DNA of 64,000 nucleotides from a halophilic archaeon (GTDB lineage Archaea > Halobacteriota > Halobacteria > Halobacteriales > Haladaptataceae): assembly GCA_003298465.1 (NCBI GenBank), contig QNGA01000005.1, positions 248,001 through 312,000 on the forward strand, given 5' to 3'. The notes beneath the pieces are model-generated. The model worked only from the letters and a program-made list of their open reading frames with translations. It did no database searches and was not told the origin of the DNA. The translations under genes and the position numbers were made by a program. Positions 1-64,000 of the stretch are shown here, in pieces; positions within the stretch are counted from its first letter, which is position 1, and every line of letters starts with the position of its first letter.

Positions 1-636
1 GACGGCGAAAGTGAACTATATCCGGGGAACGTGCTGAAAGAGGACAAGCACTACTTCACCCGCGAGGAGTATCAGACCAAAGGCGAGAACGGGCCGTCGA
101 AACGTGCGTTGAAGGCTCGACAGAAACTCTCCCGACGCAAAGACCACTTTCTCCACACCCTGAGCAAACACATTGTTAAGCGGTGTGTCGAAGAAGGCGT
201 GGCGAAGATAGCGGTTGGCGACCTCAGCGACATCCGCGAGGATGAGAACGGCGACTCGCGGAACTGGGGTTTGTCAGGGAACAAGAAATTGCATAGATGG
301 GAGTTTGACCGATTTGCCCACCTTCTCGAATACAAAGCCGAGGAACACGGCATTCTCGTTGACCGCGTAGACGAGGAGAACACGTCAAAGACGTGTTCAT
401 GCTGTGGGCAGATTCGTGATAGAAACCGTGTGGAGCGCGGTCTGTACGTCTGTTCATCGTGCGAGACGACGATGAATGCAGACGTGAACGGCGCGGTGAA
501 CATTCGCCGTAAGATAACTCAGAGTCTCCCGACGGGGGATATGAGTAACGGCTGTTTGGCACAGCCCGGAGTCTTCCTGTTCGACCGCGAGAGCGGGTCG
601 TTCAACACGAGAGAACAGGGAGACTGCAAACCCTAA
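1..636 (+). CDS. tnpB: TnpB (IS1341-type RNA-guided nuclease), 5' part outside window
   Basis: The reading frame is open from base 1, so the gene begins before the window. The visible 211 residues match the C-terminal half of the complete TnpB at 34865-36121 almost residue for residue. They contain the arginine-rich helices, the RuvC-II stretch VGDLSDIRED, a four-cysteine zinc ribbon (CSCC...CSSC) and the RuvC-III motif NADVNGAVNI. TnpB proteins are RNA-guided DNA nucleases of IS200/IS605 elements. As in the 34865 copy, glycine occupies the usual RuvC-II glutamate position (VGDL instead of VEDL). The gene is followed directly by a conserved hairpin right end. Confidence 0.9.
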   Translation, partial: DGESELYPGNVLKEDKHYFTREEYQTKGENGPSKRALKARQKLSRRKDHFLHTLSKHIVKRCVEEGVAKIAVGDLSDIREDENGDSRNWGLSGNKKLHRWEFDRFAHLLEYKAEEHGILVDRVDEENTSKTCSCCGQIRDRNRVERGLYVCSSCETTMNADVNGAVNIRRKITQSLPTGDMSNGCLAQPGVFLFDRESGSFNTREQGDCKP

Positions 637-684
637 TATCCCAACGCTCGGGATTCCTCCGGCTTTAGCCGGAGGAGGATGTCA
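637..684 (+). repeat. Right end of IS1341-type element
   Basis: A 7-bp hairpin (CCTCCGG, loop CTTTAG, CCGGAGG) follows the tnpB stop, and the end reads GGAGGATGTCAA. The same end lies at 36122-36170, and about fifteen variants occur in the window. In this family the end forms the transposon terminus and the 3' scaffold of the guide RNA. Confidence 0.8.
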
Positions 685-904
685 ATGCCCCTGTCAATGC
701 GGATGGGTGGGAGTCTACGGGTTCTGATCGACGGCAGTGGCGCTGCCACGACGCCGATACTCGCACCTACACGGGCCGTTGAGATATTTGGGTGTTTTGC
801 GTCGATCGGTGCAGTCGGCTTATCAGTTCGAAATATAGAGTGTAACCCTAGCAAAGGTGGGTGGCAGGGGCCTTCCGTTAAGGCCCCAAAGTTGGAAGCA
901 GGAA

Positions 905-1022
905 CGAATGGAGCAGTTCGTTCTGGACACACTATGGTAGGCGTTTGTGCGGTTTGGAACACCGCATTTTGTCTCAAGACCGTTTCCATTATTGTTATGC
1001 GGTTCCTGAAATACAAGATATA
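905..1022 (+). repeat. Non-coding repeat, copy 1 of 3
   Basis: This block of about 118 bases recurs at 1790-1893 and 48015-48130. Its most conserved part reads TTATGCGGTTCCTGA. Upstream is a possible hairpin (TGCGGT, seven-base loop, ACCGCA). Copies 1 and 3 also share CGTTCTGGA about 90 bases earlier. No open frame is conserved between copies, so it may be an insertion-sequence end, a MITE or a structured RNA. Confidence 0.5.
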
Positions 1023-1103
1023 GATAAGTAATAATATGTATCCTAGTATGGTCGTCATCAATCTCGCTGATGAATTCTGGAATATACCTAGTAGGACGGC
1101 GAG

Positions 1104-1670
1104 TTGACATCCTCCCTGCGCTAAACGGCGAGGATTCCAGCGCGGGACAGCGGGCCGGTTCTGTGTCCCCGCTGGCAACGGCTCGCCTGCCGAACGGGGT
1201 CCGGCGAGGCGATACTGGGTGTGTGCGCGATACGTCGGCCCCGCGAGGGATGTGGCGTGTTCGGCGTCCGTTCGGACGCGGTATCCGCTTGCACCGTGGA
1301 TCCTGTCCGTCTCGGAGAGACGGCGGGGATGCCCTAGGTCGCAGGTTTTCCCGCATCCGGGCACGGGCCGTGCCATCGGCCTGCCTGCCATTCATGCCAC
1401 GGTGGGCAGGCACAAGCGAGCGAGGATCACTTTTTGTCTGTTATGTCGCCACGACCTCGGTGACGCCCTTGTGGGACGGTGTGATAGCCTTCGTCGTCCA
1501 GGCGGACCCCAATCCAACCGCCAATTTTTGCCCGTTGTGCTTACCCACGGATGTGCTGTCAGCGGGATTAATACCGGTGGTTGTGGCGGAGTTGTCGGAT
1601 TCATTTCCGCCGTGAACGGCAGGGCTTTCTCCTCGCACTCCCGTAATGACCTCTGCTCGATGCACGCGGT
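1104..1670 (-). mobile_element. Relic of one or two IS1341-type elements
   Basis: An inverted right end begins at 1104 (TTGACATCCTCC, then a CGC..GCTAAA..GCG hairpin). Behind it on the minus strand lies a GC-rich stretch with fragments resembling the tail of haloarchaeal TnpB proteins, such as PMARPV, also found near the end of the 50919-52208 TnpB. A second fragment around 1441-1665 has IS-like composition. No intact domain remains. Confidence 0.45.
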
Positions 1671-1789
1671 TTCAGTGCGAAATTGGGTGGCGGAATGGAA
1701 CAGCTGGGGCGGGGGAGGGTGTTGTCCTCCGAACCAAGGAAGGACACCAGGGGGATTAACGACCAGCGAATGGATGGGATAGGTCCATT

Positions 1790-1893
1790 CAGGTTTCACC
1801 ATTTATGGCAGTGTTTGCTTGTGAGCCTATTCAACTGCATTTCCTTCAAAGACTGCTTCCTATATTGTTACGCGGTGCCTGAAGTATAAGATG
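1790..1893 (+). repeat. Non-coding repeat, copy 2 of 3
   Basis: Second copy of the repeat, with core TTACGCGGTGCCTGA followed by AGTATAAGAT (copy 1 has AATACAAGAT). The bases between here and 2171 are AT-rich and hold no gene I can recognise. Confidence 0.5.
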
Positions 1894-2171
1894 AAGATAC
1901 TCGGACAAGATGAAGCATATATAGCCTATTAATTAGTAGTCTGCAGCTCTCAGTAAGTAGTTCATGTATCCAGGCCGCGATTCCGTGATCTTTTCCGTGA
2001 CTCCACAATGCTGTTTCTGTACTCACACCTGGAAAGTTACTATCTCTATAAAATTCCTCGGACTAGAATATTCACGCTGTAAACCTTGATACGGGGTTAA
2101 TACTAGCTCTACACCATTGATATAAATGTTAGTGTGTCTACACAACCATCACTGTTATACAACTGCCGGTA

Positions 2172-2465
2172 GTGATGAGAGTTGGCATGATGGATAAAAG
2201 TCAACAACAGACGATGACTCGTCCAACGCAAGAGGCAACGACTAGCTCAACGCAAGATCCACTTGTGATAGCGGCCGCTGCATCTGTCGGCCTGTCGTGG
2301 TATCAGTTTTTCCTCCGTGGCAATAAGCAACTTGGCATTTTCATTGGGTTGTGGCCGCCAACCTTCCTCGCATTCGCTAGCTATTTCAATCAGAAACGGA
2401 TGGAGGAAAAAATGAGTGCGAGCACTATGATGAGTTCACTTCGAGACATGATCGGTGGTCAATAG
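2172..2465 (+). CDS. Small hypothetical membrane protein
   Basis: This open frame of 97 codons starts at GTG 2172, or at ATG 2175 one codon later. Residues 1-28 are polar and rich in Thr, Gln and Ser. Residues 29-44 and 53-70 are hydrophobic (VIAAAASVGLSWYQFF and LGIFIGLWPPTFLAFASYF), and the tail is charged (KRMEEKM). The shape suggests a two-helix membrane protein. It belongs to no family I can name. It stands alone between two stretches of insertion-sequence debris, and the upstream DNA is AT-rich, as expected for a haloarchaeal promoter. Coding status is likely but not certain. Confidence 0.5.
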   Translation: MMRVGMMDKSQQQTMTRPTQEATTSSTQDPLVIAAAASVGLSWYQFFLRGNKQLGIFIGLWPPTFLAFASYFNQKRMEEKMSASTMMSSLRDMIGGQ

Positions 2466-2568
2466 CGGTAGTGTACTCAGCGAGCATTTTTCCACTATTA
2501 ATAGCGTGATGAGGAACGGGGTTCTATGTCCAGCACCATCTATCTATGGTAACGAGGTAATCACACTG

Positions 2569-2589
2569 TTTACGGCGGGGAGGATGTCA
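2569..2589 (+). repeat. Solo right end of IS1341-type element
   Basis: The sequence GGCGGGGAGGATGTCAA matches the terminal bases of the ends at 684 and 36170, but no tnpB sequence precedes it. It is a solo end left after decay. Confidence 0.5.
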
Positions 2590-2889
2590 ACGAAGGTTGG
2601 TTCAGGAGGGACCAACCTTGCCAAGCGTAGACATCGGTCGGCAACTGTAGCGTCCTTGTAACGGATGTGACTGGAGAGCCACATCTCTGAATGGTTACCT
2701 GAGATGTCGGACGGAGTGCCGAGACAGATCGTCCGACAATGGCTCTACTATGGTCTCTAACACATATTTTGTAGCCATTTAAAAGACGTGAGTGAAATCA
2801 CGCCTCGGAGGTGACTTTCTTGTCGAGGCACGGCTCCCGACAATGCCTACTAGAACGTTATACCAAATAAGCTTTGCACTGAGGTAAAA

Positions 2890-3582
2890 GGCGCTGTTCA
2901 GATTAGCTAGTTCCATACGAAGGCGAGCGTTTGCAACCAACTTTCGGCAGAGTGGTGTGATGCGTGGCGGAAATAGTTGGCGAAATGGCCGGTTTGTAGT
3001 TTTGATGCTTTGAAGACATGGTTGAGGCTATTCTAATTCCCATGTACAGTGTGCTAAATTATGGGATTTATTCGAAAGTATAGCGTATAACTAGGGTGCC
3101 CTATCGACGAGAACCACCGCGTCGGCGACACGGTGTTTCTCTTGCAATTCCTGTAAAACTGCTTTGCGAGCGTAATTGCTTGTGACAGATAGAGCTTGAT
3201 GTGGAGAAATTCGTTGATTTCTGGATCGATAGTAGCGTACAGCCAGCACCGCTGATCGTTGGTGTGAATCACGATTTTGTTGACCGCAACGTGATTCGGC
3301 GTCTTCCCGTCAGTCGGCTGGAGATCTGGCTTCTGCATCCAATTATGAACAGTAGAGCGACACCGTTCGAACTAAATTATCTAATACAGAAATAGTACCT
3401 AGAAGTGATAATTACGCTGCATGGAGGTAGATACTGAGCTTCATCAGCGGCTCCGGTGTCGTCTCTCGTTCCACAAACTCTCCCTCGATCCAGCCGCTAC
3501 ATTCGGTGAAACGGTTAAATTCGGACAACCAAGTACCACGAACTCTCATCGCCTTATCCTTCATCCTTATCTGAACAGTGCC
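2890..3582 (-). mobile_element. Decayed IS6-family element
   Basis: The inverted ends GGCGCTGTTCAGAT (2890) and, read from the right, GGCACTGTTCAGAT (3582 to 3569) enclose 693 bases, a typical IS6 length. The flanks GGTAAAA and GATAAAA differ at one base and look like a worn target duplication. The interior holds a broken transposase on the minus strand. Confidence 0.7.
3054..3530 (-). pseudogene. IS6-family DDE transposase, broken
   Basis: Pieces of a haloarchaeal IS6 transposase can be read in order on the minus strand. First comes FVERETTPEPLMKLSI (about 3480-3430), then CRSTVHNWMQKPDLQP (about 3370-3320), NHVAVNKIVIHTNDQRCWLY and EINEFLHIKL (3300-3180), and in another frame VLVDRAP (about 3110-3090). 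At least one stop and two frameshifts separate them. The catalytic D and E positions are lost or changed, for example VNKIVI where the family has VDETVI. It is not expected to be functional. Confidence 0.75.
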
Positions 3583-3717
3583 GATAAAACCACCAAACAA
3601 AGAGTGATATCCTCGCCCTCCCCAAAGAGCAGAGCTTCCTACAAGGGACGCCTCACCCTCGAGGGCGAGCCGTCGGGCGAGTAGTAGGATAAGGGATTTC
3701 ACGTGACGTAGGGGCTG

Positions 3718-4959
3718 TCACTGATCTTTACATGAGTGGTTGGTATCCTCGTTTTCACTGTTTTCAGGAGTTGGTTCAGGATAGAGTGGGATCTGGTAGG
3801 TTACTTTCTCTTGTTCACTACCGATGGTGTACGATACAGTGGCGGTCAGGAGGTGTGGAGCATTGTCTGCGAAGGGTAGTCGTACAACGGTCCATGATAC
3901 TGATTCGGAGGAACCGGTCTCCACCGTGTCAACGCTCGTTTTTCCTTTCGGGAGGACCTTTACACCTGAGTTGTTCGGAGGCGTGAGGGTAACATCGACT
4001 GAGGTTAACGTTGAGGATGAGCTATTGGAGATCGATGCTTCGAGGTTCGTTGTGCGATCCTTGGTTGTCAACTGGTCGCCATTGAACGTGACCACCGAGG
4101 CGGGAGTGGGGAGCGGGTCGTACCAGATGTTGCGGTACTGGACGGGGCGGCCGTGATTCTGGAGCTGCAGCGGCATTTCGGGAGGATGTGGGCTGTATTC
4201 GGGAAGAGCTTTGTAAGGTGTCGACCCATGAACCACCGTTTTGCTCTGGACGAGAATGTCATTCCAGTAAACGGTCACGATCCCTGGGGATTCTACGTCT
4301 CCATTGTCTTTGAATCGCGGCGCGCGCCAGATGATGTCGTATGATTGCCATTCACCAGGGGGTCTCGCAGCGTTGACCAGCGGCGGATGCTCGCCGTAGA
4401 GCGCGCCTGCCATGCCGTCGGCATAGGTCGGGTTCTCATAGCTATTTAACACCTGGATTTCGTAATTGCTGGCGAGCCATACGCCACTGTTCCCCGGCCC
4501 TTGGCCACTTCCGCTGGTGTCCGACGGAATTCTCCATTCGACATGATAATGGGCGTCACCGATGGCCTCTTTCGATTGAAGCCAATCACCATTTACCTCG
4601 GCATACTTCTCAGTGACATTCCATTCAGGTGGGCTTCCATCTGGACTCTCCCAATCGTCGAGGGAGATTTCACCATTCGAGCCATCTCCCAGTAATACAG
4701 TTGCGTCCGCTGGGGGTTCACTGAACGTGGGCTCACCAGGATCGACAGTGGGAGGTTGGGGGCGACATGCGTCCCCAAATCGCCAGCCTGACCACGGCTG
4801 AACAGGCGTGTCATTAAATCCTGGTCCGTCACACGTTTCAGGATACTGTTCGGCATCGCCGTTGTGGTCTGCGGTAGCCGGGACAGCAAACCCGCTAGCC
4901 ATCGCCAATCCTGCTGCACTCAGTATCGATCTCCGTGATACTTTGTTATTATCCACCAT
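3718..4959 (-). CDS. Tat-exported DUF1080 (3-keto-disaccharide hydrolase) protein
   Basis: The product is 413 residues. It starts with a Tat signal (SRRSILSAAGLAMASG, residues 8-23, cleavage near ATADH), so a folded protein is exported. Residues of about 82-290 form a DUF1080/3-keto-disaccharide hydrolase domain, a concanavalin-like fold. Signature stretches are GNSGVWLASNYEIQVLNSYE, RPPGEWQSYDIIWRAPRF and LQLQNHGRPVQYRNIWYDPL. Residues of about 292-395 form an Ig-like NEW3-type domain, perhaps for surface attachment. Members of this family are known to act on glycosides oxidised at C3; the substrate here is unknown. It heads a cluster with PQQ sugar dehydrogenases and TIM-barrel isomerases, and its promoter region is separated from the neighbour by about 200 bases. 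Confidence 0.85.
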   Translation of the reverse strand: MVDNNKVSRRSILSAAGLAMASGFAVPATADHNGDAEQYPETCDGPGFNDTPVQPWSGWRFGDACRPQPPTVDPGEPTFSEPPADATVLLGDGSNGEISLDDWESPDGSPPEWNVTEKYAEVNGDWLQSKEAIGDAHYHVEWRIPSDTSGSGQGPGNSGVWLASNYEIQVLNSYENPTYADGMAGALYGEHPPLVNAARPPGEWQSYDIIWRAPRFKDNGDVESPGIVTVYWNDILVQSKTVVHGSTPYKALPEYSPHPPEMPLQLQNHGRPVQYRNIWYDPLPTPASVVTFNGDQLTTKDRTTNLEASISNSSSSTLTSVDVTLTPPNNSGVKVLPKGKTSVDTVETGSSESVSWTVVRLPFADNAPHLLTATVSYTIGSEQEKVTYQIPLYPEPTPENSENEDTNHSCKDQ

Positions 4960-5161
4960 AACACTCAGATTTATTCCTTCCTAAATATATAAAACTTGCC
5001 CCACCAACGTATATTTCCTATAATTTTAGATCTGCTACAAATGGAAGATGAAACCACAACATCGTTTGGAATACCGAGCAGCAACTTAGCTGGTTACTTT
5101 CTACAACGAGAAAGGAGAAGTACTCGCTTGAAATATTCTCAACTACTTTGTGCTGTGTAAC

Positions 5162-6013
5162 TCAGTCTACATACTGTTCAAGCGTCTCATAAGCCTTTTT
5201 GGCGGCCAAATCAGGGGAATTGGGATAGGTATACAATTCTATAGTTGCAAATCCACTATAATTAATTTCCTCAAGAGATTTAAAAATTGATTCAAAGTTC
5301 AAATCTCCATCACCAGGAATACGGTGATAGTGTTTGCCTCGTCGACCGCCGACAATGTCTTCTACATGGATCCCAGTAATATGACCGGCACATTGGCGGA
5401 TACTGGTAGCTGGATCTTCTCCATAAACGGCTGCATGACCGATGTCGAGGTTGACCCCCAACGAATCACGTCCGATGTCCTCAATAAGTGTCAAGACCTC
5501 GTCGGTGCACTCAACTAGTAGTTCAGGCTCAAATTCAATGCCAACTGTGACCCCCGCTGATTCTGCATAATCCAAGATCTCATGGAGAGAGTCGATTAGA
5601 TACTCTCGAGCCTGTTCTGGCAAGGTACCTGGGAGTGGACGACCGGTTGCAATGCAGACCGATGGCGCACCGACTGCAGCGGCAAGATCAATGGCCTGCT
5701 TCGTATAATTAATCCGCCAGGTACGATCATCGTCGTCTGCAGTAATGATTGTCGGATCGAAAAACGATGAAGCTGGAGCGTCGTCGTAGTAGCCTTCAGC
5801 GGTGTTTGCGTTGATATTGGATACTGCAATTCCTGTCTCATTGATGACTCTTTCAAGTGCTTTTAGATCCTCGTCATCGAACTCCGGCAAAAACGCGTGG
5901 GGGGTATCGGCTAGCAGTTCGACTCCATTGTACCCGTGATCTGCAATATGTTGGACAGCCTTCGGAAGTTCCATCCGTGTGTAGGCGTTCGTGGAGAAGG
6001 CAAGTTGAACCAT
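5162..6013 (-). CDS. Cytoplasmic sugar phosphate isomerase/epimerase-type TIM barrel
   Basis: This 283-residue protein of the AP-endonuclease-2/xylose-isomerase-like superfamily has no signal peptide. Likely metal ligands are visible: the Glu in GIEFEPELLVE, Asp and His in NLDIGHAAVYGED, His in GIHVEDI and Glu in FATIELYTY. It is a paralogue of the 25500-26375 product, sharing the GH-x4-GE and HxEDI patterns. Family members isomerise, epimerise or cleave sugars and keto-sugars, and the exact reaction cannot be read from sequence. It lies between the DUF1080 gene and a TnpB relic on the same strand as the former, about 200 bases away, so separate transcription is likely. Confidence 0.85.
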   Translation of the reverse strand: MVQLAFSTNAYTRMELPKAVQHIADHGYNGVELLADTPHAFLPEFDDEDLKALERVINETGIAVSNINANTAEGYYDDAPASSFFDPTIITADDDDRTWRINYTKQAIDLAAAVGAPSVCIATGRPLPGTLPEQAREYLIDSLHEILDYAESAGVTVGIEFEPELLVECTDEVLTLIEDIGRDSLGVNLDIGHAAVYGEDPATSIRQCAGHITGIHVEDIVGGRRGKHYHRIPGDGDLNFESIFKSLEEINYSGFATIELYTYPNSPDLAAKKAYETLEQYVD

Positions 6014-6173
6014 ATGCGATGATTATGCTCTAGAATAAAATCCCTTACTCCTACTCACTCGTCTTTGACATCTCTATTACTCCCTCAAAGATTGACTTCG
6101 ATCTAAGAGTCGCGGTCGGACTTCACCCTCGCTGAGTACAAACTGTCCTGACGTACTGGTGGAAAACATCTAG

Positions 6174-6391
6174 CAAGTGCGTACCGTCTGGAATGGCGAC
6201 CGCTGGGACCTACATCTCGTCTGCAAAAAAGAAATTCCCGTCGAGGACGGCGTTGAGAGGAGTTGGCACAGGCGGGAGTCTGCCTGTTCGACCCGAGATC
6301 GGACGGTTTACACCGAGAGAACTGGCCGACTGCAAACCCTAATATCCCACCGTTCGGATTTCTTCCGTCTTTAGACGGAGGTGGATGTTAA
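6174..6391 (+). pseudogene. Internally deleted TnpB plus right end
   Basis: The minus-adjacent plus frame reads VRTVWNGDRWDLHLVCKKE and IPVED, matching residues of about 162-185 of the 34865 TnpB. It then jumps directly to sequence matching that protein's last 20 residues in another frame. The right-end hairpin follows (CTTCCGTCTTTAGACGGAGG, ending GTGGATGTTAA). About 200 codons have been deleted. The 5' part is missing too. Confidence 0.75.
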
Positions 6392-6970
6392 GTGTCGGCT
6401 CACTACGCTTTTTCTATCTGGGTTCCTCGGTGTGCTCTTCGAGGAACTTCGCATGGTTGTACGCGACCGCAAGTTCTAGATTCCTTACTTTCGTCTGGGC
6501 GTTCGTGTTCGAGATGTTTCTCTTCACTTTTTGTTCTCGATCTCAGAATTAACCCGGTATTTCTACACACAAAACGTAAATCCGCTTCGAGGGACCCATT
6601 ACAGTTCTATACTTGTAATAGCATCAGGGAAATTCTTGCCAATCATTACCAGAGTTAGCTATATTTTGTATATCGTCAAAATATATTCTTAAATATGACT
6701 AATCTCTTGTATTATAATCGTGCTATTTCATATTTGCAATTACTGGTTGTTATGGAATACAGAACAACATTTCCGTTACAAGAGTAGGGTGGAAAAGAGA
6801 GAATAATGAGTTGAGAGCTACTAATAGATGATACAGCTAATATAAGATATAAACAGCAAAGGAGATAGATGATTATAATGTACTGACATGCAGAACAGAC
6901 ACTTGAAGCAAAGAAGAACAGAAATCTTTTAAGCAGTGCTAAGACCATGACGATGCGCGATCCCAACAAA
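6392..6970. other. AT-rich intergenic stretch
   Basis: No gene is supported here. The open frame on the minus strand at 6712-6969 is a low-complexity hydrophobic stretch in AT-rich DNA. The imperfect palindrome GTTGTT...AACAAC (6746-6767) contains the half-site ATACAGAAC, which also occurs near the IclR gene. Confidence 0.4.
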
Positions 6971-7290
6971 TTGACCTCCTCTACGGGCTAAAGGCCGCGG
7001 AATTCCGGCATGGGATTACCAGACTGCTGTCTGTTCACGGTTTCAAGACGCATACGTTCCGAGCGTCATCTACCCCGTCCCTGCAGCGGTCGAAGACTTG
7101 CTAGACGACGCATCTGCTGGAGTGTCTTGTGGCTCGGTCAATGAGGACCCGTCCTCACCCGAGTCATCGTCGGCCACCTTCTCACCAGAATCCTGGCTGC
7201 TTTGGGGCTGATTCTCTCCCACGAGGTAGCGATTTGCAATATTCACAGCGGTATTTATGCCTGTCTGAGACTCAGACACTCAACACTCTG
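6971..7290 (-). pseudogene. TnpB C-terminal relic with right end
   Basis: On the minus strand the frame at 7279-7070 reads GINTAVNIANRYLVGE, the RuvC-III region of a TnpB (DVNAAVNIA in intact copies). A Ser/Asp-rich tail of about 45 residues follows. The right end lies at 6971-7010 (TTGACCTCCTC, hairpin with CTAAAG loop). The zinc ribbon and everything upstream are lost. 7291-7633 holds nothing I recognise. Confidence 0.65.
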
Positions 7291-7633
7291 CATCCGAACA
7301 TCGGATATCACCTGCTTCGGACGATACCCTGTCTCACCGAAGGAATGGCAGCTCTTCGGCAATTACCTTACCCAGATAATTACTCCGAAAAGCACAGAAT
7401 AATAATGTATTCAATACGGCGAGAATAATCTGTAAACCTGCTCTCAAACCAAATCGGAGATCGAACAATAGTACAGGGTGTGTCTCACACCGAATATGTA
7501 CTATACCGGGGTGATAGGCAGGTCTCATCCATCACAGCCAATTTCACGTAGTTATTTTAAGTAGCTACTACCTCTCCAACTCAATTTGGACGGAAAATTT
7601 TCGGAACGAGGGACTTCCCTGGATGATCGCCGG

Positions 7634-8608
7634 TCAGGGACTGTAGAGTTTGGCGGGATGGGTGTCTGCGCCTTCGATGGCACCGATGCCGCCGGGTTGC
7701 CAGGGCTGGTTCAGTTTCTCAAGCCAATCGGCTCCGATCTGCATTGACTCAAGAGGATTCTCCGGTGCGTCGTGCTCAAAGACGAGATAGTCGGTGTCTC
7801 CGGTGTTGCGGAAGGCCGTCGCCACCGCACGCATATTGACGTCGCCTTCGTGAATCTCGGTGAATTCCTGGGGATCGACAGTCATATTCTTCATATGGAG
7901 TGATCTAACGTTTGTCGAGTGATCCACTGTGAAGCTGATTGGATCCCGGCCGCCGACAAGTGCCCAACCGACATCGAGTTGGATCTGGACTTGGTTATCG
8001 AGATTCTCGGCGAAGATGTCGTAGCCAGTCGTGTCGCCAATTTCGGCGAACTCGGCATCGTGATTATGATGCCCGAACTCGAGGTCGTACTCGGCCAGCA
8101 TGTCCGCCGCCGCGTTACACCGCTCGGCGAAGTCAATAACCGCAGCTTCGTTGCCCCAATCGTCGGGACCAGAACCTGGGTCGATGAGGGTAGGTGTACC
8201 GAACTGCGAGAAAGTTTTGCCCATCGCCTCAGTGTTGTCTTCGACGGCGCTGATGCTGATGTGGGCGCTGCTCATCTCGAGACCAGTGTCGTCCATTGCC
8301 CGAAGGATCGGGTTCACGTTAGTATTGGCGCCGACTGAATAAGGCTCGAAAGCATCGTAGCCAGCGTCGGCGGCCTTCTGGATCAGCTCCGGTACCGAGA
8401 GGCCAGTGTCACGGTACGAGTAGAACTGCGTGGAGATGGGAATGTCTTCGTTTGTCTCCTGGGCCGCGACGGTTGTCTCTGCCTGCCAGGCAGTGGACGT
8501 GATCGTAGTGCCCACGCCGGCTGCACCAATCCCCTGAAGGACTCGCCGACGATTCATGCTGAAGCGCTCGTTATCTGTACTGGTTTGATCGTCTGATTTC
8601 TGTGCCAT
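7634..8608 (-). CDS. Tat-exported sugar phosphate isomerase/epimerase-type TIM barrel
   Basis: The product is 324 residues. A Tat signal (MNRRRVLQGIGAAGVGTT, starting near residue 18) precedes an AP-endonuclease-2-type TIM barrel from about residue 55. Metal-site motifs are HHNHDAEF, LDVGWALVGGRDP, SLHMKNM and FEHD. It is close to the exported protein at 14807-15730. Export of this fold is notable because the classical relatives act on phosphorylated sugars in the cytoplasm, so the substrate here is more likely a free or 3-keto sugar. It is divergent from the PQQ dehydrogenase at 9482, with a TnpB relic sitting in the shared upstream region. Confidence 0.88.
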   Translation of the reverse strand: MAQKSDDQTSTDNERFSMNRRRVLQGIGAAGVGTTITSTAWQAETTVAAQETNEDIPISTQFYSYRDTGLSVPELIQKAADAGYDAFEPYSVGANTNVNPILRAMDDTGLEMSSAHISISAVEDNTEAMGKTFSQFGTPTLIDPGSGPDDWGNEAAVIDFAERCNAAADMLAEYDLEFGHHNHDAEFAEIGDTTGYDIFAENLDNQVQIQLDVGWALVGGRDPISFTVDHSTNVRSLHMKNMTVDPQEFTEIHEGDVNMRAVATAFRNTGDTDYLVFEHDAPENPLESMQIGADWLEKLNQPWQPGGIGAIEGADTHPAKLYSP

Positions 8609-8724
8609 AGAATATGAATTACTACCATGGGACTTAATTGTTTGGGTGTATAGGGGTGGAATTGAATGCCGTGTTGAATAGACGCCGAAGAGTGGTTAGA
8701 GTAACCCACGCGGCTCTATGTTGA

Positions 8725-9400
8725 TGACAAACATGAGGATGATTTCACGCCCTAGGGTGTGGCCCCGGGATTCCGTGGATTAGTTGGACACTCTCACACG
8801 ACCATCGGCCTGATAGTCTCAGGGAGTAGGGTAGGTCACGGTTGGGGTCCAAGTTCTCTGATGTCTGCCATCGCACCTTCCTCACGGTAGGGAGGCTGTT
8901 GAGAGCAGGCACAGTCCTCCCTTGATGCTTTCTGATACCTTTCACGGCGATGTTGACGCTTGCATCACGGTCGCTGTGGGCTTGATGCACGCACGACCGA
9001 TACTTGCACCGCTTCTTGTTACGATTCACATGCTCCGTATGCCTGCACATCGGGCATCGTTGACTCGTGTACTCGGGATTAGTCCACGTAGTCGGAATCC
9101 CTCTGAACGACGCCTTGTATCATGTGTCGTGTTGGAGCGTACGGAAGGGCAGCTGGTGCAATCGTCGATTCATCTGCGTGCCGTAGTTGATACTGTCATG
9201 CATCTCTTTGAGGTCTTCAAAACGATGCACGGCGTCACGAACTGACGGGTCCGCTCCATACTGGCCAACTGACTTTGTAGAGGCGGTCACGGACGAACTG
9301 TTGCTCACGCCCTTCCAGTGTGTCGTGGATACTCAGCTTCCCCGCATTCTGCACCCGTTTCCGCGTGTGAAGTAGCGATGCGTTCGAACTTGATTTCCGG
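8725..9400 (-). pseudogene. TnpB relic between two cluster genes
   Basis: On the minus strand two frames give parts of one TnpB: YGADPSVRDAVHRFEDLKEM (about 9260-9200) and MCRHTEHVNRNKKRCKYRSC with HSDRDASVNIAVKGI (9050-8935), the latter being the zinc ribbon and RuvC-III. They are in different frames, and the N-terminal half is missing. The right end is near 8725-8775 (GTGAAATCATCC outward). The relic ends about 80 bases before the start of the 9482 gene, whose signal peptide is missing. Confidence 0.75.
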
Positions 9401-9481
9401 GAAGTCGATAACGAGACGTATCTTTCTTCCTCTCACTTACATTTCGATCGGTAATTTTAATATCCCCGGGTTAATCTTTGC

Positions 9482-12202
9482 TTGTGGAATAGTAACATGA
9501 TACAACTCGAAGCGATAGACGTTCAAGAAGATAAGGAAAACCAAGCTAGCCCACCGGCTCATGCGAAAGGAAAGAAGAAGAAACAAACTGGTCCACCGGC
9601 TCACGCGAATAACCCGAGTCACGCGTGGCAAGGTGTCGCACCAGCGGGAATCAAAGACAAAAAGAATCCGACTCTGGAACTGGTCGCAGGCCAAGAGCAC
9701 ACCATCAAATGGACGAACAAAGACGGGGATCCCCATAATTTCGTGATTGAGGATGCCAATGGCAAAAAACTCCTCAAGAGTAAGGTACGACCGAAGAAAG
9801 GTGCGACTCAGACTGTGGAGTTCACTGCAACCGAAGAGATGGCCGAATACTACTGCCAGCCCCACAAACACGATATGCGGGGCACCATCAAGGTGGGGAC
9901 AGCCTCGGCCAACTTTAAGGTAAGTGACCTCAATCCCACAAAGCTAACTATCGAACAGGGTGACTCTCTCGATGTCTCCGCAACGATCACTAACAGCGGT
10001 GGCATCGAAGGCACACAGGAAATCACCCTCGTCATCGGCAATGAAACCGTCGCCTCAAAAGACGTTACCCTCGCTGCGGACGATAGCACCACTGTCGCTT
10101 TCGAAGCCATCGATACAAGTGGACTTGACCCGGGCGAGTACACTCACACCGTTGCTACCGAAGATAGCGAAGCTAGTGGAACCCTGTTCGTTGAGGAGAA
10201 TATACCTTGGAATCGCGACCTTGAGGTGTCAAGAAACCCGAAGAAGGCTACCAACTGGGACAATTACAACGTCAGTACTGCCCTTGCGAGGGGCGACATC
10301 GCAAGCCAGTACGACCTCCAAGACGGCGAGGAAGGCGAATGGATGCAGATGGCCGTCGACCCCCAGGACCGTATCTGGGTCATCACCCGTGGGGCCCCCT
10401 TCGTCAGCGAAGGTGACGGCTACGCCGAGGTCGCCTGGGTCGATCCCAACTCCGGCGAGCACCAACTCGCCCTCGAAATCCCAGTCTCCTTCCACGGCGG
10501 ACACATCGCCGAACCACACTACGCCGGGGAAGCGTCTGCCGCCCGTGAACTCGGCGGACAGGGGATCGCGATCGATCCCAACTTCGAGGAAAACGGCTAC
10601 GTCTACATTATGTACCATCCTTCGAGCGAGAACTTGGAGGAGGTTGACAATCCCTACCACGACGAGATTTTCTATGCTAACACGCTCGTCTCCCGGTTCG
10701 AGATGGCTGACGACGGCACCCTCGACCCTGACTCTGAGAAGGTCGTCTTCAAGGTTCCTGAGCAGTACAACACCTGCTGTCACCACGGCTGCTACATCAC
10801 CTTCGGTGAGAACCGCGAATTCTACATCTCGACCGGCGACAACTCCAACAACGTGGGACATCCCACTCACGACTGGCCACCTGACGATACTGTCAACGGG
10901 TTACCCGGGGGCACTGTCGACACGTACATGGGCGACGAGCGCCAAGGGATCGTCGGCGGGCGACCAGGTCCGGTCGCCGACGCCCAGCGCAGTTCGGGTA
11001 ACACGGCCGACAAGCGTGGAAAGGTCCACCGGATCATCCTCAACGAGGACGGCAGCTACGATATCCCCAACGGCAACCTCAAAGAGCACTGGGAAGCGGA
11101 GACCGGCGAGTCCTACTCCGACGAAGAGTTCCTGCCAGAGATCTACGTGATGGGACTGCGCAATCCGTTCACGATCACTCTCGACGAGCACACTGGCCAC
11201 CTTTGGACCGCCAACTACGGCAACGACGCTGAGGGACACAGCGTACTCGGCATGCCGGGCTTTGGGAGCTACCACCTGTGGTCCAAGCCGGGTAACGTCG
11301 GCTATCCGTGGTTCCGGGCCTACTACCCCTACCGTGACTACGACTTCAAGACTGATGAGGTCGGCCAGCCGTTCTGGCCTGACAACCTCCGCAACGACTC
11401 GGTGAACAACACCGGTATCACGAACATCCCTAACGTCACCCCGGCGCTTCTCTGGCACCCCCAGAGCTTCGAGAGTTTAGCGAATGCTACCGGGGTCCAT
11501 CCGTGGCTGGATCAGCCTCGCCCTGGCGAGACGACCTATCCCGAATTCGAGCCTGGCGGCTCGGCGGACGTCGGGGTGGTCTACCGTTACTCCGAGGATT
11601 ATGGCCAGGGGGCGCTTGATCCCTTCTTCGACGGTAAGACGTTCATCATGCGACCGAGTAACTCGGACGTCACTCGGTATGTCACCTTGAACGACGACGG
11701 TAGCCTTGAGATGAATGAGTTCCTCCCTAACGACGACACCATTTCTGCTGCCTACGACATGAAAGTCCTCTCTGACGGCCGGCTGGTTATCATGGGCATG
11801 TACTCCGGCATCCACGTTGTCGAGTATCAGTCTTCCGGCGGGGACTCCCCGCCGGGAGACGATGACCCGCCAAAGGAGGCGATCGAACCGGGGACGACGA
11901 TCAAACTCAATGGCGTGATCTCTGGCTGGGAGGGGAACGCGCCCGACGGAATCAGCGGTCAGACGAACCCGACGCTCACGCTTCAGGAGGGTGGAGAGTA
12001 TACCGTCACGTGGACGAACGGCGACGGGTCGCCTCACGATTTCGCTCTCCAGGACGCTAATGACAACAACATTAAGAAGACCGATATCGTGTCAGAAAAA
12101 GGTGCTACCGTATCGCTGACGTTCACCGCTTCCACGGAGATGGTCGAGTATGTCTGCACCGTCCACCCAGGAACGATGGCGGGCACTGTTGAAGTAGTCT
12201 AA
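9482..12202 (+). CDS. Cupredoxin-CARDB-PQQ sugar dehydrogenase-cupredoxin fusion, signal peptide lost
   Basis: The 906-residue frame starts at TTG 9482; ATG 9497 is an alternative, and there is a stop at 9458-9460. Residues 47-140 are a plastocyanin-like domain with copper ligands His85, Cys125, His128 and Met132. Residues 142-240 are CARDB-like. Residues 250-785 are a soluble PQQ sugar-dehydrogenase beta-propeller, with CCHHGCYITFG (432-442) around the likely catalytic His and GLRNPF (558-563) around the PQQ-binding Arg. Residues 805-906 are a second cupredoxin (His852, Cys892, His895, Met899). It should oxidise a sugar and pass electrons to copper. The paralogue at 15953 has a Tat signal and about 50 further N-terminal residues. 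Here they are absent and a TnpB relic lies just upstream, so the protein may be trapped in the cytoplasm or unexpressed. Confidence 0.85.
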   Translation: MWNSNMIQLEAIDVQEDKENQASPPAHAKGKKKKQTGPPAHANNPSHAWQGVAPAGIKDKKNPTLELVAGQEHTIKWTNKDGDPHNFVIEDANGKKLLKSKVRPKKGATQTVEFTATEEMAEYYCQPHKHDMRGTIKVGTASANFKVSDLNPTKLTIEQGDSLDVSATITNSGGIEGTQEITLVIGNETVASKDVTLAADDSTTVAFEAIDTSGLDPGEYTHTVATEDSEASGTLFVEENIPWNRDLEVSRNPKKATNWDNYNVSTALARGDIASQYDLQDGEEGEWMQMAVDPQDRIWVITRGAPFVSEGDGYAEVAWVDPNSGEHQLALEIPVSFHGGHIAEPHYAGEASAARELGGQGIAIDPNFEENGYVYIMYHPSSENLEEVDNPYHDEIFYANTLVSRFEMADDGTLDPDSEKVVFKVPEQYNTCCHHGCYITFGENREFYISTGDNSNNVGHPTHDWPPDDTVNGLPGGTVDTYMGDERQGIVGGRPGPVADAQRSSGNTADKRGKVHRIILNEDGSYDIPNGNLKEHWEAETGESYSDEEFLPEIYVMGLRNPFTITLDEHTGHLWTANYGNDAEGHSVLGMPGFGSYHLWSKPGNVGYPWFRAYYPYRDYDFKTDEVGQPFWPDNLRNDSVNNTGITNIPNVTPALLWHPQSFESLANATGVHPWLDQPRPGETTYPEFEPGGSADVGVVYRYSEDYGQGALDPFFDGKTFIMRPSNSDVTRYVTLNDDGSLEMNEFLPNDDTISAAYDMKVLSDGRLVIMGMYSGIHVVEYQSSGGDSPPGDDDPPKEAIEPGTTIKLNGVISGWEGNAPDGISGQTNPTLTLQEGGEYTVTWTNGDGSPHDFALQDANDNNIKKTDIVSEKGATVSLTFTASTEMVEYVCTVHPGTMAGTVEVV

Positions 12203-12525
12203 CCGGGTAGGGTACACTACCTGGCCTTGAATTTACAGTATTTGGAACCGGGCGAAGTTACGCTAGCATACTCGTAGCCGTCGTAGATCTGATTTATTTA
12301 CTATTTGTCGTTACTGTCCACTGCTCGTTGAGCAGTTAGCGAGTGTAGGAACGTGTTGTCAGGTCGAGGGACGCTCTTAAACACGGGTTTTTGTATCCAC
12401 AAATAAGATATTGATTCCAGAATAAGCAATAAAGAATATTATAGAAACACTTATTAATTAAGTACGTGATGATATCAAGTAGCACTCTACCGATAGATCG
12501 AGTGCTCCACTAGAGGAGAAAATGT
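12203..12525. other. Intergenic region upstream of tandem DUF1080 gene
   Basis: The region becomes AT-rich after 12400 and probably carries the promoter of the 12526 gene (TTATTAATTAAG near 12450). No gene is visible. A CCAGAATAAG half-site near 12417 resembles the motif discussed at 14241. Confidence 0.3.
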
Positions 12526-14061
12526 ATGAGCGACCCAAATAAAAAAGAAGAAAATAACGCGTGTAGTAAAGCAGCAAACCGACGAAAATTTCTCCAAGGA
12601 ATTGGTACTATTGGCTTAGGAAGTTCTTTCGTTGGGCTCGGACAGGCCACAAAGGATCGGTCCAATAGGAAGAGCTCCGGAAACAAAACGAATGAAACTC
12701 GACCGCGCCGCGTTGTGCCAGGTGCCGAAGGACTCAGCGCAGACCCACCGTCGGACGCAACAATCCTGTGGGACGGTGAAGAGGCCTCTCTCGACGATTG
12801 GCAGCACTATCCCGACGGTCGTGATGCTGAATGGATTGAGCACGACGATTACTTCAAGGTCAATCTCGGAACCGGCGACATTCAACCCAAAGAAGCAATC
12901 GGTGACTGTCACCTCCACCTTGAGTGGCGAGTTCCCGAAGGTTTAGAGGGAGAAAGTCAGGGACCAGGAAATAGTGGTCTCTTCATGATGGAAACGTACG
13001 AGTTCCAGATACTCCAGAGCTACGAGAACCCCACCTACCCAAGCGGTCATGCCGGATCGTACTATAAGTACAAGCCAGGCGGCGGCAGCGCGCCGCTAGT
13101 TCTCCCAATCCGTCCACCGGGTGAGTGGCAGGAGTACGACCTCATCTGGCGCGGTCCACGCTTCGAGGATGGAGAACTCGTACGCTATCCCCAGGCGACG
13201 CTCTTTTTCAACGGCGTGGCCGTCCAAACCCACCTCGATATTCCGGGCCCCGTCTGGTATGATACGCTGTACGATTTCGATCACGAGGACTTCGGCCATC
13301 CCCGGGACAGCGATGGGACATTCCTCGAGGAGGTCCCCTTCAATCTGCAGGATCACGGCCGCAGTCAGGACGTGGTGCACTTCCGGAATATCTGGTATCG
13401 TGATCTACCCGAAGACCCCGTCGAGATAGACAATCCCGACGCAATGCCCCAGTATGACAGTTCCGGCGGCGACTACGAGATGCCCGAGCAGGTCGGGCCC
13501 GGCGGCGTAGGAACGACCGGCGATGCGCCAGAAGACGCTGATGTGTTGATCGACGACGAGCTGACCCTCGAGCCAGGAGACGATGACTGGGAGAGCGATA
13601 ACAAGTACGGCGATGCGCAGTTCCACGTTGAATACCGCATCCCCGCGGACGTTAAGGGGCATGGCATAGACCGGGGTAACAGCGGCGTCTTGATGATGGG
13701 CAAGTACGAGATCCAGATCGTCGACATGCGCTCCTACCGCAACGACGACGCCGAGGAGTGGGCCGGCGCCTTCACGGACCAAGCCGAACCCCATCACGAC
13801 GCTGTCCGCGAACCCCGTGAGTGGCAACAACTCGATATCCTTTGGCAGGGCCCGCGCTTTGACGGTGACGAGGTTGTGCCGGCACAAGTGACAGCGTTAC
13901 TCAACGGTGTCGCAGTCCAGACGCGGCTCTTAGCCGATGGTCCGAACGCCGACGGTACGCTTGCCGAGTATGAGGAGCATGCGTCCGAACTGCCGCTTCG
14001 CCTCCAAGAGGACAACAGCCGGGTAAAGTTCCGCAACACTTGGGCGCGTTCGCTCGACTAA
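12526..14061 (+). CDS. Tat-exported protein with two DUF1080 (3-keto-disaccharide hydrolase) domains
   Basis: The product is 511 residues. The Tat signal NRRKFLQGIGTIGLGSSF lies at residues 18-35. Domain 1 covers about 75-305 (GNSGLFMMETYEFQILQSYE, RPPGEWQEYDLIWRGPRF, FRNIWYRDLP). Domain 2 covers about 335-510 (GNSGVLMMGKYEIQI, REPREWQQLDILWQGPRF, FRNTWARSLD). Both keep the family's typical patterns, so both may be active, possibly on different linkages or as a substrate-binding module plus a catalytic one. Domain 1 is most like the single-domain protein at 3718. The gene lies on the same strand as the two PQQ dehydrogenases. Confidence 0.88.
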   Translation: MSDPNKKEENNACSKAANRRKFLQGIGTIGLGSSFVGLGQATKDRSNRKSSGNKTNETRPRRVVPGAEGLSADPPSDATILWDGEEASLDDWQHYPDGRDAEWIEHDDYFKVNLGTGDIQPKEAIGDCHLHLEWRVPEGLEGESQGPGNSGLFMMETYEFQILQSYENPTYPSGHAGSYYKYKPGGGSAPLVLPIRPPGEWQEYDLIWRGPRFEDGELVRYPQATLFFNGVAVQTHLDIPGPVWYDTLYDFDHEDFGHPRDSDGTFLEEVPFNLQDHGRSQDVVHFRNIWYRDLPEDPVEIDNPDAMPQYDSSGGDYEMPEQVGPGGVGTTGDAPEDADVLIDDELTLEPGDDDWESDNKYGDAQFHVEYRIPADVKGHGIDRGNSGVLMMGKYEIQIVDMRSYRNDDAEEWAGAFTDQAEPHHDAVREPREWQQLDILWQGPRFDGDEVVPAQVTALLNGVAVQTRLLADGPNADGTLAEYEEHASELPLRLQEDNSRVKFRNTWARSLD

Positions 14062-14806
14062 TACATGTAGCGAATAGGGGCTTTGGTAAATTACCCCACT
14101 ACACTTACTTTTCGGGCTATATATATGGAGGGTTAAACAGGTTTCCGAGTGAGATGCACACTTCTCCTTACGACCTGCCCGCTTCTCAAACTCCTGAACT
14201 AGACAGTACCAATCGGCCTTTATTTCCTCAATATGTGGCGTTCTGTGATATAGAATAAATGGCATGAATTCACACTATTTATGAGAACTAATATGGCATC
14301 TTCAATCACTCAAGAACAATTGCTGCCGATTTTAAACTCTATCACAAACCTAATATTGTAAAGCTCACCCCACCACCTGTTCTGTGATACATTATATCTA
14401 ACAATATCGTTCTGTAATAGACAACCAAAGTGAGGTTAAATATTTTGGATTGTAGAACGGGACCTCGAAAGAGATCGATCTCGGCCATGTTTAACCAACT
14501 CCTGTCCTTGGGGACGTAGTAAAACTCTGACCCATCAAGGTACGCTTGGACTGGCGGGAAGGGTTATGTCGATGAGGAGACGTTTGGAATATATGGGCTT
14601 GGGGCCTGGTAGCACCTAGTAGTTTGTTCATGGTGCTATTTTGCCCTCATCAATAGATATTTACTACACCACTACGTTATGATTTCTCATGGTGGGAAAA
14701 GCATAAAATAGCCATCAATTCTTACAATATGATTGAGTGAGACGCTTAAAGATGGTATTAGATCGGGGAAAGGTTCGGAAACAGATACGAAGGAAATACA
14801 CGAAAC
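14062..14806. promoter_or_regulatory. Long intergenic region with repeated TTCTGT-type sites
   Basis: No gene is visible. Three similar sites occur: TTCTGTGATATAGAA (14241-14255), TTCTGTGATACATTATA (14380-14396) and GTTCTGTAATAGAC (14409-14422). The first is a near-palindrome (TTCT, seven bases, AGAA). A matching site lies just upstream of the IclR gene (27802-27816). They may be operators for the exported-enzyme genes on either side, but this is inferred from repetition only. Confidence 0.4.
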
Positions 14807-15730
14807 ATGAACGGTTTAGATAAAACGGATATGGGAGAGAACGGTGCTAGTAATCAAACGACGTCTACTGTGAACCGACGAAAGGTTCTCCAAGGGTTGG
14901 GTGCCGTTGGGCTTAGTACCGCCTTTGTCGGACTTGGACAAGCCAAAACGAAAGGCTCTGAGGAAATTCCCACCTCCACCCAGTTCTGGACGTACAACAA
15001 TTCAGATCTCTCTGTTGCGGAGTTAATTTACGAATCTAGCGATGCCGGATACGATACCGTCGAACCCTATTATATCGACGACAAAAGCGCAGTCGCAACT
15101 GCACTTGAGGAAACGGGTCTACAATTTTCCAGTGCTCATGTTGGACTGGGAGATCTGCAAGAGAACTTTACGGAGACTATCCAGACCTACTCTAAGTTCG
15201 GCGCTGATGCACTGATTCACCCGTATGAAGGCAATGAAGCGTGGAATAGCAAGGAAGCTGTTATTGACTGGGCCGAGACAGTCAACGAAATGGCTGACAG
15301 GGTAGCTGCCGAAGGAATGGAGTTTGGCTACCACAATCACGCTCATGAATTCAAAAAATTCGGTGATAGATTTGGCTACGACATCTTTGCCGAGCATGTC
15401 AACGACAATGTTCACCTCCAGCTGGACGTAGGGTGGGTCCTTGTCGGCGGCGCAGACCCAGTTGCAGTCCTTAATAGACATAGTGATCAGATTAAGTCGC
15501 TCCACATGAAAGATATGAAGGTTAGCGACGATGAGTCTGACTTCGTCGAAATTGGTGAGGGAGACGTCAACATGGAGGCTGTCGCCAACGTTGCTCGTGA
15601 TGCGGCCGATATCGATTATCTCATCTATGAGTATGACGGAGCGCCCAATCCTCTGGAATCGCTCAACTACGGCGCTAAATATCTTGAAACATGGAACGGA
15701 CCGCGACATCGAAATTGGAATAGTAAGTGA
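14807..15730 (+). CDS. Tat-exported sugar phosphate isomerase/epimerase-type TIM barrel
   Basis: The product is 307 residues with a Tat signal (VNRRKVLQGLGAVGLSTAF, residues 23-41) nearly identical to that of the upstream tandem DUF1080 protein. A TIM barrel follows with metal-site motifs GYHNHAHEF, LDVGWVLVGGADP, SLHMKDM and YEYDGAPNPL. It is a paralogue of the 7634-8608 product. It probably acts on a sugar or keto-sugar outside the membrane, since the classical relatives are cytoplasmic. Neighbours on the same strand are the DUF1080 protein and the ThuA-PQQ fusion, about 220 bases downstream. Confidence 0.88.
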   Translation: MNGLDKTDMGENGASNQTTSTVNRRKVLQGLGAVGLSTAFVGLGQAKTKGSEEIPTSTQFWTYNNSDLSVAELIYESSDAGYDTVEPYYIDDKSAVATALEETGLQFSSAHVGLGDLQENFTETIQTYSKFGADALIHPYEGNEAWNSKEAVIDWAETVNEMADRVAAEGMEFGYHNHAHEFKKFGDRFGYDIFAEHVNDNVHLQLDVGWVLVGGADPVAVLNRHSDQIKSLHMKDMKVSDDESDFVEIGEGDVNMEAVANVARDAADIDYLIYEYDGAPNPLESLNYGAKYLETWNGPRHRNWNSK

Positions 15731-15952
15731 CAAAGGAGTCGGCTGTTGATCACTGAATATTTCATTGAAAGGTATATACTATCAATTATGATTCTTTCCT
15801 AACTATAAAGGAGGATTTTATACTGCTATAGCACAAGTTAGGATTAGTCGCTAGTTTCTATTTCTTATTTATGATATAGTTTTTGGTGCTGTTGCGAATT
15901 GCCGGGAAAGAATCAATGATAACCCACCACTACTACTTTGGATTGAGTTAGC

Positions 15953-18900
15953 ATGGCAAATAGCGAACAATCAGCCGATAGAAAGAACAGAGAGAATAGT
16001 GAATCAGCGCCGCTTACTACTAGCAGACGGCGATTAATGCAGGTTGCTGGCGGAGTTGGTGCAGGTAGCCTTATCAGCAATAGTACAGGCGTTGCGCAGA
16101 AGGCCACTGATGACAATGTAATCAGACTTAAAGCGGCCAAAGTTAAACCAAATAATACAAGCCAACAGAGCCATCCGAAAAACGAAAAGAGTCGAGGTCC
16201 CCCCAACCACGCAAATAAGCCAGAACATACGTGGATAGGGGTCGAACCAGAGAAGATTGCAGGTCAGAGGAATCCAACTCTCTCGCTGGTTGCAGGTGAA
16301 CAGTATACGGTCGAGTGGACGAATACTGACGGACGTCCCCATAACCTTACTATTGAGGATACCAGTGGCAAGAAAGTCTTCTCAACTAAGGTCCAACCCA
16401 AGAAGGGGACGACACAAACTGTGGAATTCACTGCGACCGAAGAGATGGCCGAATACTACTGCCAGCCCCACAAGCACGATATGCGGGGTACCATTCAAGT
16501 CGGCAAGAAACCGTCCTTAGAAGTAAATATCCTGGTGTTCTCGGCAACGGCAGGCTACCGTCACAAAAACATTGAATATGGCGTCCAACAGCTCCGGGCA
16601 CTCAAGGATCGCATTGCCACCGAAACTGGCGCTGACTCTGTGACTATTGAGACGATACCTCAAGACGCCTCCGCATTCCCCTCGAACGCCAGCGACCTCG
16701 AACAGTACGACACCATTGTTTGGTTCAACACCACAGGGGATGTTCTTAACGCTGACCAACAGGCCGCATTCGAGCAGTATATCCAGAACGGCGGCGGTTA
16801 CACTGGAATCCACGCAGCGGCTGACACTGAGTATGATTGGAGCTTCTACGGCGATATGCTTGGTGGTGCCTACTTCGCCGACCATCCTGCCGTCCAGGAG
16901 GCCGAAGTTCACGTCACCGACAAAACCCATCCCTCGACTGAACACCTCCCAGATCGATGGACGGCCACCGATGAGTGGTACGACTACGCCGAAAATCCCC
17001 GCGGTGACGTCCACGTCCTCGCATCCGTCGACGAAGACAGCTACACCGGCGCAACGATGTCGCGCTCCGACCATCCGATAGCCTGGTGCCGCAAATATCG
17101 TGGTGGGCGCGCCTGGTATACCGGCCGTGGCCATACTGAAGATGCATTCGACGAGGATGCCTTCCTCGAACATGTCCTCGGCGGCATTCTTTGGTCTGGC
17201 GGATTTGTCGAAGGGGATGCATCTGGCACTGTTTGGTCCAGCTACCAGAAGACACAGCTGACATCCGACGTGTCTGAACCGATGAAGATGGACATGACGC
17301 CCGATGGTAGACTCTTCTACACCGAGCGTGCAACGGGCAAGGTCGGTGTCATCCATCCAGATTCGGACGATGTTACAACAGCACTTACCCTCGACGTCTA
17401 CTCCGAACAGGAAGATGGTCTCCAGGGGATCGCCTTCGATCCCAACTTCGAGGAGAACAGCTGGGTTTATCTCTACTATGCACCGCCGATGGACGTTGTC
17501 GGTGACCAACCTTACAACGTATTATCACGGTTCAAGGTGGATGGAGACACTATCAATCCCGACACTGAAACTGAGATCCTCCGTGTTCCTACTCAGCGTG
17601 AAACGTGCTGTCACGTTGGTGGCGCTATCGAATTTGGCTCAGAGGGTAAGGAACTCTACCTCTCAACAGGCGACGATACCAACCCGTTCGCATCCAGTGG
17701 TTACACACCAATCGACGAACGATCTGGTACATGGCCAGAGGATAGCGATAATGCTGGAATTCCATATGCATACTGGGACGCCCAGCGGACGGCCGGCAAC
17801 ACTAATGACCTCCGGGGTAGCATCCTGCGGATCATCCCTCAGGATGACGGATCGTATGAAATCCCCGATGGAAATCTCTTCACTGGCGATGAGTACGCCC
17901 AAGCGCGTAAAAATGGATTAGTGCGTGAAGAGATCTACGTGATGGGCTGTCGCAACCCATTTACACTCACGGTCGACGACGAAACTGGATTACTGTATTA
18001 CGCCGACTACGGTCCTGACTCGGGGTCCTGGAGCGCCGATCGCGGTCCGCCTGGTATCGTCGAGTTCAGAGTGGTGAACGAAGCCCAATATGCGGGGTGG
18101 CCGTACGTCCGCGGCCCGAATATTCCCTATGTCGATTATAATTTCGCAACAGGGGAGTCGGGCGATCCATTCGACCCTGAGAACCCTGTCAATACCTCTC
18201 CGAATAATGACGGACTCGAGGAATTGCCGCCGGTCACTGAGTCGACAATCTACTACCCGAAAGGCTGGGACGAACTTATCAACAACGTCCCCGCGTATGC
18301 ACAAGAGTTCGTCCCCGACCAAAACCCATGGCCGTCTCTTCCCCCAGGTGGTGCTCCGACGTCAGGGCCAGTCTATCAGGCTGGAGATGGCGGTGCTGAG
18401 GGTGCTCTTCCTCAGTCCTTCGACGGTAAATGGTTCACTATGGAGTGGGGAGCGGACTGGCTTAAGTACATTACGTTCGACAAGGACGGAAATGTGCTTG
18501 AAGTCGCACCGTTCCTACCCAACTACAACTATAATGGACCGATGGATCTCACGGTCGGACCAGATGGAGTGTTGTATCTTATGGAATACGGGGAAGGCTT
18601 CTTCGGTGGGACAAACCCCGGCATCTACCGAATCGATCACCTAGCAGGACTGTTGGGAGCCGATGCACTCTCGTTCACTCTCGACAGTAGTGAGTTGGCG
18701 CCCGGAGAGTCGACGACAGCAACTACAACACTCACGAATCTAAGCAACAATACGATAAAGGACGTTCAGTTCACGCTGACCGCTGACAGCGATCAGATTC
18801 AGATCAGTGCCCCGGATCAGACGAGTTTCGATTCGTTGGCCCCCGGCGAAGCGCAATCAGTCGAGTGGCAAGTGACTGCCACTGAAGAGATAACAGAAGG

Positions 18901-19354
18901 TGAATACAGCCTAATTCCGCAGGTCACATACACCCAGAGCGGTAATAAGGATCAACTTCAGCAGAGCGCCTCATTAGCGGTCACCGCATCGGATGGCGGT
19001 GGCGGTGGTGGCAGTGGAGCCATCGACCCAGCCACCACGATCCAACTTGATGGGTTTATAGATGGTTGGGAAGGGACGGCACCTGACTCGCTTGCTGGCA
19101 AGACGAACCCGACACTCACGCTTCAGGAAGGTGGCGAGTACACCGTCACGTGGACGAACGGTGACGGGGCGCCCCACGATTTCGCCCTTCAGGACGCCGA
19201 TGGCAACAACCTTGCTAAGACTGATATTGTGTCAGAAGAAGGTGCTACTACTTCATTGACATTCGTTGCTTCGGCAGAAATGGTCCAGTACGTCTGCACT
19301 GTTCACCCGAACGCGATGGTGGGCGACATTGAGGTGACATCCTCCTCGCCGTAA
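15953..19354 (+). CDS. Tat-exported cupredoxin-ThuA-PQQ sugar dehydrogenase-NEW3-cupredoxin fusion
   Basis: The product is 1133 residues. Tat signal: SRRRLMQVAGGVGAG (24-38). Cupredoxin 1: about 92-183 (His130, Cys170, His173, Met177). ThuA domain: about 191-415 (GGYTGIHAAADTEYDW, GRGHTEDAF). PQQ propeller: about 425-895 (CCHVGGAIEFG at 552-562, GCRNPF at 665-670). NEW3-type domain: about 905-1012. Gly-rich linker, then cupredoxin 2: about 1027-1128 (His1075, Cys1115, His1118, Met1122). ThuA is known from rhizobial trehalose use through 3-keto derivatives, and PQQ propellers oxidise sugars. The inferred role is extracytoplasmic sugar oxidation with built-in copper electron carriers. The last codons (TSSSP and stop) lie inside an IS1341-type right end, so the native C-terminus was replaced. 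Confidence 0.9.
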   Translation: MANSEQSADRKNRENSESAPLTTSRRRLMQVAGGVGAGSLISNSTGVAQKATDDNVIRLKAAKVKPNNTSQQSHPKNEKSRGPPNHANKPEHTWIGVEPEKIAGQRNPTLSLVAGEQYTVEWTNTDGRPHNLTIEDTSGKKVFSTKVQPKKGTTQTVEFTATEEMAEYYCQPHKHDMRGTIQVGKKPSLEVNILVFSATAGYRHKNIEYGVQQLRALKDRIATETGADSVTIETIPQDASAFPSNASDLEQYDTIVWFNTTGDVLNADQQAAFEQYIQNGGGYTGIHAAADTEYDWSFYGDMLGGAYFADHPAVQEAEVHVTDKTHPSTEHLPDRWTATDEWYDYAENPRGDVHVLASVDEDSYTGATMSRSDHPIAWCRKYRGGRAWYTGRGHTEDAFDEDAFLEHVLGGILWSGGFVEGDASGTVWSSYQKTQLTSDVSEPMKMDMTPDGRLFYTERATGKVGVIHPDSDDVTTALTLDVYSEQEDGLQGIAFDPNFEENSWVYLYYAPPMDVVGDQPYNVLSRFKVDGDTINPDTETEILRVPTQRETCCHVGGAIEFGSEGKELYLSTGDDTNPFASSGYTPIDERSGTWPEDSDNAGIPYAYWDAQRTAGNTNDLRGSILRIIPQDDGSYEIPDGNLFTGDEYAQARKNGLVREEIYVMGCRNPFTLTVDDETGLLYYADYGPDSGSWSADRGPPGIVEFRVVNEAQYAGWPYVRGPNIPYVDYNFATGESGDPFDPENPVNTSPNNDGLEELPPVTESTIYYPKGWDELINNVPAYAQEFVPDQNPWPSLPPGGAPTSGPVYQAGDGGAEGALPQSFDGKWFTMEWGADWLKYITFDKDGNVLEVAPFLPNYNYNGPMDLTVGPDGVLYLMEYGEGFFGGTNPGIYRIDHLAGLLGADALSFTLDSSELAPGESTTATTTLTNLSNNTIKDVQFTLTADSDQIQISAPDQTSFDSLAPGEAQSVEWQVTATEEITEGEYSLIPQVTYTQSGNKDQLQQSASLAVTASDGGGGGGSGAIDPATTIQLDGFIDGWEGTAPDSLAGKTNPTLTLQEGGEYTVTWTNGDGAPHDFALQDADGNNLAKTDIVSEEGATTSLTFVASAEMVQYVCTVHPNAMVGDIEVTSSSP

Positions 19355-19690
19355 ACGGCGAGGCTTCCCCTGCTTGGGGAATACCAGTCAGTCGTCGCTG
19401 GTAGAGGGTTCGACTCTCGAAACGCCGTGAGCGTCATCTGCGAGGCGTTCTCGCTCGTCTCACGGTGAGCCGTGGCAGTGTCACAACTACGCCCATCCCG
19501 AGACGAGTCATCGCGTCCGGCCTTGTCAAGCGGGACACTCTCTCCCCACGGGTCACCCGTCGTGCGATATTCGCAGAAGCGTTGATGTCGGCCTGAAATG
19601 TCGAAACGTGGCAGTCGTCGCCCGGGCACCAAAACTCGGCCTGCTCCGCCTGTAGACTTCTAGTGTTCAATATCCGATCGAACCATAATA
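19334..19690 (-). pseudogene. TnpB C-terminal relic with right end
   Basis: The right end starts at 19334 (GTGACATCCTCCTCGCCG with hairpin CCTCGCCGTAAACGGCGAGG) and overlaps the end of the 15953 gene. Upstream on the minus strand the frame at 19670-19434 reads AEFWCPGDDCHVSTFQADIN and ASANIARRV, a TnpB zinc ribbon and RuvC-III. The rest of tnpB is gone. 19691-19819 is AT-rich promoter DNA for the oxidase, with TAGATATATAATAG near 19750. Confidence 0.75.
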
Positions 19691-19819
19691 TTAAATAATT
19701 CCTACCCTAAAGTAGGATTGTGGGTTAGAATGACAAGCAAGAACTATACTAGATATATAATAGATGCAGAAAAGTACAAAGCACTCTTAGCCAGCAACAT
19801 TAGCAGGGAATGATTAATC

Positions 19820-21574
19820 ATGGATAAAATAACTAGACGTCGTTTGCTCAAAGCTAGTGCATCGCTGGGAATAGCCGGAGCAATACCTCAGACCTCAAGC
19901 AGGGTAGCTGCCCAATCATCTCCTAGCCTTGAGAAATATATACAGCCACTACCGATTCCAGAGGCTAGAGAACCAGACAGTGAACAGCATGGCGTTGATT
20001 CTTACCAGATTCCGCTGACGGAGTTCACACAAAATCTCCATCCAGACCTTCCCGATACGACGCTTTGGGGCTTCGACGGTGTGTATCCAGGGCCACTTAT
20101 TGAGGGTCAACGGAACCAGCGTATGCGAGTCCAATTCGACAATAGTCAGCTTCCGACAAACCATCTCTTAGAAGTTGATAAGCGGATCGGTGGAACAACA
20201 GCTGAGAACCACCCTGGGTACGAGAAATCAGTCCCTGTCCCAGAAGTCCGGACGGTAACTCATTTTCATGGGCTTAAGGTCGACCCCGAAAACGATGGTC
20301 AAGCGGATATGTGGTCGTCTCCCAGCGGTGTTGTAGGACCGCGCTTTACCAATGATTGGCAAGAACTCCCAATGCGCCAATCGAGGTTAACATCGACATA
20401 TCATGACCACACACTTGGCATCGTTCGGCTAAACGCCTATGCCGGGCTAGTCGGCATGTATTCTATCCGGAGTCAAAAGGAGGAGAAGCTTAACTTGCCA
20501 AGTGGTGAGTACGATATACCTCTCCTTCTACAGGATAAGTCATTTAATTCGGATGGCTCGCTAGATTATCCCGATTCCTGGACTCCGATGTTTGCTGGCG
20601 ATACTGCGGTCATTAACGGAGCAGTATGGCCATATCTTGAGGTTGAACCCCGACGATATCGTTTCCGGATAGTAAACGGTGCGAACCATCGAACGTTCAG
20701 TCTTCAACTTCGTAACGAATCTAGTCAGGGTATCCCAACACTACATCAGTTCGCACCGGACCATGGATTTTTGGAGTCGGTTGTTCCAATTGGCCCTGCT
20801 GGGGATCTTGATTCGCTCGTTCTACAGCCGTTTGAGCGTGGAGAAGTTATTGTTGACTTCTCTAAGCATGCAGGTGAAACATTCACACTTACTAACAACG
20901 CTGAGTTACCGTACGTAGGCGAAAACTCAGGTAGTGGTCTCGGGGAACTGATGCAGATTCGGGTTACTGACCCAGATGAAACTCCGGTAGACACCAGTGC
21001 AAATCCTACGAACTTGAAGCTTCCTTCCCCCAAGAAATTAAGCAAGAATGCAGCAGTCAAAACCCGCGAAATGGATCTTGACTTGACGGTGAATGATGGA
21101 TTAGTCACGTATCAACTGAATGGGTACGGATTTGGCGCGGAAGAGGCAGTTGTCCAGCCACAGCTCGGAACAACTGAAATTTGGGAACTGAAAAATAACA
21201 CGAATGGTTCACACCCAATCCATCTTCATCTAGTCACTTTCAGAGTAATTGGGCGTGGACCGGATGGAACTGATACTCCTGATCCAAATGAACAAGGTCA
21301 TAAAGATACTGTTCGAGTTGAGCCGGGTGAAACAGTGAGAATTCTCACACGATTTGATCGTTATACTGGCCAATTTCCCTGGCACTGCCATATGCTTGAG
21401 CATGAGGATAACAAAATGATGCTTCGGTTTGAGGTAACATCCGGAAATGGACAAGGGAAAGGAAATGGACGACAATCTCCTGGACAAGGACACGGAAAAG
21501 GAAATGGACAGCAACCCCCCGGGCACGGACGAAGTCGTGGGCGTGAGTCCTCTGGACGAGACCCCAAACAGTGA
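19820..21574 (+). CDS. Tat-exported multicopper oxidase (laccase/CotA-like)
   Basis: The product is 584 residues. Tat signal: TRRRLLKASASLGIAG (5-20). All four copper-binding segments are present: HFHG (148-151), YHDH (194-197), HPIHLH (465-470) and HCHMLEHEDNKMM (522-534), so three cupredoxin domains with type 1 and trinuclear copper are expected. The length without the tail fits CotA/bilirubin-oxidase-type enzymes. Residues 543-584 are a Gly/Gln/Lys/Arg-rich low-complexity tail that is absent from the usual enzymes. The reaction is oxidation of a donor with reduction of oxygen to water at the cell surface. In this cluster it could be the terminal acceptor for the cupredoxin-bearing sugar dehydrogenases. 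A TnpB relic follows its stop directly. Confidence 0.9.
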   Translation: MDKITRRRLLKASASLGIAGAIPQTSSRVAAQSSPSLEKYIQPLPIPEAREPDSEQHGVDSYQIPLTEFTQNLHPDLPDTTLWGFDGVYPGPLIEGQRNQRMRVQFDNSQLPTNHLLEVDKRIGGTTAENHPGYEKSVPVPEVRTVTHFHGLKVDPENDGQADMWSSPSGVVGPRFTNDWQELPMRQSRLTSTYHDHTLGIVRLNAYAGLVGMYSIRSQKEEKLNLPSGEYDIPLLLQDKSFNSDGSLDYPDSWTPMFAGDTAVINGAVWPYLEVEPRRYRFRIVNGANHRTFSLQLRNESSQGIPTLHQFAPDHGFLESVVPIGPAGDLDSLVLQPFERGEVIVDFSKHAGETFTLTNNAELPYVGENSGSGLGELMQIRVTDPDETPVDTSANPTNLKLPSPKKLSKNAAVKTREMDLDLTVNDGLVTYQLNGYGFGAEEAVVQPQLGTTEIWELKNNTNGSHPIHLHLVTFRVIGRGPDGTDTPDPNEQGHKDTVRVEPGETVRILTRFDRYTGQFPWHCHMLEHEDNKMMLRFEVTSGNGQGKGNGRQSPGQGHGKGNGQQPPGHGRSRGRESSGRDPKQ

Positions 21575-21756
21575 TAGCGAGATGGTTTCAGTGACTCGGC
21601 TAAGGATGGGGAGCGTTTGACCGTCCCCCAAGACAGCCAAGCCGATGCTACCACGCAGGAGATACGTGGAATAGATGCGGCTTGAAACCATAGGGCCACG
21701 CCCGGTCTAAAATCCCGTGGTGGGATTCCCGGTCTTTAGGCGCGAGAGGAGGTCAA
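21575..21756 (+). mobile_element. IS1341-type relic: tnpB tail and right end
   Basis: The right-end hairpin and terminus (GGGATTCCCGGTCTTTAGG, then GAGGAGGTCAA, ending at 21756) lie on the plus strand. They are preceded by about 130 bases that give a TnpB-tail-like frame with stops (LTVPQDSQADATTQEI). The end overlaps the 3' end of the minus-strand phosphodiesterase gene and supplies its last codons and stop. Confidence 0.6.
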
Positions 21757-23067
21757 ACCAAGGAGCTCTCTAATAGTTGGTGCGACTGCTTGTGCATCAA
21801 CTACTTCATCGAAGGAACTACTGGGTGCTGCTGGCCCGCCAACGCCGTAGATTCCGAATGCTGCCTCGTCAACATGACCGTGTGACCCACCGACCTTTGT
21901 CGGGTCGAGCGAAGCGAGGCCCTCCTCACCGAAGAACAGTTCACAAGGATCGAAGCCGGGTTTGGCGTGGATATCCATCTCAGTTGCGTACGACGGTGCG
22001 TCAGCGCGGTCGCGCCACCAGTAGTACTGGAACCACGCGTCCGGTTCCGCGACGAGGACGAGATCGCCTGCATTCGGATGATCAATGCCGTACTCAGCTT
22101 TCGTCTTCTGGCCGAGAACCTCCTCAACCCCGTCAATTGGCTCGAGAGCTTCCTGAACATCAGTAACTGACCCACTCGTATAGACATGAGCAATTTGGTG
22201 ATCAACCATCGCGAAGGCGTCCGAGTCTTGGAGGTCGACTTTTTCACCGCCTTCGCTACCTTCGGTTATGGCTAGTAGACCATTCTCTCGGAGCACGCGA
22301 TTCGGGAACACGGGAGTGTCGACTCCATGAAAGCCGTATTCACTAACAACATTCACAACCGTCTCGTCCCAGCGGTCGTCCGTCTGGAGTGTATCGAGGA
22401 ACCCGCCGATGAGAGCGTCGATCTCTTCGACTGCTGCACGCAGTTCCTCGCCGGGACCGTGCCGGAGTCCGGCGTAGTCGAGGTGAGGAATATAGATCCA
22501 GAGTAAATCTGGGTCAGCCTGTTCGATTCCCTTGGTTGCTGCGTTGAGTATCCACTCACTACTCGCTTTGCCAGCAGCTGGCCCCCAATAGTTATGCAGC
22601 GGGAAGTGGCCGTACTCTTCCCGGAGGTCGTCGTAGAACCCGTCGGGATTCGTCCAGCAATTCATCTCTATCAGGTCGTTGTTTTCGTCTTCGATCGGTG
22701 ATGGTGTGACAGCCACGTCGGCGTCCGACCCGATGAGGTGCTGGAAGAAGAACGCACCCGTCGTCAGTCCGGCGTCACGAGCTGTCTCCCAAATCCGGTC
22801 GCGGTCACCGCGGTCCCGCTCCCAGAACGCCACCTCGTCGGCCTCGCGGTCGTACTCGCCACTGGCGACGTCGCCGTGTTCGCCTGGTGACAGTCCCGTG
22901 GCGAGCGTCGTCTGAGCGGGGACAGTGAGCGCGGGGAACGGTGGACGGAGTGCTGATACATTGTCGAGGAGCCCAGCGAGGTTTGGGGCAAGGTCGTCAG
23001 TGACGTGTTTCGGCTGTAGGCCAATCACGTCGAGAACGACAAGTCGTCCCACGTCAGAGCCAGTCAT
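21736..23067 (-). CDS. Alkaline phosphatase superfamily / type I phosphodiesterase, EboF-like
   Basis: The product is 443 residues with no signal peptide. The N-terminus VLDVIGLQPKHV, PALTVPAQTTLATGLSPGEH (likely nucleophile Thr in the QTTLATG region) and metal-site motifs YIPHLDYAG, VSEYGFHG, MVDHQIAHVY and GGSHGHVDE place it in the nucleotide pyrophosphatase/phosphodiesterase group. The motif order matches EboF-type proteins of the Ebo metabolite clusters. The gene overlaps the upstream inositol-3-phosphate synthase gene by four bases (ATGA), so the two are translationally coupled. Its last residues TSSRA and stop lie inside an IS1341-type right end, so the native C-terminus has been exchanged. 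Which phosphoester is hydrolysed is unknown. Confidence 0.85.
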   Translation of the reverse strand: MTGSDVGRLVVLDVIGLQPKHVTDDLAPNLAGLLDNVSALRPPFPALTVPAQTTLATGLSPGEHGDVASGEYDREADEVAFWERDRGDRDRIWETARDAGLTTGAFFFQHLIGSDADVAVTPSPIEDENNDLIEMNCWTNPDGFYDDLREEYGHFPLHNYWGPAAGKASSEWILNAATKGIEQADPDLLWIYIPHLDYAGLRHGPGEELRAAVEEIDALIGGFLDTLQTDDRWDETVVNVVSEYGFHGVDTPVFPNRVLRENGLLAITEGSEGGEKVDLQDSDAFAMVDHQIAHVYTSGSVTDVQEALEPIDGVEEVLGQKTKAEYGIDHPNAGDLVLVAEPDAWFQYYWWRDRADAPSYATEMDIHAKPGFDPCELFFGEEGLASLDPTKVGGSHGHVDEAAFGIYGVGGPAAPSSSFDEVVDAQAVAPTIRELLGLTSSRA

Positions 23068-24266
23068 CTACTTTCCTCCTGCACATAGTTTTCCACATAG
23101 TTGTAAAGTAGCTCAAATTGATGGGAAAGGTTGTGCTCGTCGACGCTGAGTGGTGATTTGAAGAACGAGGCGAGCTGCGGCTGGAGACCCCCCTCTCCAT
23201 GCTTGTCGGCGTGAGCGGTGAGTCGTACGAGATCGAGGATGAGTGGCGCAGCTAGTGCTGAGTCCGACCCCTCCCACGTGAATTGCATCTTCATCTGCGT
23301 GTCAAGGAAGCCTTGGAAGCGAATGTCGTCCCACGCGGTCTTCCAGTCGCCCAGCGGCGGTGTGTAGTCGATGCGCACTCGGTTATGGAATTCTTCGTTG
23401 AGGATGCTATCGAGGACACCGCCCTTGCTCGCTAGCTTTCCCGCTTCGTTCGCCTCGTCTTCTAGCACTGCCCCGTCGGTATTGCCGAGGATGTTATGGC
23501 CTTCCCAGGACTGCACACGGAGGTTCCGCTGAGCGAACATCGGCGCGAGCGCCGACTTCACAAGCGTCTCACCAGTCTTGCCGTCTCGACCCATGTGAGG
23601 TACTGTCTTCTCGTCGGCCAGTTCGCGTAATCCGCCCAATGCAGACCCCGTACTAGGAGTAAAATTGATGTAGGGGTGCTCCTCGACGAGTGCGGCGTAG
23701 GCATACAACGTACTCGCCGGCAGATTCCGGTCGTCTTCGTCGATAGCCGACTCAAACGCTTCTACTGTATCATATCGCTCTGGAGATTCTAGCGGCGGCT
23801 CAGTTGAGGCAGCGTTGACAACTATTAGCCTGTCGAGTCCGTGTGTCTCTACGAACATCGCATAGTCGTCGCGGATCTGGGAAACGATGTCGGCCACTGT
23901 TTCTTCGTCGATAGTCTGACTATCCGCGAGGTCTTCAACAACTTGCCCACAGCTGATCGGCGTTCCAGTATTCACCCGTTCGTCTATTGCTTGGAGGTCA
24001 TCCCGCACGGTATCCAGTATCGTTCTGTCTAGAACACCACTAGACTGGTGTACTGCTTCAGCGGTTTGTTCGATACTTTGAGTGCGGATATCATGCCCGG
24101 CGAAAACTAGATCATTGACTTCAGGGAGTGATAATGATGCCACCGGTTCTCGAGCTGTCACCATCCCAGTTGTCTCACTCACTCCTCTTGCAATTGCTCG
24201 CGCTCCGACCATCGCTAGCGTTGCAACGTTACCTCGTGCTCCGATTAACCATACTCCAGTACTCAT
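23064..24266 (-). CDS. Inositol-3-phosphate synthase-like enzyme
   Basis: The product is 400 residues. The N-terminal Rossmann motif is GARGNVATLAMVGA (9-22). Family motifs follow: NFTPSTGSALGGL, GRDGKTGETLVKSALAP, and SWEGHNILGNTDG. These fit NAD-dependent myo-inositol-3-phosphate synthases, which cyclise glucose 6-phosphate. The divergence from canonical enzymes, together with the coupled phosphodiesterase gene, suggests a pathway-specific cyclase. It could make an inositol-type core for a secondary metabolite or polar head group. It is the first gene of a two-gene minus-strand operon and is divergent from the TatD/TIM-barrel pair at 24691. Confidence 0.88.
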   Translation of the reverse strand: MSTGVWLIGARGNVATLAMVGARAIARGVSETTGMVTAREPVASLSLPEVNDLVFAGHDIRTQSIEQTAEAVHQSSGVLDRTILDTVRDDLQAIDERVNTGTPISCGQVVEDLADSQTIDEETVADIVSQIRDDYAMFVETHGLDRLIVVNAASTEPPLESPERYDTVEAFESAIDEDDRNLPASTLYAYAALVEEHPYINFTPSTGSALGGLRELADEKTVPHMGRDGKTGETLVKSALAPMFAQRNLRVQSWEGHNILGNTDGAVLEDEANEAGKLASKGGVLDSILNEEFHNRVRIDYTPPLGDWKTAWDDIRFQGFLDTQMKMQFTWEGSDSALAAPLILDLVRLTAHADKHGEGGLQPQLASFFKSPLSVDEHNLSHQFELLYNYVENYVQEESR

Positions 24267-24381
24267 ACTGAGTGATTATTTTTAAGATACTAATATATTT
24301 CTCTATCCTTATTGAGTCAGTCAATAAGATTCAATATGATTGACTGTAATCGAGCGATTGTGTCGAAGCTATTCCGCTACG

Positions 24382-24597
24382 TTACCAGGTCAGATCAGTG
24401 TCGGAGTCCCGGCGGGAGAGCTGCTCTTTGCTTTCACTGAAATCAAGATCCTTGTTCAGCACCGTTTCTTGGGGGTGTTGCCACTCTTCGTCGCAGTTCT
24501 CACAACGCCATACTTCGTATGGACGACCATCGTCCGGCGTCTTCTGTACGGAATTGATTGGGTCACTACAGTGCGGGCAGACTTCGGGCATGGACAA
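24382..24597 (-). CDS. Small zinc-ribbon protein
   Basis: The product is 71 residues, with a possible restart at the third codon. Two cysteine pairs, CPHC (residues 7-10) and CENC (32-35), form a zinc ribbon. The rest is acidic. Haloarchaea have many such CPxCG-type mini-proteins of mostly unknown function. It sits in the divergent gap of the Ebo-like cluster, downstream of nothing on its strand, and may be a regulator or a stress factor. Confidence 0.65.
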   Translation of the reverse strand: MSMPEVCPHCSDPINSVQKTPDDGRPYEVWRCENCDEEWQHPQETVLNKDLDFSESKEQLSRRDSDTDLTW

Positions 24598-24690
24598 CCC
24601 AAGGATCTGGTGGGAGGTAAGCTTTTGTAACCCTGCACTCTTCTTTCACCATCAAGTAACTTTAATACCTCTGAATAACAATTGGCGGTT

Positions 24691-25497
24691 ATGTCGATTC
24701 CAATAATCGATCCGCACATGCATATGGTGTCTCGGTCAACGAATGATTATGAGCGAGCACGCTTAGCCGGCATTGAGTGCTGTATTGAGCCTGCGTTCTG
24801 GAGCGGAACCGACAAACAGCACGCAGAGTCCTTCTTCGATTACTTCGAACAGATCATTGACTTCGAGACGGACCGCGCTGATCGAGCCGCTGGCATCGAT
24901 CACTACGTCACCATTGCACTTGAGCCTAAAGAGGCCAACTACCCCGAGATGGCTGAGCGAGTAATGGACCGGATTCCAGAGTATCTTGAGCGTGAGAATG
25001 TCATTGGCGTCGGAGAAATTGGCCTTGACCAGGACACCGAGGAAGAACGAGAAGCGTTCCGTCGTCAACTTCGGATGGCTGAGGAACGAGATCTACCGGT
25101 TATTGTTCATACGCCCCACACGAATAAGCCAGCAGGAACGGAAACTATCGTGGAGATGATAGAGGATGAGGACGTAGCTGAGGATCGCATCGTTATTGAC
25201 CATAACACAGAGAACACTATCGATATCGCAATCGAAACTGACTGCTGGATCGGTTTTACACTGTATCCAGGCAAGATCAACGACGAGAAAGCAATCGACC
25301 TATTAGAAGAGTACGGCACAGACAAGATGCTGTTGAACAGCGCGGCTGACTGGGATCCTTCAGACCCTCTTGCTGTGCCGAAGGCTCGCGATAAAATGCT
25401 TGATCGGGGGTGGGATCGCGATGAAGTTCAGAAAGTCGTTTTCGACAACCCCTATGAGTTCTTTAACCAATCGCCGAACTTCAATTACGAACTATAA
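24691..25497 (+). CDS. TatD-type metal-dependent hydrolase, EboB-like
   Basis: I chose ATG 24691 over the TTG at 24682 because the protein then starts MSIPIIDPHMHM, the family's N-terminal HxH. The product is 268 residues. Further metal ligands are in VGEIGLDQ (Glu), VIVHTPH (His), VIDHN (His) and NSAADWDP (Asp). TatD-related amidohydrolases include nucleases, but EboB-type members belong to metabolite clusters. The stop is two bases before the start of the next gene, so the two are co-transcribed. They diverge from the phosphodiesterase/inositol-phosphate synthase operon. Confidence 0.85.
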   Translation: MSIPIIDPHMHMVSRSTNDYERARLAGIECCIEPAFWSGTDKQHAESFFDYFEQIIDFETDRADRAAGIDHYVTIALEPKEANYPEMAERVMDRIPEYLERENVIGVGEIGLDQDTEEEREAFRRQLRMAEERDLPVIVHTPHTNKPAGTETIVEMIEDEDVAEDRIVIDHNTENTIDIAIETDCWIGFTLYPGKINDEKAIDLLEEYGTDKMLLNSAADWDPSDPLAVPKARDKMLDRGWDRDEVQKVVFDNPYEFFNQSPNFNYEL

Positions 25498-25499
25498 CT

Positions 25500-26375
25500 A
25501 TGAACTTTGGATTCTCATCCAACGCTTTCCAGGATTACACCTTAACCGATACCATTGAGATTCTCGCCAATGTTGGCTATGATGGCGTCGAGATACTGCT
25601 TGACGAACCACATCTGTATCCATCAGAGTCAAATGAGCAAGAAATTGAGCGTGTTCAGCGTTCACTTGACGAACACGGACTTGTTGTAAGCAATTGTAAT
25701 GCATTCATGCTCAGTGCCGCTGAACGGAGTCAGAAAAGTCGGAAAGCAGAATACGGGCGTGAAACAGAGGCCTTCCACCATCCCTCGTTTATTGAACTTG
25801 ATGCTGACGATCGTCAAAAGCGAGTAGAACACACTAAAACTGCATTGAGGACAGCGGCAGCACTCGACGCTCCACATATCTCAATTCCGCCTGGTGGTCC
25901 AGTCCCAACGCGGAAATCCGACGAACAGGCAATGGACGAGTTTGTTAACGGACTACAGGAGGTCGCCGAGACTGCCGAGGCAGTTGGCGTTGATATCCTA
26001 GTTGAACCGGAACCGGATTTACTCATCGAGACCTCCGAAGAATTTCTCGAATTAATGGATAGGATTGACTCTCCTCGAGTCGGTTGTAACTTTGACGCTG
26101 GTCATTTCTTCTCAGTTGGCGAGAATCCTGCAGCGCTCGTTGAGAAACTCTCAGAGTTTACTCATCACTACCACCTCGAAGACATTCCTGCCGACCGGAC
26201 CCACGTGCATACTCAACTCGGGGAGGGTGCGATGAACATCGACGAATTCCTCGCTGCAGTTGAGGAGACAGACTATGAGGGGTTCGTCACTGTTGAGCTC
26301 TATCCGTATCAGGAAACAGCTGCAGAGACCGCTCATGACGCAATGCAATATTTACGAGAACATGACTGGACCTGA
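25500..26375 (+). CDS. Sugar phosphate isomerase/epimerase-type TIM barrel, EboE-like
   Basis: The product is 291 residues with no signal peptide. Metal-site motifs are ILVEPEPDLLIE, FDAGHFFSVGE, HHYHLEDI and VTVELYPYQ. It starts two bases after the TatD-type gene and is its operon partner. It is a paralogue of the 5162-6013 product, which links this Ebo-like block to the sugar-oxidation block. The pairing of a TatD-type hydrolase, a TIM barrel and a type I phosphodiesterase is characteristic of Ebo clusters. The UbiA-like EboC and the EboA partner are not present in the window. Confidence 0.87.
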   Translation: MNFGFSSNAFQDYTLTDTIEILANVGYDGVEILLDEPHLYPSESNEQEIERVQRSLDEHGLVVSNCNAFMLSAAERSQKSRKAEYGRETEAFHHPSFIELDADDRQKRVEHTKTALRTAAALDAPHISIPPGGPVPTRKSDEQAMDEFVNGLQEVAETAEAVGVDILVEPEPDLLIETSEEFLELMDRIDSPRVGCNFDAGHFFSVGENPAALVEKLSEFTHHYHLEDIPADRTHVHTQLGEGAMNIDEFLAAVEETDYEGFVTVELYPYQETAAETAHDAMQYLREHDWT

Positions 26376-26700
26376 ACGGATTTCCTACTGACGGACTTAG
26401 ACAGACAAGCCGTTATAGGTCCGTGAACGTTCTTGTCCGTCGGGCGGGTTCGAAGTGGACAGAGACGCGAACGTGGCGTGGAACATCCTTTCTCGCGGTC
26501 TTGAAGATATAGAAGTGGGGAACTCTGGATCACCGCCTGTGGAGACTGCGCTCGCTGTGGATACGTCCGTATCTGCAAAGCACGTCGTGGAAACAGGAAG
26601 CCCGACCCTCACGGAACGAACGGCGTCAGTGGTGAGCGAGCAGGGTAGTCCACGAATACAGTGGATACTTCGCTTCCAGTACAAGCCGTAGTTCGATGTT
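26376..26700 (+). pseudogene. TnpB C-terminal relic
   Basis: The plus frame reads DRDANVAWNILSRGLEDIEV, SPPVETALAVDTSVSAKHVV and ETGSPTLTERTASVVSE. This is nearly identical to the end of the intact TnpB at 52670-53884. The catalytic N-terminal parts are gone. The terminus (GAGCAGGGTAGTCCAC) is a worn version of the 52655 end. It directly follows the TIM-barrel stop. Confidence 0.8.
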
Positions 26701-27013
26701 CCTATTATCCCCCTCTCTGCCGGCCTAAACAGTATTACCCCTCTTAAAACCGTTCTTAAATACAGAACATAGATTCTTGATCCCGTACTCTATTTCAGAA
26801 CACGATTCTCATATAGAGTAATTATAAACTGGAAATGATCCAGGGTTTACAGAGCTACAGTTGTAATGGTAAACTATTACGAGTGACTAATAATTATTTC
26901 CCAGATAATTTAGTGAATTTATGGTGGAACAGAAGCAGATATTGATTAGACGTTCTGGGTTACAGAATAATCTGTTACGAGAACAAGACAAGCCTGTATA
27001 GCTTGCTACAATA
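26701..27013. promoter_or_regulatory. AT-rich gap with paired CAGAAC/GATTCT sites
   Basis: There is no gene. Two similar sites occur, TACAGAACATAGATTCT (26761-26777) and TTTCAGAACACGATTCT (26793-26809), each an AGAA...TTCT inverted repeat. A third, TTACAGAATAATCTGTTA, lies near 26960. They resemble the site upstream of the neighbouring IclR gene. Confidence 0.35.
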
Positions 27014-27769
27014 TTAGTAGGTGAATTTTAGTTCGATTATATTTGCTGCTTCGAGCACTTTTCTGCAGATCCTTCCCGCAAATTCATCGTTTTGGGTTCT
27101 ACGTTCTGGCGTCGAAACACTAACCGCACCAAGAACGCAATTATTAGAATCTTTGATGGGTGCGGCAAGACATCGGAGTCCCTCCAAGCGTTCTCCTGCA
27201 TCAATAGCATAACCTCGCTCTTGGATAGAATAGAGTTCGTCAAATAGCTCATCCTCAGTTTGAATACTACTTGGTGTTCCAGCATCAAGCCCTCGCTGTT
27301 CAATTATTTCTATAACTCGTGATTCTGGAAGATGAGCGAGTATTGCTTTCCCAAGGGCTGTTGTATGAAGATGGGTTCGCATTCCTGTATATGTATCAAG
27401 ATCAACAGCATTCTTGCCCTTTGCTCGCGTCAAGTACACTCCCAGACCTCCTTCTTCGATCATCAAATTAGCGAGTTCCCCGGTCGCCGTGGCAAGTGAT
27501 TTTACTTCTGGTTCGGCAATTCGGTAAAGCTCCATCTGTTTCCGGATCTGTCCCCCCACTTCGAGAAATTTCATCCCTAGCTTATACTTATTATTGCTTT
27601 TCACTACATAGCCGTATTTTTGAAGTGTCATCAAATGATTATGTACTGCACTCTTTCCCATTTCGAGTTGCCCCGCAAGTTCAGTGACCCCACATGGACC
27701 TTGGGCTTTTAACTCCTCTACCACTTTAAGCGATTTTTCGGTTGTTCTTACAGCGTGTTTCGCATTCAC
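27014..27769 (-). CDS. IclR-family transcriptional regulator
   Basis: The product is 251 residues. An N-terminal winged helix (residues 1-65, [20 protein letters not shown] being the helix-turn-helix) precedes an IclR effector domain (about 75-250: [45 protein letters not shown]). Haloarchaeal IclR proteins control sugar and aromatic catabolism. It lies between the Ebo-like block and the BMP-type transporter operon and is divergent from the latter, so control of transporter and sugar genes is plausible. A palindromic site 33-47 bases upstream of the start suggests autoregulation. Confidence 0.9.
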
Positions 27770-27801
27770 ATAGTTTTATATTGTTTATAACGTATTAAGA
27801 A

Positions 27802-27816
27802 TTCTGTATACCAGAA
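27802..27816. promoter_or_regulatory. Putative IclR operator
   Basis: TTCTGTATACCAGAA is a near-perfect inverted repeat 33 bases upstream of the IclR start and next to a TATA-like stretch. It matches TTCTGTGATATAGAA at 14241-14255. The assignment to IclR is inferred from position and repetition. Confidence 0.4.
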
Positions 27817-28346
27817 CGAAGCTGAAGAGAAAAAATAACTGCGAATGTAAATAATATAATTAGGGTAGAATATTATTCTATCTACGTTAATCAACAAACC
27901 ACGACTGAATTTCCACATCCAGTGCAAAACATACCCAAGAGACCAGAATACCACTGAATTCGTTTGATTTAACTATATGTTGTCTTCTCTTCTTTCAATA
28001 TAAAGAATGGGAGAGCTCAAACCGATGGTGTCGTGGGTGTTTCCGACAGATCCATGGGAAGCCATGAGCGCGGTGGCCCGTGGCAGTTCATTCTGATGTT
28101 CACGACTTCGATGCCAACGGTCGAATAGACGTTAACGACCCTACTGAGATATTTAAAGCTGTCTAGTTTCTTAGGATCAAACTGACTCGAGGTCCGCTCC
28201 GAAGCACTCCGCCTGTTTCGTCTGTCAAAAATGGTATCGAGCTTCCGGAGGCGTCCTATGGCTAAAGCCGTAGTTTTTCTGTACATACATTAATTCTACT
28301 ATAAATTTTAGGAGTAGCAATAAAATCAAATTCCCACTAGTTATTT
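27817..28346. other. Intergenic region, possible gene remnant
   Basis: Around 28080-28165 one plus-strand frame reads VHDFDANGRIDVNDPTEIFK, which resembles a calcium-binding dockerin-type repeat but has stops on both sides. It may be the tail of a lost surface protein. A TATA-like CTATAAATTTTA (about 28298) precedes the transporter operon. Confidence 0.3.
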
Positions 28347-29540
28347 ATGGGTTGGGAATGCATGCCAGATAGGATGACAGATAACCTTGACTCTGGTGCT
28401 GAATCAGAGCCTCTCCAAGAAAGAAAGTCAGCTATAAATAATGTCAACCGGCGTAACCTCCTAAAAACAGGAGGAGCCCTTATTGGCGGAATCGGTCTTG
28501 CCGGCTGTAGCGGGAACACTGGGAACCAATCCGGAAATGGTGATGGTGGTGGTGGCGGTGAAACGACGAATATCGCGATCATCTCAAGTCCAGCTGGATT
28601 CGGTGACCAAGCGTTTAATGATCTCGCCTGGCAGGGCCTTCAGAACGCCAAAGATGAATTCAATATCAAACTTCAACAGGTCGAGGAGACGAATCAGTCG
28701 AACTACAGAACGGTCCAATCGCGGCTCGCCGAGAGCCAGAATCCCAACTACGATCTCATTGTACTAGTTGGTTACAATCACACGCAGGCACTGGAGACGA
28801 ACGCCACGCAGTACTCTGATCAGAAGTGGATGTTAATCAACGACTTCGTTGATCAACCAAACGTCGCTGGCTATACATGGGCTAACCATCAGATGTCGTT
28901 CCAAGCAGGTGTGCTCGCAGGGACAATGACTACACGGGAATTCAGTTATAAAAATGCCGCCTCAACAAAACCTGATAGTCCGACGATCGGGTTCGTCGGC
29001 GGGGTTGATAGCGCACTCATCAATGCGTTCGAACGCGCCTATAAAGCAGGTGCCAAGTCCATTAATGAGAACGTCAATGTTCGTGTAGGTTACATAGGCA
29101 ATTATAACGACACACAGACTGCGAACAATATTGCTAGCTCCCAATATGACTCAGGAGCTGATATCGTCTACCACGCAGCTGCAGCCGCTGGCCAAGGTGT
29201 CTTTCAGGCTGCACAAAATGCAAACCGGTTTGCAATTGGTGTAGACGCCGACCAGTCCAAGACTCTCTCCAAGTATACGGACATCATCATGGGATCTGCT
29301 GTCAAGTACATCAACAAAGGGACCTACCAGGTTTCGAAAGCAATAGTAAATAATAATTGGCAAAGTGTTCAGGGTGATAATGTGCTTGGACTCAAACAGG
29401 ACGCTGTTGCAGTAGTCCTTGGGGATGCTGTCGGACCGGAACTCCCGGATGTCGTTGAGACTAACCTTAAGAAATCCAAACAAGCAATCCTCAATGGAGA
29501 CACGGAGGTGCCATGTAGCGCGTCCGGTTGCCAAGGCTAA
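28347..29540 (+). CDS. BMP-family ABC transporter substrate-binding lipoprotein
   Basis: The product is 397 residues (ATG 28374 is an alternative start). A Tat-like NRRNLLKTGGALIGG is followed by a lipobox LAGC (Cys54) and a Gly-rich linker, so it is a membrane-anchored lipoprotein. The mature part is a periplasmic-binding fold of the Bmp/PnrA type (AIISSPAGFGDQAFNDLAWQ, GFVGGVDSALINAFERAYKA, IMGSAVKYINKGTYQ). Known relatives bind nucleosides, and some bind autoinducers or sugars. It leads an operon with an ATPase and two permeases. The ligand cannot be deduced. The sugar-rich neighbourhood favours a nucleoside or sugar derivative. Confidence 0.9.
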   Translation: MGWECMPDRMTDNLDSGAESEPLQERKSAINNVNRRNLLKTGGALIGGIGLAGCSGNTGNQSGNGDGGGGGETTNIAIISSPAGFGDQAFNDLAWQGLQNAKDEFNIKLQQVEETNQSNYRTVQSRLAESQNPNYDLIVLVGYNHTQALETNATQYSDQKWMLINDFVDQPNVAGYTWANHQMSFQAGVLAGTMTTREFSYKNAASTKPDSPTIGFVGGVDSALINAFERAYKAGAKSINENVNVRVGYIGNYNDTQTANNIASSQYDSGADIVYHAAAAAGQGVFQAAQNANRFAIGVDADQSKTLSKYTDIIMGSAVKYINKGTYQVSKAIVNNNWQSVQGDNVLGLKQDAVAVVLGDAVGPELPDVVETNLKKSKQAILNGDTEVPCSASGCQG

Positions 29541-29591
29541 TTTACCGTATTCACTGTATTTATTTACACCCATACAGTATACAACGATACT

Positions 29592-31193
29592 ATGAATGAC
29601 AGAGAAATACCAGCCGTCCGTCTAGAAGGAATTTCTAAGCGGTTCGGCGATGTCGTCGCCAATGACGACGTTGATTTTACTCTTCAAGAAGGATCGGTTC
29701 ATGCTCTCATCGGTGAGAATGGAGCAGGCAAGTCGACACTGATGAGCGTCCTCTATGGTCTCTATGAGCCAAATACAGGACAAATTGTCGTTGACGGTGA
29801 ACACCGCGATTTCGATTCTCCACGAGATGCCATCGACGCCGGCATTGGCATGATTCATCAGCATTTTCAGCTTGTGGACAACATGACGGTTGTTCAAAAT
29901 ATTGTTCTCGGTCACGAACCGACTGCGAACGGGCTAGTCGATATAGAGAGTGCTCGCTCGGACATCAGCGAGATATGCTCGACATATGGTTTTGAGGTGG
30001 ACAACTATCTAGATACTCCCGTTGAGGAGCTTGGTGTGGGTCTCCAGCAGCGTATTGAGATTGTGAAAAGCCTCTACCGGGGAGCCGATGTTCTTATTTT
30101 AGACGAACCGACCGCAGTTCTGACACCACAGGAAGTCGAGAGCCTATTCGATGTAATGAACGGCCTCACTGAGCGAGGCTGCTCACTTATATTCATTACG
30201 CACAAGCTAGACGAAGCGATGTCCATCGCTGACGATATTACTGTTCTTCGGGATGGAAATGATATCGGAACTGTCGATTCAGATAATACATCTCGAGAGG
30301 AACTTGCGCGTATGATGGTCGGACGAGAAGTGCTGTTCGACACACCAAAGCGAGAAATCTCACCCGGGGAGACCATCGTTGATGTCCGCGGACTCCGAGT
30401 CACTGATAATCGCGGCCTTGAACAGGTCAAAGATATTGGGTTCAGTGTCCGCAAGGGCGAAATATTTGGTGTCGCAGGTGTTGAAGGAAATGGTCAGTCC
30501 GAGCTCATAGAATCAATCATTGGCCTCCGAAATGCCGAATCAGGAACCGTCACATTCGACGGGTCCGATATCACAGATATGAGTCGCCGCCGCCGCATCG
30601 AGTCTGGAATCGCATACATTCCGGAAGACCGTCAAGAGACAGGGTTGGTACAAGACTATGACCTCGTACGGAATGCGTTGCTAGGCAATCAGACGATCGA
30701 GCCCTACGCCAACAACGGCTTTCTCGACTGGGAGAATGTCCGTACCCATGCTGACGAGATCATCGAGGAGTACAACGTACAGCCACCGAACCGCGATGCA
30801 GAGGCGATGTCACTGTCAGGGGGGAACCAGCAGAAGTTTATCGTCGGGCGCGAGCTTGAACACGATCCAGAGTTCGTCGTTGCGACACATCCAACTCGAG
30901 GCGTTGATGTTGAGGCGATCGAGTTCATTCACGAACGACTGAACGAAATGCGTGAGGAAGGAGTTGCTATTCTCCTCGTCTCCTCGAAGCTTGACGAAGT
31001 TCAGAAGCTTTCAGATCGAATTGGAGTCATGTACGAAGGTGAATTCGTTGACGTAGTTAAACCTGAAAGAGTCACCGAAGAGGAACTTGGGCTCATGATG
31101 GCTGGACGCACACGCGACGAGATTGAGACACTTGGAGGAAATGAAGAGAATAACACTGGCGGACAATCGCATGACAGGAGTGCTAGCTCGTGA
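29592..31193 (+). CDS. ABC transporter ATPase with two nucleotide-binding domains
   Basis: The product is 533 residues and has two fused ATPase halves, as in RbsA/NupO-type importers. The first has Walker A GENGAGKSTL, a signature-like LGVGLQQR and Walker B VLILDEPTA. The second has the degenerate Walker A GVEGNGQSEL, signature LSGGNQQK and a diverged Walker B VVATHPTRGVDV. A degenerate second site is normal for this group. Its stop overlaps the next gene's GTG start by four bases. It powers import by the BMP-type system. Confidence 0.92.
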   Translation: MNDREIPAVRLEGISKRFGDVVANDDVDFTLQEGSVHALIGENGAGKSTLMSVLYGLYEPNTGQIVVDGEHRDFDSPRDAIDAGIGMIHQHFQLVDNMTVVQNIVLGHEPTANGLVDIESARSDISEICSTYGFEVDNYLDTPVEELGVGLQQRIEIVKSLYRGADVLILDEPTAVLTPQEVESLFDVMNGLTERGCSLIFITHKLDEAMSIADDITVLRDGNDIGTVDSDNTSREELARMMVGREVLFDTPKREISPGETIVDVRGLRVTDNRGLEQVKDIGFSVRKGEIFGVAGVEGNGQSELIESIIGLRNAESGTVTFDGSDITDMSRRRRIESGIAYIPEDRQETGLVQDYDLVRNALLGNQTIEPYANNGFLDWENVRTHADEIIEEYNVQPPNRDAEAMSLSGGNQQKFIVGRELEHDPEFVVATHPTRGVDVEAIEFIHERLNEMREEGVAILLVSSKLDEVQKLSDRIGVMYEGEFVDVVKPERVTEEELGLMMAGRTRDEIETLGGNEENNTGGQSHDRSASS

Positions 31194-32323
31194 GTAGTAC
31201 GGACTCCGGTCGGTTGCAAGCCACCCTAGACCGAGCTGCCGACCGCATGTTTCAGGCATCGGTGTTGGAACGGTTGGCGATCGCGGTTGCGTCAACATTG
31301 CTCGCGTTATCGATTGGAGCGATTATTGTCGCTGCATCCGGTTACAATGCGGTAGAATTCATTTCTGCGCTATTGTATGGTGCACTTGGAACACCCTCGA
31401 ATATTGCATTCATGCTCCGCCAGTCAACGATGCTTATTCTTGCGGGGGTGGCTGTCGCAGTCGCATTCAGAGCTGGTGTGTTCAACATCGGCGTCCAGGG
31501 ACAGTTTGTTGTCGGCGGATTCGCCGCTGCCGTTACGATTCTCTTTCTGGCACCGGTACTGCCAGATGGACCTGTTAGTGGGGTTATATTCATGTTTCTC
31601 GGAATAATTGCAGCTGTTGCCGCTGGCGGTGCCTATGCAGCGATACCGGGACTAATGAAAGCGTATGCAGATGCGAATGAGGTTATTACGACGATCATGT
31701 TGAATTTCATTGCGACAGGCGTCATCTACTTTATAGTGGATGCGTATCTCCGCCCGGAGAACGTTTCTGCGCCGAACACTGCGCCATTCCCCGAATCTGT
31801 CACACTTCCATCAATAGTGTTTAACAGTGGAACGTTCTCAATCATTGGCCTCGCTGTGGCGCTCGTGACGGTTGTGGGCGTTTATATCGTTATGGCCCGG
31901 ACTAGGTTTGGCTACGACTTGGTCACAAGCGGTCATCAGGAGCGTGCTGCCGCCTATTCTGGCGTTAGTACCAAGCGAACCATAGTAACAACAATGACGT
32001 TCTCGGGGATGATTGCCGGTCTCACAGGTGGACTATTCGTCATCATGATCCTCGGCTACTATACAGACCCGAGTACGTTTCCCCGATTCGGGTTTGACGC
32101 TATCGCAGTAAGCCTGCTTGCAGCGAACAATCCACTCGGCGTCGTGCCAGCAGGGCTGCTGTTTGGGGGGCTCGACGCTGGCGGCCAGTATATTGGATTC
32201 ACTCTCGATGTGCCATCGGAGCTGGTGGATGGCGTGATCGGTCTCGTCGTCCTATTTGTCGCCGCACCGGAGTTATTCCGAATGGCTGGACTGCGAGCCG
32301 GCCTAGGAGGTGATGATGAATGA
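31190..32323 (+). CDS. ABC transporter permease (BMP/nucleoside type), subunit 1
   Basis: The product is 377 residues and starts at GTG 31190, overlapping the ATPase stop (GTGA). It is hydrophobic, with about nine to ten membrane segments. The permease signature lies around FRAGVFNIGVQGQFVVGGFA, with a cytoplasmic loop (GYDLVTSGHQERAAAYSGVS) that contacts the ATPase. It pairs with the following permease as a heterodimer. The ATGA overlap with the next gene shows tight coupling. Confidence 0.92.
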   Translation: MSSTDSGRLQATLDRAADRMFQASVLERLAIAVASTLLALSIGAIIVAASGYNAVEFISALLYGALGTPSNIAFMLRQSTMLILAGVAVAVAFRAGVFNIGVQGQFVVGGFAAAVTILFLAPVLPDGPVSGVIFMFLGIIAAVAAGGAYAAIPGLMKAYADANEVITTIMLNFIATGVIYFIVDAYLRPENVSAPNTAPFPESVTLPSIVFNSGTFSIIGLAVALVTVVGVYIVMARTRFGYDLVTSGHQERAAAYSGVSTKRTIVTTMTFSGMIAGLTGGLFVIMILGYYTDPSTFPRFGFDAIAVSLLAANNPLGVVPAGLLFGGLDAGGQYIGFTLDVPSELVDGVIGLVVLFVAAPELFRMAGLRAGLGGDDE

Positions 32324-33378
32324 ACATCACTACTGATATGAATCGGAGCTGGTACACTGTCGCCGCAACTGCGATCATCCTCGCACTACTAATCGGGATG
32401 ATCGGGACCGTATTTAACCTTCCAGGGGCCAAGCTCTTGACTGTCGGAGCGTTTCAGCGCGCATTACAGGCCGCGATGCCCATCGCACTGGCAGCTATCG
32501 GTGGGCTATACGCTGAGAAGAGTGGCGTGTTCAACATTGGTCTTGAAGGGTTCATGATCTTTGGAGCGTTCACGGCTGCCGCCGCTGGCTGGATCTTCTC
32601 TAGTGGTGGATCGATCAGTCAAGGTGCTCTCTGGCTTGGTATTCTTACTGCAGTAATTGTTTGTTCGTTGTTGACGGTGGTATTCGCCGTGCTGACCATT
32701 CGGTATAAGGCAGATCAGATTGTCGCCGGGTTGGCCGTGTGGTTCATTGGACTTGGATTCGGACCGTTCTTGGCAACAGTGCTTTGGGGAGGAGTCTCCA
32801 GTCCAACACTTCCGAATATCGCCAATATCACTGTCCCAGTTCTCTCTGGAATTCCAGTACTTGGCCCTCTACTTTTTGATTCGTCACCATTAGTATTACT
32901 AACCGTGTTGATTACCGTTGCTGCTTGGGTTGTCCTCTACCGAACACGGTACGGTTATTGGGTTCAGGCGGCGGGAGAAAACCCAGAGGCACTAGATACT
33001 GCGGGCATTGACGTAAATCGTGTCCGATACGCCACAGTCATATTCTCTGGTGCGATGGCGGGATTAGCTGGGGCAGCACTGTCGATTGGTATTGGAAGTG
33101 GTTTCACCGGTACAGGCACTACAATTGTCAACGGTCGAGGATGGATTGCAATCGTAGCATATCTATTCGGGAACTACAACCCACTAGGAGCTTTCCTTGC
33201 ATCTCTCCTATTTGGGGCCATGGATATGCTACAGATCCAGCTTCAAACAGTCGGCATCTCATTGCCGGGCAGTATTACGAGTTTATTCCCATATGTAGCT
33301 GTACTTGTAGTCTTGACAGTCGCCGGCTATACTCGAATGCCTTCAGCTGTTGGGGAGTCCTACGAAACAGAGGAATAA
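32320..33378 (+). CDS. ABC transporter permease (BMP/nucleoside type), subunit 2
   Basis: The product is 352 residues and overlaps the previous gene by four bases (ATGA). It is a polytopic membrane protein with the family stretch EKSGVFNIGLEGFMIFGAF and the ATPase-contact loop YGYWVQAAGENPEALDTAGI. It completes the importer. No gene follows on this strand before 33864, so the operon ends here. Confidence 0.92.
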   Translation: MNITTDMNRSWYTVAATAIILALLIGMIGTVFNLPGAKLLTVGAFQRALQAAMPIALAAIGGLYAEKSGVFNIGLEGFMIFGAFTAAAAGWIFSSGGSISQGALWLGILTAVIVCSLLTVVFAVLTIRYKADQIVAGLAVWFIGLGFGPFLATVLWGGVSSPTLPNIANITVPVLSGIPVLGPLLFDSSPLVLLTVLITVAAWVVLYRTRYGYWVQAAGENPEALDTAGIDVNRVRYATVIFSGAMAGLAGAALSIGIGSGFTGTGTTIVNGRGWIAIVAYLFGNYNPLGAFLASLLFGAMDMLQIQLQTVGISLPGSITSLFPYVAVLVVLTVAGYTRMPSAVGESYETEE

Positions 33379-33863
33379 GATAACCCCCCATCATCTATTA
33401 AATAGAGGGGATGTGTCTTCCTTTCTTTTAGAAGAAAAACGTGATGTGGCAAGAATGTTACCATCCTGTTTGACCGCTGGGCTAGTAAGACCATGCCGTT
33501 CAGTGGATGGAAAAACGATGACAGGGCTGTATTCCCTCCTTGTTCACGCCTTCAGCGCTCGCTGAGGTAGGGGACTTAGCGCCTTGCACCGCACAAGGTA
33601 AGAATTCTACTGACCTCCTCCCGTGCCTGAAGACGCGGGTATGCGCTCGCATTATCATCAGTTCATGATGATGATGATGTCTCACGATTTCGGCATCTCT
33701 CTATCTTATCTACAGCTTTAGCTCTTCGTCGGGTGTGTAGCCGTAAGACGACACTAAGATTCATTCTCGTGCAGGTCCCTATTCAATAGTTTGCAAATCC
33801 ATAGCTAGTTCTTAGGAGTTTAACGACCAAATATTTATTTGGGCTGCTATAGTAAAATAGCGC
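33379..33863. other. Intergenic region with IS1341-type ends
   Basis: An inverted right end is visible at 33610-33645 (CTGACCTCCTCCCGTGCC, hairpin CCCGTGCCTGAAGACGCGGG, then TATGCGCTCGC). An upstream stretch at 33535-33595 (GAGGTAGGGGACTTAGCGCC) is also found at 54150-54170. Both are transposon ends with the interior lost. A short ATGATG repeat lies at 33664-33676. Confidence 0.5.
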
Positions 33864-34553
33864 ATGAGCGCAGAGTCTCGTGGTCCAAAGCCTGACGATG
33901 GAGCGCGCTTTCGCTATTGGCTTCAAAAACTGAAGCAACGCGGCAGTAACCTTCTTATTACTGGGACTATCTCTGACGACGTTTCAGCATGTGCGTCCCA
34001 GCGGCTGTTCGGACAAAAAAGAGATCGAGCCCGGATTCTTGCGCTTATCGACCGAACAGATACGAATCCTGCGTCTCGGCTTCCAGATAACGTCTCGGTT
34101 GCTGACTCTAGTACATGGTTCATCGACCAGTGCCATGGCGAACGGTCGATCCCCGATGCTGCGACGAACGCGACCTCCCCTCTTGACTATCCTGAGAAGA
34201 ACAACGTTCACCAGCTCTGTGAAGAAATACAGACTGCAATCAACTTCTATGTTGAGAACGGAGATGACCTTGCTCCCGCAGCGCTGCGCGTCGGCATCGA
34301 CTCCCTGTACCCACTTCTCCAGAACAACCGCGAGGCAACCAAACGTACACTTCGGACGCTCACTACAGCCGTCCGTGATGTCCAGGGTATGGCCCACTAT
34401 CATGTCCGTGTTCCGGATGACACACCGCTTGTTGACGATCTCACACCGCTCTTCGACGCACGTATTGAGCTACGGAAACGACGAGGTATCCCCCCAGAAC
34501 AGCGTTGGCATGTTCCCGAACTTGGCGAGACAACGACATGGGTAGAATTGTGA
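33864..34553 (+). CDS. DUF7504-like haloarchaeal protein
   Basis: The product is 229 residues, soluble, with no signal. It starts with a basic helix, then NLLITGTISDDVSACASQRL and RARILALIDRT, the pattern of a degenerate RecA-like sheet without a Walker A motif. It resembles the haloarchaeal DUF7504 family, often found near signalling and CHAT-type genes. A CHAT-like protein and a DUF7503-type peptide lie 10 kb downstream. Its function is unknown. Confidence 0.6.
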   Translation: MSAESRGPKPDDGARFRYWLQKLKQRGSNLLITGTISDDVSACASQRLFGQKRDRARILALIDRTDTNPASRLPDNVSVADSSTWFIDQCHGERSIPDAATNATSPLDYPEKNNVHQLCEEIQTAINFYVENGDDLAPAALRVGIDSLYPLLQNNREATKRTLRTLTTAVRDVQGMAHYHVRVPDDTPLVDDLTPLFDARIELRKRRGIPPEQRWHVPELGETTTWVEL

Positions 34554-34729
34554 TATTTCTCCTGCTGTAATCAGTGAAATGGGAAAGATCACTGTGATCC
34601 CCCATGATGTAGAGTGCAGGGAGTTGACGGTATAGATGTGGGTAATTGGCTCTACTGCGGAGTTGGTACTCATCTCCAAAGGATCTCCAAGATATAAGAG
34701 CAATAACTTTATAAAGAGCAAGGAGAATA

Positions 34730-34749
34730 CCCGCGCCTTGAGGCGCGGG
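34730..34749. repeat. Hairpin upstream of solo TnpB, possible left end
   Basis: CCCGCGCC-TTGA-GGCGCGGG is a perfect 8-bp stem about 115 bases before the tnpB start. Subterminal hairpins mark the left ends of IS200/IS605 elements, so this may be the left boundary. Confidence 0.45.
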
Positions 34750-34864
34750 ATGAATCCGACAATCGACTTCACAATCCATCGACGACACCTCAGTCAGATA
34801 TTCCACCCCTGACCAACAGCCTTTTTATGCTCTCTACCTCATAACTTTTTATGATGTCAGTCCG

Positions 34865-36121
34865 ATGATGGAGACGACCCGCACCTACGTCGCTCGTATC
34901 ACGAACCACCAACAGGTTCGTGACGACCTCGACCAGTGCGGGTTCTCCGCCTCGAAACTGTGGAACGTCGGACGCTACTACATCCAACAACGGTGGGACG
35001 AGGACGGTGAGATACCCGACGAAGCCGAACTGAAATCGGAGTTGAAAGACCACGAACGCTACAGTGACCTACATTCTCAGTCAAGTCAGCGAGTTCTCGA
35101 AGAACTTGCTGAGGCGTTCATCGGCTGGTACAACTCTGACAACGGCAACAATCCACCGGGCTTCCGGAAACGTGGCGACGACCACCCGCGCTCCACCGTC
35201 ACGTGGAAGAAACGGGCCATCAAGCACGACGACAAACACGGTCAACTCCGCCTCTCGAAAGGATTCAACCTAAAAGAGAGTCGGTCTGACTTCATCCTCG
35301 CGGAGTACGAAACCCGTCCCGACGTAGAAGCCGAGAACATCCAGCAGGTGCGTGCCGTCTGGAACGGCGACGAGTGGGAACTCCACCTCGTCTGCAAGAA
35401 AGAGATTCCAGTGGAAGACGCACCGGGTGACAACACGGCGGGTATCGACCTTGGTATCAGCAACTACCTCACCATCGACTACGAAGACGGCGAAAGTGAA
35501 CTGTATCCGGGGAACGTGCTGAAAGAGGACAAGCACTACTTCACTCGCGACGAGTACCAGACCGAAGGCGAGAACGGACCGTCGAAACGTGCGCGGAGGG
35601 CTCGGCAGAAACTCTCCCGACGCAAAGACCACTTCCTCCACACTCTCAGCAAACACATCGTTGAGCGGTGTGTCGAAGAAGGCGTGGATAAGATAGCGGT
35701 TGGCGACCTCAGCGACATCCGCGAGGATGAGAACGGCGACTCGCGGAACTGGGGTTTGTCAGGGAACAAGAAATTGCATAGATGGGAGTTTGACCGATTT
35801 GCCCACCTTCTCGAATACAAGGCCGAAGAACACGGCATCCTTGTTGACCGCGTGGACGAGGAGAACACGAGTAAGACGTGTTCGTGTTGCGGGCAGATTC
35901 GAGACTCGAACCGAGTGGAGCGTGGTCTATACATCTGTTCGTCGTGCGAGACGACGATGAACGCAGATGTGAACGGTGCAGTGAATATCCGCCGAAAGAT
36001 AACCCAGAGTCCCCCGACGGGGGATATGAGTAACGGCTGTTTGGCACAGCCCGGAGTCTTCCTGTTCGACCGCGAGAGCGGGTCGTTCAACACGAGAGAG
36101 CAGGGAGTCTGCAAACCCTAA
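34865..36121 (+). CDS. tnpB: TnpB, complete solo IS1341-type RNA-guided nuclease
   Basis: The product is 418 residues, full length. RuvC-I is GIDLGISN (Asp195). The RuvC-II region IAVGDLSDIRED (277-288) has Gly280 where most TnpB proteins have the catalytic Glu, and the nearest acidic residues are Asp281 and Glu287. The zinc ribbon is C339/C342/C358/C361. RuvC-III is Asp368 in NADVNGAVNI. TnpB nucleases use a guide RNA made from the element's right end. No tnpA accompanies it, so it is an IS1341-type unit. It is nearly identical to the fragment at 1-636, which indicates recent movement. The changed RuvC-II points to a rearranged or inactive site. Confidence 0.92.
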   Translation: MMETTRTYVARITNHQQVRDDLDQCGFSASKLWNVGRYYIQQRWDEDGEIPDEAELKSELKDHERYSDLHSQSSQRVLEELAEAFIGWYNSDNGNNPPGFRKRGDDHPRSTVTWKKRAIKHDDKHGQLRLSKGFNLKESRSDFILAEYETRPDVEAENIQQVRAVWNGDEWELHLVCKKEIPVEDAPGDNTAGIDLGISNYLTIDYEDGESELYPGNVLKEDKHYFTRDEYQTEGENGPSKRARRARQKLSRRKDHFLHTLSKHIVERCVEEGVDKIAVGDLSDIREDENGDSRNWGLSGNKKLHRWEFDRFAHLLEYKAEEHGILVDRVDEENTSKTCSCCGQIRDSNRVERGLYICSSCETTMNADVNGAVNIRRKITQSPPTGDMSNGCLAQPGVFLFDRESGSFNTREQGVCKP

Positions 36122-36170
36122 TATCCCAACGCTCGGGATTCCTCCGCCTTTAGGCGGGGGAGGATGTCAA
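36122..36170 (+). repeat. Right end of the 34865 element
   Basis: The hairpin CCTCCGCC-TTTA-GGCGGGGG and terminus GGAGGATGTCAA follow the tnpB stop. The bases after 36170 (CATAGGCGTGGTC) would be the guide of the corresponding RNA. Confidence 0.75.
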
Positions 36171-36272
36171 CATAGGCGTGGTCAGCTTACAGTAGGTGTG
36201 GAGGTCATCCAATATAGCTAGTATTGGTTTCGTGATAGAAACTCACAGCAGTAGTATCTAGTATAGCGGTTA

Positions 36273-37121
36273 CTACCTGTTTGCGAGCGCTCGTGTGATC
36301 TGTCTCACTGTGTGTTTAGGATTCACCGTCGGAGCAGTCACCGTGCCTCGAACGACGACGCGCGGAATTCCGTCTATGTTTAACCTCTTTGTTTTCGCTG
36401 TTGTCTTCTTAATCACAGACTTATATTTCTCCGCCTGTATTTCGTTGCGAATCGTACCGCTCTTCGATACGTCTGCGAAATTGGCGAATTCGAGCAGGCG
36501 TTCTGGGGTCGCCCATGAATTCATGGAATTACCTTGATTTGCGAAGAGGATGGCGAAATACCGCCAGAATTTCTCTGGTACGTGATTCCAGATAGCGAGC
36601 CCAGCATGCGCAGCGTTCAACTCATCTCGACCGTGATATGGCTTACCGTCGTCGTAGGCAACTTCGCGGAACTTCAGCATCAGATCGCCTGATTGAACGA
36701 ATTTCTTGACTATCGTTTGAAGATATCCGTGGACAAATTCCTGCGTATACGGGCACTTCCAACTTCCATACACAGTCGCTGTTACGGGTGCATCTGCATG
36801 CCCCATCACCGGGTACGTATATTCAGAGTGAGAATCTGGGACTGGTGCATCTCTTAGCGCTCCAGTCGGCTTCTGTAGTGATTGTTCTGCAGTCGTTGTT
36901 GTCGTCGTAGTGGTTTCTGGTGTCTCTGTCGCCGCTGCCGTTTCCTGTGTAGTAGTTTGCTGACTTGATGAGTTCGTCTGAGTGATCGTCGATGGTGTTG
37001 TAGTCTCAGTCGAGGACGTAGTCTTGTTCTGTCCTAGGATACTAGTACAGCCGCTCAGTGACGATGCAATCGTAATTCCAGTCAATCGTAATATACGCCG
37101 CCGTGAATCTGTCTGGTCCAT
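36273..37121 (-). CDS. Thioredoxin-fold (DsbA-like) lipoprotein with single cysteine
   Basis: The product is 282 residues. Signal: RRRILRLTGITIASSLSGC, with a lipobox-like LSGC (Cys24). A Thr/Ser-rich linker (about 30-85) precedes a DsbA-type domain: ATVYGSWKCPYTQEFVHGYL and HAGLAIWNHVPEKFWRYFAI. The active site is CPYT, so the second cysteine of the usual CPxC is replaced by Thr. The cis-Pro loop is GIPRVVVRG. Such monothiol relatives may act as isomerases, chaperones or binding proteins rather than oxidases. It is anchored outside the membrane and lies next to the DoxX gene, which is divergent. Confidence 0.82.
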   Translation of the reverse strand: MDQTDSRRRILRLTGITIASSLSGCTSILGQNKTTSSTETTTPSTITQTNSSSQQTTTQETAAATETPETTTTTTTTAEQSLQKPTGALRDAPVPDSHSEYTYPVMGHADAPVTATVYGSWKCPYTQEFVHGYLQTIVKKFVQSGDLMLKFREVAYDDGKPYHGRDELNAAHAGLAIWNHVPEKFWRYFAILFANQGNSMNSWATPERLLEFANFADVSKSGTIRNEIQAEKYKSVIKKTTAKTKRLNIDGIPRVVVRGTVTAPTVNPKHTVRQITRALANR

Positions 37122-37461
37122 GTTTTATCGATAGTCAGTGTAATATCAGTAGTTCTATCCTGTACGATATACTATCTACGTTTACTCCACCGATAGCCGC
37201 GGTGAGCGGCGAGGATTTGAGTATTTACCGTTGTGAGATATCGACTCTATTCTCTGAATCCAATTTCTTATCTTCTGCATCTCTATCTGGAATAATCGAG
37301 GCTGGAGTATTGTTATGTTCTCCCTGTATCGGGTAAAGTGCTCAGTAGGCTAGCCTTACCGAGGAACAGTGGGGATTCAGAAATAACCGTTTGAACCTTG
37401 ATTGGTTAGCATGATAACACTTAATAGCTGAGACAACAATATAGGTATTGGTGACTTCATC

Positions 37462-37959
37462 ATGGATTCACACGAACAGACCAGCAGGTGGGCCGTCTGG
37501 AGTCCGATCTTCTTACGGCTGGCAGTCGGGATCGTATTCGTCGTTGCCGGTGCAGGCAAGGTTTTCGGACTCGGACCAAAGTCAACCGGCGGTATCGCCG
37601 GATTCGCGGGATTTCTCGCGCAACTTGGCGTCCCCGCGCCTGAACTCTTTGCCTGGATCGTCGGCCTCGTCGAGCTAGTTGGGGGAATACTACTCTTGGT
37701 CGGCCTACTCACGCGGTACGTTGCAGTCCTGATCGCGATTGATATGGCCGTCGCGACGTGGCTTGTCCACCTTCCAAACGGATTCGCGGTAGTCAACAAC
37801 GGACCGACGGGCTACGAGTACACAATGACGCTTGCCCTGATCGCCATTTCGCTAGTGTTCAGTGGCCCGGGCGCACTCTCACTCGAACATGCCCTCTTCG
37901 GGCGCGAACTCCTCCCGAAGAGCCGAACCGAACGGCCCAGTCAGCAGGCTGAGGCCTGA
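37462..37959 (+). CDS. DoxX-family membrane protein
   Basis: The product is 165 residues with four predicted membrane helices (about 16-34, 45-60, 65-85 and 110-130). The start is typical of DoxX: LRLAVGIVFVVAGAGKVFG. DoxX-like proteins take part in thiosulfate:quinone oxidation in some archaea and in redox stress systems in bacteria. The neighbours are a thioredoxin-fold lipoprotein (divergent) and exported copper proteins, which fits an envelope redox role. The upstream gap 37122-37461 holds no gene. Confidence 0.85.
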   Translation: MDSHEQTSRWAVWSPIFLRLAVGIVFVVAGAGKVFGLGPKSTGGIAGFAGFLAQLGVPAPELFAWIVGLVELVGGILLLVGLLTRYVAVLIAIDMAVATWLVHLPNGFAVVNNGPTGYEYTMTLALIAISLVFSGPGALSLEHALFGRELLPKSRTERPSQQAEA

Positions 37960-38090
37960 AATGCAGTTTCTATGACAATAGATGTATTCGACTTGTTCTA
38001 TCCGGATAGGTAGTATCTCCGTCACTTACCTTAGCCGCTTTTCGAGAACTATGCGCACTCTATTACCAAATAAAAATAATGGCTGGGGAG

Positions 38091-38771
38091 CTAGTAGTGG
38101 TCTTCGTCGACGTGCAATTTCACCCGCTCGTTGATGTGTAGTTTACTCTCCGTTTTCGCGGCTATGTCGACCTTCTCTTTGAAATCCACGTCGACGGACT
38201 TCACGGGCTGAATCTGACCCCGAATCTCTCCCGGTGGATTCTGCTCGGTGTGAACGTTCACGTAGGTGCTACCAGCGCGCATCGCCTCGACAAGGTTGCT
38301 CAGCGACTTACCAGCAAGCGGTCCAACAAGATCTTCTGCCGTAATCGTTCCAGTCGCTAACACCCCATTTTCGGTTACACCCTGCTCAAGTGCGCTCGAG
38401 AACTCTCCCTCCTTGTTTTTCTTCCCAAATAGGAAGGCTACTATCGGTCCATTTTCGCCTTTCTGGCCCAGATGAATGTGGGCCTGAGTGACGTTCTTGA
38501 TCGTAGCGACTAAGAGCGCATAGTGGATGTGGGGTCCGTCCCCATGGTCGGAAAGTTTAAACACAGCTGCACCTTGCCCGCTGGTCTCCACCGGCGGAAC
38601 TTCCTGCGCGCCGCTCAATTTACCGGCACTGAAGACAGTTCGTTTCTTCTTGCGTTTCTTCTCGCCACAGTTTGTCTCGTGCGCGCCAGCTGACTGAGTA
38701 CCGACGCTGAGACCGGCTATCGTTCCACCGCCGACGACTTTGAGGGCAGTCCGTCGTGAGTTATCTACCAT
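38091..38771 (-). CDS. Tat-exported CHRD-domain protein
   Basis: I place the start at ATG 38771 because the protein then begins MVDNSRRTALKVVGGGTIAG, a proper Tat signal; the open frame runs 35 codons further upstream without one. The product is 226 residues. A CHRD domain spans about 55-170 (SAGKLSGAQEVPPVETSGQG, HIHYALLVATIKNVTQAHIH, NPPGEIRGQIQP). The tail is rich in Lys, Asp and His and ends KLHVDEDHY. CHRD domains are beta-sandwiches found in chordin and in many bacterial secreted proteins, with unclear function. It is immediately downstream of the giant multicopper oxidase on the same strand, about 200 bases apart. Confidence 0.82.
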   Translation of the reverse strand: MVDNSRRTALKVVGGGTIAGLSVGTQSAGAHETNCGEKKRKKKRTVFSAGKLSGAQEVPPVETSGQGAAVFKLSDHGDGPHIHYALLVATIKNVTQAHIHLGQKGENGPIVAFLFGKKNKEGEFSSALEQGVTENGVLATGTITAEDLVGPLAGKSLSNLVEAMRAGSTYVNVHTEQNPPGEIRGQIQPVKSVDVDFKEKVDIAAKTESKLHINERVKLHVDEDHY

Positions 38772-38877
38772 GGTATCACCGCTGCTGAATCCACTGTGAA
38801 AATACATTGTTCTACGCCGAGTGAGGTGAGCCGTCTCTGAGTACGACCGAACTACGAAAACGTAGTCCTCATCCACA

Positions 38878-38917
38878 TTGACATCCTCCCCGCCCTAAAG
38901 AGCGGGGCTTTCTCCTC
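38878..38917 (-). repeat. Solo right end of IS1341-type element
   Basis: TTGACATCCTCCCCGCCCTAAAGAGCGGGGCTT has the full hairpin and terminus but no tnpB sequence behind it. It lies between the oxidase and CHRD genes and may disturb read-through between them. Confidence 0.65.
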
Positions 38918-38979
38918 ACATTTCTGCAATACTCCTCCAGAAGATAACACGGAAAGTGACGAAGAAAGGAACTACCGCG

Positions 38980-41900
38980 TTAGAGGTCCTTTTTGACTGC
39001 TGCGTCGGCGAGCCGCACAGTGTTGGCGAGCGATTTCTTCCCGTGAGTGACCTGGGACCGGGGGATCACGTATCGCGTCGACTCTGACTCGACGACGATG
39101 GCAGCCGTGCCGTTGTGGTCGGTGATCTTGACCGTCTTGCCGGCACGATCGCCAGCCTTCGTCCCGATAAGCTGGACGTCAGCTCCGGTCAAATCCGTGA
39201 TCTGACTAGGCTTGACCGGTCCGGTGAACAGGTAGGCTGCGCCCGCCTCGGTGGTCTCGCAGGCGCTCCATGGCACGCCAATCAGGATGTCACGCGTGCC
39301 GTCACCCGTGAAGTCGCCGCGTGCGACTTGCCAACCAGGACGGTCTTCGATCGGCGTCTTACAGCGATCCGGGAGTGGTTGGACAGGCTTGCAGAAGTCC
39401 TTCTGCTTATCGCCGACCCGGAAGAAGCCCCACTCGCCACCTTCAAGTTTGAACTTCTCCCGGGTCTCCTGGTAGATGAAGTCGCCGGTGCTCTCGGCCA
39501 AACCACCAGCACCGCCCTTGGGTTCTACGACATCGTTTTTAGTGACGCTAGTCCGGTCGTCAACGCCGACGTCCTTGGACGCCTCAACGTTTCTGAGACG
39601 GTTCCACTGGTGGGCCGCAAGGTGGAACACGAGCCCATCAGCCTTGTCGGCGGTCTTGTGGACATTCATCCTAATCGGATCGCCGAGCAATGCACGGGGG
39701 ATCGGTGTCACGGGATCGCCGTGCTCGTCCGAGTCGTATACGTCCCATGGATCAGGATTCTCGTCGAATCGCCGGGAGAACGGCTCTGACCGATAGTTGA
39801 CTGCAGGGAATCCCTGGTCCTCGGGATCGCCGAGCTGGTTGCACGGTGCGTCGGGGTCGAACTCCTCAGGGTCGTCGCCCGGCGGGACGACGCAGTCGTC
39901 TGGATCATTCTTATTGACGATGTACTGCCCGTCGGCGAATGCAAGTGCGAAGCTGCGGTAGTCGGGGCCGTCAGGAACCTTCGCTATCACCGAATCGCTA
40001 CGACCCTGCGGTGCAGGCTCGCCCGTGGTCGGGTCGAGGTATTTGACGCCTTTCTCTCCGACTATAAGGCGGCCGTAGGCGCCATGGTGGCGGTTGCTCC
40101 GGATATCCGCGTGGTCATGGAAGACGCCAACCCCAGTGTCGCCGTCGGCATACCACCGGTAGGTGATGTTCTCGCCCGGTCCGATCGTCTGATCCCAGTT
40201 GAACCCAATGGTCGCCCCGTTTGATGCAAGTACATTGTACTGCACTGATTCGGCATGAAGCGAGATACGATCGGAGCGTTTCCACTCTTGATCGGGGCCC
40301 TGCATCTCGGGATGTGGATGATCCTCATCGATCGCGTCGAAGTCGATATCATGGGTTAGTGTGACCTCAATACAGTCACCATCGTTCGCGCGCAACGCGA
40401 GGGGTGTGAGCGGCAGGTCGCCGTTTCTGATAGCGTCGACGTCGTCGTCCAGTGCATACGCGATTCCATACGGGTCGTGGTCGCCGTACTCGTTGTACTT
40501 GATCTCCGTGTCGAACGCCGAGACGTCGAACTGCTTAAGTGGAGCATCGTCGGGACACGGATCGCCTGGTGTCGGCGCTTTCGGTGGCGGACTGCACTTG
40601 ATGGCATCGTTCTGGCGAGCATCCTTGTCCGACGGGAACTTCCGAGAGTCATTCTTGCCGTAGAGAAGCCGGGCCAGTTGACCGCGCTTGCTCCAGTCGA
40701 AATCACTCCACGGCGCAGGATGGCCCATCTTCTTCAACTCCTTCTGGGAGATCGACCCTTTAGGCGCACCACGGTCTGGGAGCGGTTCAAGGTGGTTTAC
40801 CTTCTTGCCGATTTCGCGGTACAGCCCCCACATGCCGTCCCAGAGGTCGTCGACCACCTCTGACCCGTACATGTAGTCCTTAATAGGGAGGCCAGATGGG
40901 TTCTCCTCGAGCGCCTCGAAGACATCACCATTCTCGGCGAACTCCTCCTCCGGATCAAGATCCAGCGTGTACGCTTCGGACGTGCCGATGATCTGGGTAG
41001 TGGCGTCCTGGGGGTCTACCCCAACAGTCGGGAACTGACGACCGTGGACGGCAAAGTTGTGCTGTTCCTCCCAGGCAGCCTGCCAGAGACGGAACCGAAC
41101 CGGATCGCCCTCGTAGGCCTCGAACACCGGGGTCGCGGGGTCACCGTGAACATACGAGGAATGGACGTAGGCGGGGTCCGCGTCGTCACGATGATAGTAC
41201 GGTTCGTTGCGGTAGTTGAGCGCCATCACCCCCGCGTTCTCGTTGTGCTCTTTCTGCGGGTTGACGAGTTCACCGTCGCGGTCGAGGAGTTGCGCGAAGT
41301 CCTGATAGGCGACGCAGAACTCCCGGTAGTCAGTCCCGTTGGGGTCCTCGATGATGGCCTGCGTCCCGCTCTGGATGGGATCGCCACTGTAGGGGTCAAG
41401 CCACTTCGAGTTCGGCGGTTCGATTACGAGGGAGGCGAACGAGCCGTGCATCACGTCGTCGATGCCGGTGATGTGGTCGTGGAAGAAGATGGTCCCCTCC
41501 TCGTCGGGGTACCAGCGGTAGTGCATCTCCTTGTCCGGCTGGCAGTCCTGTCGGTAGTTGAATCCAGTTGCGAGCGAGTCGGACCCGAGTATGTCGTAGG
41601 AGACGAAGTGGATGTGGTTGGATTTCCCGCCTGCCTGGATGGGAACATTCTCCGCACCAATATCTTTGTCCTCCGGATTTTCGGGGAATCGATCCCCAGG
41701 GATTGCGGCGATGTTCTCCTCGGTGACTTCGTTCTTGAAGGTGATTTCGACGCAATCGCCCACGTTCGCGCGGATAACCAGCGGCTCAGGGTTCATCTTC
41801 CCCTCTCGCACTAGGTCAGCGTGCTCTTCGAGCACGTAGACGAGGCCGTTGGGGTCGTGGTCCCCGGCGTCATTGTAGACGATGTCCGCCGGGAGGGCGA

Positions 41901-43698
41901 CGATGGTGTACTCCCGTTTCTCACCCTCGAACGCCGGCTCATACTCTTCGATGTCCGGATCGCAGGGGTCCGAGTACGGCGCGCCGGGCTTGATCTCGCC
42001 TTTTCGAGTGAGCGCCGTCTCCTCGTCGGGCTCTGGGTTGCGGAAGTCGTCGAGTCCGGCGGCCCCGTACGGCGGGAACGGCGGCGCCTCGCCGAACTCG
42101 CCGGGGATGAACTCGGGATAACCGGGAATTTTGCTATCCTTGGGGAGTGGCGGGTTGTTGTTCGGGAGCTTCTTCAATCCCTTGCGCTCTTTGTCGAGGA
42201 CGCGCATCATTCCCCACATCCCCTCGCCGTAGTGAGGGAAGAGGTGGCAGTGGAACAGGACATCGCCAGTGGATTCGTGTGCCCCGCCAGCGCCGACCTC
42301 GAACGCCTCTTCGAACGTCATCTCCGGGCGGATCGAGGTGAAGTCATTGATGGCTGCGTTGGGCGTTCCGAACGCGGTGGTGAGCGGGGCTTCGTACGTC
42401 GCGCCGAGGCCGATGGTCTGGGAGTCGATGGTGTCCGAGCTGTCTAAAGCGGGAACCTCCTTCCAGCGGTGACCGTGGAGGTGGTGGACGTGGTTTTCCT
42501 CGACCGAGGCTCCCACCGGGATGGCCATCACGGGGTCGCCGACGTACATTGGATAGACGTTGTCGCCGCCGCCGGGGTCGCCGTGGAGCCACGAGCTGTA
42601 GAACGCTTCTCGCAGTTCTTCGATATCGGGGTCGTCGATGTCCAGCTCAGGAATGCGATTCCCAGTCGGATCAGCCCGGTAGTTAATAGCGTGAACCGGC
42701 TGCTTTTCGTCGCTGTTCGGGTAGGTGAGTTCACCTCCGTCCGCAGTCTTAATTCCTTCTGGGGTATGGTAGTGGAGGAGGAATTGCCGGTAGCTCATGC
42801 CGGGTTCCAGGCCGGCGTCCTTCGCTTCTTGGGAGATCGTCTTGGGGTGATGGATGTCGGCCTGCACCCGGCCTTGCGTTTCTTTGCCAGTATATGGGTC
42901 AGTCCAAGTTGTCCCCTTGGGATGAACGACGACAGACCCGAACAAGCCCCGCGCGAGCAGGTTTACCTCCTGGGGATCTTCTTCACTGCTGAAGTACGAC
43001 TGGTTAGCGCCATCAAGGAAGAAATGGCCGCCGAACTCGCTTGCATGCCACCGATAGGTGATGCTTTCGCCGGGCGGCACGACCGTGTCGGGGTTCTGGC
43101 CGACTTCCATCCCGTCGCTCTCTTTGACGTCGTACGGCAAGGCTGTCTGGTGCATTGAAGCACAGCGGTCGAGATCGTTGTGGAACTTGATCTCGATGAT
43201 GTCACCCTTGTTCGCGCGGAGCGTCAGCGGCTGGATGAGACGAGTATCGCACTCCGTGCGCTTGTCCTTCGGAACGTCGTCGCAGAAGAACTCCTCATCA
43301 GATCTATGGCTAGTGTTCTTCTTATCCTTGTTATCTTCGAAGACAACGTTGTTCCCACAGGGAACCTTGCCTGAAACCTCTCGGATTTCGTCGAGATCTT
43401 CTTCAAGGGCGTACATAACGCCGACGGGCTGGTGGAGACCGTAGCGGTTGTAGACGATGTCAACGTCAATCGCGTGGACGTCGAAGTGTCTCACCTTACC
43501 GCCGTCATCCGGTTCGTCGGGGACCTTCCCCTGGTTTTCGGCTGGACCACCAGGGAGACTGTCACCACCAGGGAAGGATGCCCCTGCAGCGAGCGTGCCA
43601 CCCGCAGCGAGGAACGACCGTCGCGACGTTGTCAGGTCATCATCAGCTTGATTCTCGGTCAATGCCTCTTGGTTCTCGGTCGGGTCATGGGTATCCAT
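38980..43698 (-). CDS. Giant Tat-exported three-unit multicopper oxidase with FG-GAP end
   Basis: The product is 1572 residues. Tat signal: TSRRSFLAAGGTLAAGASF (about 24-42). Three related two-cupredoxin units follow (about 65-520, 595-1010 and 1085-1460), each opening with a VDIVYN/ADIVYN/TEIKYN plus GVMYALEEDL-type pattern. Unit 1 holds HHLHGHRW and the Cys segment FHCHLFPHYGEGMWG. Unit 2 holds HIHFVSYD and FFHDHITG. Unit 3 has a partial set (VFHDHADIRSNRHH). This split of copper segments is as in six-domain ceruloplasmin/MnxG-type enzymes. An FG-GAP-like repeat (RGDFTGDGTRDILIGVPWS) lies near 1470. It is a surface oxidase of metals or organics; manganese oxidation is one option. Confidence 0.85.
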   Translation of the reverse strand: MDTHDPTENQEALTENQADDDLTTSRRSFLAAGGTLAAGASFPGGDSLPGGPAENQGKVPDEPDDGGKVRHFDVHAIDVDIVYNRYGLHQPVGVMYALEEDLDEIREVSGKVPCGNNVVFEDNKDKKNTSHRSDEEFFCDDVPKDKRTECDTRLIQPLTLRANKGDIIEIKFHNDLDRCASMHQTALPYDVKESDGMEVGQNPDTVVPPGESITYRWHASEFGGHFFLDGANQSYFSSEEDPQEVNLLARGLFGSVVVHPKGTTWTDPYTGKETQGRVQADIHHPKTISQEAKDAGLEPGMSYRQFLLHYHTPEGIKTADGGELTYPNSDEKQPVHAINYRADPTGNRIPELDIDDPDIEELREAFYSSWLHGDPGGGDNVYPMYVGDPVMAIPVGASVEENHVHHLHGHRWKEVPALDSSDTIDSQTIGLGATYEAPLTTAFGTPNAAINDFTSIRPEMTFEEAFEVGAGGAHESTGDVLFHCHLFPHYGEGMWGMMRVLDKERKGLKKLPNNNPPLPKDSKIPGYPEFIPGEFGEAPPFPPYGAAGLDDFRNPEPDEETALTRKGEIKPGAPYSDPCDPDIEEYEPAFEGEKREYTIVALPADIVYNDAGDHDPNGLVYVLEEHADLVREGKMNPEPLVIRANVGDCVEITFKNEVTEENIAAIPGDRFPENPEDKDIGAENVPIQAGGKSNHIHFVSYDILGSDSLATGFNYRQDCQPDKEMHYRWYPDEEGTIFFHDHITGIDDVMHGSFASLVIEPPNSKWLDPYSGDPIQSGTQAIIEDPNGTDYREFCVAYQDFAQLLDRDGELVNPQKEHNENAGVMALNYRNEPYYHRDDADPAYVHSSYVHGDPATPVFEAYEGDPVRFRLWQAAWEEQHNFAVHGRQFPTVGVDPQDATTQIIGTSEAYTLDLDPEEEFAENGDVFEALEENPSGLPIKDYMYGSEVVDDLWDGMWGLYREIGKKVNHLEPLPDRGAPKGSISQKELKKMGHPAPWSDFDWSKRGQLARLLYGKNDSRKFPSDKDARQNDAIKCSPPPKAPTPGDPCPDDAPLKQFDVSAFDTEIKYNEYGDHDPYGIAYALDDDVDAIRNGDLPLTPLALRANDGDCIEVTLTHDIDFDAIDEDHPHPEMQGPDQEWKRSDRISLHAESVQYNVLASNGATIGFNWDQTIGPGENITYRWYADGDTGVGVFHDHADIRSNRHHGAYGRLIVGEKGVKYLDPTTGEPAPQGRSDSVIAKVPDGPDYRSFALAFADGQYIVNKNDPDDCVVPPGDDPEEFDPDAPCNQLGDPEDQGFPAVNYRSEPFSRRFDENPDPWDVYDSDEHGDPVTPIPRALLGDPIRMNVHKTADKADGLVFHLAAHQWNRLRNVEASKDVGVDDRTSVTKNDVVEPKGGAGGLAESTGDFIYQETREKFKLEGGEWGFFRVGDKQKDFCKPVQPLPDRCKTPIEDRPGWQVARGDFTGDGTRDILIGVPWSACETTEAGAAYLFTGPVKPSQITDLTGADVQLIGTKAGDRAGKTVKITDHNGTAAIVVESESTRYVIPRSQVTHGKKSLANTVRLADAAVKKDL

Positions 43699-44078
43699 GG
43701 CCTATTCCCCCTAAGCCCGGGATATACCATTGTTATAGAGGTGCTGAATCAATAGCAAATAACCCTTCAGCATTGTAAGATTACCCTACTACTCTAATAG
43801 AAGGCTCAAAATCAAGAGTCAATACGGAAGCTTTCTCTCGAAATCACCGGCTTCAGTAGTGAATTCGACGGTGATCACCGCTTAACTTACTACCAGAATG
43901 GTCTCTATTTCGGGAAATGGACCTTAACATTTTGACATCTGAGTCTGTACTAGCGCCATGATAGCAGGAGTCGTCGACATACAGTAGTGACGATAGCAAG
44001 TATTGGGAATATATCACTAAGCAGGAGATTTAATCCTCTGCATCACTGGACATAAGCCTACCAAACTACAATACAAAT
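43699..44078. other. Divergent intergenic region
   Basis: This region separates the giant oxidase (minus) from the CHAT-like gene (plus). It is AT-rich near both starts and should hold both promoters. I see no further gene or strong repeat. Confidence 0.4.
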
Positions 44079-46184
44079 ATGATGGAGTTCACTACACTCG
44101 ATAGGGATTCTGGTCTTATCATCTACGACCCGATCGAGAATGCTCAATTTGAACTTTCTACTCTCGATTCCATTACATTAGACTCGGCTCCAGCTGATGA
44201 CTTTTATTTCCCCGTCGATACTGCTGTTTTGTTCGAGGCAACAGCAATTGAGATCCCTAAACGTGTCCCACTTTTCGTACGAACACAAGACGGCGCGATG
44301 GTCACTGACGTAGAGACGACCGATGTGTCGTCTGTGCCATCGGATGAGTACTTGCTCGAATTGATGAGTACGCCGATGAAACTCTATATCGCCGTTGAGA
44401 GCGCGCTTACGTTCAATCCAGGTGAATCGTCACTCACGGTGACATTTGAGGATTCCTGTCCTATTCGCGTCGGTGCACGGTCATTCCATGATCGCCCCGC
44501 TGGAACGATTACAGTCACTGACGATATCGATGATGCGATGGCTGCCGTCTCACTGTTTGGGTCAGCGTTGAAAACGACGTCCTGTGAGCGGTCGTTTCCC
44601 ACCCTGCGTGGCCATCCACCGCTCGTCGAGCGCGGCGAAACATTCGCTGTGCCAGACGGTATTGAGACTCCTGAGACTGGTATCGACCTCGTGATTCCAC
44701 CTGAATGGGAGTCGCTCATGCCAGTGGCGTCCCTGGCATATTATCTCGGTGCAAACGTGGTCGCCGGGAGTGACCCGCGACTGGTCGCAGGTGAGTTCGA
44801 ACACACGCTTGACGGGCAGGATGGTTATGTTGCGACGGTCAACCGCACACTGCAACAGGTATTTTTCCTTGATTGTCTCACTCGGACTGAAGGCTACTAT
44901 CCGGTTGAGCTGTACGAGCGAACGCAGGTTGAACAGTCTCTCTCCTTCGATTTTGCCGATCTGTACAATCGGCCACTCGCTGAGCAGATTCCAGCATATC
45001 TCTCAGTGCCGTTCGAGACACTGGAATCATCCATATTGGACTGGCATCTGACGACCGATGTTTTGCCGTCCGTTGAGACGCTTCCAGCGTTGCCGTATCT
45101 TGCCGACGATCTCTCGCTGTTGCGGATACCGCAGAATTTGACGACTACGTCATCCACACCGATGCCGGAGGCAATTGAGGAATTCACGCGGACACGTGCG
45201 GCTGCGATGGGGGATTTCACGCGAAGTACGACCAATTTCACGCGTGACGCAGGTGGATGGGATTGGGGTGAAGACGATGAACTGTTTCAATTGGATTCCG
45301 TTGAGACAGTCGAACATGCATGGGTCGGTAACGGCTATCCGATCGGCGCGAACAAGATTACACTTGACTCACTGCGCCGCCGTAACGACGCATCACCACC
45401 GGACGAGTCAGTGTTGACTGTCCACGTTGTCTGTAATGACCCTGAGATGGCTGAAGAGAATATCGTGAGTGAGTTCTATGGCTTGCATGATTTCGTTACG
45501 TATGACGTGTCGGTCCACGAGGAAATAACAACTGATGAACTTGCCGTGTTGTTCGAATCATCGGCTGATTTTCTCCACTATATTGGCCATGTTAATGAAG
45601 ATGGGTTCCAGTGTGTCGATGGATATCTTCACGCTGAATCGCTTGATTCGGTGGATGTTGATGCGTTCGTTCTTAATGCGTGTCACTCCTATAAGCAGGG
45701 CAAACTTCTTGTTGAAAAGGGGAGCAGGGGTGGTGTTGTCACGCTTTCAGAGGTAATCAATACGTCAGCGACGAGAGTCGGTCGTGCACTTGCACGGCTC
45801 CTAAATGCAGGGTTTTCGCTTCGTTCCGCACTTGCGATCGCGAAAGACGAAGTGTTGGTCGCAATTGAATATATTACGCTTGGCGACGGTGGGCTCACGC
45901 TTTGTCAGAGTGAAAATGGCACTCCAATGTTGTATCAAGTCCGGCCTGAGAGTGACAAGTATCTTCTGGAGCCGTTTGCGTTTCCAGTGTCGAATCATGG
46001 GATTGGGACCATAATGAATCCGAAGGTGGGTTCCACCTCACTTCACTATCTTGCCTCCGGTTCACTCAATGTCTTTTCTCTTTCTGAGTCAGAACTCATG
46101 AGCATGGTGGACTCTGGATTACTGCCTCTAAAAGTAGGGACTGAATTGTACTGGGGGGATGAACCACTTACCTCTCTTTTATGA
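44079..46184 (+). CDS. CHAT/caspase-like protease-fold protein
   Basis: The product is 701 residues, soluble (ATG ATG start, either codon). Residues of about 425-640 form a caspase-like CHAT-type domain. The His of LHYIGHVNEDG (His504) and the Cys of VLNACHSY (Cys535) are the expected catalytic dyad, followed by a helix typical of the fold (SEVINTSATRVGRALARLLN). The N-terminal 420 residues are beta-rich and unassigned. CHAT proteases act in bacterial defence and programmed responses; in haloarchaea their targets are unknown. The stop is three bases from the stop of a convergent 43-residue membrane peptide. Such pairing recurs in haloarchaea to my knowledge and may be functional. Confidence 0.7.
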   Translation: MMEFTTLDRDSGLIIYDPIENAQFELSTLDSITLDSAPADDFYFPVDTAVLFEATAIEIPKRVPLFVRTQDGAMVTDVETTDVSSVPSDEYLLELMSTPMKLYIAVESALTFNPGESSLTVTFEDSCPIRVGARSFHDRPAGTITVTDDIDDAMAAVSLFGSALKTTSCERSFPTLRGHPPLVERGETFAVPDGIETPETGIDLVIPPEWESLMPVASLAYYLGANVVAGSDPRLVAGEFEHTLDGQDGYVATVNRTLQQVFFLDCLTRTEGYYPVELYERTQVEQSLSFDFADLYNRPLAEQIPAYLSVPFETLESSILDWHLTTDVLPSVETLPALPYLADDLSLLRIPQNLTTTSSTPMPEAIEEFTRTRAAAMGDFTRSTTNFTRDAGGWDWGEDDELFQLDSVETVEHAWVGNGYPIGANKITLDSLRRRNDASPPDESVLTVHVVCNDPEMAEENIVSEFYGLHDFVTYDVSVHEEITTDELAVLFESSADFLHYIGHVNEDGFQCVDGYLHAESLDSVDVDAFVLNACHSYKQGKLLVEKGSRGGVVTLSEVINTSATRVGRALARLLNAGFSLRSALAIAKDEVLVAIEYITLGDGGLTLCQSENGTPMLYQVRPESDKYLLEPFAFPVSNHGIGTIMNPKVGSTSLHYLASGSLNVFSLSESELMSMVDSGLLPLKVGTELYWGDEPLTSLL

Positions 46185-46187
46185 TGA

Positions 46188-46319
46188 TTATGGGCCGGGG
46201 ACAGCTCCTTCTGCTGCGTATGCGCTTGCGGCCTGCGATAGAGCGAGTCCGATGGCGAACAAGATGCCGATCATTCGGGGGTTCTGTGCGAGACGTGCTT
46301 GGATTGCGTTTTCCAACAT
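46188..46319 (-). CDS. DUF7503-type 43-residue membrane peptide
   Basis: The minus strand reads MLENAIQARLAQNPRMIGIL, then FAIGLALSQAASAYAAEGAV and PGP, stop. The build is an amphipathic start, an NPRM turn, one membrane helix of about 18 residues ending in AYAAEG, and a terminal GP. This matches haloarchaeal DUF7503-like mini-proteins. It faces the CHAT-like gene tail to tail with a three-base gap. Confidence 0.75.
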   Translation of the reverse strand: MLENAIQARLAQNPRMIGILFAIGLALSQAASAYAAEGAVPGP

Positions 46320-46559
46320 ACACGACTGTATCTATTCCCTATTAATGTAAAATTTTCTTATTTATTCTAATTTGTATAATATAAAAACATCGCAATAACT
46401 AATAATAGAATTAGAAGAGCGGCTTTGAGCGGGCTTAGTAGCCCGTACTCGCCGTTTTCGTAGTCTATCATTGCCGTCCTCCCTCTTCGAGTACAACTGC
46501 GCGTTAGATAGCCACTGTTTCAGCCTGAGAGTTTCCCGCCAACAAAAGCTGTAAAGAAA

Positions 46560-47174
46560 GATGGTTTCACTTGCTCGTCGTTCAAGGGGAACAGAACAAT
46601 GGGAACAGTGAGTGTAGTGAAGGTGCTCACCGCCGTACTGGTGAGCCACGCCATGCCCATAGTTCGAAGCGGCGAATTTACGAGAGCTCCAAGATCGGGT
46701 CGTGTCTGAGCAGTTCTGGCTTGCACGTCCACGAAAGTTCTCGTCTGATTTGCCGTTTTCACAGAAGAGAAGCGACGAAGTCTCACCCGTACTGGTTAGC
46801 TATGAATAGGCGTTAAACTCCCTTTCGCAACGAGCGACTGCAGAAAGCGAGTAGGAAGGGAAGACACGTACAGTCTGTGGTCACTTTCACTGTGCGCCAT
46901 GCCCTTACTCCCGCCGCGTTCGAACGGGGTAGGAAGTCGCTCGCCACGCTTTCGACGGTGTTCAAACGCGACACAGAGCATGGATCGGCGGTGTAGCCGA
47001 GGGTCGCTCCGGTAGGAGTGGGACACTCTGACCCGCCTGTCACGGGAAATCGCCTGCGGAGCCTTGAACCGCTGTGGGACCGTTTCCTACACGTTCCGAC
47101 AAAGAAACGGGAAGCTCCGCCCTCCCGTGTTCAGGCCTCCCCGGCCCTCACGTGTTGAGGGCGGAGTAGTTCAC
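46560..47174 (+). mobile_element. Relic of IS200/IS605-type element (tnpB tail and right end)
   Basis: The stretch 46850-47174 is homologous, in inverse orientation, to 59588-59800. Shared pieces are VFKRDT, GVGHS-type and SLEPLWDRFLHV frames and the terminus GGCGGAGTAGTTCAC. Frames are broken throughout. 46320-46560 is AT-rich with no gene. Confidence 0.55.
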
Positions 47175-47184
47175 TAGGGAGTAG

Positions 47185-47730
47185 TTATTTTTCGGTATGT
47201 CGTAGGTTTGGCGGTGATCCCCGCGGAATACGTCGCCGGTAGCAGAGATACTGACCAATAGCCAAGAGACTGTATATTATTAGGATTGTCACATCTATGG
47301 AGTTCGAGAAGATTGTACGTGGGAAAATTCCAGCCAGCATACCTCCAAGAAGGAGGAGGCTCAGTACAGAAAACGTGAGATAGTACTGATTCCACGCGAT
47401 TGTCGGGCGAGAAACATCACCGAGATACCTCTCGAGATGGCGAGCGCGATGCAAGGGATGTATCGTACCGGTCTCACGGTCGTAGTCGAGGAGTCCAACC
47501 TCTTCGAGTTTCGGAATATGCGTCTGATAGAGCGAGATATAGACCCGTTTCCGTTGCTTAGTCGTTAGCCTGTCCGGTGTAGTGTCGTGTTCCCACGCCG
47601 CTACGTGGGTAGCCAAGTCAGACAGGTCAACGGCATTTCCTTCATGGAGAAGATAATAAAGTGTATAGCGCCGCCGCGGGCTCTGTAGCAACTCAAATAT
47701 CTGCTCCTGCGAGATCCCGGTGCTGGCCAT
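47185..47730 (-). CDS. DUF7344-type winged-helix protein with two membrane helices
   Basis: I place the start at ATG 47730 (MASTGISQEQIFELLQSPRR), because the family begins this way; the open frame continues upstream to 47826. The product is 181 residues. Residues 1-95 form a winged helix (RRRYTLYYLL, RKRVYISLYQTHIPKLEEVG, LLDYDRETGTIHP), the haloarchaeal DUF7344 type. Residues of about 115-160 contain two membrane helices (YYLTFSVLSLLLLGGMLAGI and VTILIIYSLLAIGQYL). It is therefore a membrane-tethered putative regulator. The soluble relative at 58853 lacks the helices. Confidence 0.8.
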   Translation of the reverse strand: MASTGISQEQIFELLQSPRRRYTLYYLLHEGNAVDLSDLATHVAAWEHDTTPDRLTTKQRKRVYISLYQTHIPKLEEVGLLDYDRETGTIHPLHRARHLERYLGDVSRPTIAWNQYYLTFSVLSLLLLGGMLAGIFPRTIFSNSIDVTILIIYSLLAIGQYLCYRRRIPRGSPPNLRHTEK

Positions 47731-48014
47731 TGGAGAGCGAGTTATCCGCAGAGCAGCGCTCCTCCCCGTTTCATATCCTAGTCTCCCGATAGGCAAAGTC
47801 CCACTCTTGCATAGACTAGATATCACCCATCTCTACTTTGTTCGCCCGAGACTACTACCAAGCAGCGTCACTTTACCGCCATAAACTGAGAGAATGGTTG
47901 TGGAGAGATTGTCGGCTCTTCCACTCACAACTATCCAACTCACTCGCTTATCAGGGGTATCCGCCTTGCAATGTAGGGGAACAAGGGGGAGGGACGTTGG
48001 AACAATGAACGGAG

Positions 48015-48130
48015 GGAGAAGTCCGTTCTGGAGCCCACACAACTACGGTAGTTTAGTGCTGCTCGCAGTCTGTCTGCGAACTGCAGTTAGTCCAAAGACC
48101 GCTTCCACTATTGTTATGTGGTGCCTGACG
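48015..48130 (+). repeat. Non-coding repeat, copy 3 of 3
   Basis: The core TTATGTGGTGCCTGA and the upstream CGTTCTGGA match copy 1. A hairpin is possible (CGCAG, loop TCTGT, CTGCG, at about 48065-48080). Copy 3 lies 46 kb from the other two. Confidence 0.5.
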
Positions 48131-48139
48131 TCAACCGGC

Positions 48140-48650
48140 TCGGAGACAAGCCCCGTGGCATTCGCCTCGACCGTCGGTAAAGGAATGTATTGTGAGTGGC
48201 AATTCTGATTGATTGTTGGACTTCACCCGCGTCCGGTGGCGCGAGATCCTCGCCCTCGCTATCTAATAGAACGGCATGATGGGACTTACTCACCCCCGGT
48301 CTTGCGACCGAGGGGTTTCAGGCAGACGAGTTCGGCCTGTTCCACACCCCAAGCGTCTACGGTGGACCGCTCTCAACTCGTCCACGTCACCCCGATAATT
48401 GTATAGTGTTTCAGTCAGCACACAGTCGGCGGGCAGACGGAGGGGGACGTTTCGAGTCTCGCTGGATTGTGGTCGCCCGCAACACTGCCGCTTGTTCCGG
48501 TTATCCCGGGCATCGGCGCGGACAAGCTCGTTGGGACCGTGGTTCCCACCGCCGAAAAGCCGGTGGTCTGCCGTGGGAGGCCAGCAGTGGTCGTCCGAGC
48601 AGGCCTGTGGCCGTCTTGCTTGCCACATGTTCGCTTACCACTCGACTATT
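48140..48650 (-). mobile_element. GC-rich IS-derived debris
   Basis: The composition is GC-rich, unlike the flanks. A strong hairpin CCCCCGGTCTTGCGACCGAGGGG lies at 48292-48313. Minus-strand frames contain no recognisable domain. I think it is an old transposon end region, but the family is unclear. Confidence 0.35.
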
Positions 48651-48821
48651 ATATACTTTCTCCCTGTTCCCACATGATGAAAATCGGACGAAAGAACGCC
48701 ACCACCCACGTGTCATGCTCGTGTATCCATCTACACTTTCCGATGGATCAATCTGTGCACCCCGTTTCGGGGTATCGAAGTCGGTCACATCGAAGGTCTC
48801 GACCGACTCCGACTCGATAAT

Positions 48822-50090
48822 TTATTGATATTCTATTTCTGGTTCAGTTGGTCTTTCATCACCATCGAACGCTGGCGGCTGCGCCGTTCCCTCATCGGGA
48901 TGGAGGAATACAACGCCACCACCGATATCGCCAGCCACAGTGAACCCGCGACTTCGGACAGCCGTCCAGAACGACGATCCTTCAGCGGCGTAATGGCCTA
49001 GTTCAGTTGGATTAGCAGGGTCCGTAATATCGTGGAGTGTGACGCCGCCATTGTACCATGATGCGTGCAACTGGTTGTTGGTCACGTCGAAGTTGTGTGA
49101 TGTCCGGAAAACATCGATCTCGGGGGGTTCGATACGCGCCACCTGTTGGGGTGCATCGTAGTCTGAAACGTCGAACACGCTGATACCACCGTAGTCATCA
49201 TTGTCTGGGTTTTCAACATAGCCGCCTGGGAATGTCTCTGCTCCGACGTACACGTACTGGCCGTCCGGTGACGGTTGGACATAATGGGCGTTTCCGGGCA
49301 GAGTGAGATACCGTTCACCTCGAGAGGAGCTTGGCAGCGGTGTGTCGGCTCCGGGTGCATCGCCGAACTGTGTTACTAGTGTTGGGTCCGTTGGGTCACT
49401 AATGTCCGCAATGACGACGCCCGCATCCCAGAACGCCTGATACAGGAAGTCGCCCTGAACATAGATGTCGTGACAGGGATTGACCCCGGCCGCTGCAAAT
49501 GCGGGGAAGTGGTCCGACAGTCGGAATTCACCAACCTTCTCTGGACTCGTTGGGTCGCTAATATCAATGATATCGGTCCGGGCTTCACTAAATGGAGCCT
49601 CGTCGGATTCATTGATCGTCAAGTAGGCATACCCATCCGCCAGGAAGTTGTTGTGGACAGAGTGACCGGTGCGATAGAACGTCACCTCCTGTGGATCAGT
49701 CGGCGTGCTAATATCCACTAGCGTAACGCCTGGGCCGCCGTTGCTCGCTAAACTGGCGAGATTGCCGTCAACTTTAACGTCGAGAATGCCCCCTGCCGGG
49801 TCGTTCGCAGTGAGGGTAGCAACGAGTTCGGGTCGGCCTGGATTACGTCCGTCGACAACTGCCATCCCAGATCCAGTAGCGGCATAGACGTAGTTGTTCT
49901 GCGTAACTACTTCTGTCGTACCGTTGACGGCTTGTTCGCTAAACAGACGTATCCCTTCGGCGTGGTTTTCGCTGTCACCACCTGGAGAGGGATGTGCGCT
50001 CGCAGTGCCGACAATGCCAGATGCTATGAGGCCGCCAGTCATCTTCAGAACAGTACGCCGTGTCGACCGTGTTGTTGAGTTTCGTGTCAT
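48822..50090 (-). CDS. Tat-exported LVIVD-repeat beta-propeller protein
   Basis: The product is 422 residues. Tat signal: STRRTVLKMTGGLIASGIVG (7-26), cleavage near ASAHP. At least five LVIVD-type blades follow, seen as GMAVVDGRNPGRPELVATL, GVTLVDISTPTDPQEVTF, TDIIDISDPTSPEKVGEF, GVVIADISDPTDPTLVTQF, GISVFDVSDYDAPQQVARI and GVTLHDITDPANPTELGHY. Such propellers are common secreted proteins of haloarchaea and bacteria, probably involved in binding or adhesion. It is alone on its strand, with an AT-rich upstream region. Confidence 0.85.
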   Translation of the reverse strand: MTRNSTTRSTRRTVLKMTGGLIASGIVGTASAHPSPGGDSENHAEGIRLFSEQAVNGTTEVVTQNNYVYAATGSGMAVVDGRNPGRPELVATLTANDPAGGILDVKVDGNLASLASNGGPGVTLVDISTPTDPQEVTFYRTGHSVHNNFLADGYAYLTINESDEAPFSEARTDIIDISDPTSPEKVGEFRLSDHFPAFAAAGVNPCHDIYVQGDFLYQAFWDAGVVIADISDPTDPTLVTQFGDAPGADTPLPSSSRGERYLTLPGNAHYVQPSPDGQYVYVGAETFPGGYVENPDNDDYGGISVFDVSDYDAPQQVARIEPPEIDVFRTSHNFDVTNNQLHASWYNGGVTLHDITDPANPTELGHYAAEGSSFWTAVRSRGFTVAGDIGGGVVFLHPDEGTAQPPAFDGDERPTEPEIEYQ

Positions 50091-50526
50091 CGTTTGATCA
50101 CAGTGGTTGTGAGTTAGTCACTTTGAGTGGGCAGGCGTCTTTCTGAACACATAGAGACCGGTCTGCATATCACTCCTAACGGCGATATTGCGCCCTACGC
50201 TGCCGGAGCAGTTTCCGTACTGTTCGTCGGTCAGTGTTCATTATTGAATTCCTCCCCAGGTTAATATCATCCTAATTCCTATTATTGTTTGTGATTTTAA
50301 ACTAGACTGGTAATTCAGCAAATTTGCTTTAATTGTGCAATTAACTTATTAAACACATACTGTTAAAACTAAGATCAAAGATATTTTGTTGACGTTATTT
50401 TCGAGCGCAAGCCTCGCCCTTCAGGGCGGGGTCGAGCGGACACCCCGACCACACAGTCCACCGACGATGACAGGGCCGGGGTTCTACTGGAACACTTACC
50501 GCCCATGCTAACCATGGTATACATGC

Positions 50527-50922
50527 ATGGTGAAGGGCACCCGTCACGCTGTCTACGAACTCTACTACCACGTAGTGTTCATCCCGAAGTACCGGGAACA
50601 GCGTCTCACGGGTGCGACCGCCGACCGACTTCAGTCCATCTTCGAGGAGATTTGCAACGACAAAGACCTCGAACTGGTCGAAGCCGAAATCATGCCCGAC
50701 CACGTCCACCTCTTCATCGGCAGCCCGCCGAAGAACGCCCCGTCACTCATCGTCAACTGGGTCAAGGGCATTTCTGCCCGGTGGTATAATGAGCGATCCG
50801 ACGACCGCATCAAGTGGACGCGCTCGTACTACGTCGGGACGGCCGGCAGCGTCTCGAAAGACGCCGTCGAGCAGTACATCCGCGAGCAGAAGGACAAGCA
50901 AGACGGGGAGTGGACCACATGA
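50527..50922 (+). CDS. tnpA: TnpA, IS200-type HUH/Y1 transposase
   Basis: The product is 131 residues, full length. The HUH motif is DHVHLFI (58-64), and the catalytic tyrosine is in [10 protein letters not shown] near residue 116. TnpA cuts and rejoins single-stranded element ends at subterminal hairpins. Its TGA stop overlaps the tnpB ATG (ATGA). All key residues are present, so it is probably active. Confidence 0.93.
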
Positions 50923-52208
50923 GACGCGTCAACTCCTTCACCGTTGTCCCGCGCTCCGACGCCGACGGCGAACTGCTTCGCCGGCTGTTGGACGCCTCTG
51001 CCTCGCTGTGAAACCAACTCACCTACGAGCGTCGGCAGAACTTCACCGACCCCGACATCGACAAGTCGGTGTGGGACACCGAGGACTACCGCAAGCAGTA
51101 CGTCGGTGTCCTCGGAAGTGCCACCGCCCAACAGGTGATTCGCAAGAACACCGAAGCGTGGCGGTCGTTCTTCGCTCTGAAAGAGAAGGGGGAAACCAAC
51201 GGTCTGCCGGGGTACTGGGGCAACGAGGAAGAAGGACGGGAGTTGCGGACGTACATTCGCAACGACCAGTACACGCTCCGCTGGGGCAACCGTTCAACTA
51301 TCGAAATCACGGTCGGCAGCGACCTCAAGGACGAGTACGACATGGGCTACCGCGAACGCCTCACACTCGACGTTCGTGGGAAGCCGAAGTGGTCGGGCGA
51401 CCAAGGCCGGCTGGAACTGTGCTACGACGAGTTGAGCGACCAATTCAGGGCCATTCAACCTGTCACCACGGACGATTCTCGACAGGACTCACCATTAGCC
51501 GACGAAACGGCTGCTCTGGATATTGGCGCAAACAACATCGTCGCCTGTACAACCACGACCGGCCAGCAGTATCTCTACGAGGGGCGCGACCTCTTCGAAC
51601 GGTTCCGCGAGACAACGCGCCGAATCGCGGACCACCAATCGAAGGTGAAGCGCGAAGAGGGCCGGTACACGTCGAAGCGGATTCGACGGCTGTACTGCCG
51701 ACGGACGCGACGACGCGACCACGCCATGGACGCACTTGCCCGCGACCTCTTCGAGCGATTGTACGAGGAAGGTGTTTCCACCGTGTACGTCGGCGACCTC
51801 ACCGACGTACTGGAAACGCACTGGTCGGTGCGGGCGAACCAGAAGACGCACAACTTCTGGGCGTTCCACGCGTTCATCGACCGGCTGGCGTGTACCGCCG
51901 AGGAGTACGGCATCGCCGTCGAAGTCCGCCCCGAAGCGTGGACGAGTCAGACGTGTCCGAACTGCGGTTCAACGGAGGACACGACTCGACACAAAGACAC
52001 GCTCACCTGTCCGTGTGGCTTCGAGGGCCACGCGGACCTCACGGCGTCGGAGACGTTCCACCGACGGCATGAAGCAAACGTACCACGGCCGATGGCACGG
52101 CCCGTATGCCTCAAGTGGGACGACCACCGATGGTCGGCGTCACCACGCGCTCACCGTCCCAACGAGGAGCATACACACCCGCAAGTTACCGCCGGGGAAT
52201 CGGAGTAG
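50919..52208 (+). pseudogene. tnpB: TnpB with in-frame TGA at codon 31
   Basis: The natural start is ATG 50919 ([20 protein letters not shown]), overlapping the tnpA stop. Codon 31 (51009-51011) is TGA where the context [18 protein letters not shown] expects Trp (TGG). After it the frame runs open to 52208 (429 codons in all). RuvC-I is ALDIGANN, RuvC-II is [10 protein letters not shown] (again no Glu before DL), the zinc ribbon is CPNC/CPCG, and RuvC-III is [11 protein letters not shown]. Restart at ATG 51069 would remove 50 residues of the N-terminal RNA-binding part. It may be a recent nonsense mutation. Confidence 0.85.
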
Positions 52209-52268
52209 CCGAACCCCCACGGTGGAATCCTCGCGCTTTAGCGCGAGGAGGATGTCACTCTTAACTGG

Positions 52269-52499
52269 GTGGCACTCGTAGAATTACAGGTGACCGATGA
52301 TGCGATTGATCCACAGCATCTCGACAAAGCTACTTTAGAAGTAGTGAAGTATGCTGTACAGGATTTTGCCTTTGCTGAACCCGACAAGCCCTACATGGAA
52401 CTAAATGTGTATCAGCAGGGGCGTTACGATGCATATACATCTGTACTGGAGATGCTCACACAATGGACAGAAGAGATGGATACTCAAAACAAAGGATAG
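52269..52499 (+). CDS. Small acidic hypothetical protein, probably 5' truncated
   Basis: The open frame of 76 codons starts at GTG 52269. It is acidic (pattern VKYAVQDFAFAEPDKPYMEL) with a helical end (YTSVLEMLTQWTEEM). Its frame continues upstream into the right end of the IS605-type element, only 11 bases away, so the native start was probably cut off by the insertion. I do not recognise the family. Confidence 0.5.
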   Translation: MALVELQVTDDAIDPQHLDKATLEVVKYAVQDFAFAEPDKPYMELNVYQQGRYDAYTSVLEMLTQWTEEMDTQNKG

Positions 52500-52669
52500 C
52501 AACAATTCTGAAAAGCTTGACCAGCTCTCACGTCTGAAAATCAGGATGCAATCGTAGTCTAGGTGGAGATAGAGCCAAGACTGGGAGTATTTTTAGTCCA
52601 TAATACTCCAATTACTTTTCGTAGATACTCGTGAATCACCCTGCCGTAAGGAAGGTGAACTACCCCACC

Positions 52670-53884
52670 CTACTCGCTCACGGCTGACGCCGTTCGCTCC
52701 GTGAGGGTGGGGCTTCCTGTTTCAACGACGCGCTTTGCAGATACAGGCGTATCCACAGGGAGCGCAGTCTCCACAGGCGGTGATTCGGAGTGACCCACTC
52801 CTACTTCTTCAAGACCACGATGAAGAATATTCCACGCCGCATTCGCGTCTCTGTCCGCCTCAAACCCGCAGGCAGGACAGGAATGTTCCCGAACCCACAA
52901 CGGCTTGTCCGTCTTGACACCACAGGACGCACACTCCTTCGTCGTGTCTTTTGGGTCAACCGCGACGAAGTGCGTTCCTTCCCGTTTGCACTTGTATTCG
53001 AGCATTCGGAGGAACGTCCCCCACGAGGCCCCGGCACGGTTCCGAGAGTTGCCGGGAAGTTCAACCAGCCCCTTCGCATCCAAGTCCTCGACCGCTACAA
53101 GGTCGTACTCGCGGGCGTAGTATGCCGAGAGTTTATGCAAGAAGTCTCGCCGCTTGCGCTTCAGGTCGGCGTGGCGTTGGGCGACCGTCTTGCGTTGTTT
53201 CTCCCAATTCGTAGAGCCGTGTTCCTTCCGAGAGAGATCGCGTTGGGCACGTTCTAACCGCTCGCGCTCGTCGGAGAAGTCTGGTGACTCGATAGCGGTT
53301 CCATCGGTGTCGTGTGCGTACTTCAGGATTCCTACGTCAACCCCGACGACTCGCTCTGGATTCTCTGGTTTATCGGGCGTGGCTTCGTCCACATTGATAC
53401 CGAACGTGGAGAACCATTCGCCCGTGGGTTCCCGTTTGACCGTGACCTGTTTGATGGTTGCGTCCTCAAGGATGTCTCGGTGAAGGTGAATCGGAATCTC
53501 ACCGATTTTGCTCAACCATAAGACAGGCCGACCACTCGTATTCTTGAGTTTGAAGCCGGACTGGTTGTAGGTGAGCGACCGATACTCCCGAAGAGGCTTC
53601 CACTTGAGCATCCCAACAGCACGTCCGTTCTCCTTCTGCGCTTTGAGCGTAGAAAGGTTGTCGTAGACGCGCTTGACGACCATCTGGAGAACTTTCGAGT
53701 GAACATCGTTCAGGTCGTCCCACCACGATTTAAGGTCGGGAAGCGTCCCCTGTACCTTGTAGCGTGCTGGAATCTCGTCGGTCTCGTTGAGTTTGTAGAG
53801 TTGTCTACAAGTATCGACGTGATACAGAAGCGTCTCAGTGAGGGCTTCTGGTGGGTCGAGTCGATATTTGTAGTTGTAGCGCAT
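52670..53884 (-). CDS. tnpB: TnpB, intact RNA-guided nuclease
   Basis: The product is 404 residues with all canonical catalytic residues: Asp183 in GVDVGILKYA, Glu266 in VAVEDLDAKG and Asp346 in DRDANAAWNI. The zinc ribbon is CASC/CPAC (318-339). Near residue 30 the text CRQLYKLNETDEIP looks shortened compared with relatives I remember, perhaps by a few residues, so folding may be affected. Its ATG follows the RHH stop with no gap. Its tail is nearly identical to the relic at 26455-26640. It is the best candidate for an active TnpB in this window. Confidence 0.9.
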   Translation of the reverse strand: MRYNYKYRLDPPEALTETLLYHVDTCRQLYKLNETDEIPARYKVQGTLPDLKSWWDDLNDVHSKVLQMVVKRVYDNLSTLKAQKENGRAVGMLKWKPLREYRSLTYNQSGFKLKNTSGRPVLWLSKIGEIPIHLHRDILEDATIKQVTVKREPTGEWFSTFGINVDEATPDKPENPERVVGVDVGILKYAHDTDGTAIESPDFSDERERLERAQRDLSRKEHGSTNWEKQRKTVAQRHADLKRKRRDFLHKLSAYYAREYDLVAVEDLDAKGLVELPGNSRNRAGASWGTFLRMLEYKCKREGTHFVAVDPKDTTKECASCGVKTDKPLWVREHSCPACGFEADRDANAAWNILHRGLEEVGVGHSESPPVETALPVDTPVSAKRVVETGSPTLTERTASAVSE

Positions 53885-54010
53885 CTATGACTCTCGTTCC
53901 TCGATGAGTTCGTCCAGTTTCTCTTGGACGAACGAGGAGAGATTCAGGTGATTGTCCTGAATCCACTCCTCTTGGTCGTCCCGGATGGAGATGTTTTTGC
54001 GAGTCGTCAC
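53885..54010 (-). CDS. Ribbon-helix-helix protein partnered with TnpB
   Basis: It starts at GTG 54010 and has 41 residues: VTTRKNISIRDDQEEWIQDN, then HLNLSSFVQEKLDELIEERE and S. A beta strand (KNISIRD) and two helices form a CopG/RHH fold. The stop (TAG, 53885-53887) abuts the tnpB ATG, so they form an operon. It is a likely repressor of the element. Confidence 0.78.
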   Translation of the reverse strand: MTTRKNISIRDDQEEWIQDNHLNLSSFVQEKLDELIEERES

Positions 54011-54131
54011 AGCAAACTACACAAATAAGAGTTGCGATTGCGTGGGCCTGTGGGTCTGTCGTTGCGGAGTGCTTGGGAGGCGATGACGGCGCTGTATCCC
54101 CTCCTACTGCGCTACTCGGTCGCTTCGCTCC

Positions 54132-54162
<31 letters not shown>

Positions 54163-54427
54163 GCCTGAAAACAGTTAAAGTAAGACATTCGTCATTTACT
54201 GAATAGACTCACAAAATCCCTTTTACGGTAGGAAAATTCCCACCACTACTTGGACTATATTAGCATCTCAGTCCGAATTAATGTCATCTTAGTATAGAGG
54301 GGGGCAGGGTCAGAAATTCGGCGCTTTTATACCAAATGTAATACGGTTGAATTTTCGCAAATGTATGAGGTTTTTGCCTGCCACAAGGAAGTTAATAGAG
54401 CACGCGGTAATCTCGGATTGGATAACA

Positions 54428-54718
54428 ATGCATGATCTGACCGGTTTTCAGCGTGACCTGCTGTACGTCGTCAACGGGTTAGACGACCCACACGGACTCG
54501 CGATCAAAGACGACCTTGAAGACTACTACGAGACGGAAATCCACCACGGGCGACTGTATCCAAACCTGGATGCACTTGTCGACAAGGGTCTTATTGAGAA
54601 AGGCCAGGTGGACCGCCGGACAAACTGCTACAACCTTACCCAGCGTGGCCGGCAAGAAGTCGAAGTGCGAAAAGACTGGGAACAGCAGTACCTCGAACAG
54701 GAAGCCACCTCGGACTGA
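54428..54718 (+). CDS. PadR-like winged-helix regulator
   Basis: I use ATG 54428 (MHDLTGFQRDLLYVVNGLDD) rather than the upstream in-frame codons, because the family starts here. The product is 96 residues. The winged helix runs over LAIKDDLEDYYETEIHHGRL, YPNLDALVDKGLIEKGQVD and the wing RTNCYNLTQRGRQEV, the classic PadR layout. Haloarchaeal members control stress and transport genes. A solo IS1341-type right end lies just after its stop. 54180-54427 is AT-rich with no gene. Confidence 0.88.
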   Translation: MHDLTGFQRDLLYVVNGLDDPHGLAIKDDLEDYYETEIHHGRLYPNLDALVDKGLIEKGQVDRRTNCYNLTQRGRQEVEVRKDWEQQYLEQEATSD

Positions 54719-54729
54719 TACGTAGCGAG

Positions 54730-54764
54730 CGGAAGTCCGCCCCTGACGGGGCGGAGGATGCCAA
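54730..54764 (+). repeat. Solo right end of IS1341-type element
   Basis: The hairpin TCCGCCCC-TGAC-GGGGCGGA is followed by GGATGCC, a variant of GGATGTC. It lies 11 bases after the PadR stop and may act as its terminator. Confidence 0.55.
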
Positions 54765-54861
54765 ACCTACGCTAGTCACCCTTCTTTCACTCGCTTGTAT
54801 TGTCCCCTCGTAGGGAAGACAGCAACAAGTGTTAGGGAACCTCGTCTCATGGCTTAGAAAC

Positions 54862-55392
54862 ATGGGGGAGAAGACCGGCAGACGACAGTTTCTTCGGGGG
54901 ATGGCAGGCGTGCTAACGGTCGGTGGGTTCGCAGATTCTGCGGCCGGACAAGCACGAGCGACGCGTCGAATGGTGTATCGGCATCCGCCATCGCTATCTG
55001 ACGACCATGTTGGTCGCGTTATCATCATTACAAATCGACGTGAGCAAGGTCCAGGCCAGCTACCAGCGTCGATCCCGCCGGGCACAAGCGAGTGTGCATT
55101 CGGCAATGAGTGGCCACCCGAGGATCTCAATGCGTATAGAGGTATGCTTGTGGAGTGGCGCGGTGGAACGATCGGGAGGGTGTTTGACGGTCGAGAAGTG
55201 CAGGCGGAGAAAATAGTTCAGCGGGAGTTAGTTGTTGAGCGCCATGAGCCGCCCATTGAGCTCGGAATGACGTTCATCATCACGGAGGCCGTCAGCTGTC
55301 CAAACGGTCTTGTCGGCGTCAAAGTAAACGAAGTACCAGGACTTCGCATTCGAACGGGATCTGATTGTGAAAAAACCGCTAGGCGGACATAG
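54862..55392 (+). CDS. Tat-exported hypothetical protein
   Basis: I choose ATG 54862 because MGEKTGRRQFLRGMAGVLTV is a Tat signal; the frame continues 11 codons upstream. The product is 176 residues. The mature part is beta-rich with two cysteines in the second half (EAVSCPNG and GSDCEK), no membrane helix and no domain I recognise. It could be a small secreted enzyme or binding protein. Confidence 0.65.
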   Translation: MGEKTGRRQFLRGMAGVLTVGGFADSAAGQARATRRMVYRHPPSLSDDHVGRVIIITNRREQGPGQLPASIPPGTSECAFGNEWPPEDLNAYRGMLVEWRGGTIGRVFDGREVQAEKIVQRELVVERHEPPIELGMTFIITEAVSCPNGLVGVKVNEVPGLRIRTGSDCEKTARRT

Positions 55393-55516
55393 AGCGGTTG
55401 AACGTAGCTAAATTGACATACACGAGTAACGGCCATGCCTCTTCGAGAAATTCATTCAAGTTGGCAGTCACACGTCTGACATACATATTTCCGTCTGGTT
55501 GATTGACGATATTCCT

Positions 55517-55672
55517 ATGGACTATGCGGATATTGAGATGGAGGCGGTCACAATCGAACTCACGGATGAGGAACTCGAGCAGATTAACGATCTTGCTTTT
55601 ACACAGCACCGAGATAACCGCGATGCAGCGATACGCGACCTTCTCGATGAGTGGCTGAAAAACCAGAAGTGA
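55517..55672 (+). CDS. Small RHH-like DNA-binding protein
   Basis: The product is 51 residues: MDYADIEMEAVTIELTDEEL, then EQINDLAFTQHRDNRDAAIR and DLLDEWLKNQK. One strand (EAVTIELTD) and two helices match the ribbon-helix-helix pattern. The upstream ACATACATATTTCC (about 55480) may be its promoter. It is probably an autonomous repressor or an antitoxin without a visible partner. Confidence 0.7.
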   Translation: MDYADIEMEAVTIELTDEELEQINDLAFTQHRDNRDAAIRDLLDEWLKNQK

Positions 55673-55992
55673 ACTCGCTGACTCTGCTACTTGGTGAGAG
55701 TTTTTGGTGCCTCGAATTGTCCAGCTTTGAGCGCCCAACGAGATTGTCCGTCTTTTCGAGTTTGGAGAGATAAACTATACAAACCGGTTGTGAAGATACT
55801 CACTCCAGACGGAATGTTTCGACGGTAGGTGTTAATCCTATCTCGCCACAGCGAATGTGAAAACGTTCGTTAAGGACAGATATCGGAAGAAACGACCGTT
55901 CCCAGCCGTTTACGTTCTGAACGTGAACGTGAGGTCAATTCCGCAGCTAGCGCTACATTATTATGTAGACAATTCTTAAACAGATCCAAAAT

Positions 55993-56259
55993 ATGGATCG
56001 TCGCCGCTTGCCAACCTACGCTCGATCTGCGCTCAACACGCTTCGACGGACGGTAGCTGCGAGCAACAACGACCATAACGGATTAACAACTCAGCAAGCA
56101 CGGACAGTGCTAGCCGATGAAGAAGAACTCTCTAAGGCAGGGGTTGAGAACGTACTTGAGATACTCCACAATCACGGCGAGATCTACTACGTGGGTGAAG
56201 AAGTCCGCGTTACCGAAATGGAACTATCCAACGCCGACGTGCGAAGCAATTCTGAATAA
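55993..56259 (+). CDS. Small hypothetical protein, possibly winged helix
   Basis: The product is 88 residues. The layout is a basic N-terminus (MDRRRLPTYARSALNTLRRT), LTTQQARTVLADEEE, then ENVLEILHNHGEIYYVGEEV. The last part (helix, then two short strands) resembles a winged helix. The stop is followed within four bases by the right-end hairpin of the next element. I cannot name the family. 55673-55992 is otherwise empty. Confidence 0.6.
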   Translation: MDRRRLPTYARSALNTLRRTVAASNNDHNGLTTQQARTVLADEEELSKAGVENVLEILHNHGEIYYVGEEVRVTEMELSNADVRSNSE

Positions 56260-56262
56260 ATC

Positions 56263-56285
56263 GCCTCGGGGTCATGCCCCGAGGC
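56263..56285 (-). terminator. Right-end hairpin of TnpB element, likely terminator
   Basis: GCCTCGGGG-TCATG-CCCCGAGGC is a perfect 9-bp stem followed by TTTTG on the plus strand. It is the terminus of the degraded element at 56309-57665 and may end transcription of the 55993 gene. Confidence 0.55.
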
Positions 56286-56308
56286 TTTTGCGTGGACTCC
56301 TGTTCTAT

Positions 56309-57525
56309 GTCTCACCCGAGGCAGGGGGTGCGTACTCCCCGCTCACGTTCAGCGTCCCGCAATTCAAGCGCACATCTACGGGTGCGCCTCCGTCGCCTGC
56401 GTTTTGCCGACGACGGAGATACTACAAACCGATATTCTTCGAGGCGTTGTAGTCGGCATGATTCTCATACCCGTACTGCTGACACTCGAACGACGCTCCC
56501 GACCGATTGTCGTCGTGGGTAAACCCACACGTCGAACAACGCTTCGACGTATTTCGGGGGTCTACCTGCATGGCTTCGACGCCGTGTTCTTTGGCTTTGT
56601 ATTCGACGTCCTCGTAGAGGCGTCGGAACCCCCAGACGTGTTGCCACGTTGCCTCGGGAATATTCTCCCGAATGTGGGTCAAATCCTCGAACACGATGTG
56701 CGAACAATTGTGTTCGAGGGCTTCCTCGATAAGTTCGTTCGCCACCGTGTGTAGGTGTATCTTGAAGCGTCCGTACTCTTTCTGCCCAACGCTCTCGATG
56801 TTCTCGTGGGCGTGGCGAGAGCCACACTGCTGGAGTGCGCCACGACGCTTCTCGTACTCTCGACGCCAATGGTTGAACTCGTCTGCTGACCAGAATCGCC
56901 CTGTCGAAGCGACTGCGAGAGTGTTCACGCCTAAATCCACACCAAGGACTGTTCTGTACTTGGACTCGGAGTCGGACGTCTGCTCGTCTGCTTCGACGTT
57001 CCGCATTGAGGCGTGGAGATACCAGTCACCGTCATGGTACTGGAGGTAGGCCATCCGAAACCCGAAATCCTCGTCGGAGACGTACTTCGTCGGCGGTGTT
57101 TCTGAGCCATCGGGAAGGATGTAGTCGCACTCGATGCACCCGTCTACGGTGGATAGCGATACGTGGTCGCGGTGGAATGTTGCGCTCCGCTTGTCGTAGA
57201 CCACACTGTCTGCCGCGAAATGTGGTTGCGACGTATTCTCGCCACGTTTGAGGCGTTAGACTCCGCTTTTGACGGCTTCGACTGCCCGTCGAATCCCTTT
57301 CTGGATGAGATTCGCGGTGAGGACGGTTTCGTCGCGGAGTCGGTCGTAGAGGGCGCGTTCGGCATTGGCTTTCAAGGTGACGTGGTATTCGTCGTCGCCG
57401 TGCCAGCACCACTCGCTCGCGGTATTGGAGCAGTGTTTTGAACTGCTGGACAGTCTCCTGAAGGAAATCGTCGGCTTCGTCGGGAGTGTCGAGTTTGATG
57501 ACGGTGGTACGACGGTATTCCGATA
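56309..57525 (-). pseudogene. tnpB: TnpB, broken by two stops, a frameshift and start loss
   Basis: The largest open part (57204-56422) keeps RuvC-I GVDLGVNT, RuvC-II IVFEDLTHIRE with the canonical Glu, a zinc ribbon (CSTC and a later CQQY where a second CxxC is expected) and RuvC-III ENHADYNASKNIGL. Upstream the N-terminal half can be read (ASEWCWHGDDEYHVTLKANA, NLIQKGIRRAVEAVKSGV). It is cut by TAA at 57256-57258, by a one-base slip near 57440 and by loss of the ATG before EYRRTTVIKLD. Another in-frame TAG (56422-56424) cuts off [12 protein letters not shown] and the rest of the tail. The element's left part extends to about 57665. Confidence 0.85.
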
Positions 57526-57665
57526 TTATTCACATACACATAGATGGTGTTATTTATACGTTGGAGGAGTCAGCCTGCCATCGTGACGTGGTTTGTGTCA
57601 TTGAGTGTCGACTTCCTTCCCGACCTCAAGGGCCGGGGCGTCCGCCTCGTACTGCCTGTAAATTC

Positions 57666-58029
57666 ACTGGCTGGATTCACGATATTGGGCTTCTGGTTCT
57701 CTGAGGCTGTATGTCCTGCTTGGTCACGTAGTTTACTGCGACGGAAATATTTTTAATTACTAGTCCCATGGTTGTGATTGTCGGGTATTGCCTTTGACTA
57801 TGGGGCTTACGCCCGACCGACTGAGAGCCTTGGAGGGCTCGCACGGAGTAGAGAGATTACTTCGGGTAGTCTCTCTACTCCCTGCCTCGACAACCATCGT
57901 GAGCTCGACAGACGAGAGCCAGAACGGAGCGTGGATCCACTCACCACGTTCCTTAGAGTGATGCTCACAGACTCTCAACAACCAGTTTGAGCTACGCACC
58001 CCAAAAGGAGTAGGAGTCAGCATAGACTT
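57666..58029. other. Intergenic region with long hairpin
   Basis: No gene is supported. The main feature is the inverted repeat at 57845-57881, listed separately. The minus-strand open frame here has no domain and spans the hairpin. Confidence 0.4.
57845..57881. ncRNA. Long perfect-stem hairpin, possible structured RNA
   Basis: GGAGTAGAGAGATTAC, loop TTCGG, GTAGTCTCTCTACTCC: a 16-bp stem with one wobble pair and a UUCG-type loop in RNA. It is too long for a normal archaeal terminator and has no run of T behind it. It could be a transposon end, a MITE or a small RNA. Confidence 0.4.
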
Positions 58030-58290
58030 CCGTTATAGCCTCTGACGAGGCAGGAATAGCCTTCATTCACGGTCACCATCCCGCTGTTCAGGCGCACACC
58101 CAAGGGTGCACCTCTATATCTTATGTGTTTAGACAGGGAGACTTAGTGATCGGGAGTCGGCCTGCCATCGTCGGTGGATTATTACCCTGTTGTCGGCTTT
58201 ATCCAACGGCTATAGCCGTGGATTTTCGCCTCGTACCTGCTATAAGTCCTGGTGAGCCGGGGTTTCCTGGATCAACGTTCCACCAGGAAG
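58030..58290 (-). mobile_element. MITE-like deletion derivative of the 56309-57665 element
   Basis: It joins a right-end hairpin (GCCTCTGACGAGGC, 58038-58051), a piece of the tnpB tail (TTCAGGCGCACACCCAAGGG, compare TTCAAGCGCACATCTACGGG near 56362) and a left end (GTCGGCCTGCCATCGTC, compare GTCAGCCTGCCATCGTG at 57571). The tnpB interior is missing. Confidence 0.55.
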
Positions 58291-58852
58291 AAAGAACAGT
58301 ACGGTGACGGTTTTCAATACCAGTATCATATCCGCTAGGATACAAAAGACATAGGTCGAGAGTTGGGTGAAGATTGTGTTAGACCCCGTCGGTGCCATCG
58401 ACGGCGGTTGAACGCTATCAGGTCAGCTTCATCGACGCTCTGAAGGACGAGACTTTCACCTCGAACTTCTCGCCATTTGTTCCACCGTTATCTATAATAT
58501 TTACATTCTCATTGTGCGCATAATCTAAACTATAGATGTCTGCCGGCGGAGCAGGCCGAGTGCCTTGGGACGTGCCCCCGAGGCGGTTCACTCTGGTCGT
58601 GTGAAGGCGGAAACAGATAGAGTACTATTATAAAGAGGAGTCATTCTATTACTAAATTAATTGCATTAACGTGCGCACGATGAAACAGCTAAGGCAGAGC
58701 AAATTGTTATCAAAATATCTCTAGAAAATATTAATAGGCTATAGGGAGTATATAGATTTGAAGTGGCATCGGCATACAGAGAATCACTCGACATGAAAGC
58801 GATGCAGGAAGGTGATCTCTAGTATCACCACCCCACGAGGATCCATCAACCA
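58291..58852. other. Intergenic region without visible gene
   Basis: GC-rich near 58380-58600, then AT-rich before the 58853 gene (AATATTAATAGGCTATAGGG near 58728 probably includes its promoter). No domain is seen in any frame. Confidence 0.35.
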
Positions 58853-59191
58853 ATGACTGCACCATCCAACAACGACTACGCATCGACCTCACGCCACTCT
58901 CTCGATACCTCGTTCAAATTACTCGCTGATGCCCAGCGACGCGCTGTCTTACAATATTTCACTGTCCAAGACACAGACGTTGCCGAGCTTACTGAACTTG
59001 TAACTCACGTTCATAGGGGGATCACTGAAGATTCCTCGCCACAGCGTGTACAACTTTCACTCAGCCAGATTCATCTGCCAAAACTAGCCGAACACGGTGT
59101 CATCGAGTATGACCAACGGAGTCAAACAGTCCGCTATCGGGGTAGGGCTACTGTTGAAGCATTGCTCACGATCGCTATGCGTCTTAATTGA
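58853..59191 (+). CDS. DUF7344-type winged-helix protein
   Basis: The product is 112 residues. It is a winged helix of the haloarchaeal DUF7344 type: LDTSFKLLADAQRRAVLQYF, RVQLSLSQIHLPKLAEHGVI, EYDQRSQTVRYRG. It is soluble, unlike the membrane-linked relative at 47185. The stop codon TGA (59189-59191) is the TGA of an IS1341-type right end (TTGACCTCCTCC), so a few native C-terminal residues may have been lost. The target genes are unknown. Confidence 0.82.
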   Translation: MTAPSNNDYASTSRHSLDTSFKLLADAQRRAVLQYFTVQDTDVAELTELVTHVHRGITEDSSPQRVQLSLSQIHLPKLAEHGVIEYDQRSQTVRYRGRATVEALLTIAMRLN

Positions 59192-59587
59192 CCTCCTCCA
59201 CGCCGTGACCGACGTGGCATCCGGCCACCGGATTTCGGCGGTCAAAGCCTTCACGATTCCACCTCGCACTCAGAGGGAACCAGCACCATACCGGGGGAAC
59301 TCTCGTTTCCTCCCTCATAGAGGGCTGTGGCCCGGCCACTGAGGTCGGTCGAAAATCGCAGATTTCGTGATGACGAAGGAGCTAGGCTCCCTCAAACCCT
59401 CCGTCGGAATCCATATCATCGCCGTGCGACCCAGCGGTGGGTCGCCACCCCTGTGGTTCGGGGATGGCCTCTCGCCGATTCCGTCACACACCATGCTACA
59501 GAAGGCCACACCGTACCGGTACGAGTTGAACCGACACCAGGTGTCCGCTTACCCTCCGCCTGAAGACGGAGGTATGCGCTCGCAACT
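59188..59587 (-). mobile_element. IS1341-type debris with right end at the regulator stop
   Basis: The right end is at 59188 (TTGACCTCCTCCACGCCG, hairpin CCACGCCGTGACCGACGTGG). At 59553-59572 there is a hairpin CCTCCGCC-TGAA-GACGGAGG followed by TATGCGCTCGC, as at 33627-33652. The part between shows no recognisable domain. Confidence 0.5.
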
Positions 59588-59960
59588 GTGAACTACTCCG
59601 CCTGACCGCGTTCGGGCCTCCCCGGCCCTCGCTTGGTGAGGACGGAGCTTCCTGTTTCTGTGTCAGAACGTGCAGGAAACGGTCCCACAGCGGTTCCAGA
59701 CTCCACAGGTGATTCCACTTTACAGGCGGTTCGGAGTGTCCCACTCCTCCCGGATGGACACTCGATTGCCGCGACCGATGCACGCTTTGTGTCACGTTTG
59801 AACACCGGACGCACTGTAGTGAGTGTCTTACTACATCGTTCGAACACGGGGGTAGTACGGCTATGGCGTCCAGTGAACGTGACGAAAGACGGCGGATGTC
59901 TCCTCTCCCTACTCACTCCCGTCGGTCGTTCGTTGAGGAAGGGGGCTTACCCGCCTGCAA
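59588..59960 (-). mobile_element. Relic of IS200/IS605-type element (tnpB tail)
   Basis: It starts with GTGAACTACTCCGCC (59588) and runs as broken minus-strand frames (HLWSLEPLWDRFLHVLTQKQ, VFKRDTKRASVAAIE). It is the inverse counterpart of 46850-47174. Confidence 0.55.
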
Positions 59961-60129
59961 TTCAGCTAAAAAGCCCGAAAGTGGATGTACAGAAGTCTTC
60001 TTCACAGAGATCTACCTTTTACATTATACTGTTACAGGTTTTCTTTTTTGCGTTATGCTCCTCTTTCCTCTAGTGTAGCCCTCTATTTCGATTTATAGGA
60101 CGAGCAGAACAAAGGCCTTCCTACTGGTA

Positions 60130-60948
60130 ATGGTGGGTATGTCGTCAGAAACTGCTGTACTCGATCAGGAGTTCGATGAAATGCTCCACTCATTGTTTGA
60201 GGATGCCGAAACAATCCTCATAGTGAACCCTGCCCCGGCGGTTTTTCGAACAACTGTGTTGACAGCCTCTACGTTTGAAGGTGAACTTCCTGACCTCCAG
60301 GTGCTTGCAGATCCAGACGTATTGAAATCGGCAGTCGACGATTTCATTCTTGCTAGCCAGATTGCGGATTTAGTTGAGCAAGACACACTGTCACTTCGAA
60401 CGACTACGGACATCGCACGGAATTCGTTATTCGTCAGTGATAACCAAATCATTACAGTACTAACCCTTAATGGAGAGCTGACGGGGCTCACATCAACCGA
60501 TTCTGATTTTGTTGACACCGTACGGACGACATTCCTGGATGAGTGGGAAGCCGGTGATACGTTTAGCCTGCGAACGCCGCCGCTTTCACGCGTAACAGAA
60601 ACACTCAACGAAGAATTCGGAGAAGATGTCCAAGATGACTTTATGATGCTGCTAGAGTCAGTTGATACTGTTCCTGGTGAGGATGATGAGCTAGATGAGG
60701 TAACAATCGCATTGTTGGTTGGCGCAAACAATAACGAGTTACTCTATGACATCAGTAAATGGGGTGAGGACATTGGACTTGCGAGCAAAGCAACGTTTTC
60801 TCGTACAAAAACAAAGCTTGAAGATAAGGATATAATTGACACAGAGAAGGTGCCGATTGAGGTCGGTCGTCCGCGCCTCCGATTACTTTTATTGACGGAC
60901 GGACTCCAAGATGTCGAGAGCCTCGCTGAGCAGGTTACTACAAAGTGA
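60130..60948 (+). CDS. TbsP-family transcriptional regulator
   Basis: The product is 272 residues. The N-terminal half is a sensor-like domain (ETILIVNPAPAVFRTTVLTA, LADPDVLKSAVDDFILASQI). The C-terminal half is a DNA-binding helix-turn-helix with the conserved block LLYDISKWGEDIGLASKATF and SRTKTKLEDKDIIDTEKVP. This strongly resembles haloarchaeal TbsP, which works with TrmB on glycolytic genes such as gapII. It is probably a paralogue, not the core-genome copy. The stop TGA lies inside an IS1341-type right end (GTGACATCCTCG). Confidence 0.85.
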   Translation: MVGMSSETAVLDQEFDEMLHSLFEDAETILIVNPAPAVFRTTVLTASTFEGELPDLQVLADPDVLKSAVDDFILASQIADLVEQDTLSLRTTTDIARNSLFVSDNQIITVLTLNGELTGLTSTDSDFVDTVRTTFLDEWEAGDTFSLRTPPLSRVTETLNEEFGEDVQDDFMMLLESVDTVPGEDDELDEVTIALLVGANNNELLYDISKWGEDIGLASKATFSRTKTKLEDKDIIDTEKVPIEVGRPRLRLLLLTDGLQDVESLAEQVTTK

Positions 60949-60980
60949 CATCCTCGCCTGCCGTATTGACTATTCCGACG
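60945..60980 (-). repeat. Solo right end at the TbsP-like stop codon
   Basis: GTGACATCCTCGCCTGCCGT matches the inverted terminus, but the hairpin beyond it is worn. No tnpB sequence follows. Confidence 0.5.
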
Positions 60981-61996
60981 AAGGAATGAGAGGGCTAGTC
61001 TCACACCCTGTGAACAGCTAAGTGGTCTCCTGTCTGTCGCGTCGCGGTTAGCCCATGCCAGGATAGTACCCGGCAATAAATTGTATAATGCCCTCTTTCT
61101 AAAATCTTTGCATAGGGGAGAGATAAAAATAACCTTAGTTTCTTTCTTCTTGTCCCGATATTAGTACACAATACTCGCGAAATGTGACTAATTGGTGAAC
61201 ACTATCGGACAGAATTATTGCATGCGGAAGTCTGACAGTTGACCACAAAAGAGCGCCTTAAAGCATAGACTCTGCTGTCGATGGCAGTATTAAGTACAAT
61301 GTATTTGTTAATTATTTCTGTCCAGTTGTGCCTTGTTAGAAAGCGTGGAATAATCCACGCTCTAAGGTGGGAACCTTCCTGACTGATATGCCGAGTGCGC
61401 CACTTTCCCTAGTCGCCTGCACCCGGCAATCAATTCTAGATTATTTAGACTAAAAAATCTTTCGTGGCACATGAAAGCAGGAGAAGGACGATCGTAAAGT
61501 TATCCATGGGATAATTTCAAAATTTCGAGATACAAAGGAACATGGGTGAGCTGCGTTCCTCATCACGTCCACGCCCTCGGTTATAATGTCGGGTGGAAGC
61601 CAATGTCACGCCAGCACCCGACATGTGACTCCAAAACATTCAATTTTAAAAATTTTAGTGTAGCGGCAGGGGAATATACAGAGGGCGAGCAATCACATCC
61701 GGTCTGAGTCGCTCGGCGATACAGCTATACAAACCGTCCAATACGATTTGGAGATAAAAATATCTTATTTGTACTTATATATCATGACGATCAAGAGTGT
61801 GTGGTTTTAGGTACCAACTTGTGAGTAGCTTATTTTATTATTATACGCTCAATATATAATGGTATGGTGAATCTTCTAGCTAGTATTGCTTCGTAGAGTA
61901 AATCAGTATTTTACTATACACATCTACAGTATTTCGAGCTTACATTAATGAACTGGCTTCTCGTTAAATTTACAATGAGGAATTGCGTTGGTGGTT
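60981..61996. other. About 1 kb gap without a protein gene
   Basis: AT-rich. A perfect hairpin AGCGTGGA-ATAA-TCCACGCT lies at 61342-61361 and could be a terminator or small RNA. I see no open frame with a domain and no tRNA. Confidence 0.4.
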
Positions 61997-62458
61997 ATGA
62001 TGACATATGAAAATATAGACGTAGAACTTGTGAATAGTCTGTTAGGCAATGGACGAGCTAGTCTTCGAAGTCTAGCCGATGAGCTTGACGTATCAGTGAC
62101 GACAGTCTCAAACCACCTGACGGAATTAGAAGAGGCTGGCGTTGTTCAAGGGTTTACTCCGCGAGTGGATTACGATGCGTTGGGCTATGATGTGACTGCT
62201 GTTATCCAGCTAAAAGTAGAAGGGAATGCACTCCCAGATATTACTGACCGGCTTCAAGGACAAACTCAGATGATTAGCGTCTATGAGGTGACTGGTGACT
62301 ATGATATCATTGCGATTGGGAGATTTACCGATACTGACGGCATGAATCAACAGATCAAGACGCTTCTCACCGATGAAGATATTAATGAAAGTAATACAAG
62401 CGTCGTTCTCAACACTGCAAGCGAACACGAACAATTCACGGTCGAAGACGGTAGCTAA
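61997..62458 (+). CDS. Lrp/AsnC-family transcriptional regulator
   Basis: The start is ATG 61997 or 62000 (the frame opens at TTG 61988). The product is about 153 residues. The helix-turn-helix is [20 protein letters not shown]; the linker is [13 protein letters not shown]; the effector/oligomer (RAM) domain is [37 protein letters not shown]. Family members sense amino acids or other small molecules and are often autoregulated. It is alone on its strand. The following gap has no gene. Confidence 0.92.
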
Positions 62459-62622
62459 ATTACTATATTAGTGATTTAGAAGCCTATTTTTCGGTTCTTC
62501 TACTCGCGTAATAACTTCTAAAGGGAGAACGGCAATTTGCCCCCGCCAGCGGCCCCACACTGATATGGCATGGGCCTCTCCATCCTATCGAAGTGTGGTA
62601 GTCCGCCGATTAAACTGCGAAC

Positions 62623-63235
62623 GTAAACTACCCCACCCTACTCGCTCACGGCGTCGCCGTTCGCTTCGTGGGGAGGACATACTCGGCGGTGATGTGTCCT
62701 TCAACGGTTGAGAGTGTCGCGTGGTCGTCATTGAATGTCGCACACCGCTTGTCGTAGACGAGCGTCGGGGCTGTGAAATGCGGTTTCCCCGCGTAGTCAC
62801 CTTGCTTCCAGCGAGCGACGGCACTCTGTACGGCGTCGGCGGCCTTATTGCGAGCGTTCTGGACGAGATTCGCTTGCAGCCGCGTCTCTGCCCGCACATC
62901 GCCGTAGGTTGCGCGTTGGAGTTCAGCTTTACTCGTAGTCTTGTACTCGCCTTGCCACGCGTGGTCTACGACGTAGTTAGCGGCCCACAGAAACTCGGAA
63001 ATGGTTTCGTGGAGGAAGTCAGCGTCGCTGTCGGCCACGTCGAGTTTGACGCGGACGGTCCGACGTACCTCCATCCGTGTTTCAGATGGATGCTCTTGTC
63101 TTTATATCAGTAACGGTTCGGTGGGGGAATCGGCCAGCCATCGAGCGTGGCTGGTGTAGTACCGTGTCGGTTTCCCCTCCGGCCTACTCGTTCGCTTCGT
63201 CCGTTCCTTGAGGCCGGAGGCTCCACCTTGCATTA
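62623..63235 (-). mobile_element. Internally deleted IS1341-type element
   Basis: The right end at 62623 (GTAAACTACCCCACCC, compare 52655) is joined to an N-terminal tnpB fragment (next entry). The left part near 63113-63230 (CGGCCAGCCATCGAGCG and CTTGAGGCCGGAGG) resembles the left end at 57571. The catalytic part has been deleted. Confidence 0.6.
62646..63074 (-). pseudogene. TnpB N-terminal fragment
   Basis: The frame has 142 codons: MEVRRTVRVKLDVADSDADF, AANYVVDHAWQGEYKTTSKA, LQANLVQNARNKAADAVQSA, TLVYDKRCATFNDDHATLST, EYVLP, then TKRTATP and stop. The first 130 residues are the N-terminal part of a TnpB related to the one at 56309. RuvC and zinc ribbon are absent. It may still bind a guide-type RNA, but more likely it is dead. 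Confidence 0.75.
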
Positions 63236-63257
63236 CGCCTGAAACTCCTACTGCTTG

Positions 63258-63292
63258 AGCTTCTACGACGCTCACGGCGTAGAGGAGGTCAA
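63258..63292 (+). repeat. Solo right end at the stop of the PQQ-repeat gene
   Basis: Hairpin CTACGACGCTCACGGCGTAG, then GGAGGTCAA. The TCA at 63289-63291 is the reverse complement of the TGA stop of the minus-strand gene that follows. Confidence 0.6.
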
Positions 63293-63999
63293 TCGTCGCT
63301 ATCGTGCATCTTCGTAGCGAGATAGGATCCGACGCCAGCAAGTCCGCCGAGCGCTGCAAGGAATTCAAACCCTGGCTGCCCTGATGTTGAGGTTGTAGTG
63401 GTCTGTGTTGGCCTAGTTGTTGAGTGAGCACTTGTTGTCTGTGGTGTTGTAGTAGGCTGGGTGTTGTTTGTTGCTGTCGTCGAACGGGGTTGGTTTGTCG
63501 TTGTTGTCGATGTCGTCGACGGTTGATTGGTAGTGGCCGTGGCTGTTGTGGACTGGTGGCTGGTACTTGTTGTCTTGGTTTGTTCTCCACCATCAGTTGG
63601 GTTGTCTCCGTTTGTTGTGGTAGTGGTGGTCCCTGACCCGTCTCCGTTCGATCCTTTCTGATCACCGATCACATGGAAATTGCCATGATCTGTATAATAG
63701 TTATCAATAGTCGAACCCATTGGGTACGTTGCAGCGAAGATCTTGTTGTTCGCAATGACGGGTGTAAAGACGGCGGGACCGTACTCCTTAAACTCCCAGC
63801 TGCCTAATGTGTGCTGCCATTTGCGCTCGCCTGACGAAGCATCGAGTGCGACAATAATTGCTTCTCCCGCCCCACGTCCGGGTTTTGTTCGACCGCCAGC
63901 GTAAAGCACACCGTCGGCGACAGTCACGTCACTCCCGAAGTCCGCGTCCGACGATTCGTATGTCCACGCTACGTCACCTGTCGCCGCATCGAGTGCCAT
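63289..63999 (-). CDS. Surface PQQ-propeller protein with PGF-CTERM-like tail, 5' part outside window
   Basis: The frame is open to the window edge, so the gene starts beyond it. The visible 236 residues hold two PQQ-type propeller repeats (VALDASSGERKWQHTLGSWE and MALDAATGDVAWTYESSD), then a Thr-rich linker of about 90 residues, probably glycosylated. The tail is QPGFEFLAALGGLAGVGSYL plus ATKMHDSDD, resembling the PGF-CTERM signal that anchors haloarchaeal surface proteins via archaeosortase; the tail here is acidic, not basic as is usual. The TGA stop is part of an IS1341-type right end, so the original end (perhaps the basic residues) was replaced. Confidence 0.78.
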   Translation of the reverse strand: MALDAATGDVAWTYESSDADFGSDVTVADGVLYAGGRTKPGRGAGEAIIVALDASSGERKWQHTLGSWEFKEYGPAVFTPVIANNKIFAATYPMGSTIDNYYTDHGNFHVIGDQKGSNGDGSGTTTTTTNGDNPTDGGEQTKTTSTSHQSTTATATTNQPSTTSTTTTNQPRSTTATNNTQPTTTPQTTSAHSTTRPTQTTTTSTSGQPGFEFLAALGGLAGVGSYLATKMHDSDD

Positions 64000-64000
64000 T

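Follow-up and report, generated by a model that had tools for sequence, protein, structure and literature searches.

Gene content and organisation of the locus

The window, by which is meant the whole 64,000-nucleotide stretch of DNA analysed here, contains within 18 kb (positions 3718-21574) two DUF1080 proteins, three TIM barrels (two exported by Tat, one cytoplasmic), two GSDH propellers fused to cupredoxins, one of which also carries a ThuA domain, and a multicopper oxidase. All of the open reading frames listed in an initial annotation of this cluster are present, and the families assigned to them score above Pfam's curated cut-offs. Pattern matching finds twin-arginine motifs in six of the eight proteins (those beginning at 3718, 7634, 12526, 14807, 15953 and 19820), in agreement with the earlier statement that most carry Tat signals, and the cytoplasmic location given earlier for the TIM barrel at 5162 holds. 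On sequence grounds a largely exported unit is supported. The unit extends beyond these limits, to 26375 with a set of ebo-like genes and to 33378 with a BMP/PnrA-type ABC transporter (28347-33378, plus strand; PF02608, PF00005 and two copies of PF02653), which consists of a binding protein, an ATPase and two permeases and is likewise found in the related loci L001, L002 and L003. Between them lies an IclR-family regulator (27014-27769, minus strand; PF01614) with 62% identity to the IclR protein adjoining the ThuA fusion in L001. Catabolic-looking genes, including the ABC importer, IclR regulators, a mannonate dehydratase, a DHDPS-like enzyme and Gfo enzymes, surround the window's cluster and its relatives.

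The first DUF1080 protein (3718-4959, minus strand) has a Tat motif and a single domain (PF06439, 111.4 bits), with a weak NEW3-like match at its C-terminus. The second (12526-14061, plus strand) is a Tat-exported tandem form, with 165.8 bits over two stretches and a match to PDB 4qhz at E=3e-44; its Natronococcus relative is fused to an exported TIM barrel. Both score above the curated cut-off of 26.8 bits over nearly the whole domain and are, by sequence, members of the 3-keto-disaccharide hydrolase family, with cleavage of 3-keto-glycosides as their putative activity. In Caulobacter, mutant fitness data are used in PMC9007349 to argue that DUF1080 is an exported 3-keto-glycoside hydrolase beside a periplasmic C3 dehydrogenase.

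The three TIM barrels belong to the AP_endonuc_2 family (PF01261). The cytoplasmic, epimerase-like protein (5162-6013, minus strand) has sub-cut-off matches to keto-gluconate and fructoselysine epimerase models and is 79% identical to the product of positions 11352-12203 of L001, a comparison suggesting that it is the second TIM barrel displaced from the ebo-like cluster; positions 6107-6251 hold a TnpB remnant. Of the two exported barrels, that at 7634-8608 (minus strand), a putative 3-keto-glycoside beta-eliminase/hydratase, matches 8bvk best in the PDB, and that at 14807-15730 (plus strand), a putative 3-keto-glycoside beta-eliminase, matches 8tct and then 8bvk. We equate the latter structure with AtOGE, since its residue numbering agrees with that in PMC10628242. 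In the alignment to 8bvk, the AtOGE metal ligands H132, D163, H189 and E233 and the catalytic H134 are all retained in both proteins (H181, H183, D212, H238 and E278 in the first; H176, H178, D207, H233 and E275 in the second), with E161 replaced by Gln. The place of these barrels in the 3-keto-sugar pathway of the initial annotation is supported by this conserved beta-eliminase site, which makes elimination their putative activity.

The first propeller protein (9482-12202, plus strand; PF00127 and PF07995, two stretches each) has a GSDH domain (about 10541-11881) flanked by plastocyanin-type cupredoxin domains, the first of them at about 9641-9895. No signal peptide is found for it in the window, where the upstream frames were read, or in two homologues, making three organisms in total; this went unmentioned in the initial annotation. 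The second (15953-19354, plus strand) begins with a Tat motif and continues with cupredoxin (about 16232-16504), ThuA (16526-17194; PF06283), GSDH (about 17273-18652; PF07995), NEW3 and cupredoxin (about 19058-19336) domains. Its GSDH part gives an AF2 model with a pLDDT of 90.4, for which the best PDB matches in Foldseek are sGDH and Asd-type enzymes, with hedgehog-interacting protein (HHIP) among the structural neighbours. The Tat-exported multicopper oxidase (19820-21574, plus strand; PF07731/PF07732) has the full set of T1/T2/T3 copper-ligand motifs: HFHG, HDHT, HPIHLH and HCHMLEHEDNKM.

Recurrence, fusion and co-occurrence

The arrangement is more than chance. A Haladaptatus pallidirubidus plasmid carries counterparts of six of the eight genes, 79-92% identical and all inside a 29-kb stretch; no separate counterpart of the DUF1080 protein starting at 3718 or of the TIM barrel starting at 14807 was found on it. 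Relatives also occur on a Natronococcus plasmid, in altered order or as fusions. Co-localisation was judged from such fusions together with genome-wide tables. Single haloarchaeal chains combine cupredoxin-GSDH-DUF1080, DUF1080-GSDH-cupredoxin, TIM-DUF1080 and TIM-ThuA-GSDH-cupredoxin, and the protein P0031 joins multicopper oxidase, ThuA, GSDH, malectin and cupredoxin behind a Tat-like N-terminus.

The plain Pfam families are too common in haloarchaea for their co-occurrence to be informative (ThuA is above cut-off in 194 of 292 genomes and GSDH in 275), so a specific GSDH type, defined at E<=1e-60, was used. DUF1080 itself is rare, being above cut-off in 11 of the 292, and is found in 8/10 haloarchaea with the GSDH type versus 3/282 without it (Fisher p=6e-12); when the three genomes that were initially found by way of their loci are set aside, the figure is 5/7 (p=7e-8). 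The association that the initial annotation had proposed to look for among five families exists for these two. A stricter rule, that DUF1080 always stands beside GSDH, was rejected, since three of the 11 DUF1080 genomes (G128, G166 and G172) lack the GSDH type. Two of the ten haloarchaea with the GSDH type have no DUF1080, and in G234 both are present on different contigs. Among bacterial ThuA-GSDH loci, a sample with no control set and in which several loci end at contig ends, DUF1080 lies within or near 9/75 and a multicopper oxidase near 0/75. Because of the single-chain fusions and the co-occurrence, it is supported that these families form one functional unit. No description of an archaeal version appeared among the open-licence PMC papers listed, consistent with the earlier remark that none was known.

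The propellers and the question of PQQ

What do these propellers use as a cofactor? They share with sGDH and Asd the fold and the His, Asp and Arg-Asn core (H144, D163, R228 and N229 of sGDH, which we take to be the catalytic residues), invariant in 120/120 propellers compared. Unlike those enzymes they have lost the R-x-R near the C-terminus, presumably the contact to the PQQ carboxylates: the second Arg is present in 0/120 and the first in 69/120, against both in 12/12 canonical relatives, and the window's two domains read GPM and AAY at this position. They differ further in a Cys-Cys pair immediately N-terminal to the catalytic His in most members, in their ThuA and cupredoxin domains, and in their hosts, as PqqC is above cut-off in none of 292 haloarchaeal genomes, a set outside which the window's own genome falls (one weak match, 19.4 bits; the positive control gave 3/20 genomes). 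PqqE, counted solely above cut-off because other radical-SAM proteins match everywhere, is found in 0/12 DUF1080-carrying haloarchaea. PQQ, which the initial annotation had assigned to both proteins, is therefore unproven as the cofactor: as a PQQ enzyme the propeller is non-canonical in sequence, and the host probably lacks the capacity to make its own PQQ, although it might scavenge it. Known GSDH enzymes oxidise C1, so oxidation at C3 is not given by the family, and we infer it for these propellers. The idea that copper has replaced a fused heme, with bacterial relatives carrying cytochrome c where the present proteins have cupredoxin, was abandoned because CxxCH occurs in 0/120 (the 120 best of 1934 homologues).

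Association with an ebo-like gene set

Adjoining one another at 21736-26375 are a type I phosphodiesterase/nucleotide pyrophosphatase (21736-23067, minus strand; PF01663) in an EboF-like place, which it also holds in haloarchaeal ebo-like clusters, an inositol-1-phosphate synthase family protein (23064-24266, minus strand; PF07994, PF01658) in the place of EboD, a TatD-family hydrolase (24682-25497, plus strand; PF01026; 88% to L001) in an EboB-like place, and a cytoplasmic AP_endonuc_2 TIM barrel (25500-26375, plus strand; PF01261) in an EboE-like place. Relatives have a UbiA gene after this last barrel; in the window no UbiA is found, and a TnpB remnant follows at 26401-26640. Of 20 haloarchaeal UbiA regions, 18 have the phosphodiesterase, the inositol-phosphate synthase, TatD and the TIM barrel; L161 and L162 are without the first two. 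The set resembles the ebo cluster of Nostoc and Bacteroidetes and its actinobacterial SCO3242 form in combining TatD, a UbiA-type prenyltransferase, a sugar-phosphate cyclase, a TIM barrel and a phosphodiesterase. It differs in that the cyclase is inositol-phosphate-synthase-like whereas EboD is DHQ-synthase-like, and in its two TIM barrels, its exported GSDH/cupredoxin neighbours and the UbiA missing from the window. The UbiA of L001 falls below the EboC NCBIfam cut-off (201.9 of 250 bits), and two actinobacterial copies are above the cut-off for the SCO3242 family.

The new observation is that the GSDH type is bound to this set (phosphodiesterase, inositol-phosphate synthase, TatD, TIM barrel and UbiA) in archaea and bacteria. 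An EboC/SCO3242-like UbiA is present in 11/11 actinomycetes with the GSDH type versus 1/63 without it, and in 9/10 haloarchaea versus 28/282; 12/49 bacterial propeller carriers have no such UbiA at E<=1e-20. Two actinomycetes have one UbiA per 12 or 13 GSDH genes, and a dozen copies per UbiA suggests that they share a cofactor or carrier. In Nostoc, according to PMC6282210, loss of ebo has the same phenotype as loss of ScyE, in that no scytonemin is made and the monomer accumulates; in ebo mutants the monomer stays cytoplasmic, which its authors read as an export defect. The propellers have a weak likeness to the ScyE family (7/22 members at E<=0.01; 22.9 of 80 bits, far below the cut-off).

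A speculative reading, which we consider rather improbable, is that ebo/SCO3242-type clusters make, or move to the outside, a previously undescribed redox cofactor, prenylated and cyclitol- or quinone-like, that serves a large class of exported beta-propeller oxidoreductases in which the PQQ clamp has been lost, the scytonemin phenotype of ebo mutants being one case. The strong co-occurrence in two domains of life, the single UbiA for 12-13 propellers, the lost R-x-R, the PqqC count and the ebo/ScyE phenotype match argue for it, and the cytoplasmic monomer of ebo mutants and the 12 carriers without UbiA weaken it.

A possible pathway and its alternatives

The best explanation of the locus, to which we give about an even chance, is an extracytoplasmic system for oxidative glycoside cleavage. 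Outside the cell the two GSDH-type propellers, the signal-less protein at 9482 presumably being exported as well, would act on a sugar or glycoside and oxidise it, with C3 as the most likely position. The exported DUF1080 proteins would hydrolyse the keto-glycoside, and the exported metal-dependent TIM barrels would cleave it by beta-elimination followed by hydration. Electrons would plausibly pass through the cupredoxin domains of the same chain to the multicopper oxidase and on to oxygen. The freed sugar or keto-sugar would be imported by the BMP-type transporter and epimerised or reduced inside, as Gfo/Idh/MocA enzymes would do in relatives, and the ebo-like cluster would probably be the source of a prenylated compound that serves as carrier or cofactor on the outer side of the membrane.

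The initial annotation had proposed a 3-keto-sugar pathway of this kind in which PQQ and copper replace the cytoplasmic Gfo/Idh/MocA dehydrogenase. The single, largely exported unit and the beta-eliminase sites uphold part of its outline, with C3 oxidation as the putative first step, and PQQ and the simple replacement of Gfo find no support. The fused cupredoxins, the oxidase motifs and the joining of oxidase, GSDH and cupredoxin in P0031 make a copper route to oxygen plausible, with electrons presumably flowing in the direction given above. No Gfo/Idh/MocA gene is found in the window, but the Haladaptatus locus holds two, one immediately upstream of DUF1080, and in two other haloarchaeal genomes such a gene adjoins GSDH-DUF1080 fusions. 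A Gfo/Idh/MocA enzyme performing the oxidation in the same locus outside the window had been named as evidence against the proposal, and the Haladaptatus genes go half-way towards it: they could carry out that step, or Gfo enzymes may be reductases. These genes, the C1 chemistry of known GSDH enzymes, the signal-less propeller, the few bacterial DUF1080 and oxidase neighbours, the imperfect overlap of DUF1080 with GSDH and the lack of UbiA in the window all weaken the explanation.

The Gfo genes of the Haladaptatus locus, together with the Gfo-like pair that G166, a genome lacking the GSDH type, has at or next to its DUF1080, fit two loosely linked activities, with the GSDH fusions oxidising aldoses at C1 in the ordinary way by means of scavenged PQQ and with cytoplasmic Gfo/Idh/MocA enzymes oxidising C3 to give the substrates of DUF1080 and the TIM barrels. 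Family membership and fold agree with this, as does E. coli, which has the GSDH member YliI yet is not known to make PQQ. It is distinctly unlikely, given that the second Arg of R-x-R is missing throughout, that the window holds no Gfo gene and that DUF1080 and GSDH share one chain in several haloarchaea, so that oxidation and cleavage are likely co-located. The tight tie, in archaea and bacteria alike, of the GSDH type to the EboC/SCO3242-like UbiA, with the weak ScyE similarity, would suit a scytonemin-like arrangement in which the ebo-like cluster exports a metabolite or glycoside, the propellers and copper oxidase oxidise it outside, and the sugar enzymes trim its glycoside rather than feed the cell. 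We regard this as rather unlikely: the surroundings look catabolic, 12 or 13 GSDH copies per UbiA fit one metabolite poorly, and the ScyE similarity is so far under its cut-off. Finally, the presence of HHIP among the structural neighbours and the malectin, NEW3 and CBM domains that the fusions or neighbouring kinds carry could mean that the propeller is a non-redox scaffold binding sugars or polymers, as in HHIP, within an adhesion or polymer-binding apparatus; the invariant quinoprotein-site residues and the fusions to cupredoxins and multicopper oxidase make this very improbable.

Relation to known systems and implications

Rhizobial ThuA reportedly acts in a 3-keto-sugar context in the cytoplasm with the Gfo-type ThuB, unlike the exported, propeller-fused ThuA of this cluster. 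The oxidative cleavage pathway favoured here has two further parallels. In the Caulobacter lactose pathway, as given in PMC9007349, a 3-keto-glycoside is likewise made and, as proposed, hydrolysed by DUF1080 outside the cytoplasm, although the oxidising enzyme there is LacABC, a membrane-bound lactose 3-dehydrogenase, and not a propeller of GSDH fold that is joined to cupredoxins and accompanied by ThuA and multicopper oxidase. The Agrobacterium GlycDH-AtOGE-AtHYD-Gfo operon (PMC10628242) encodes a metal-dependent beta-eliminase of TIM-barrel fold whose ligands are the same, and a Gfo enzyme as final reductase; its dehydrogenase is a flavoenzyme, whereas the barrels of the present cluster are Tat-exported and fused to DUF1080 in relatives.

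If the pathway is as proposed, glycoside cleavage by C3 oxidation in archaea would be the work of an outside, copper-wired assembly, in which dehydrogenase, electron carrier, and lyase/hydrolase or oxygen reductase would at times share one chain. Independently of the pathway, the tie between the propellers and the ebo-like genes turns the product of the widely conserved ebo genes into a testable question, and a large group of proteins annotated as PQQ-dependent sugar dehydrogenases may work without PQQ.

A linked module for proposed extracytoplasmic sugar oxidation

The gene content that the initial annotation gave for an 18-kb cluster is borne out by open reading frames (ORFs) and Pfam domains, and the parts of this cluster belong together. 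A plasmid of Haladaptatus pallidirubidus holds counterparts of six of the eight genes (those starting at 5162, 7634, 9482, 12526, 15953 and 19820) at 79-92% identity, with no separate counterpart of the DUF1080 protein at 3718 or of the AP_endonuc_2 TIM barrel at 14807 in the plasmid stretch read. In Natronococcus, a plasmid encodes the tandem DUF1080 (12526-14061, + strand in the window) and the exported TIM barrel as a single protein; its multicopper oxidase (MCO) carries a cupredoxin, and a further protein is DUF1080-GSDH. Such joins recur among 21 DUF1080 regions from 11 haloarchaeal genomes, eight with and three without the ThuA/cupredoxin-linked GSDH propeller type of the window ("this GSDH", E<=1e-60), where single ORFs combine cupredoxin-GSDH-DUF1080 (genomes G001, G004, G028, G272), DUF1080-GSDH-cupredoxin (G002, G216), TIM-DUF1080 (G001, G234, G271, G272; G271 being the Natronococcus genome of the plasmid locus, counted again) and TIM-ThuA-GSDH-cupredoxin (G272). 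Among the best 120 of 1934 homologues of the ThuA-GSDH core, precomputed Pfam assignments give DUF1080 in 10, the PF00127 plastocyanin domain in 22, AP_endonuc_2 in two and MCO in one; the order in homologue P0031 is MCO-ThuA-GSDH-malectin-cupredoxin. The window's own MCO (19820-21574, +) has the usual copper-ligand motifs, and as genomics both module and copper wiring are solid. That the window is haloarchaeal agrees with the TbsP regulator at 60130 and with the closest protein to the ThuA fusion (15953-19354, +; cupredoxin-ThuA-GSDH-NEW3-cupredoxin), which comes from Halomicrococcus sp. NG-SE-24, of a genus within Haladaptataceae, at 97% over the region searched.

The expected co-occurrence of the families was followed through 292 genomes of the class of G002, taken as Halobacteria because the Haladaptatus locus L007 lies in G002. 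DUF1080 passes its cut-off in 11 of these and this GSDH is found in 10, with DUF1080 in 8/10 genomes that have this GSDH versus 3/282 that do not (Fisher p=6e-12, kinship uncorrected), or 5/7 versus 3/282 (p=7e-8, kinship uncorrected) once G001, G002 and G004, originally reached via loci, are left out. ThuA (194/292) and GSDH at large (275/292) are too common to be informative.

Export and sugar chemistry

A twin-arginine motif at the start of six of the eight proteins agrees with the proposal that most carry Tat signals, and its absence from the TIM barrel at 5162 agrees with the reading of that barrel as cytoplasmic. Neither the cupredoxin-GSDH at 9482 nor its Haladaptatus and Natronococcus plasmid homologues have a Tat motif; a signal peptide is absent in all three organisms, despite two cupredoxin domains. 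Since the Natronococcus counterpart sits directly behind a Tat-exported TIM barrel, export as a passenger might be guessed at. Separately, a copper oxidase also occurs in another exported patch of the window, which comprises a Tat-exported 1572-aa protein with an MCO domain and an FG-GAP repeat (38980-43698, -; Pfam, Tat motif), an adjoining CHRD protein (38091-38876) and a nearby LVIVD-repeat protein (48822-50090). A 701-aa ORF at 44079-46184 (+) has no Pfam match.

For both exported TIM barrels the best or second-best structure match is 8bvk, the residue numbers of which fit AtOGE, the Agrobacterium O-glycoside beta-eliminase (PMC10628242). The AtOGE metal ligands and catalytic His are kept in the 7634 barrel (H181, H183, D212, H238, E278) and in the 14807 barrel (H176, H178, D207, H233, E275), whereas Glu161 of AtOGE is Gln in both. 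We infer C3 oxidation by the cluster. A Gfo/Idh/MocA dehydrogenase, initially proposed to be replaced, was not found in the window by tblastn with three relatives as queries. Relatives of the locus do carry such genes: the Haladaptatus locus has two, one adjoining DUF1080, Halocatena has one ~2 kb away from its cupredoxin-GSDH, and in each of G002 and G272 one lies beside GSDH-DUF1080 fusions. The three starts read (two Haladaptatus, one Halocatena) bear no signal. By analogy with the Agrobacterium pathway, where Gfo reduces the 3-keto-sugar (PMC10628242), these enzymes may reduce the 3-keto-sugar inside, or they may oxidise.

The propeller and its cofactor

For the GSDH part, modelled with AF2 at pLDDT 90.4, the top structure matches are sGDH and Asd-type enzymes, the canonical PQQ sugar dehydrogenases. 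When positions were mapped through alignments across a set of 120, in which both GSDH domains of the window stand with 118 homologues, the equivalents of sGDH H144, D163, R228 and N229 were invariant; of the propeller's R-x-R the first Arg is present in 69/120 and the second in 0/120, and both are present in 12/12 canonical relatives (11 of them haloarchaeal, the other being YliI of E. coli). In the canonical enzymes these positions bind PQQ. PqqC passes its cut-off in 0/292 haloarchaea, with one sub-cut-off match of 19.4 bits, and in the same search of 20 genomes with this GSDH it occurs in 3/16 bacteria and 0/4 haloarchaea; PqqE is over cut-off in 0/12 DUF1080-carrying haloarchaea and 2/3 bacteria. 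PQQ as the cofactor, which had been proposed, is thus not established; its use by the window propellers is doubtful, and scavenging by the host is possible. A Cys-Cys pair immediately N-terminal to the catalytic His in 96/120 sequences (17606-17614, residues 552-554 of the ThuA fusion) might act as a redox-active disulfide or bind a metal.

An ebo-like partner

The most surprising part is an ebo-like partner that the initial annotation missed. Downstream of the cluster, at 21736-26375, lie a phosphodiesterase (PDE), an inositol-phosphate synthase (MIPS), a TatD hydrolase and a TIM barrel, which in relatives precede a UbiA prenyltransferase, matched best by the EboC model (201.9 of 250 bits), and a second TIM barrel. 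In the window the counterpart of that second barrel stands alone at 5162, and tblastn with the relatives found no UbiA. Remnants of IS605-type TnpB occur at 1-633, 6107-6251, 8943-9233 and 26401-26640, the second and fourth adjoining the separated TIM barrels at 5162 and 25500. Given remnants at both broken ends and no UbiA found, an IS605-type element probably split the cluster; the pattern is as if the same element had removed UbiA.

UbiA (E<=1e-40) is found in 37/292 haloarchaeal genomes, in 9/10 with this GSDH versus 28/282 without (p=3e-8, kinship uncorrected), or 6/7 versus 28/282 (p=1e-5) minus G001, G002 and G004; the haloarchaeon with this GSDH and no UbiA is G111. Start-to-start distances to the GSDH are 3.8-10 kb in six of nine, the others being 15, 37 and 62 kb. 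Surroundings were read for 20 of 38 UbiA places, and an exported cupredoxin-GSDH, ThuA-DUF7133-cupredoxin or GSDH lies in the 20-kb region read in all four in genomes with this GSDH and in 6/16 others; of those 16, locus L167 holds part of such a protein and none was recognised in nine. ThuA-DUF7133-cupredoxin proteins (ORFs of 1245-1753 aa; loci L170 2845-8100, L171 12449-17692, L174 2-3733) adjoin some haloarchaeal ebo-like clusters, replacing or beside the ThuA-GSDH type.

The tie extends to a sample of 74 genomes of the class of G300, taken as Actinomycetes because G300 is an Amycolatopsis. EboC-model UbiA (E<=1e-20) occurs in 12, none over the curated cut-off, and this GSDH in 11; UbiA is present in 11/11 with this GSDH versus 1/63 without (G349; p=3e-12), and in 9/9 minus G300 and G329 (p=1e-10). 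The two genes are 4.4-8.2 kb apart in seven of 11, 1.4 Mb apart in G300 and on separate contigs in three. Two actinobacterial UbiA of ThuA-GSDH loci belong to the SCO3242 family, over cut-off, and the whole set of PDE, MIPS, TatD, UbiA and TIM plus Gfo is found in 8/75 bacterial ThuA-GSDH loci. Counting against the tie, besides G111, 12/49 bacterial carriers of this GSDH searched show no such UbiA at E<=1e-20.

What the partnership may serve

An export role for ebo genes is suggested by Nostoc, where ebo and scyE mutants (PMC6282210) both make no scytonemin and accumulate its monomer, which is cytoplasmic in ebo mutants and also periplasmic in the scyE mutant. The propeller's similarity to the ScyE family (22.9 of 80 bits; 7/22 members at E<=0.01) is too weak to serve by itself as a basis. 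Marine-bacterial EboC homologues prenylate quinoline acids in membrane-fraction enzyme assays (PMC9235831). As for whether UbiA serves one metabolite, G329 carries a single UbiA against 13 places of this GSDH, and G400 a single one against 12; the copies are partly clustered, six of the 13 in G329 being on the contig with UbiA. The observation behind the initial annotation is confirmed and its interpretation partly supported, and, with 12-13 GSDH places per UbiA, the ebo-like UbiA looks more like a provider of a shared cofactor or carrier than of one metabolite.
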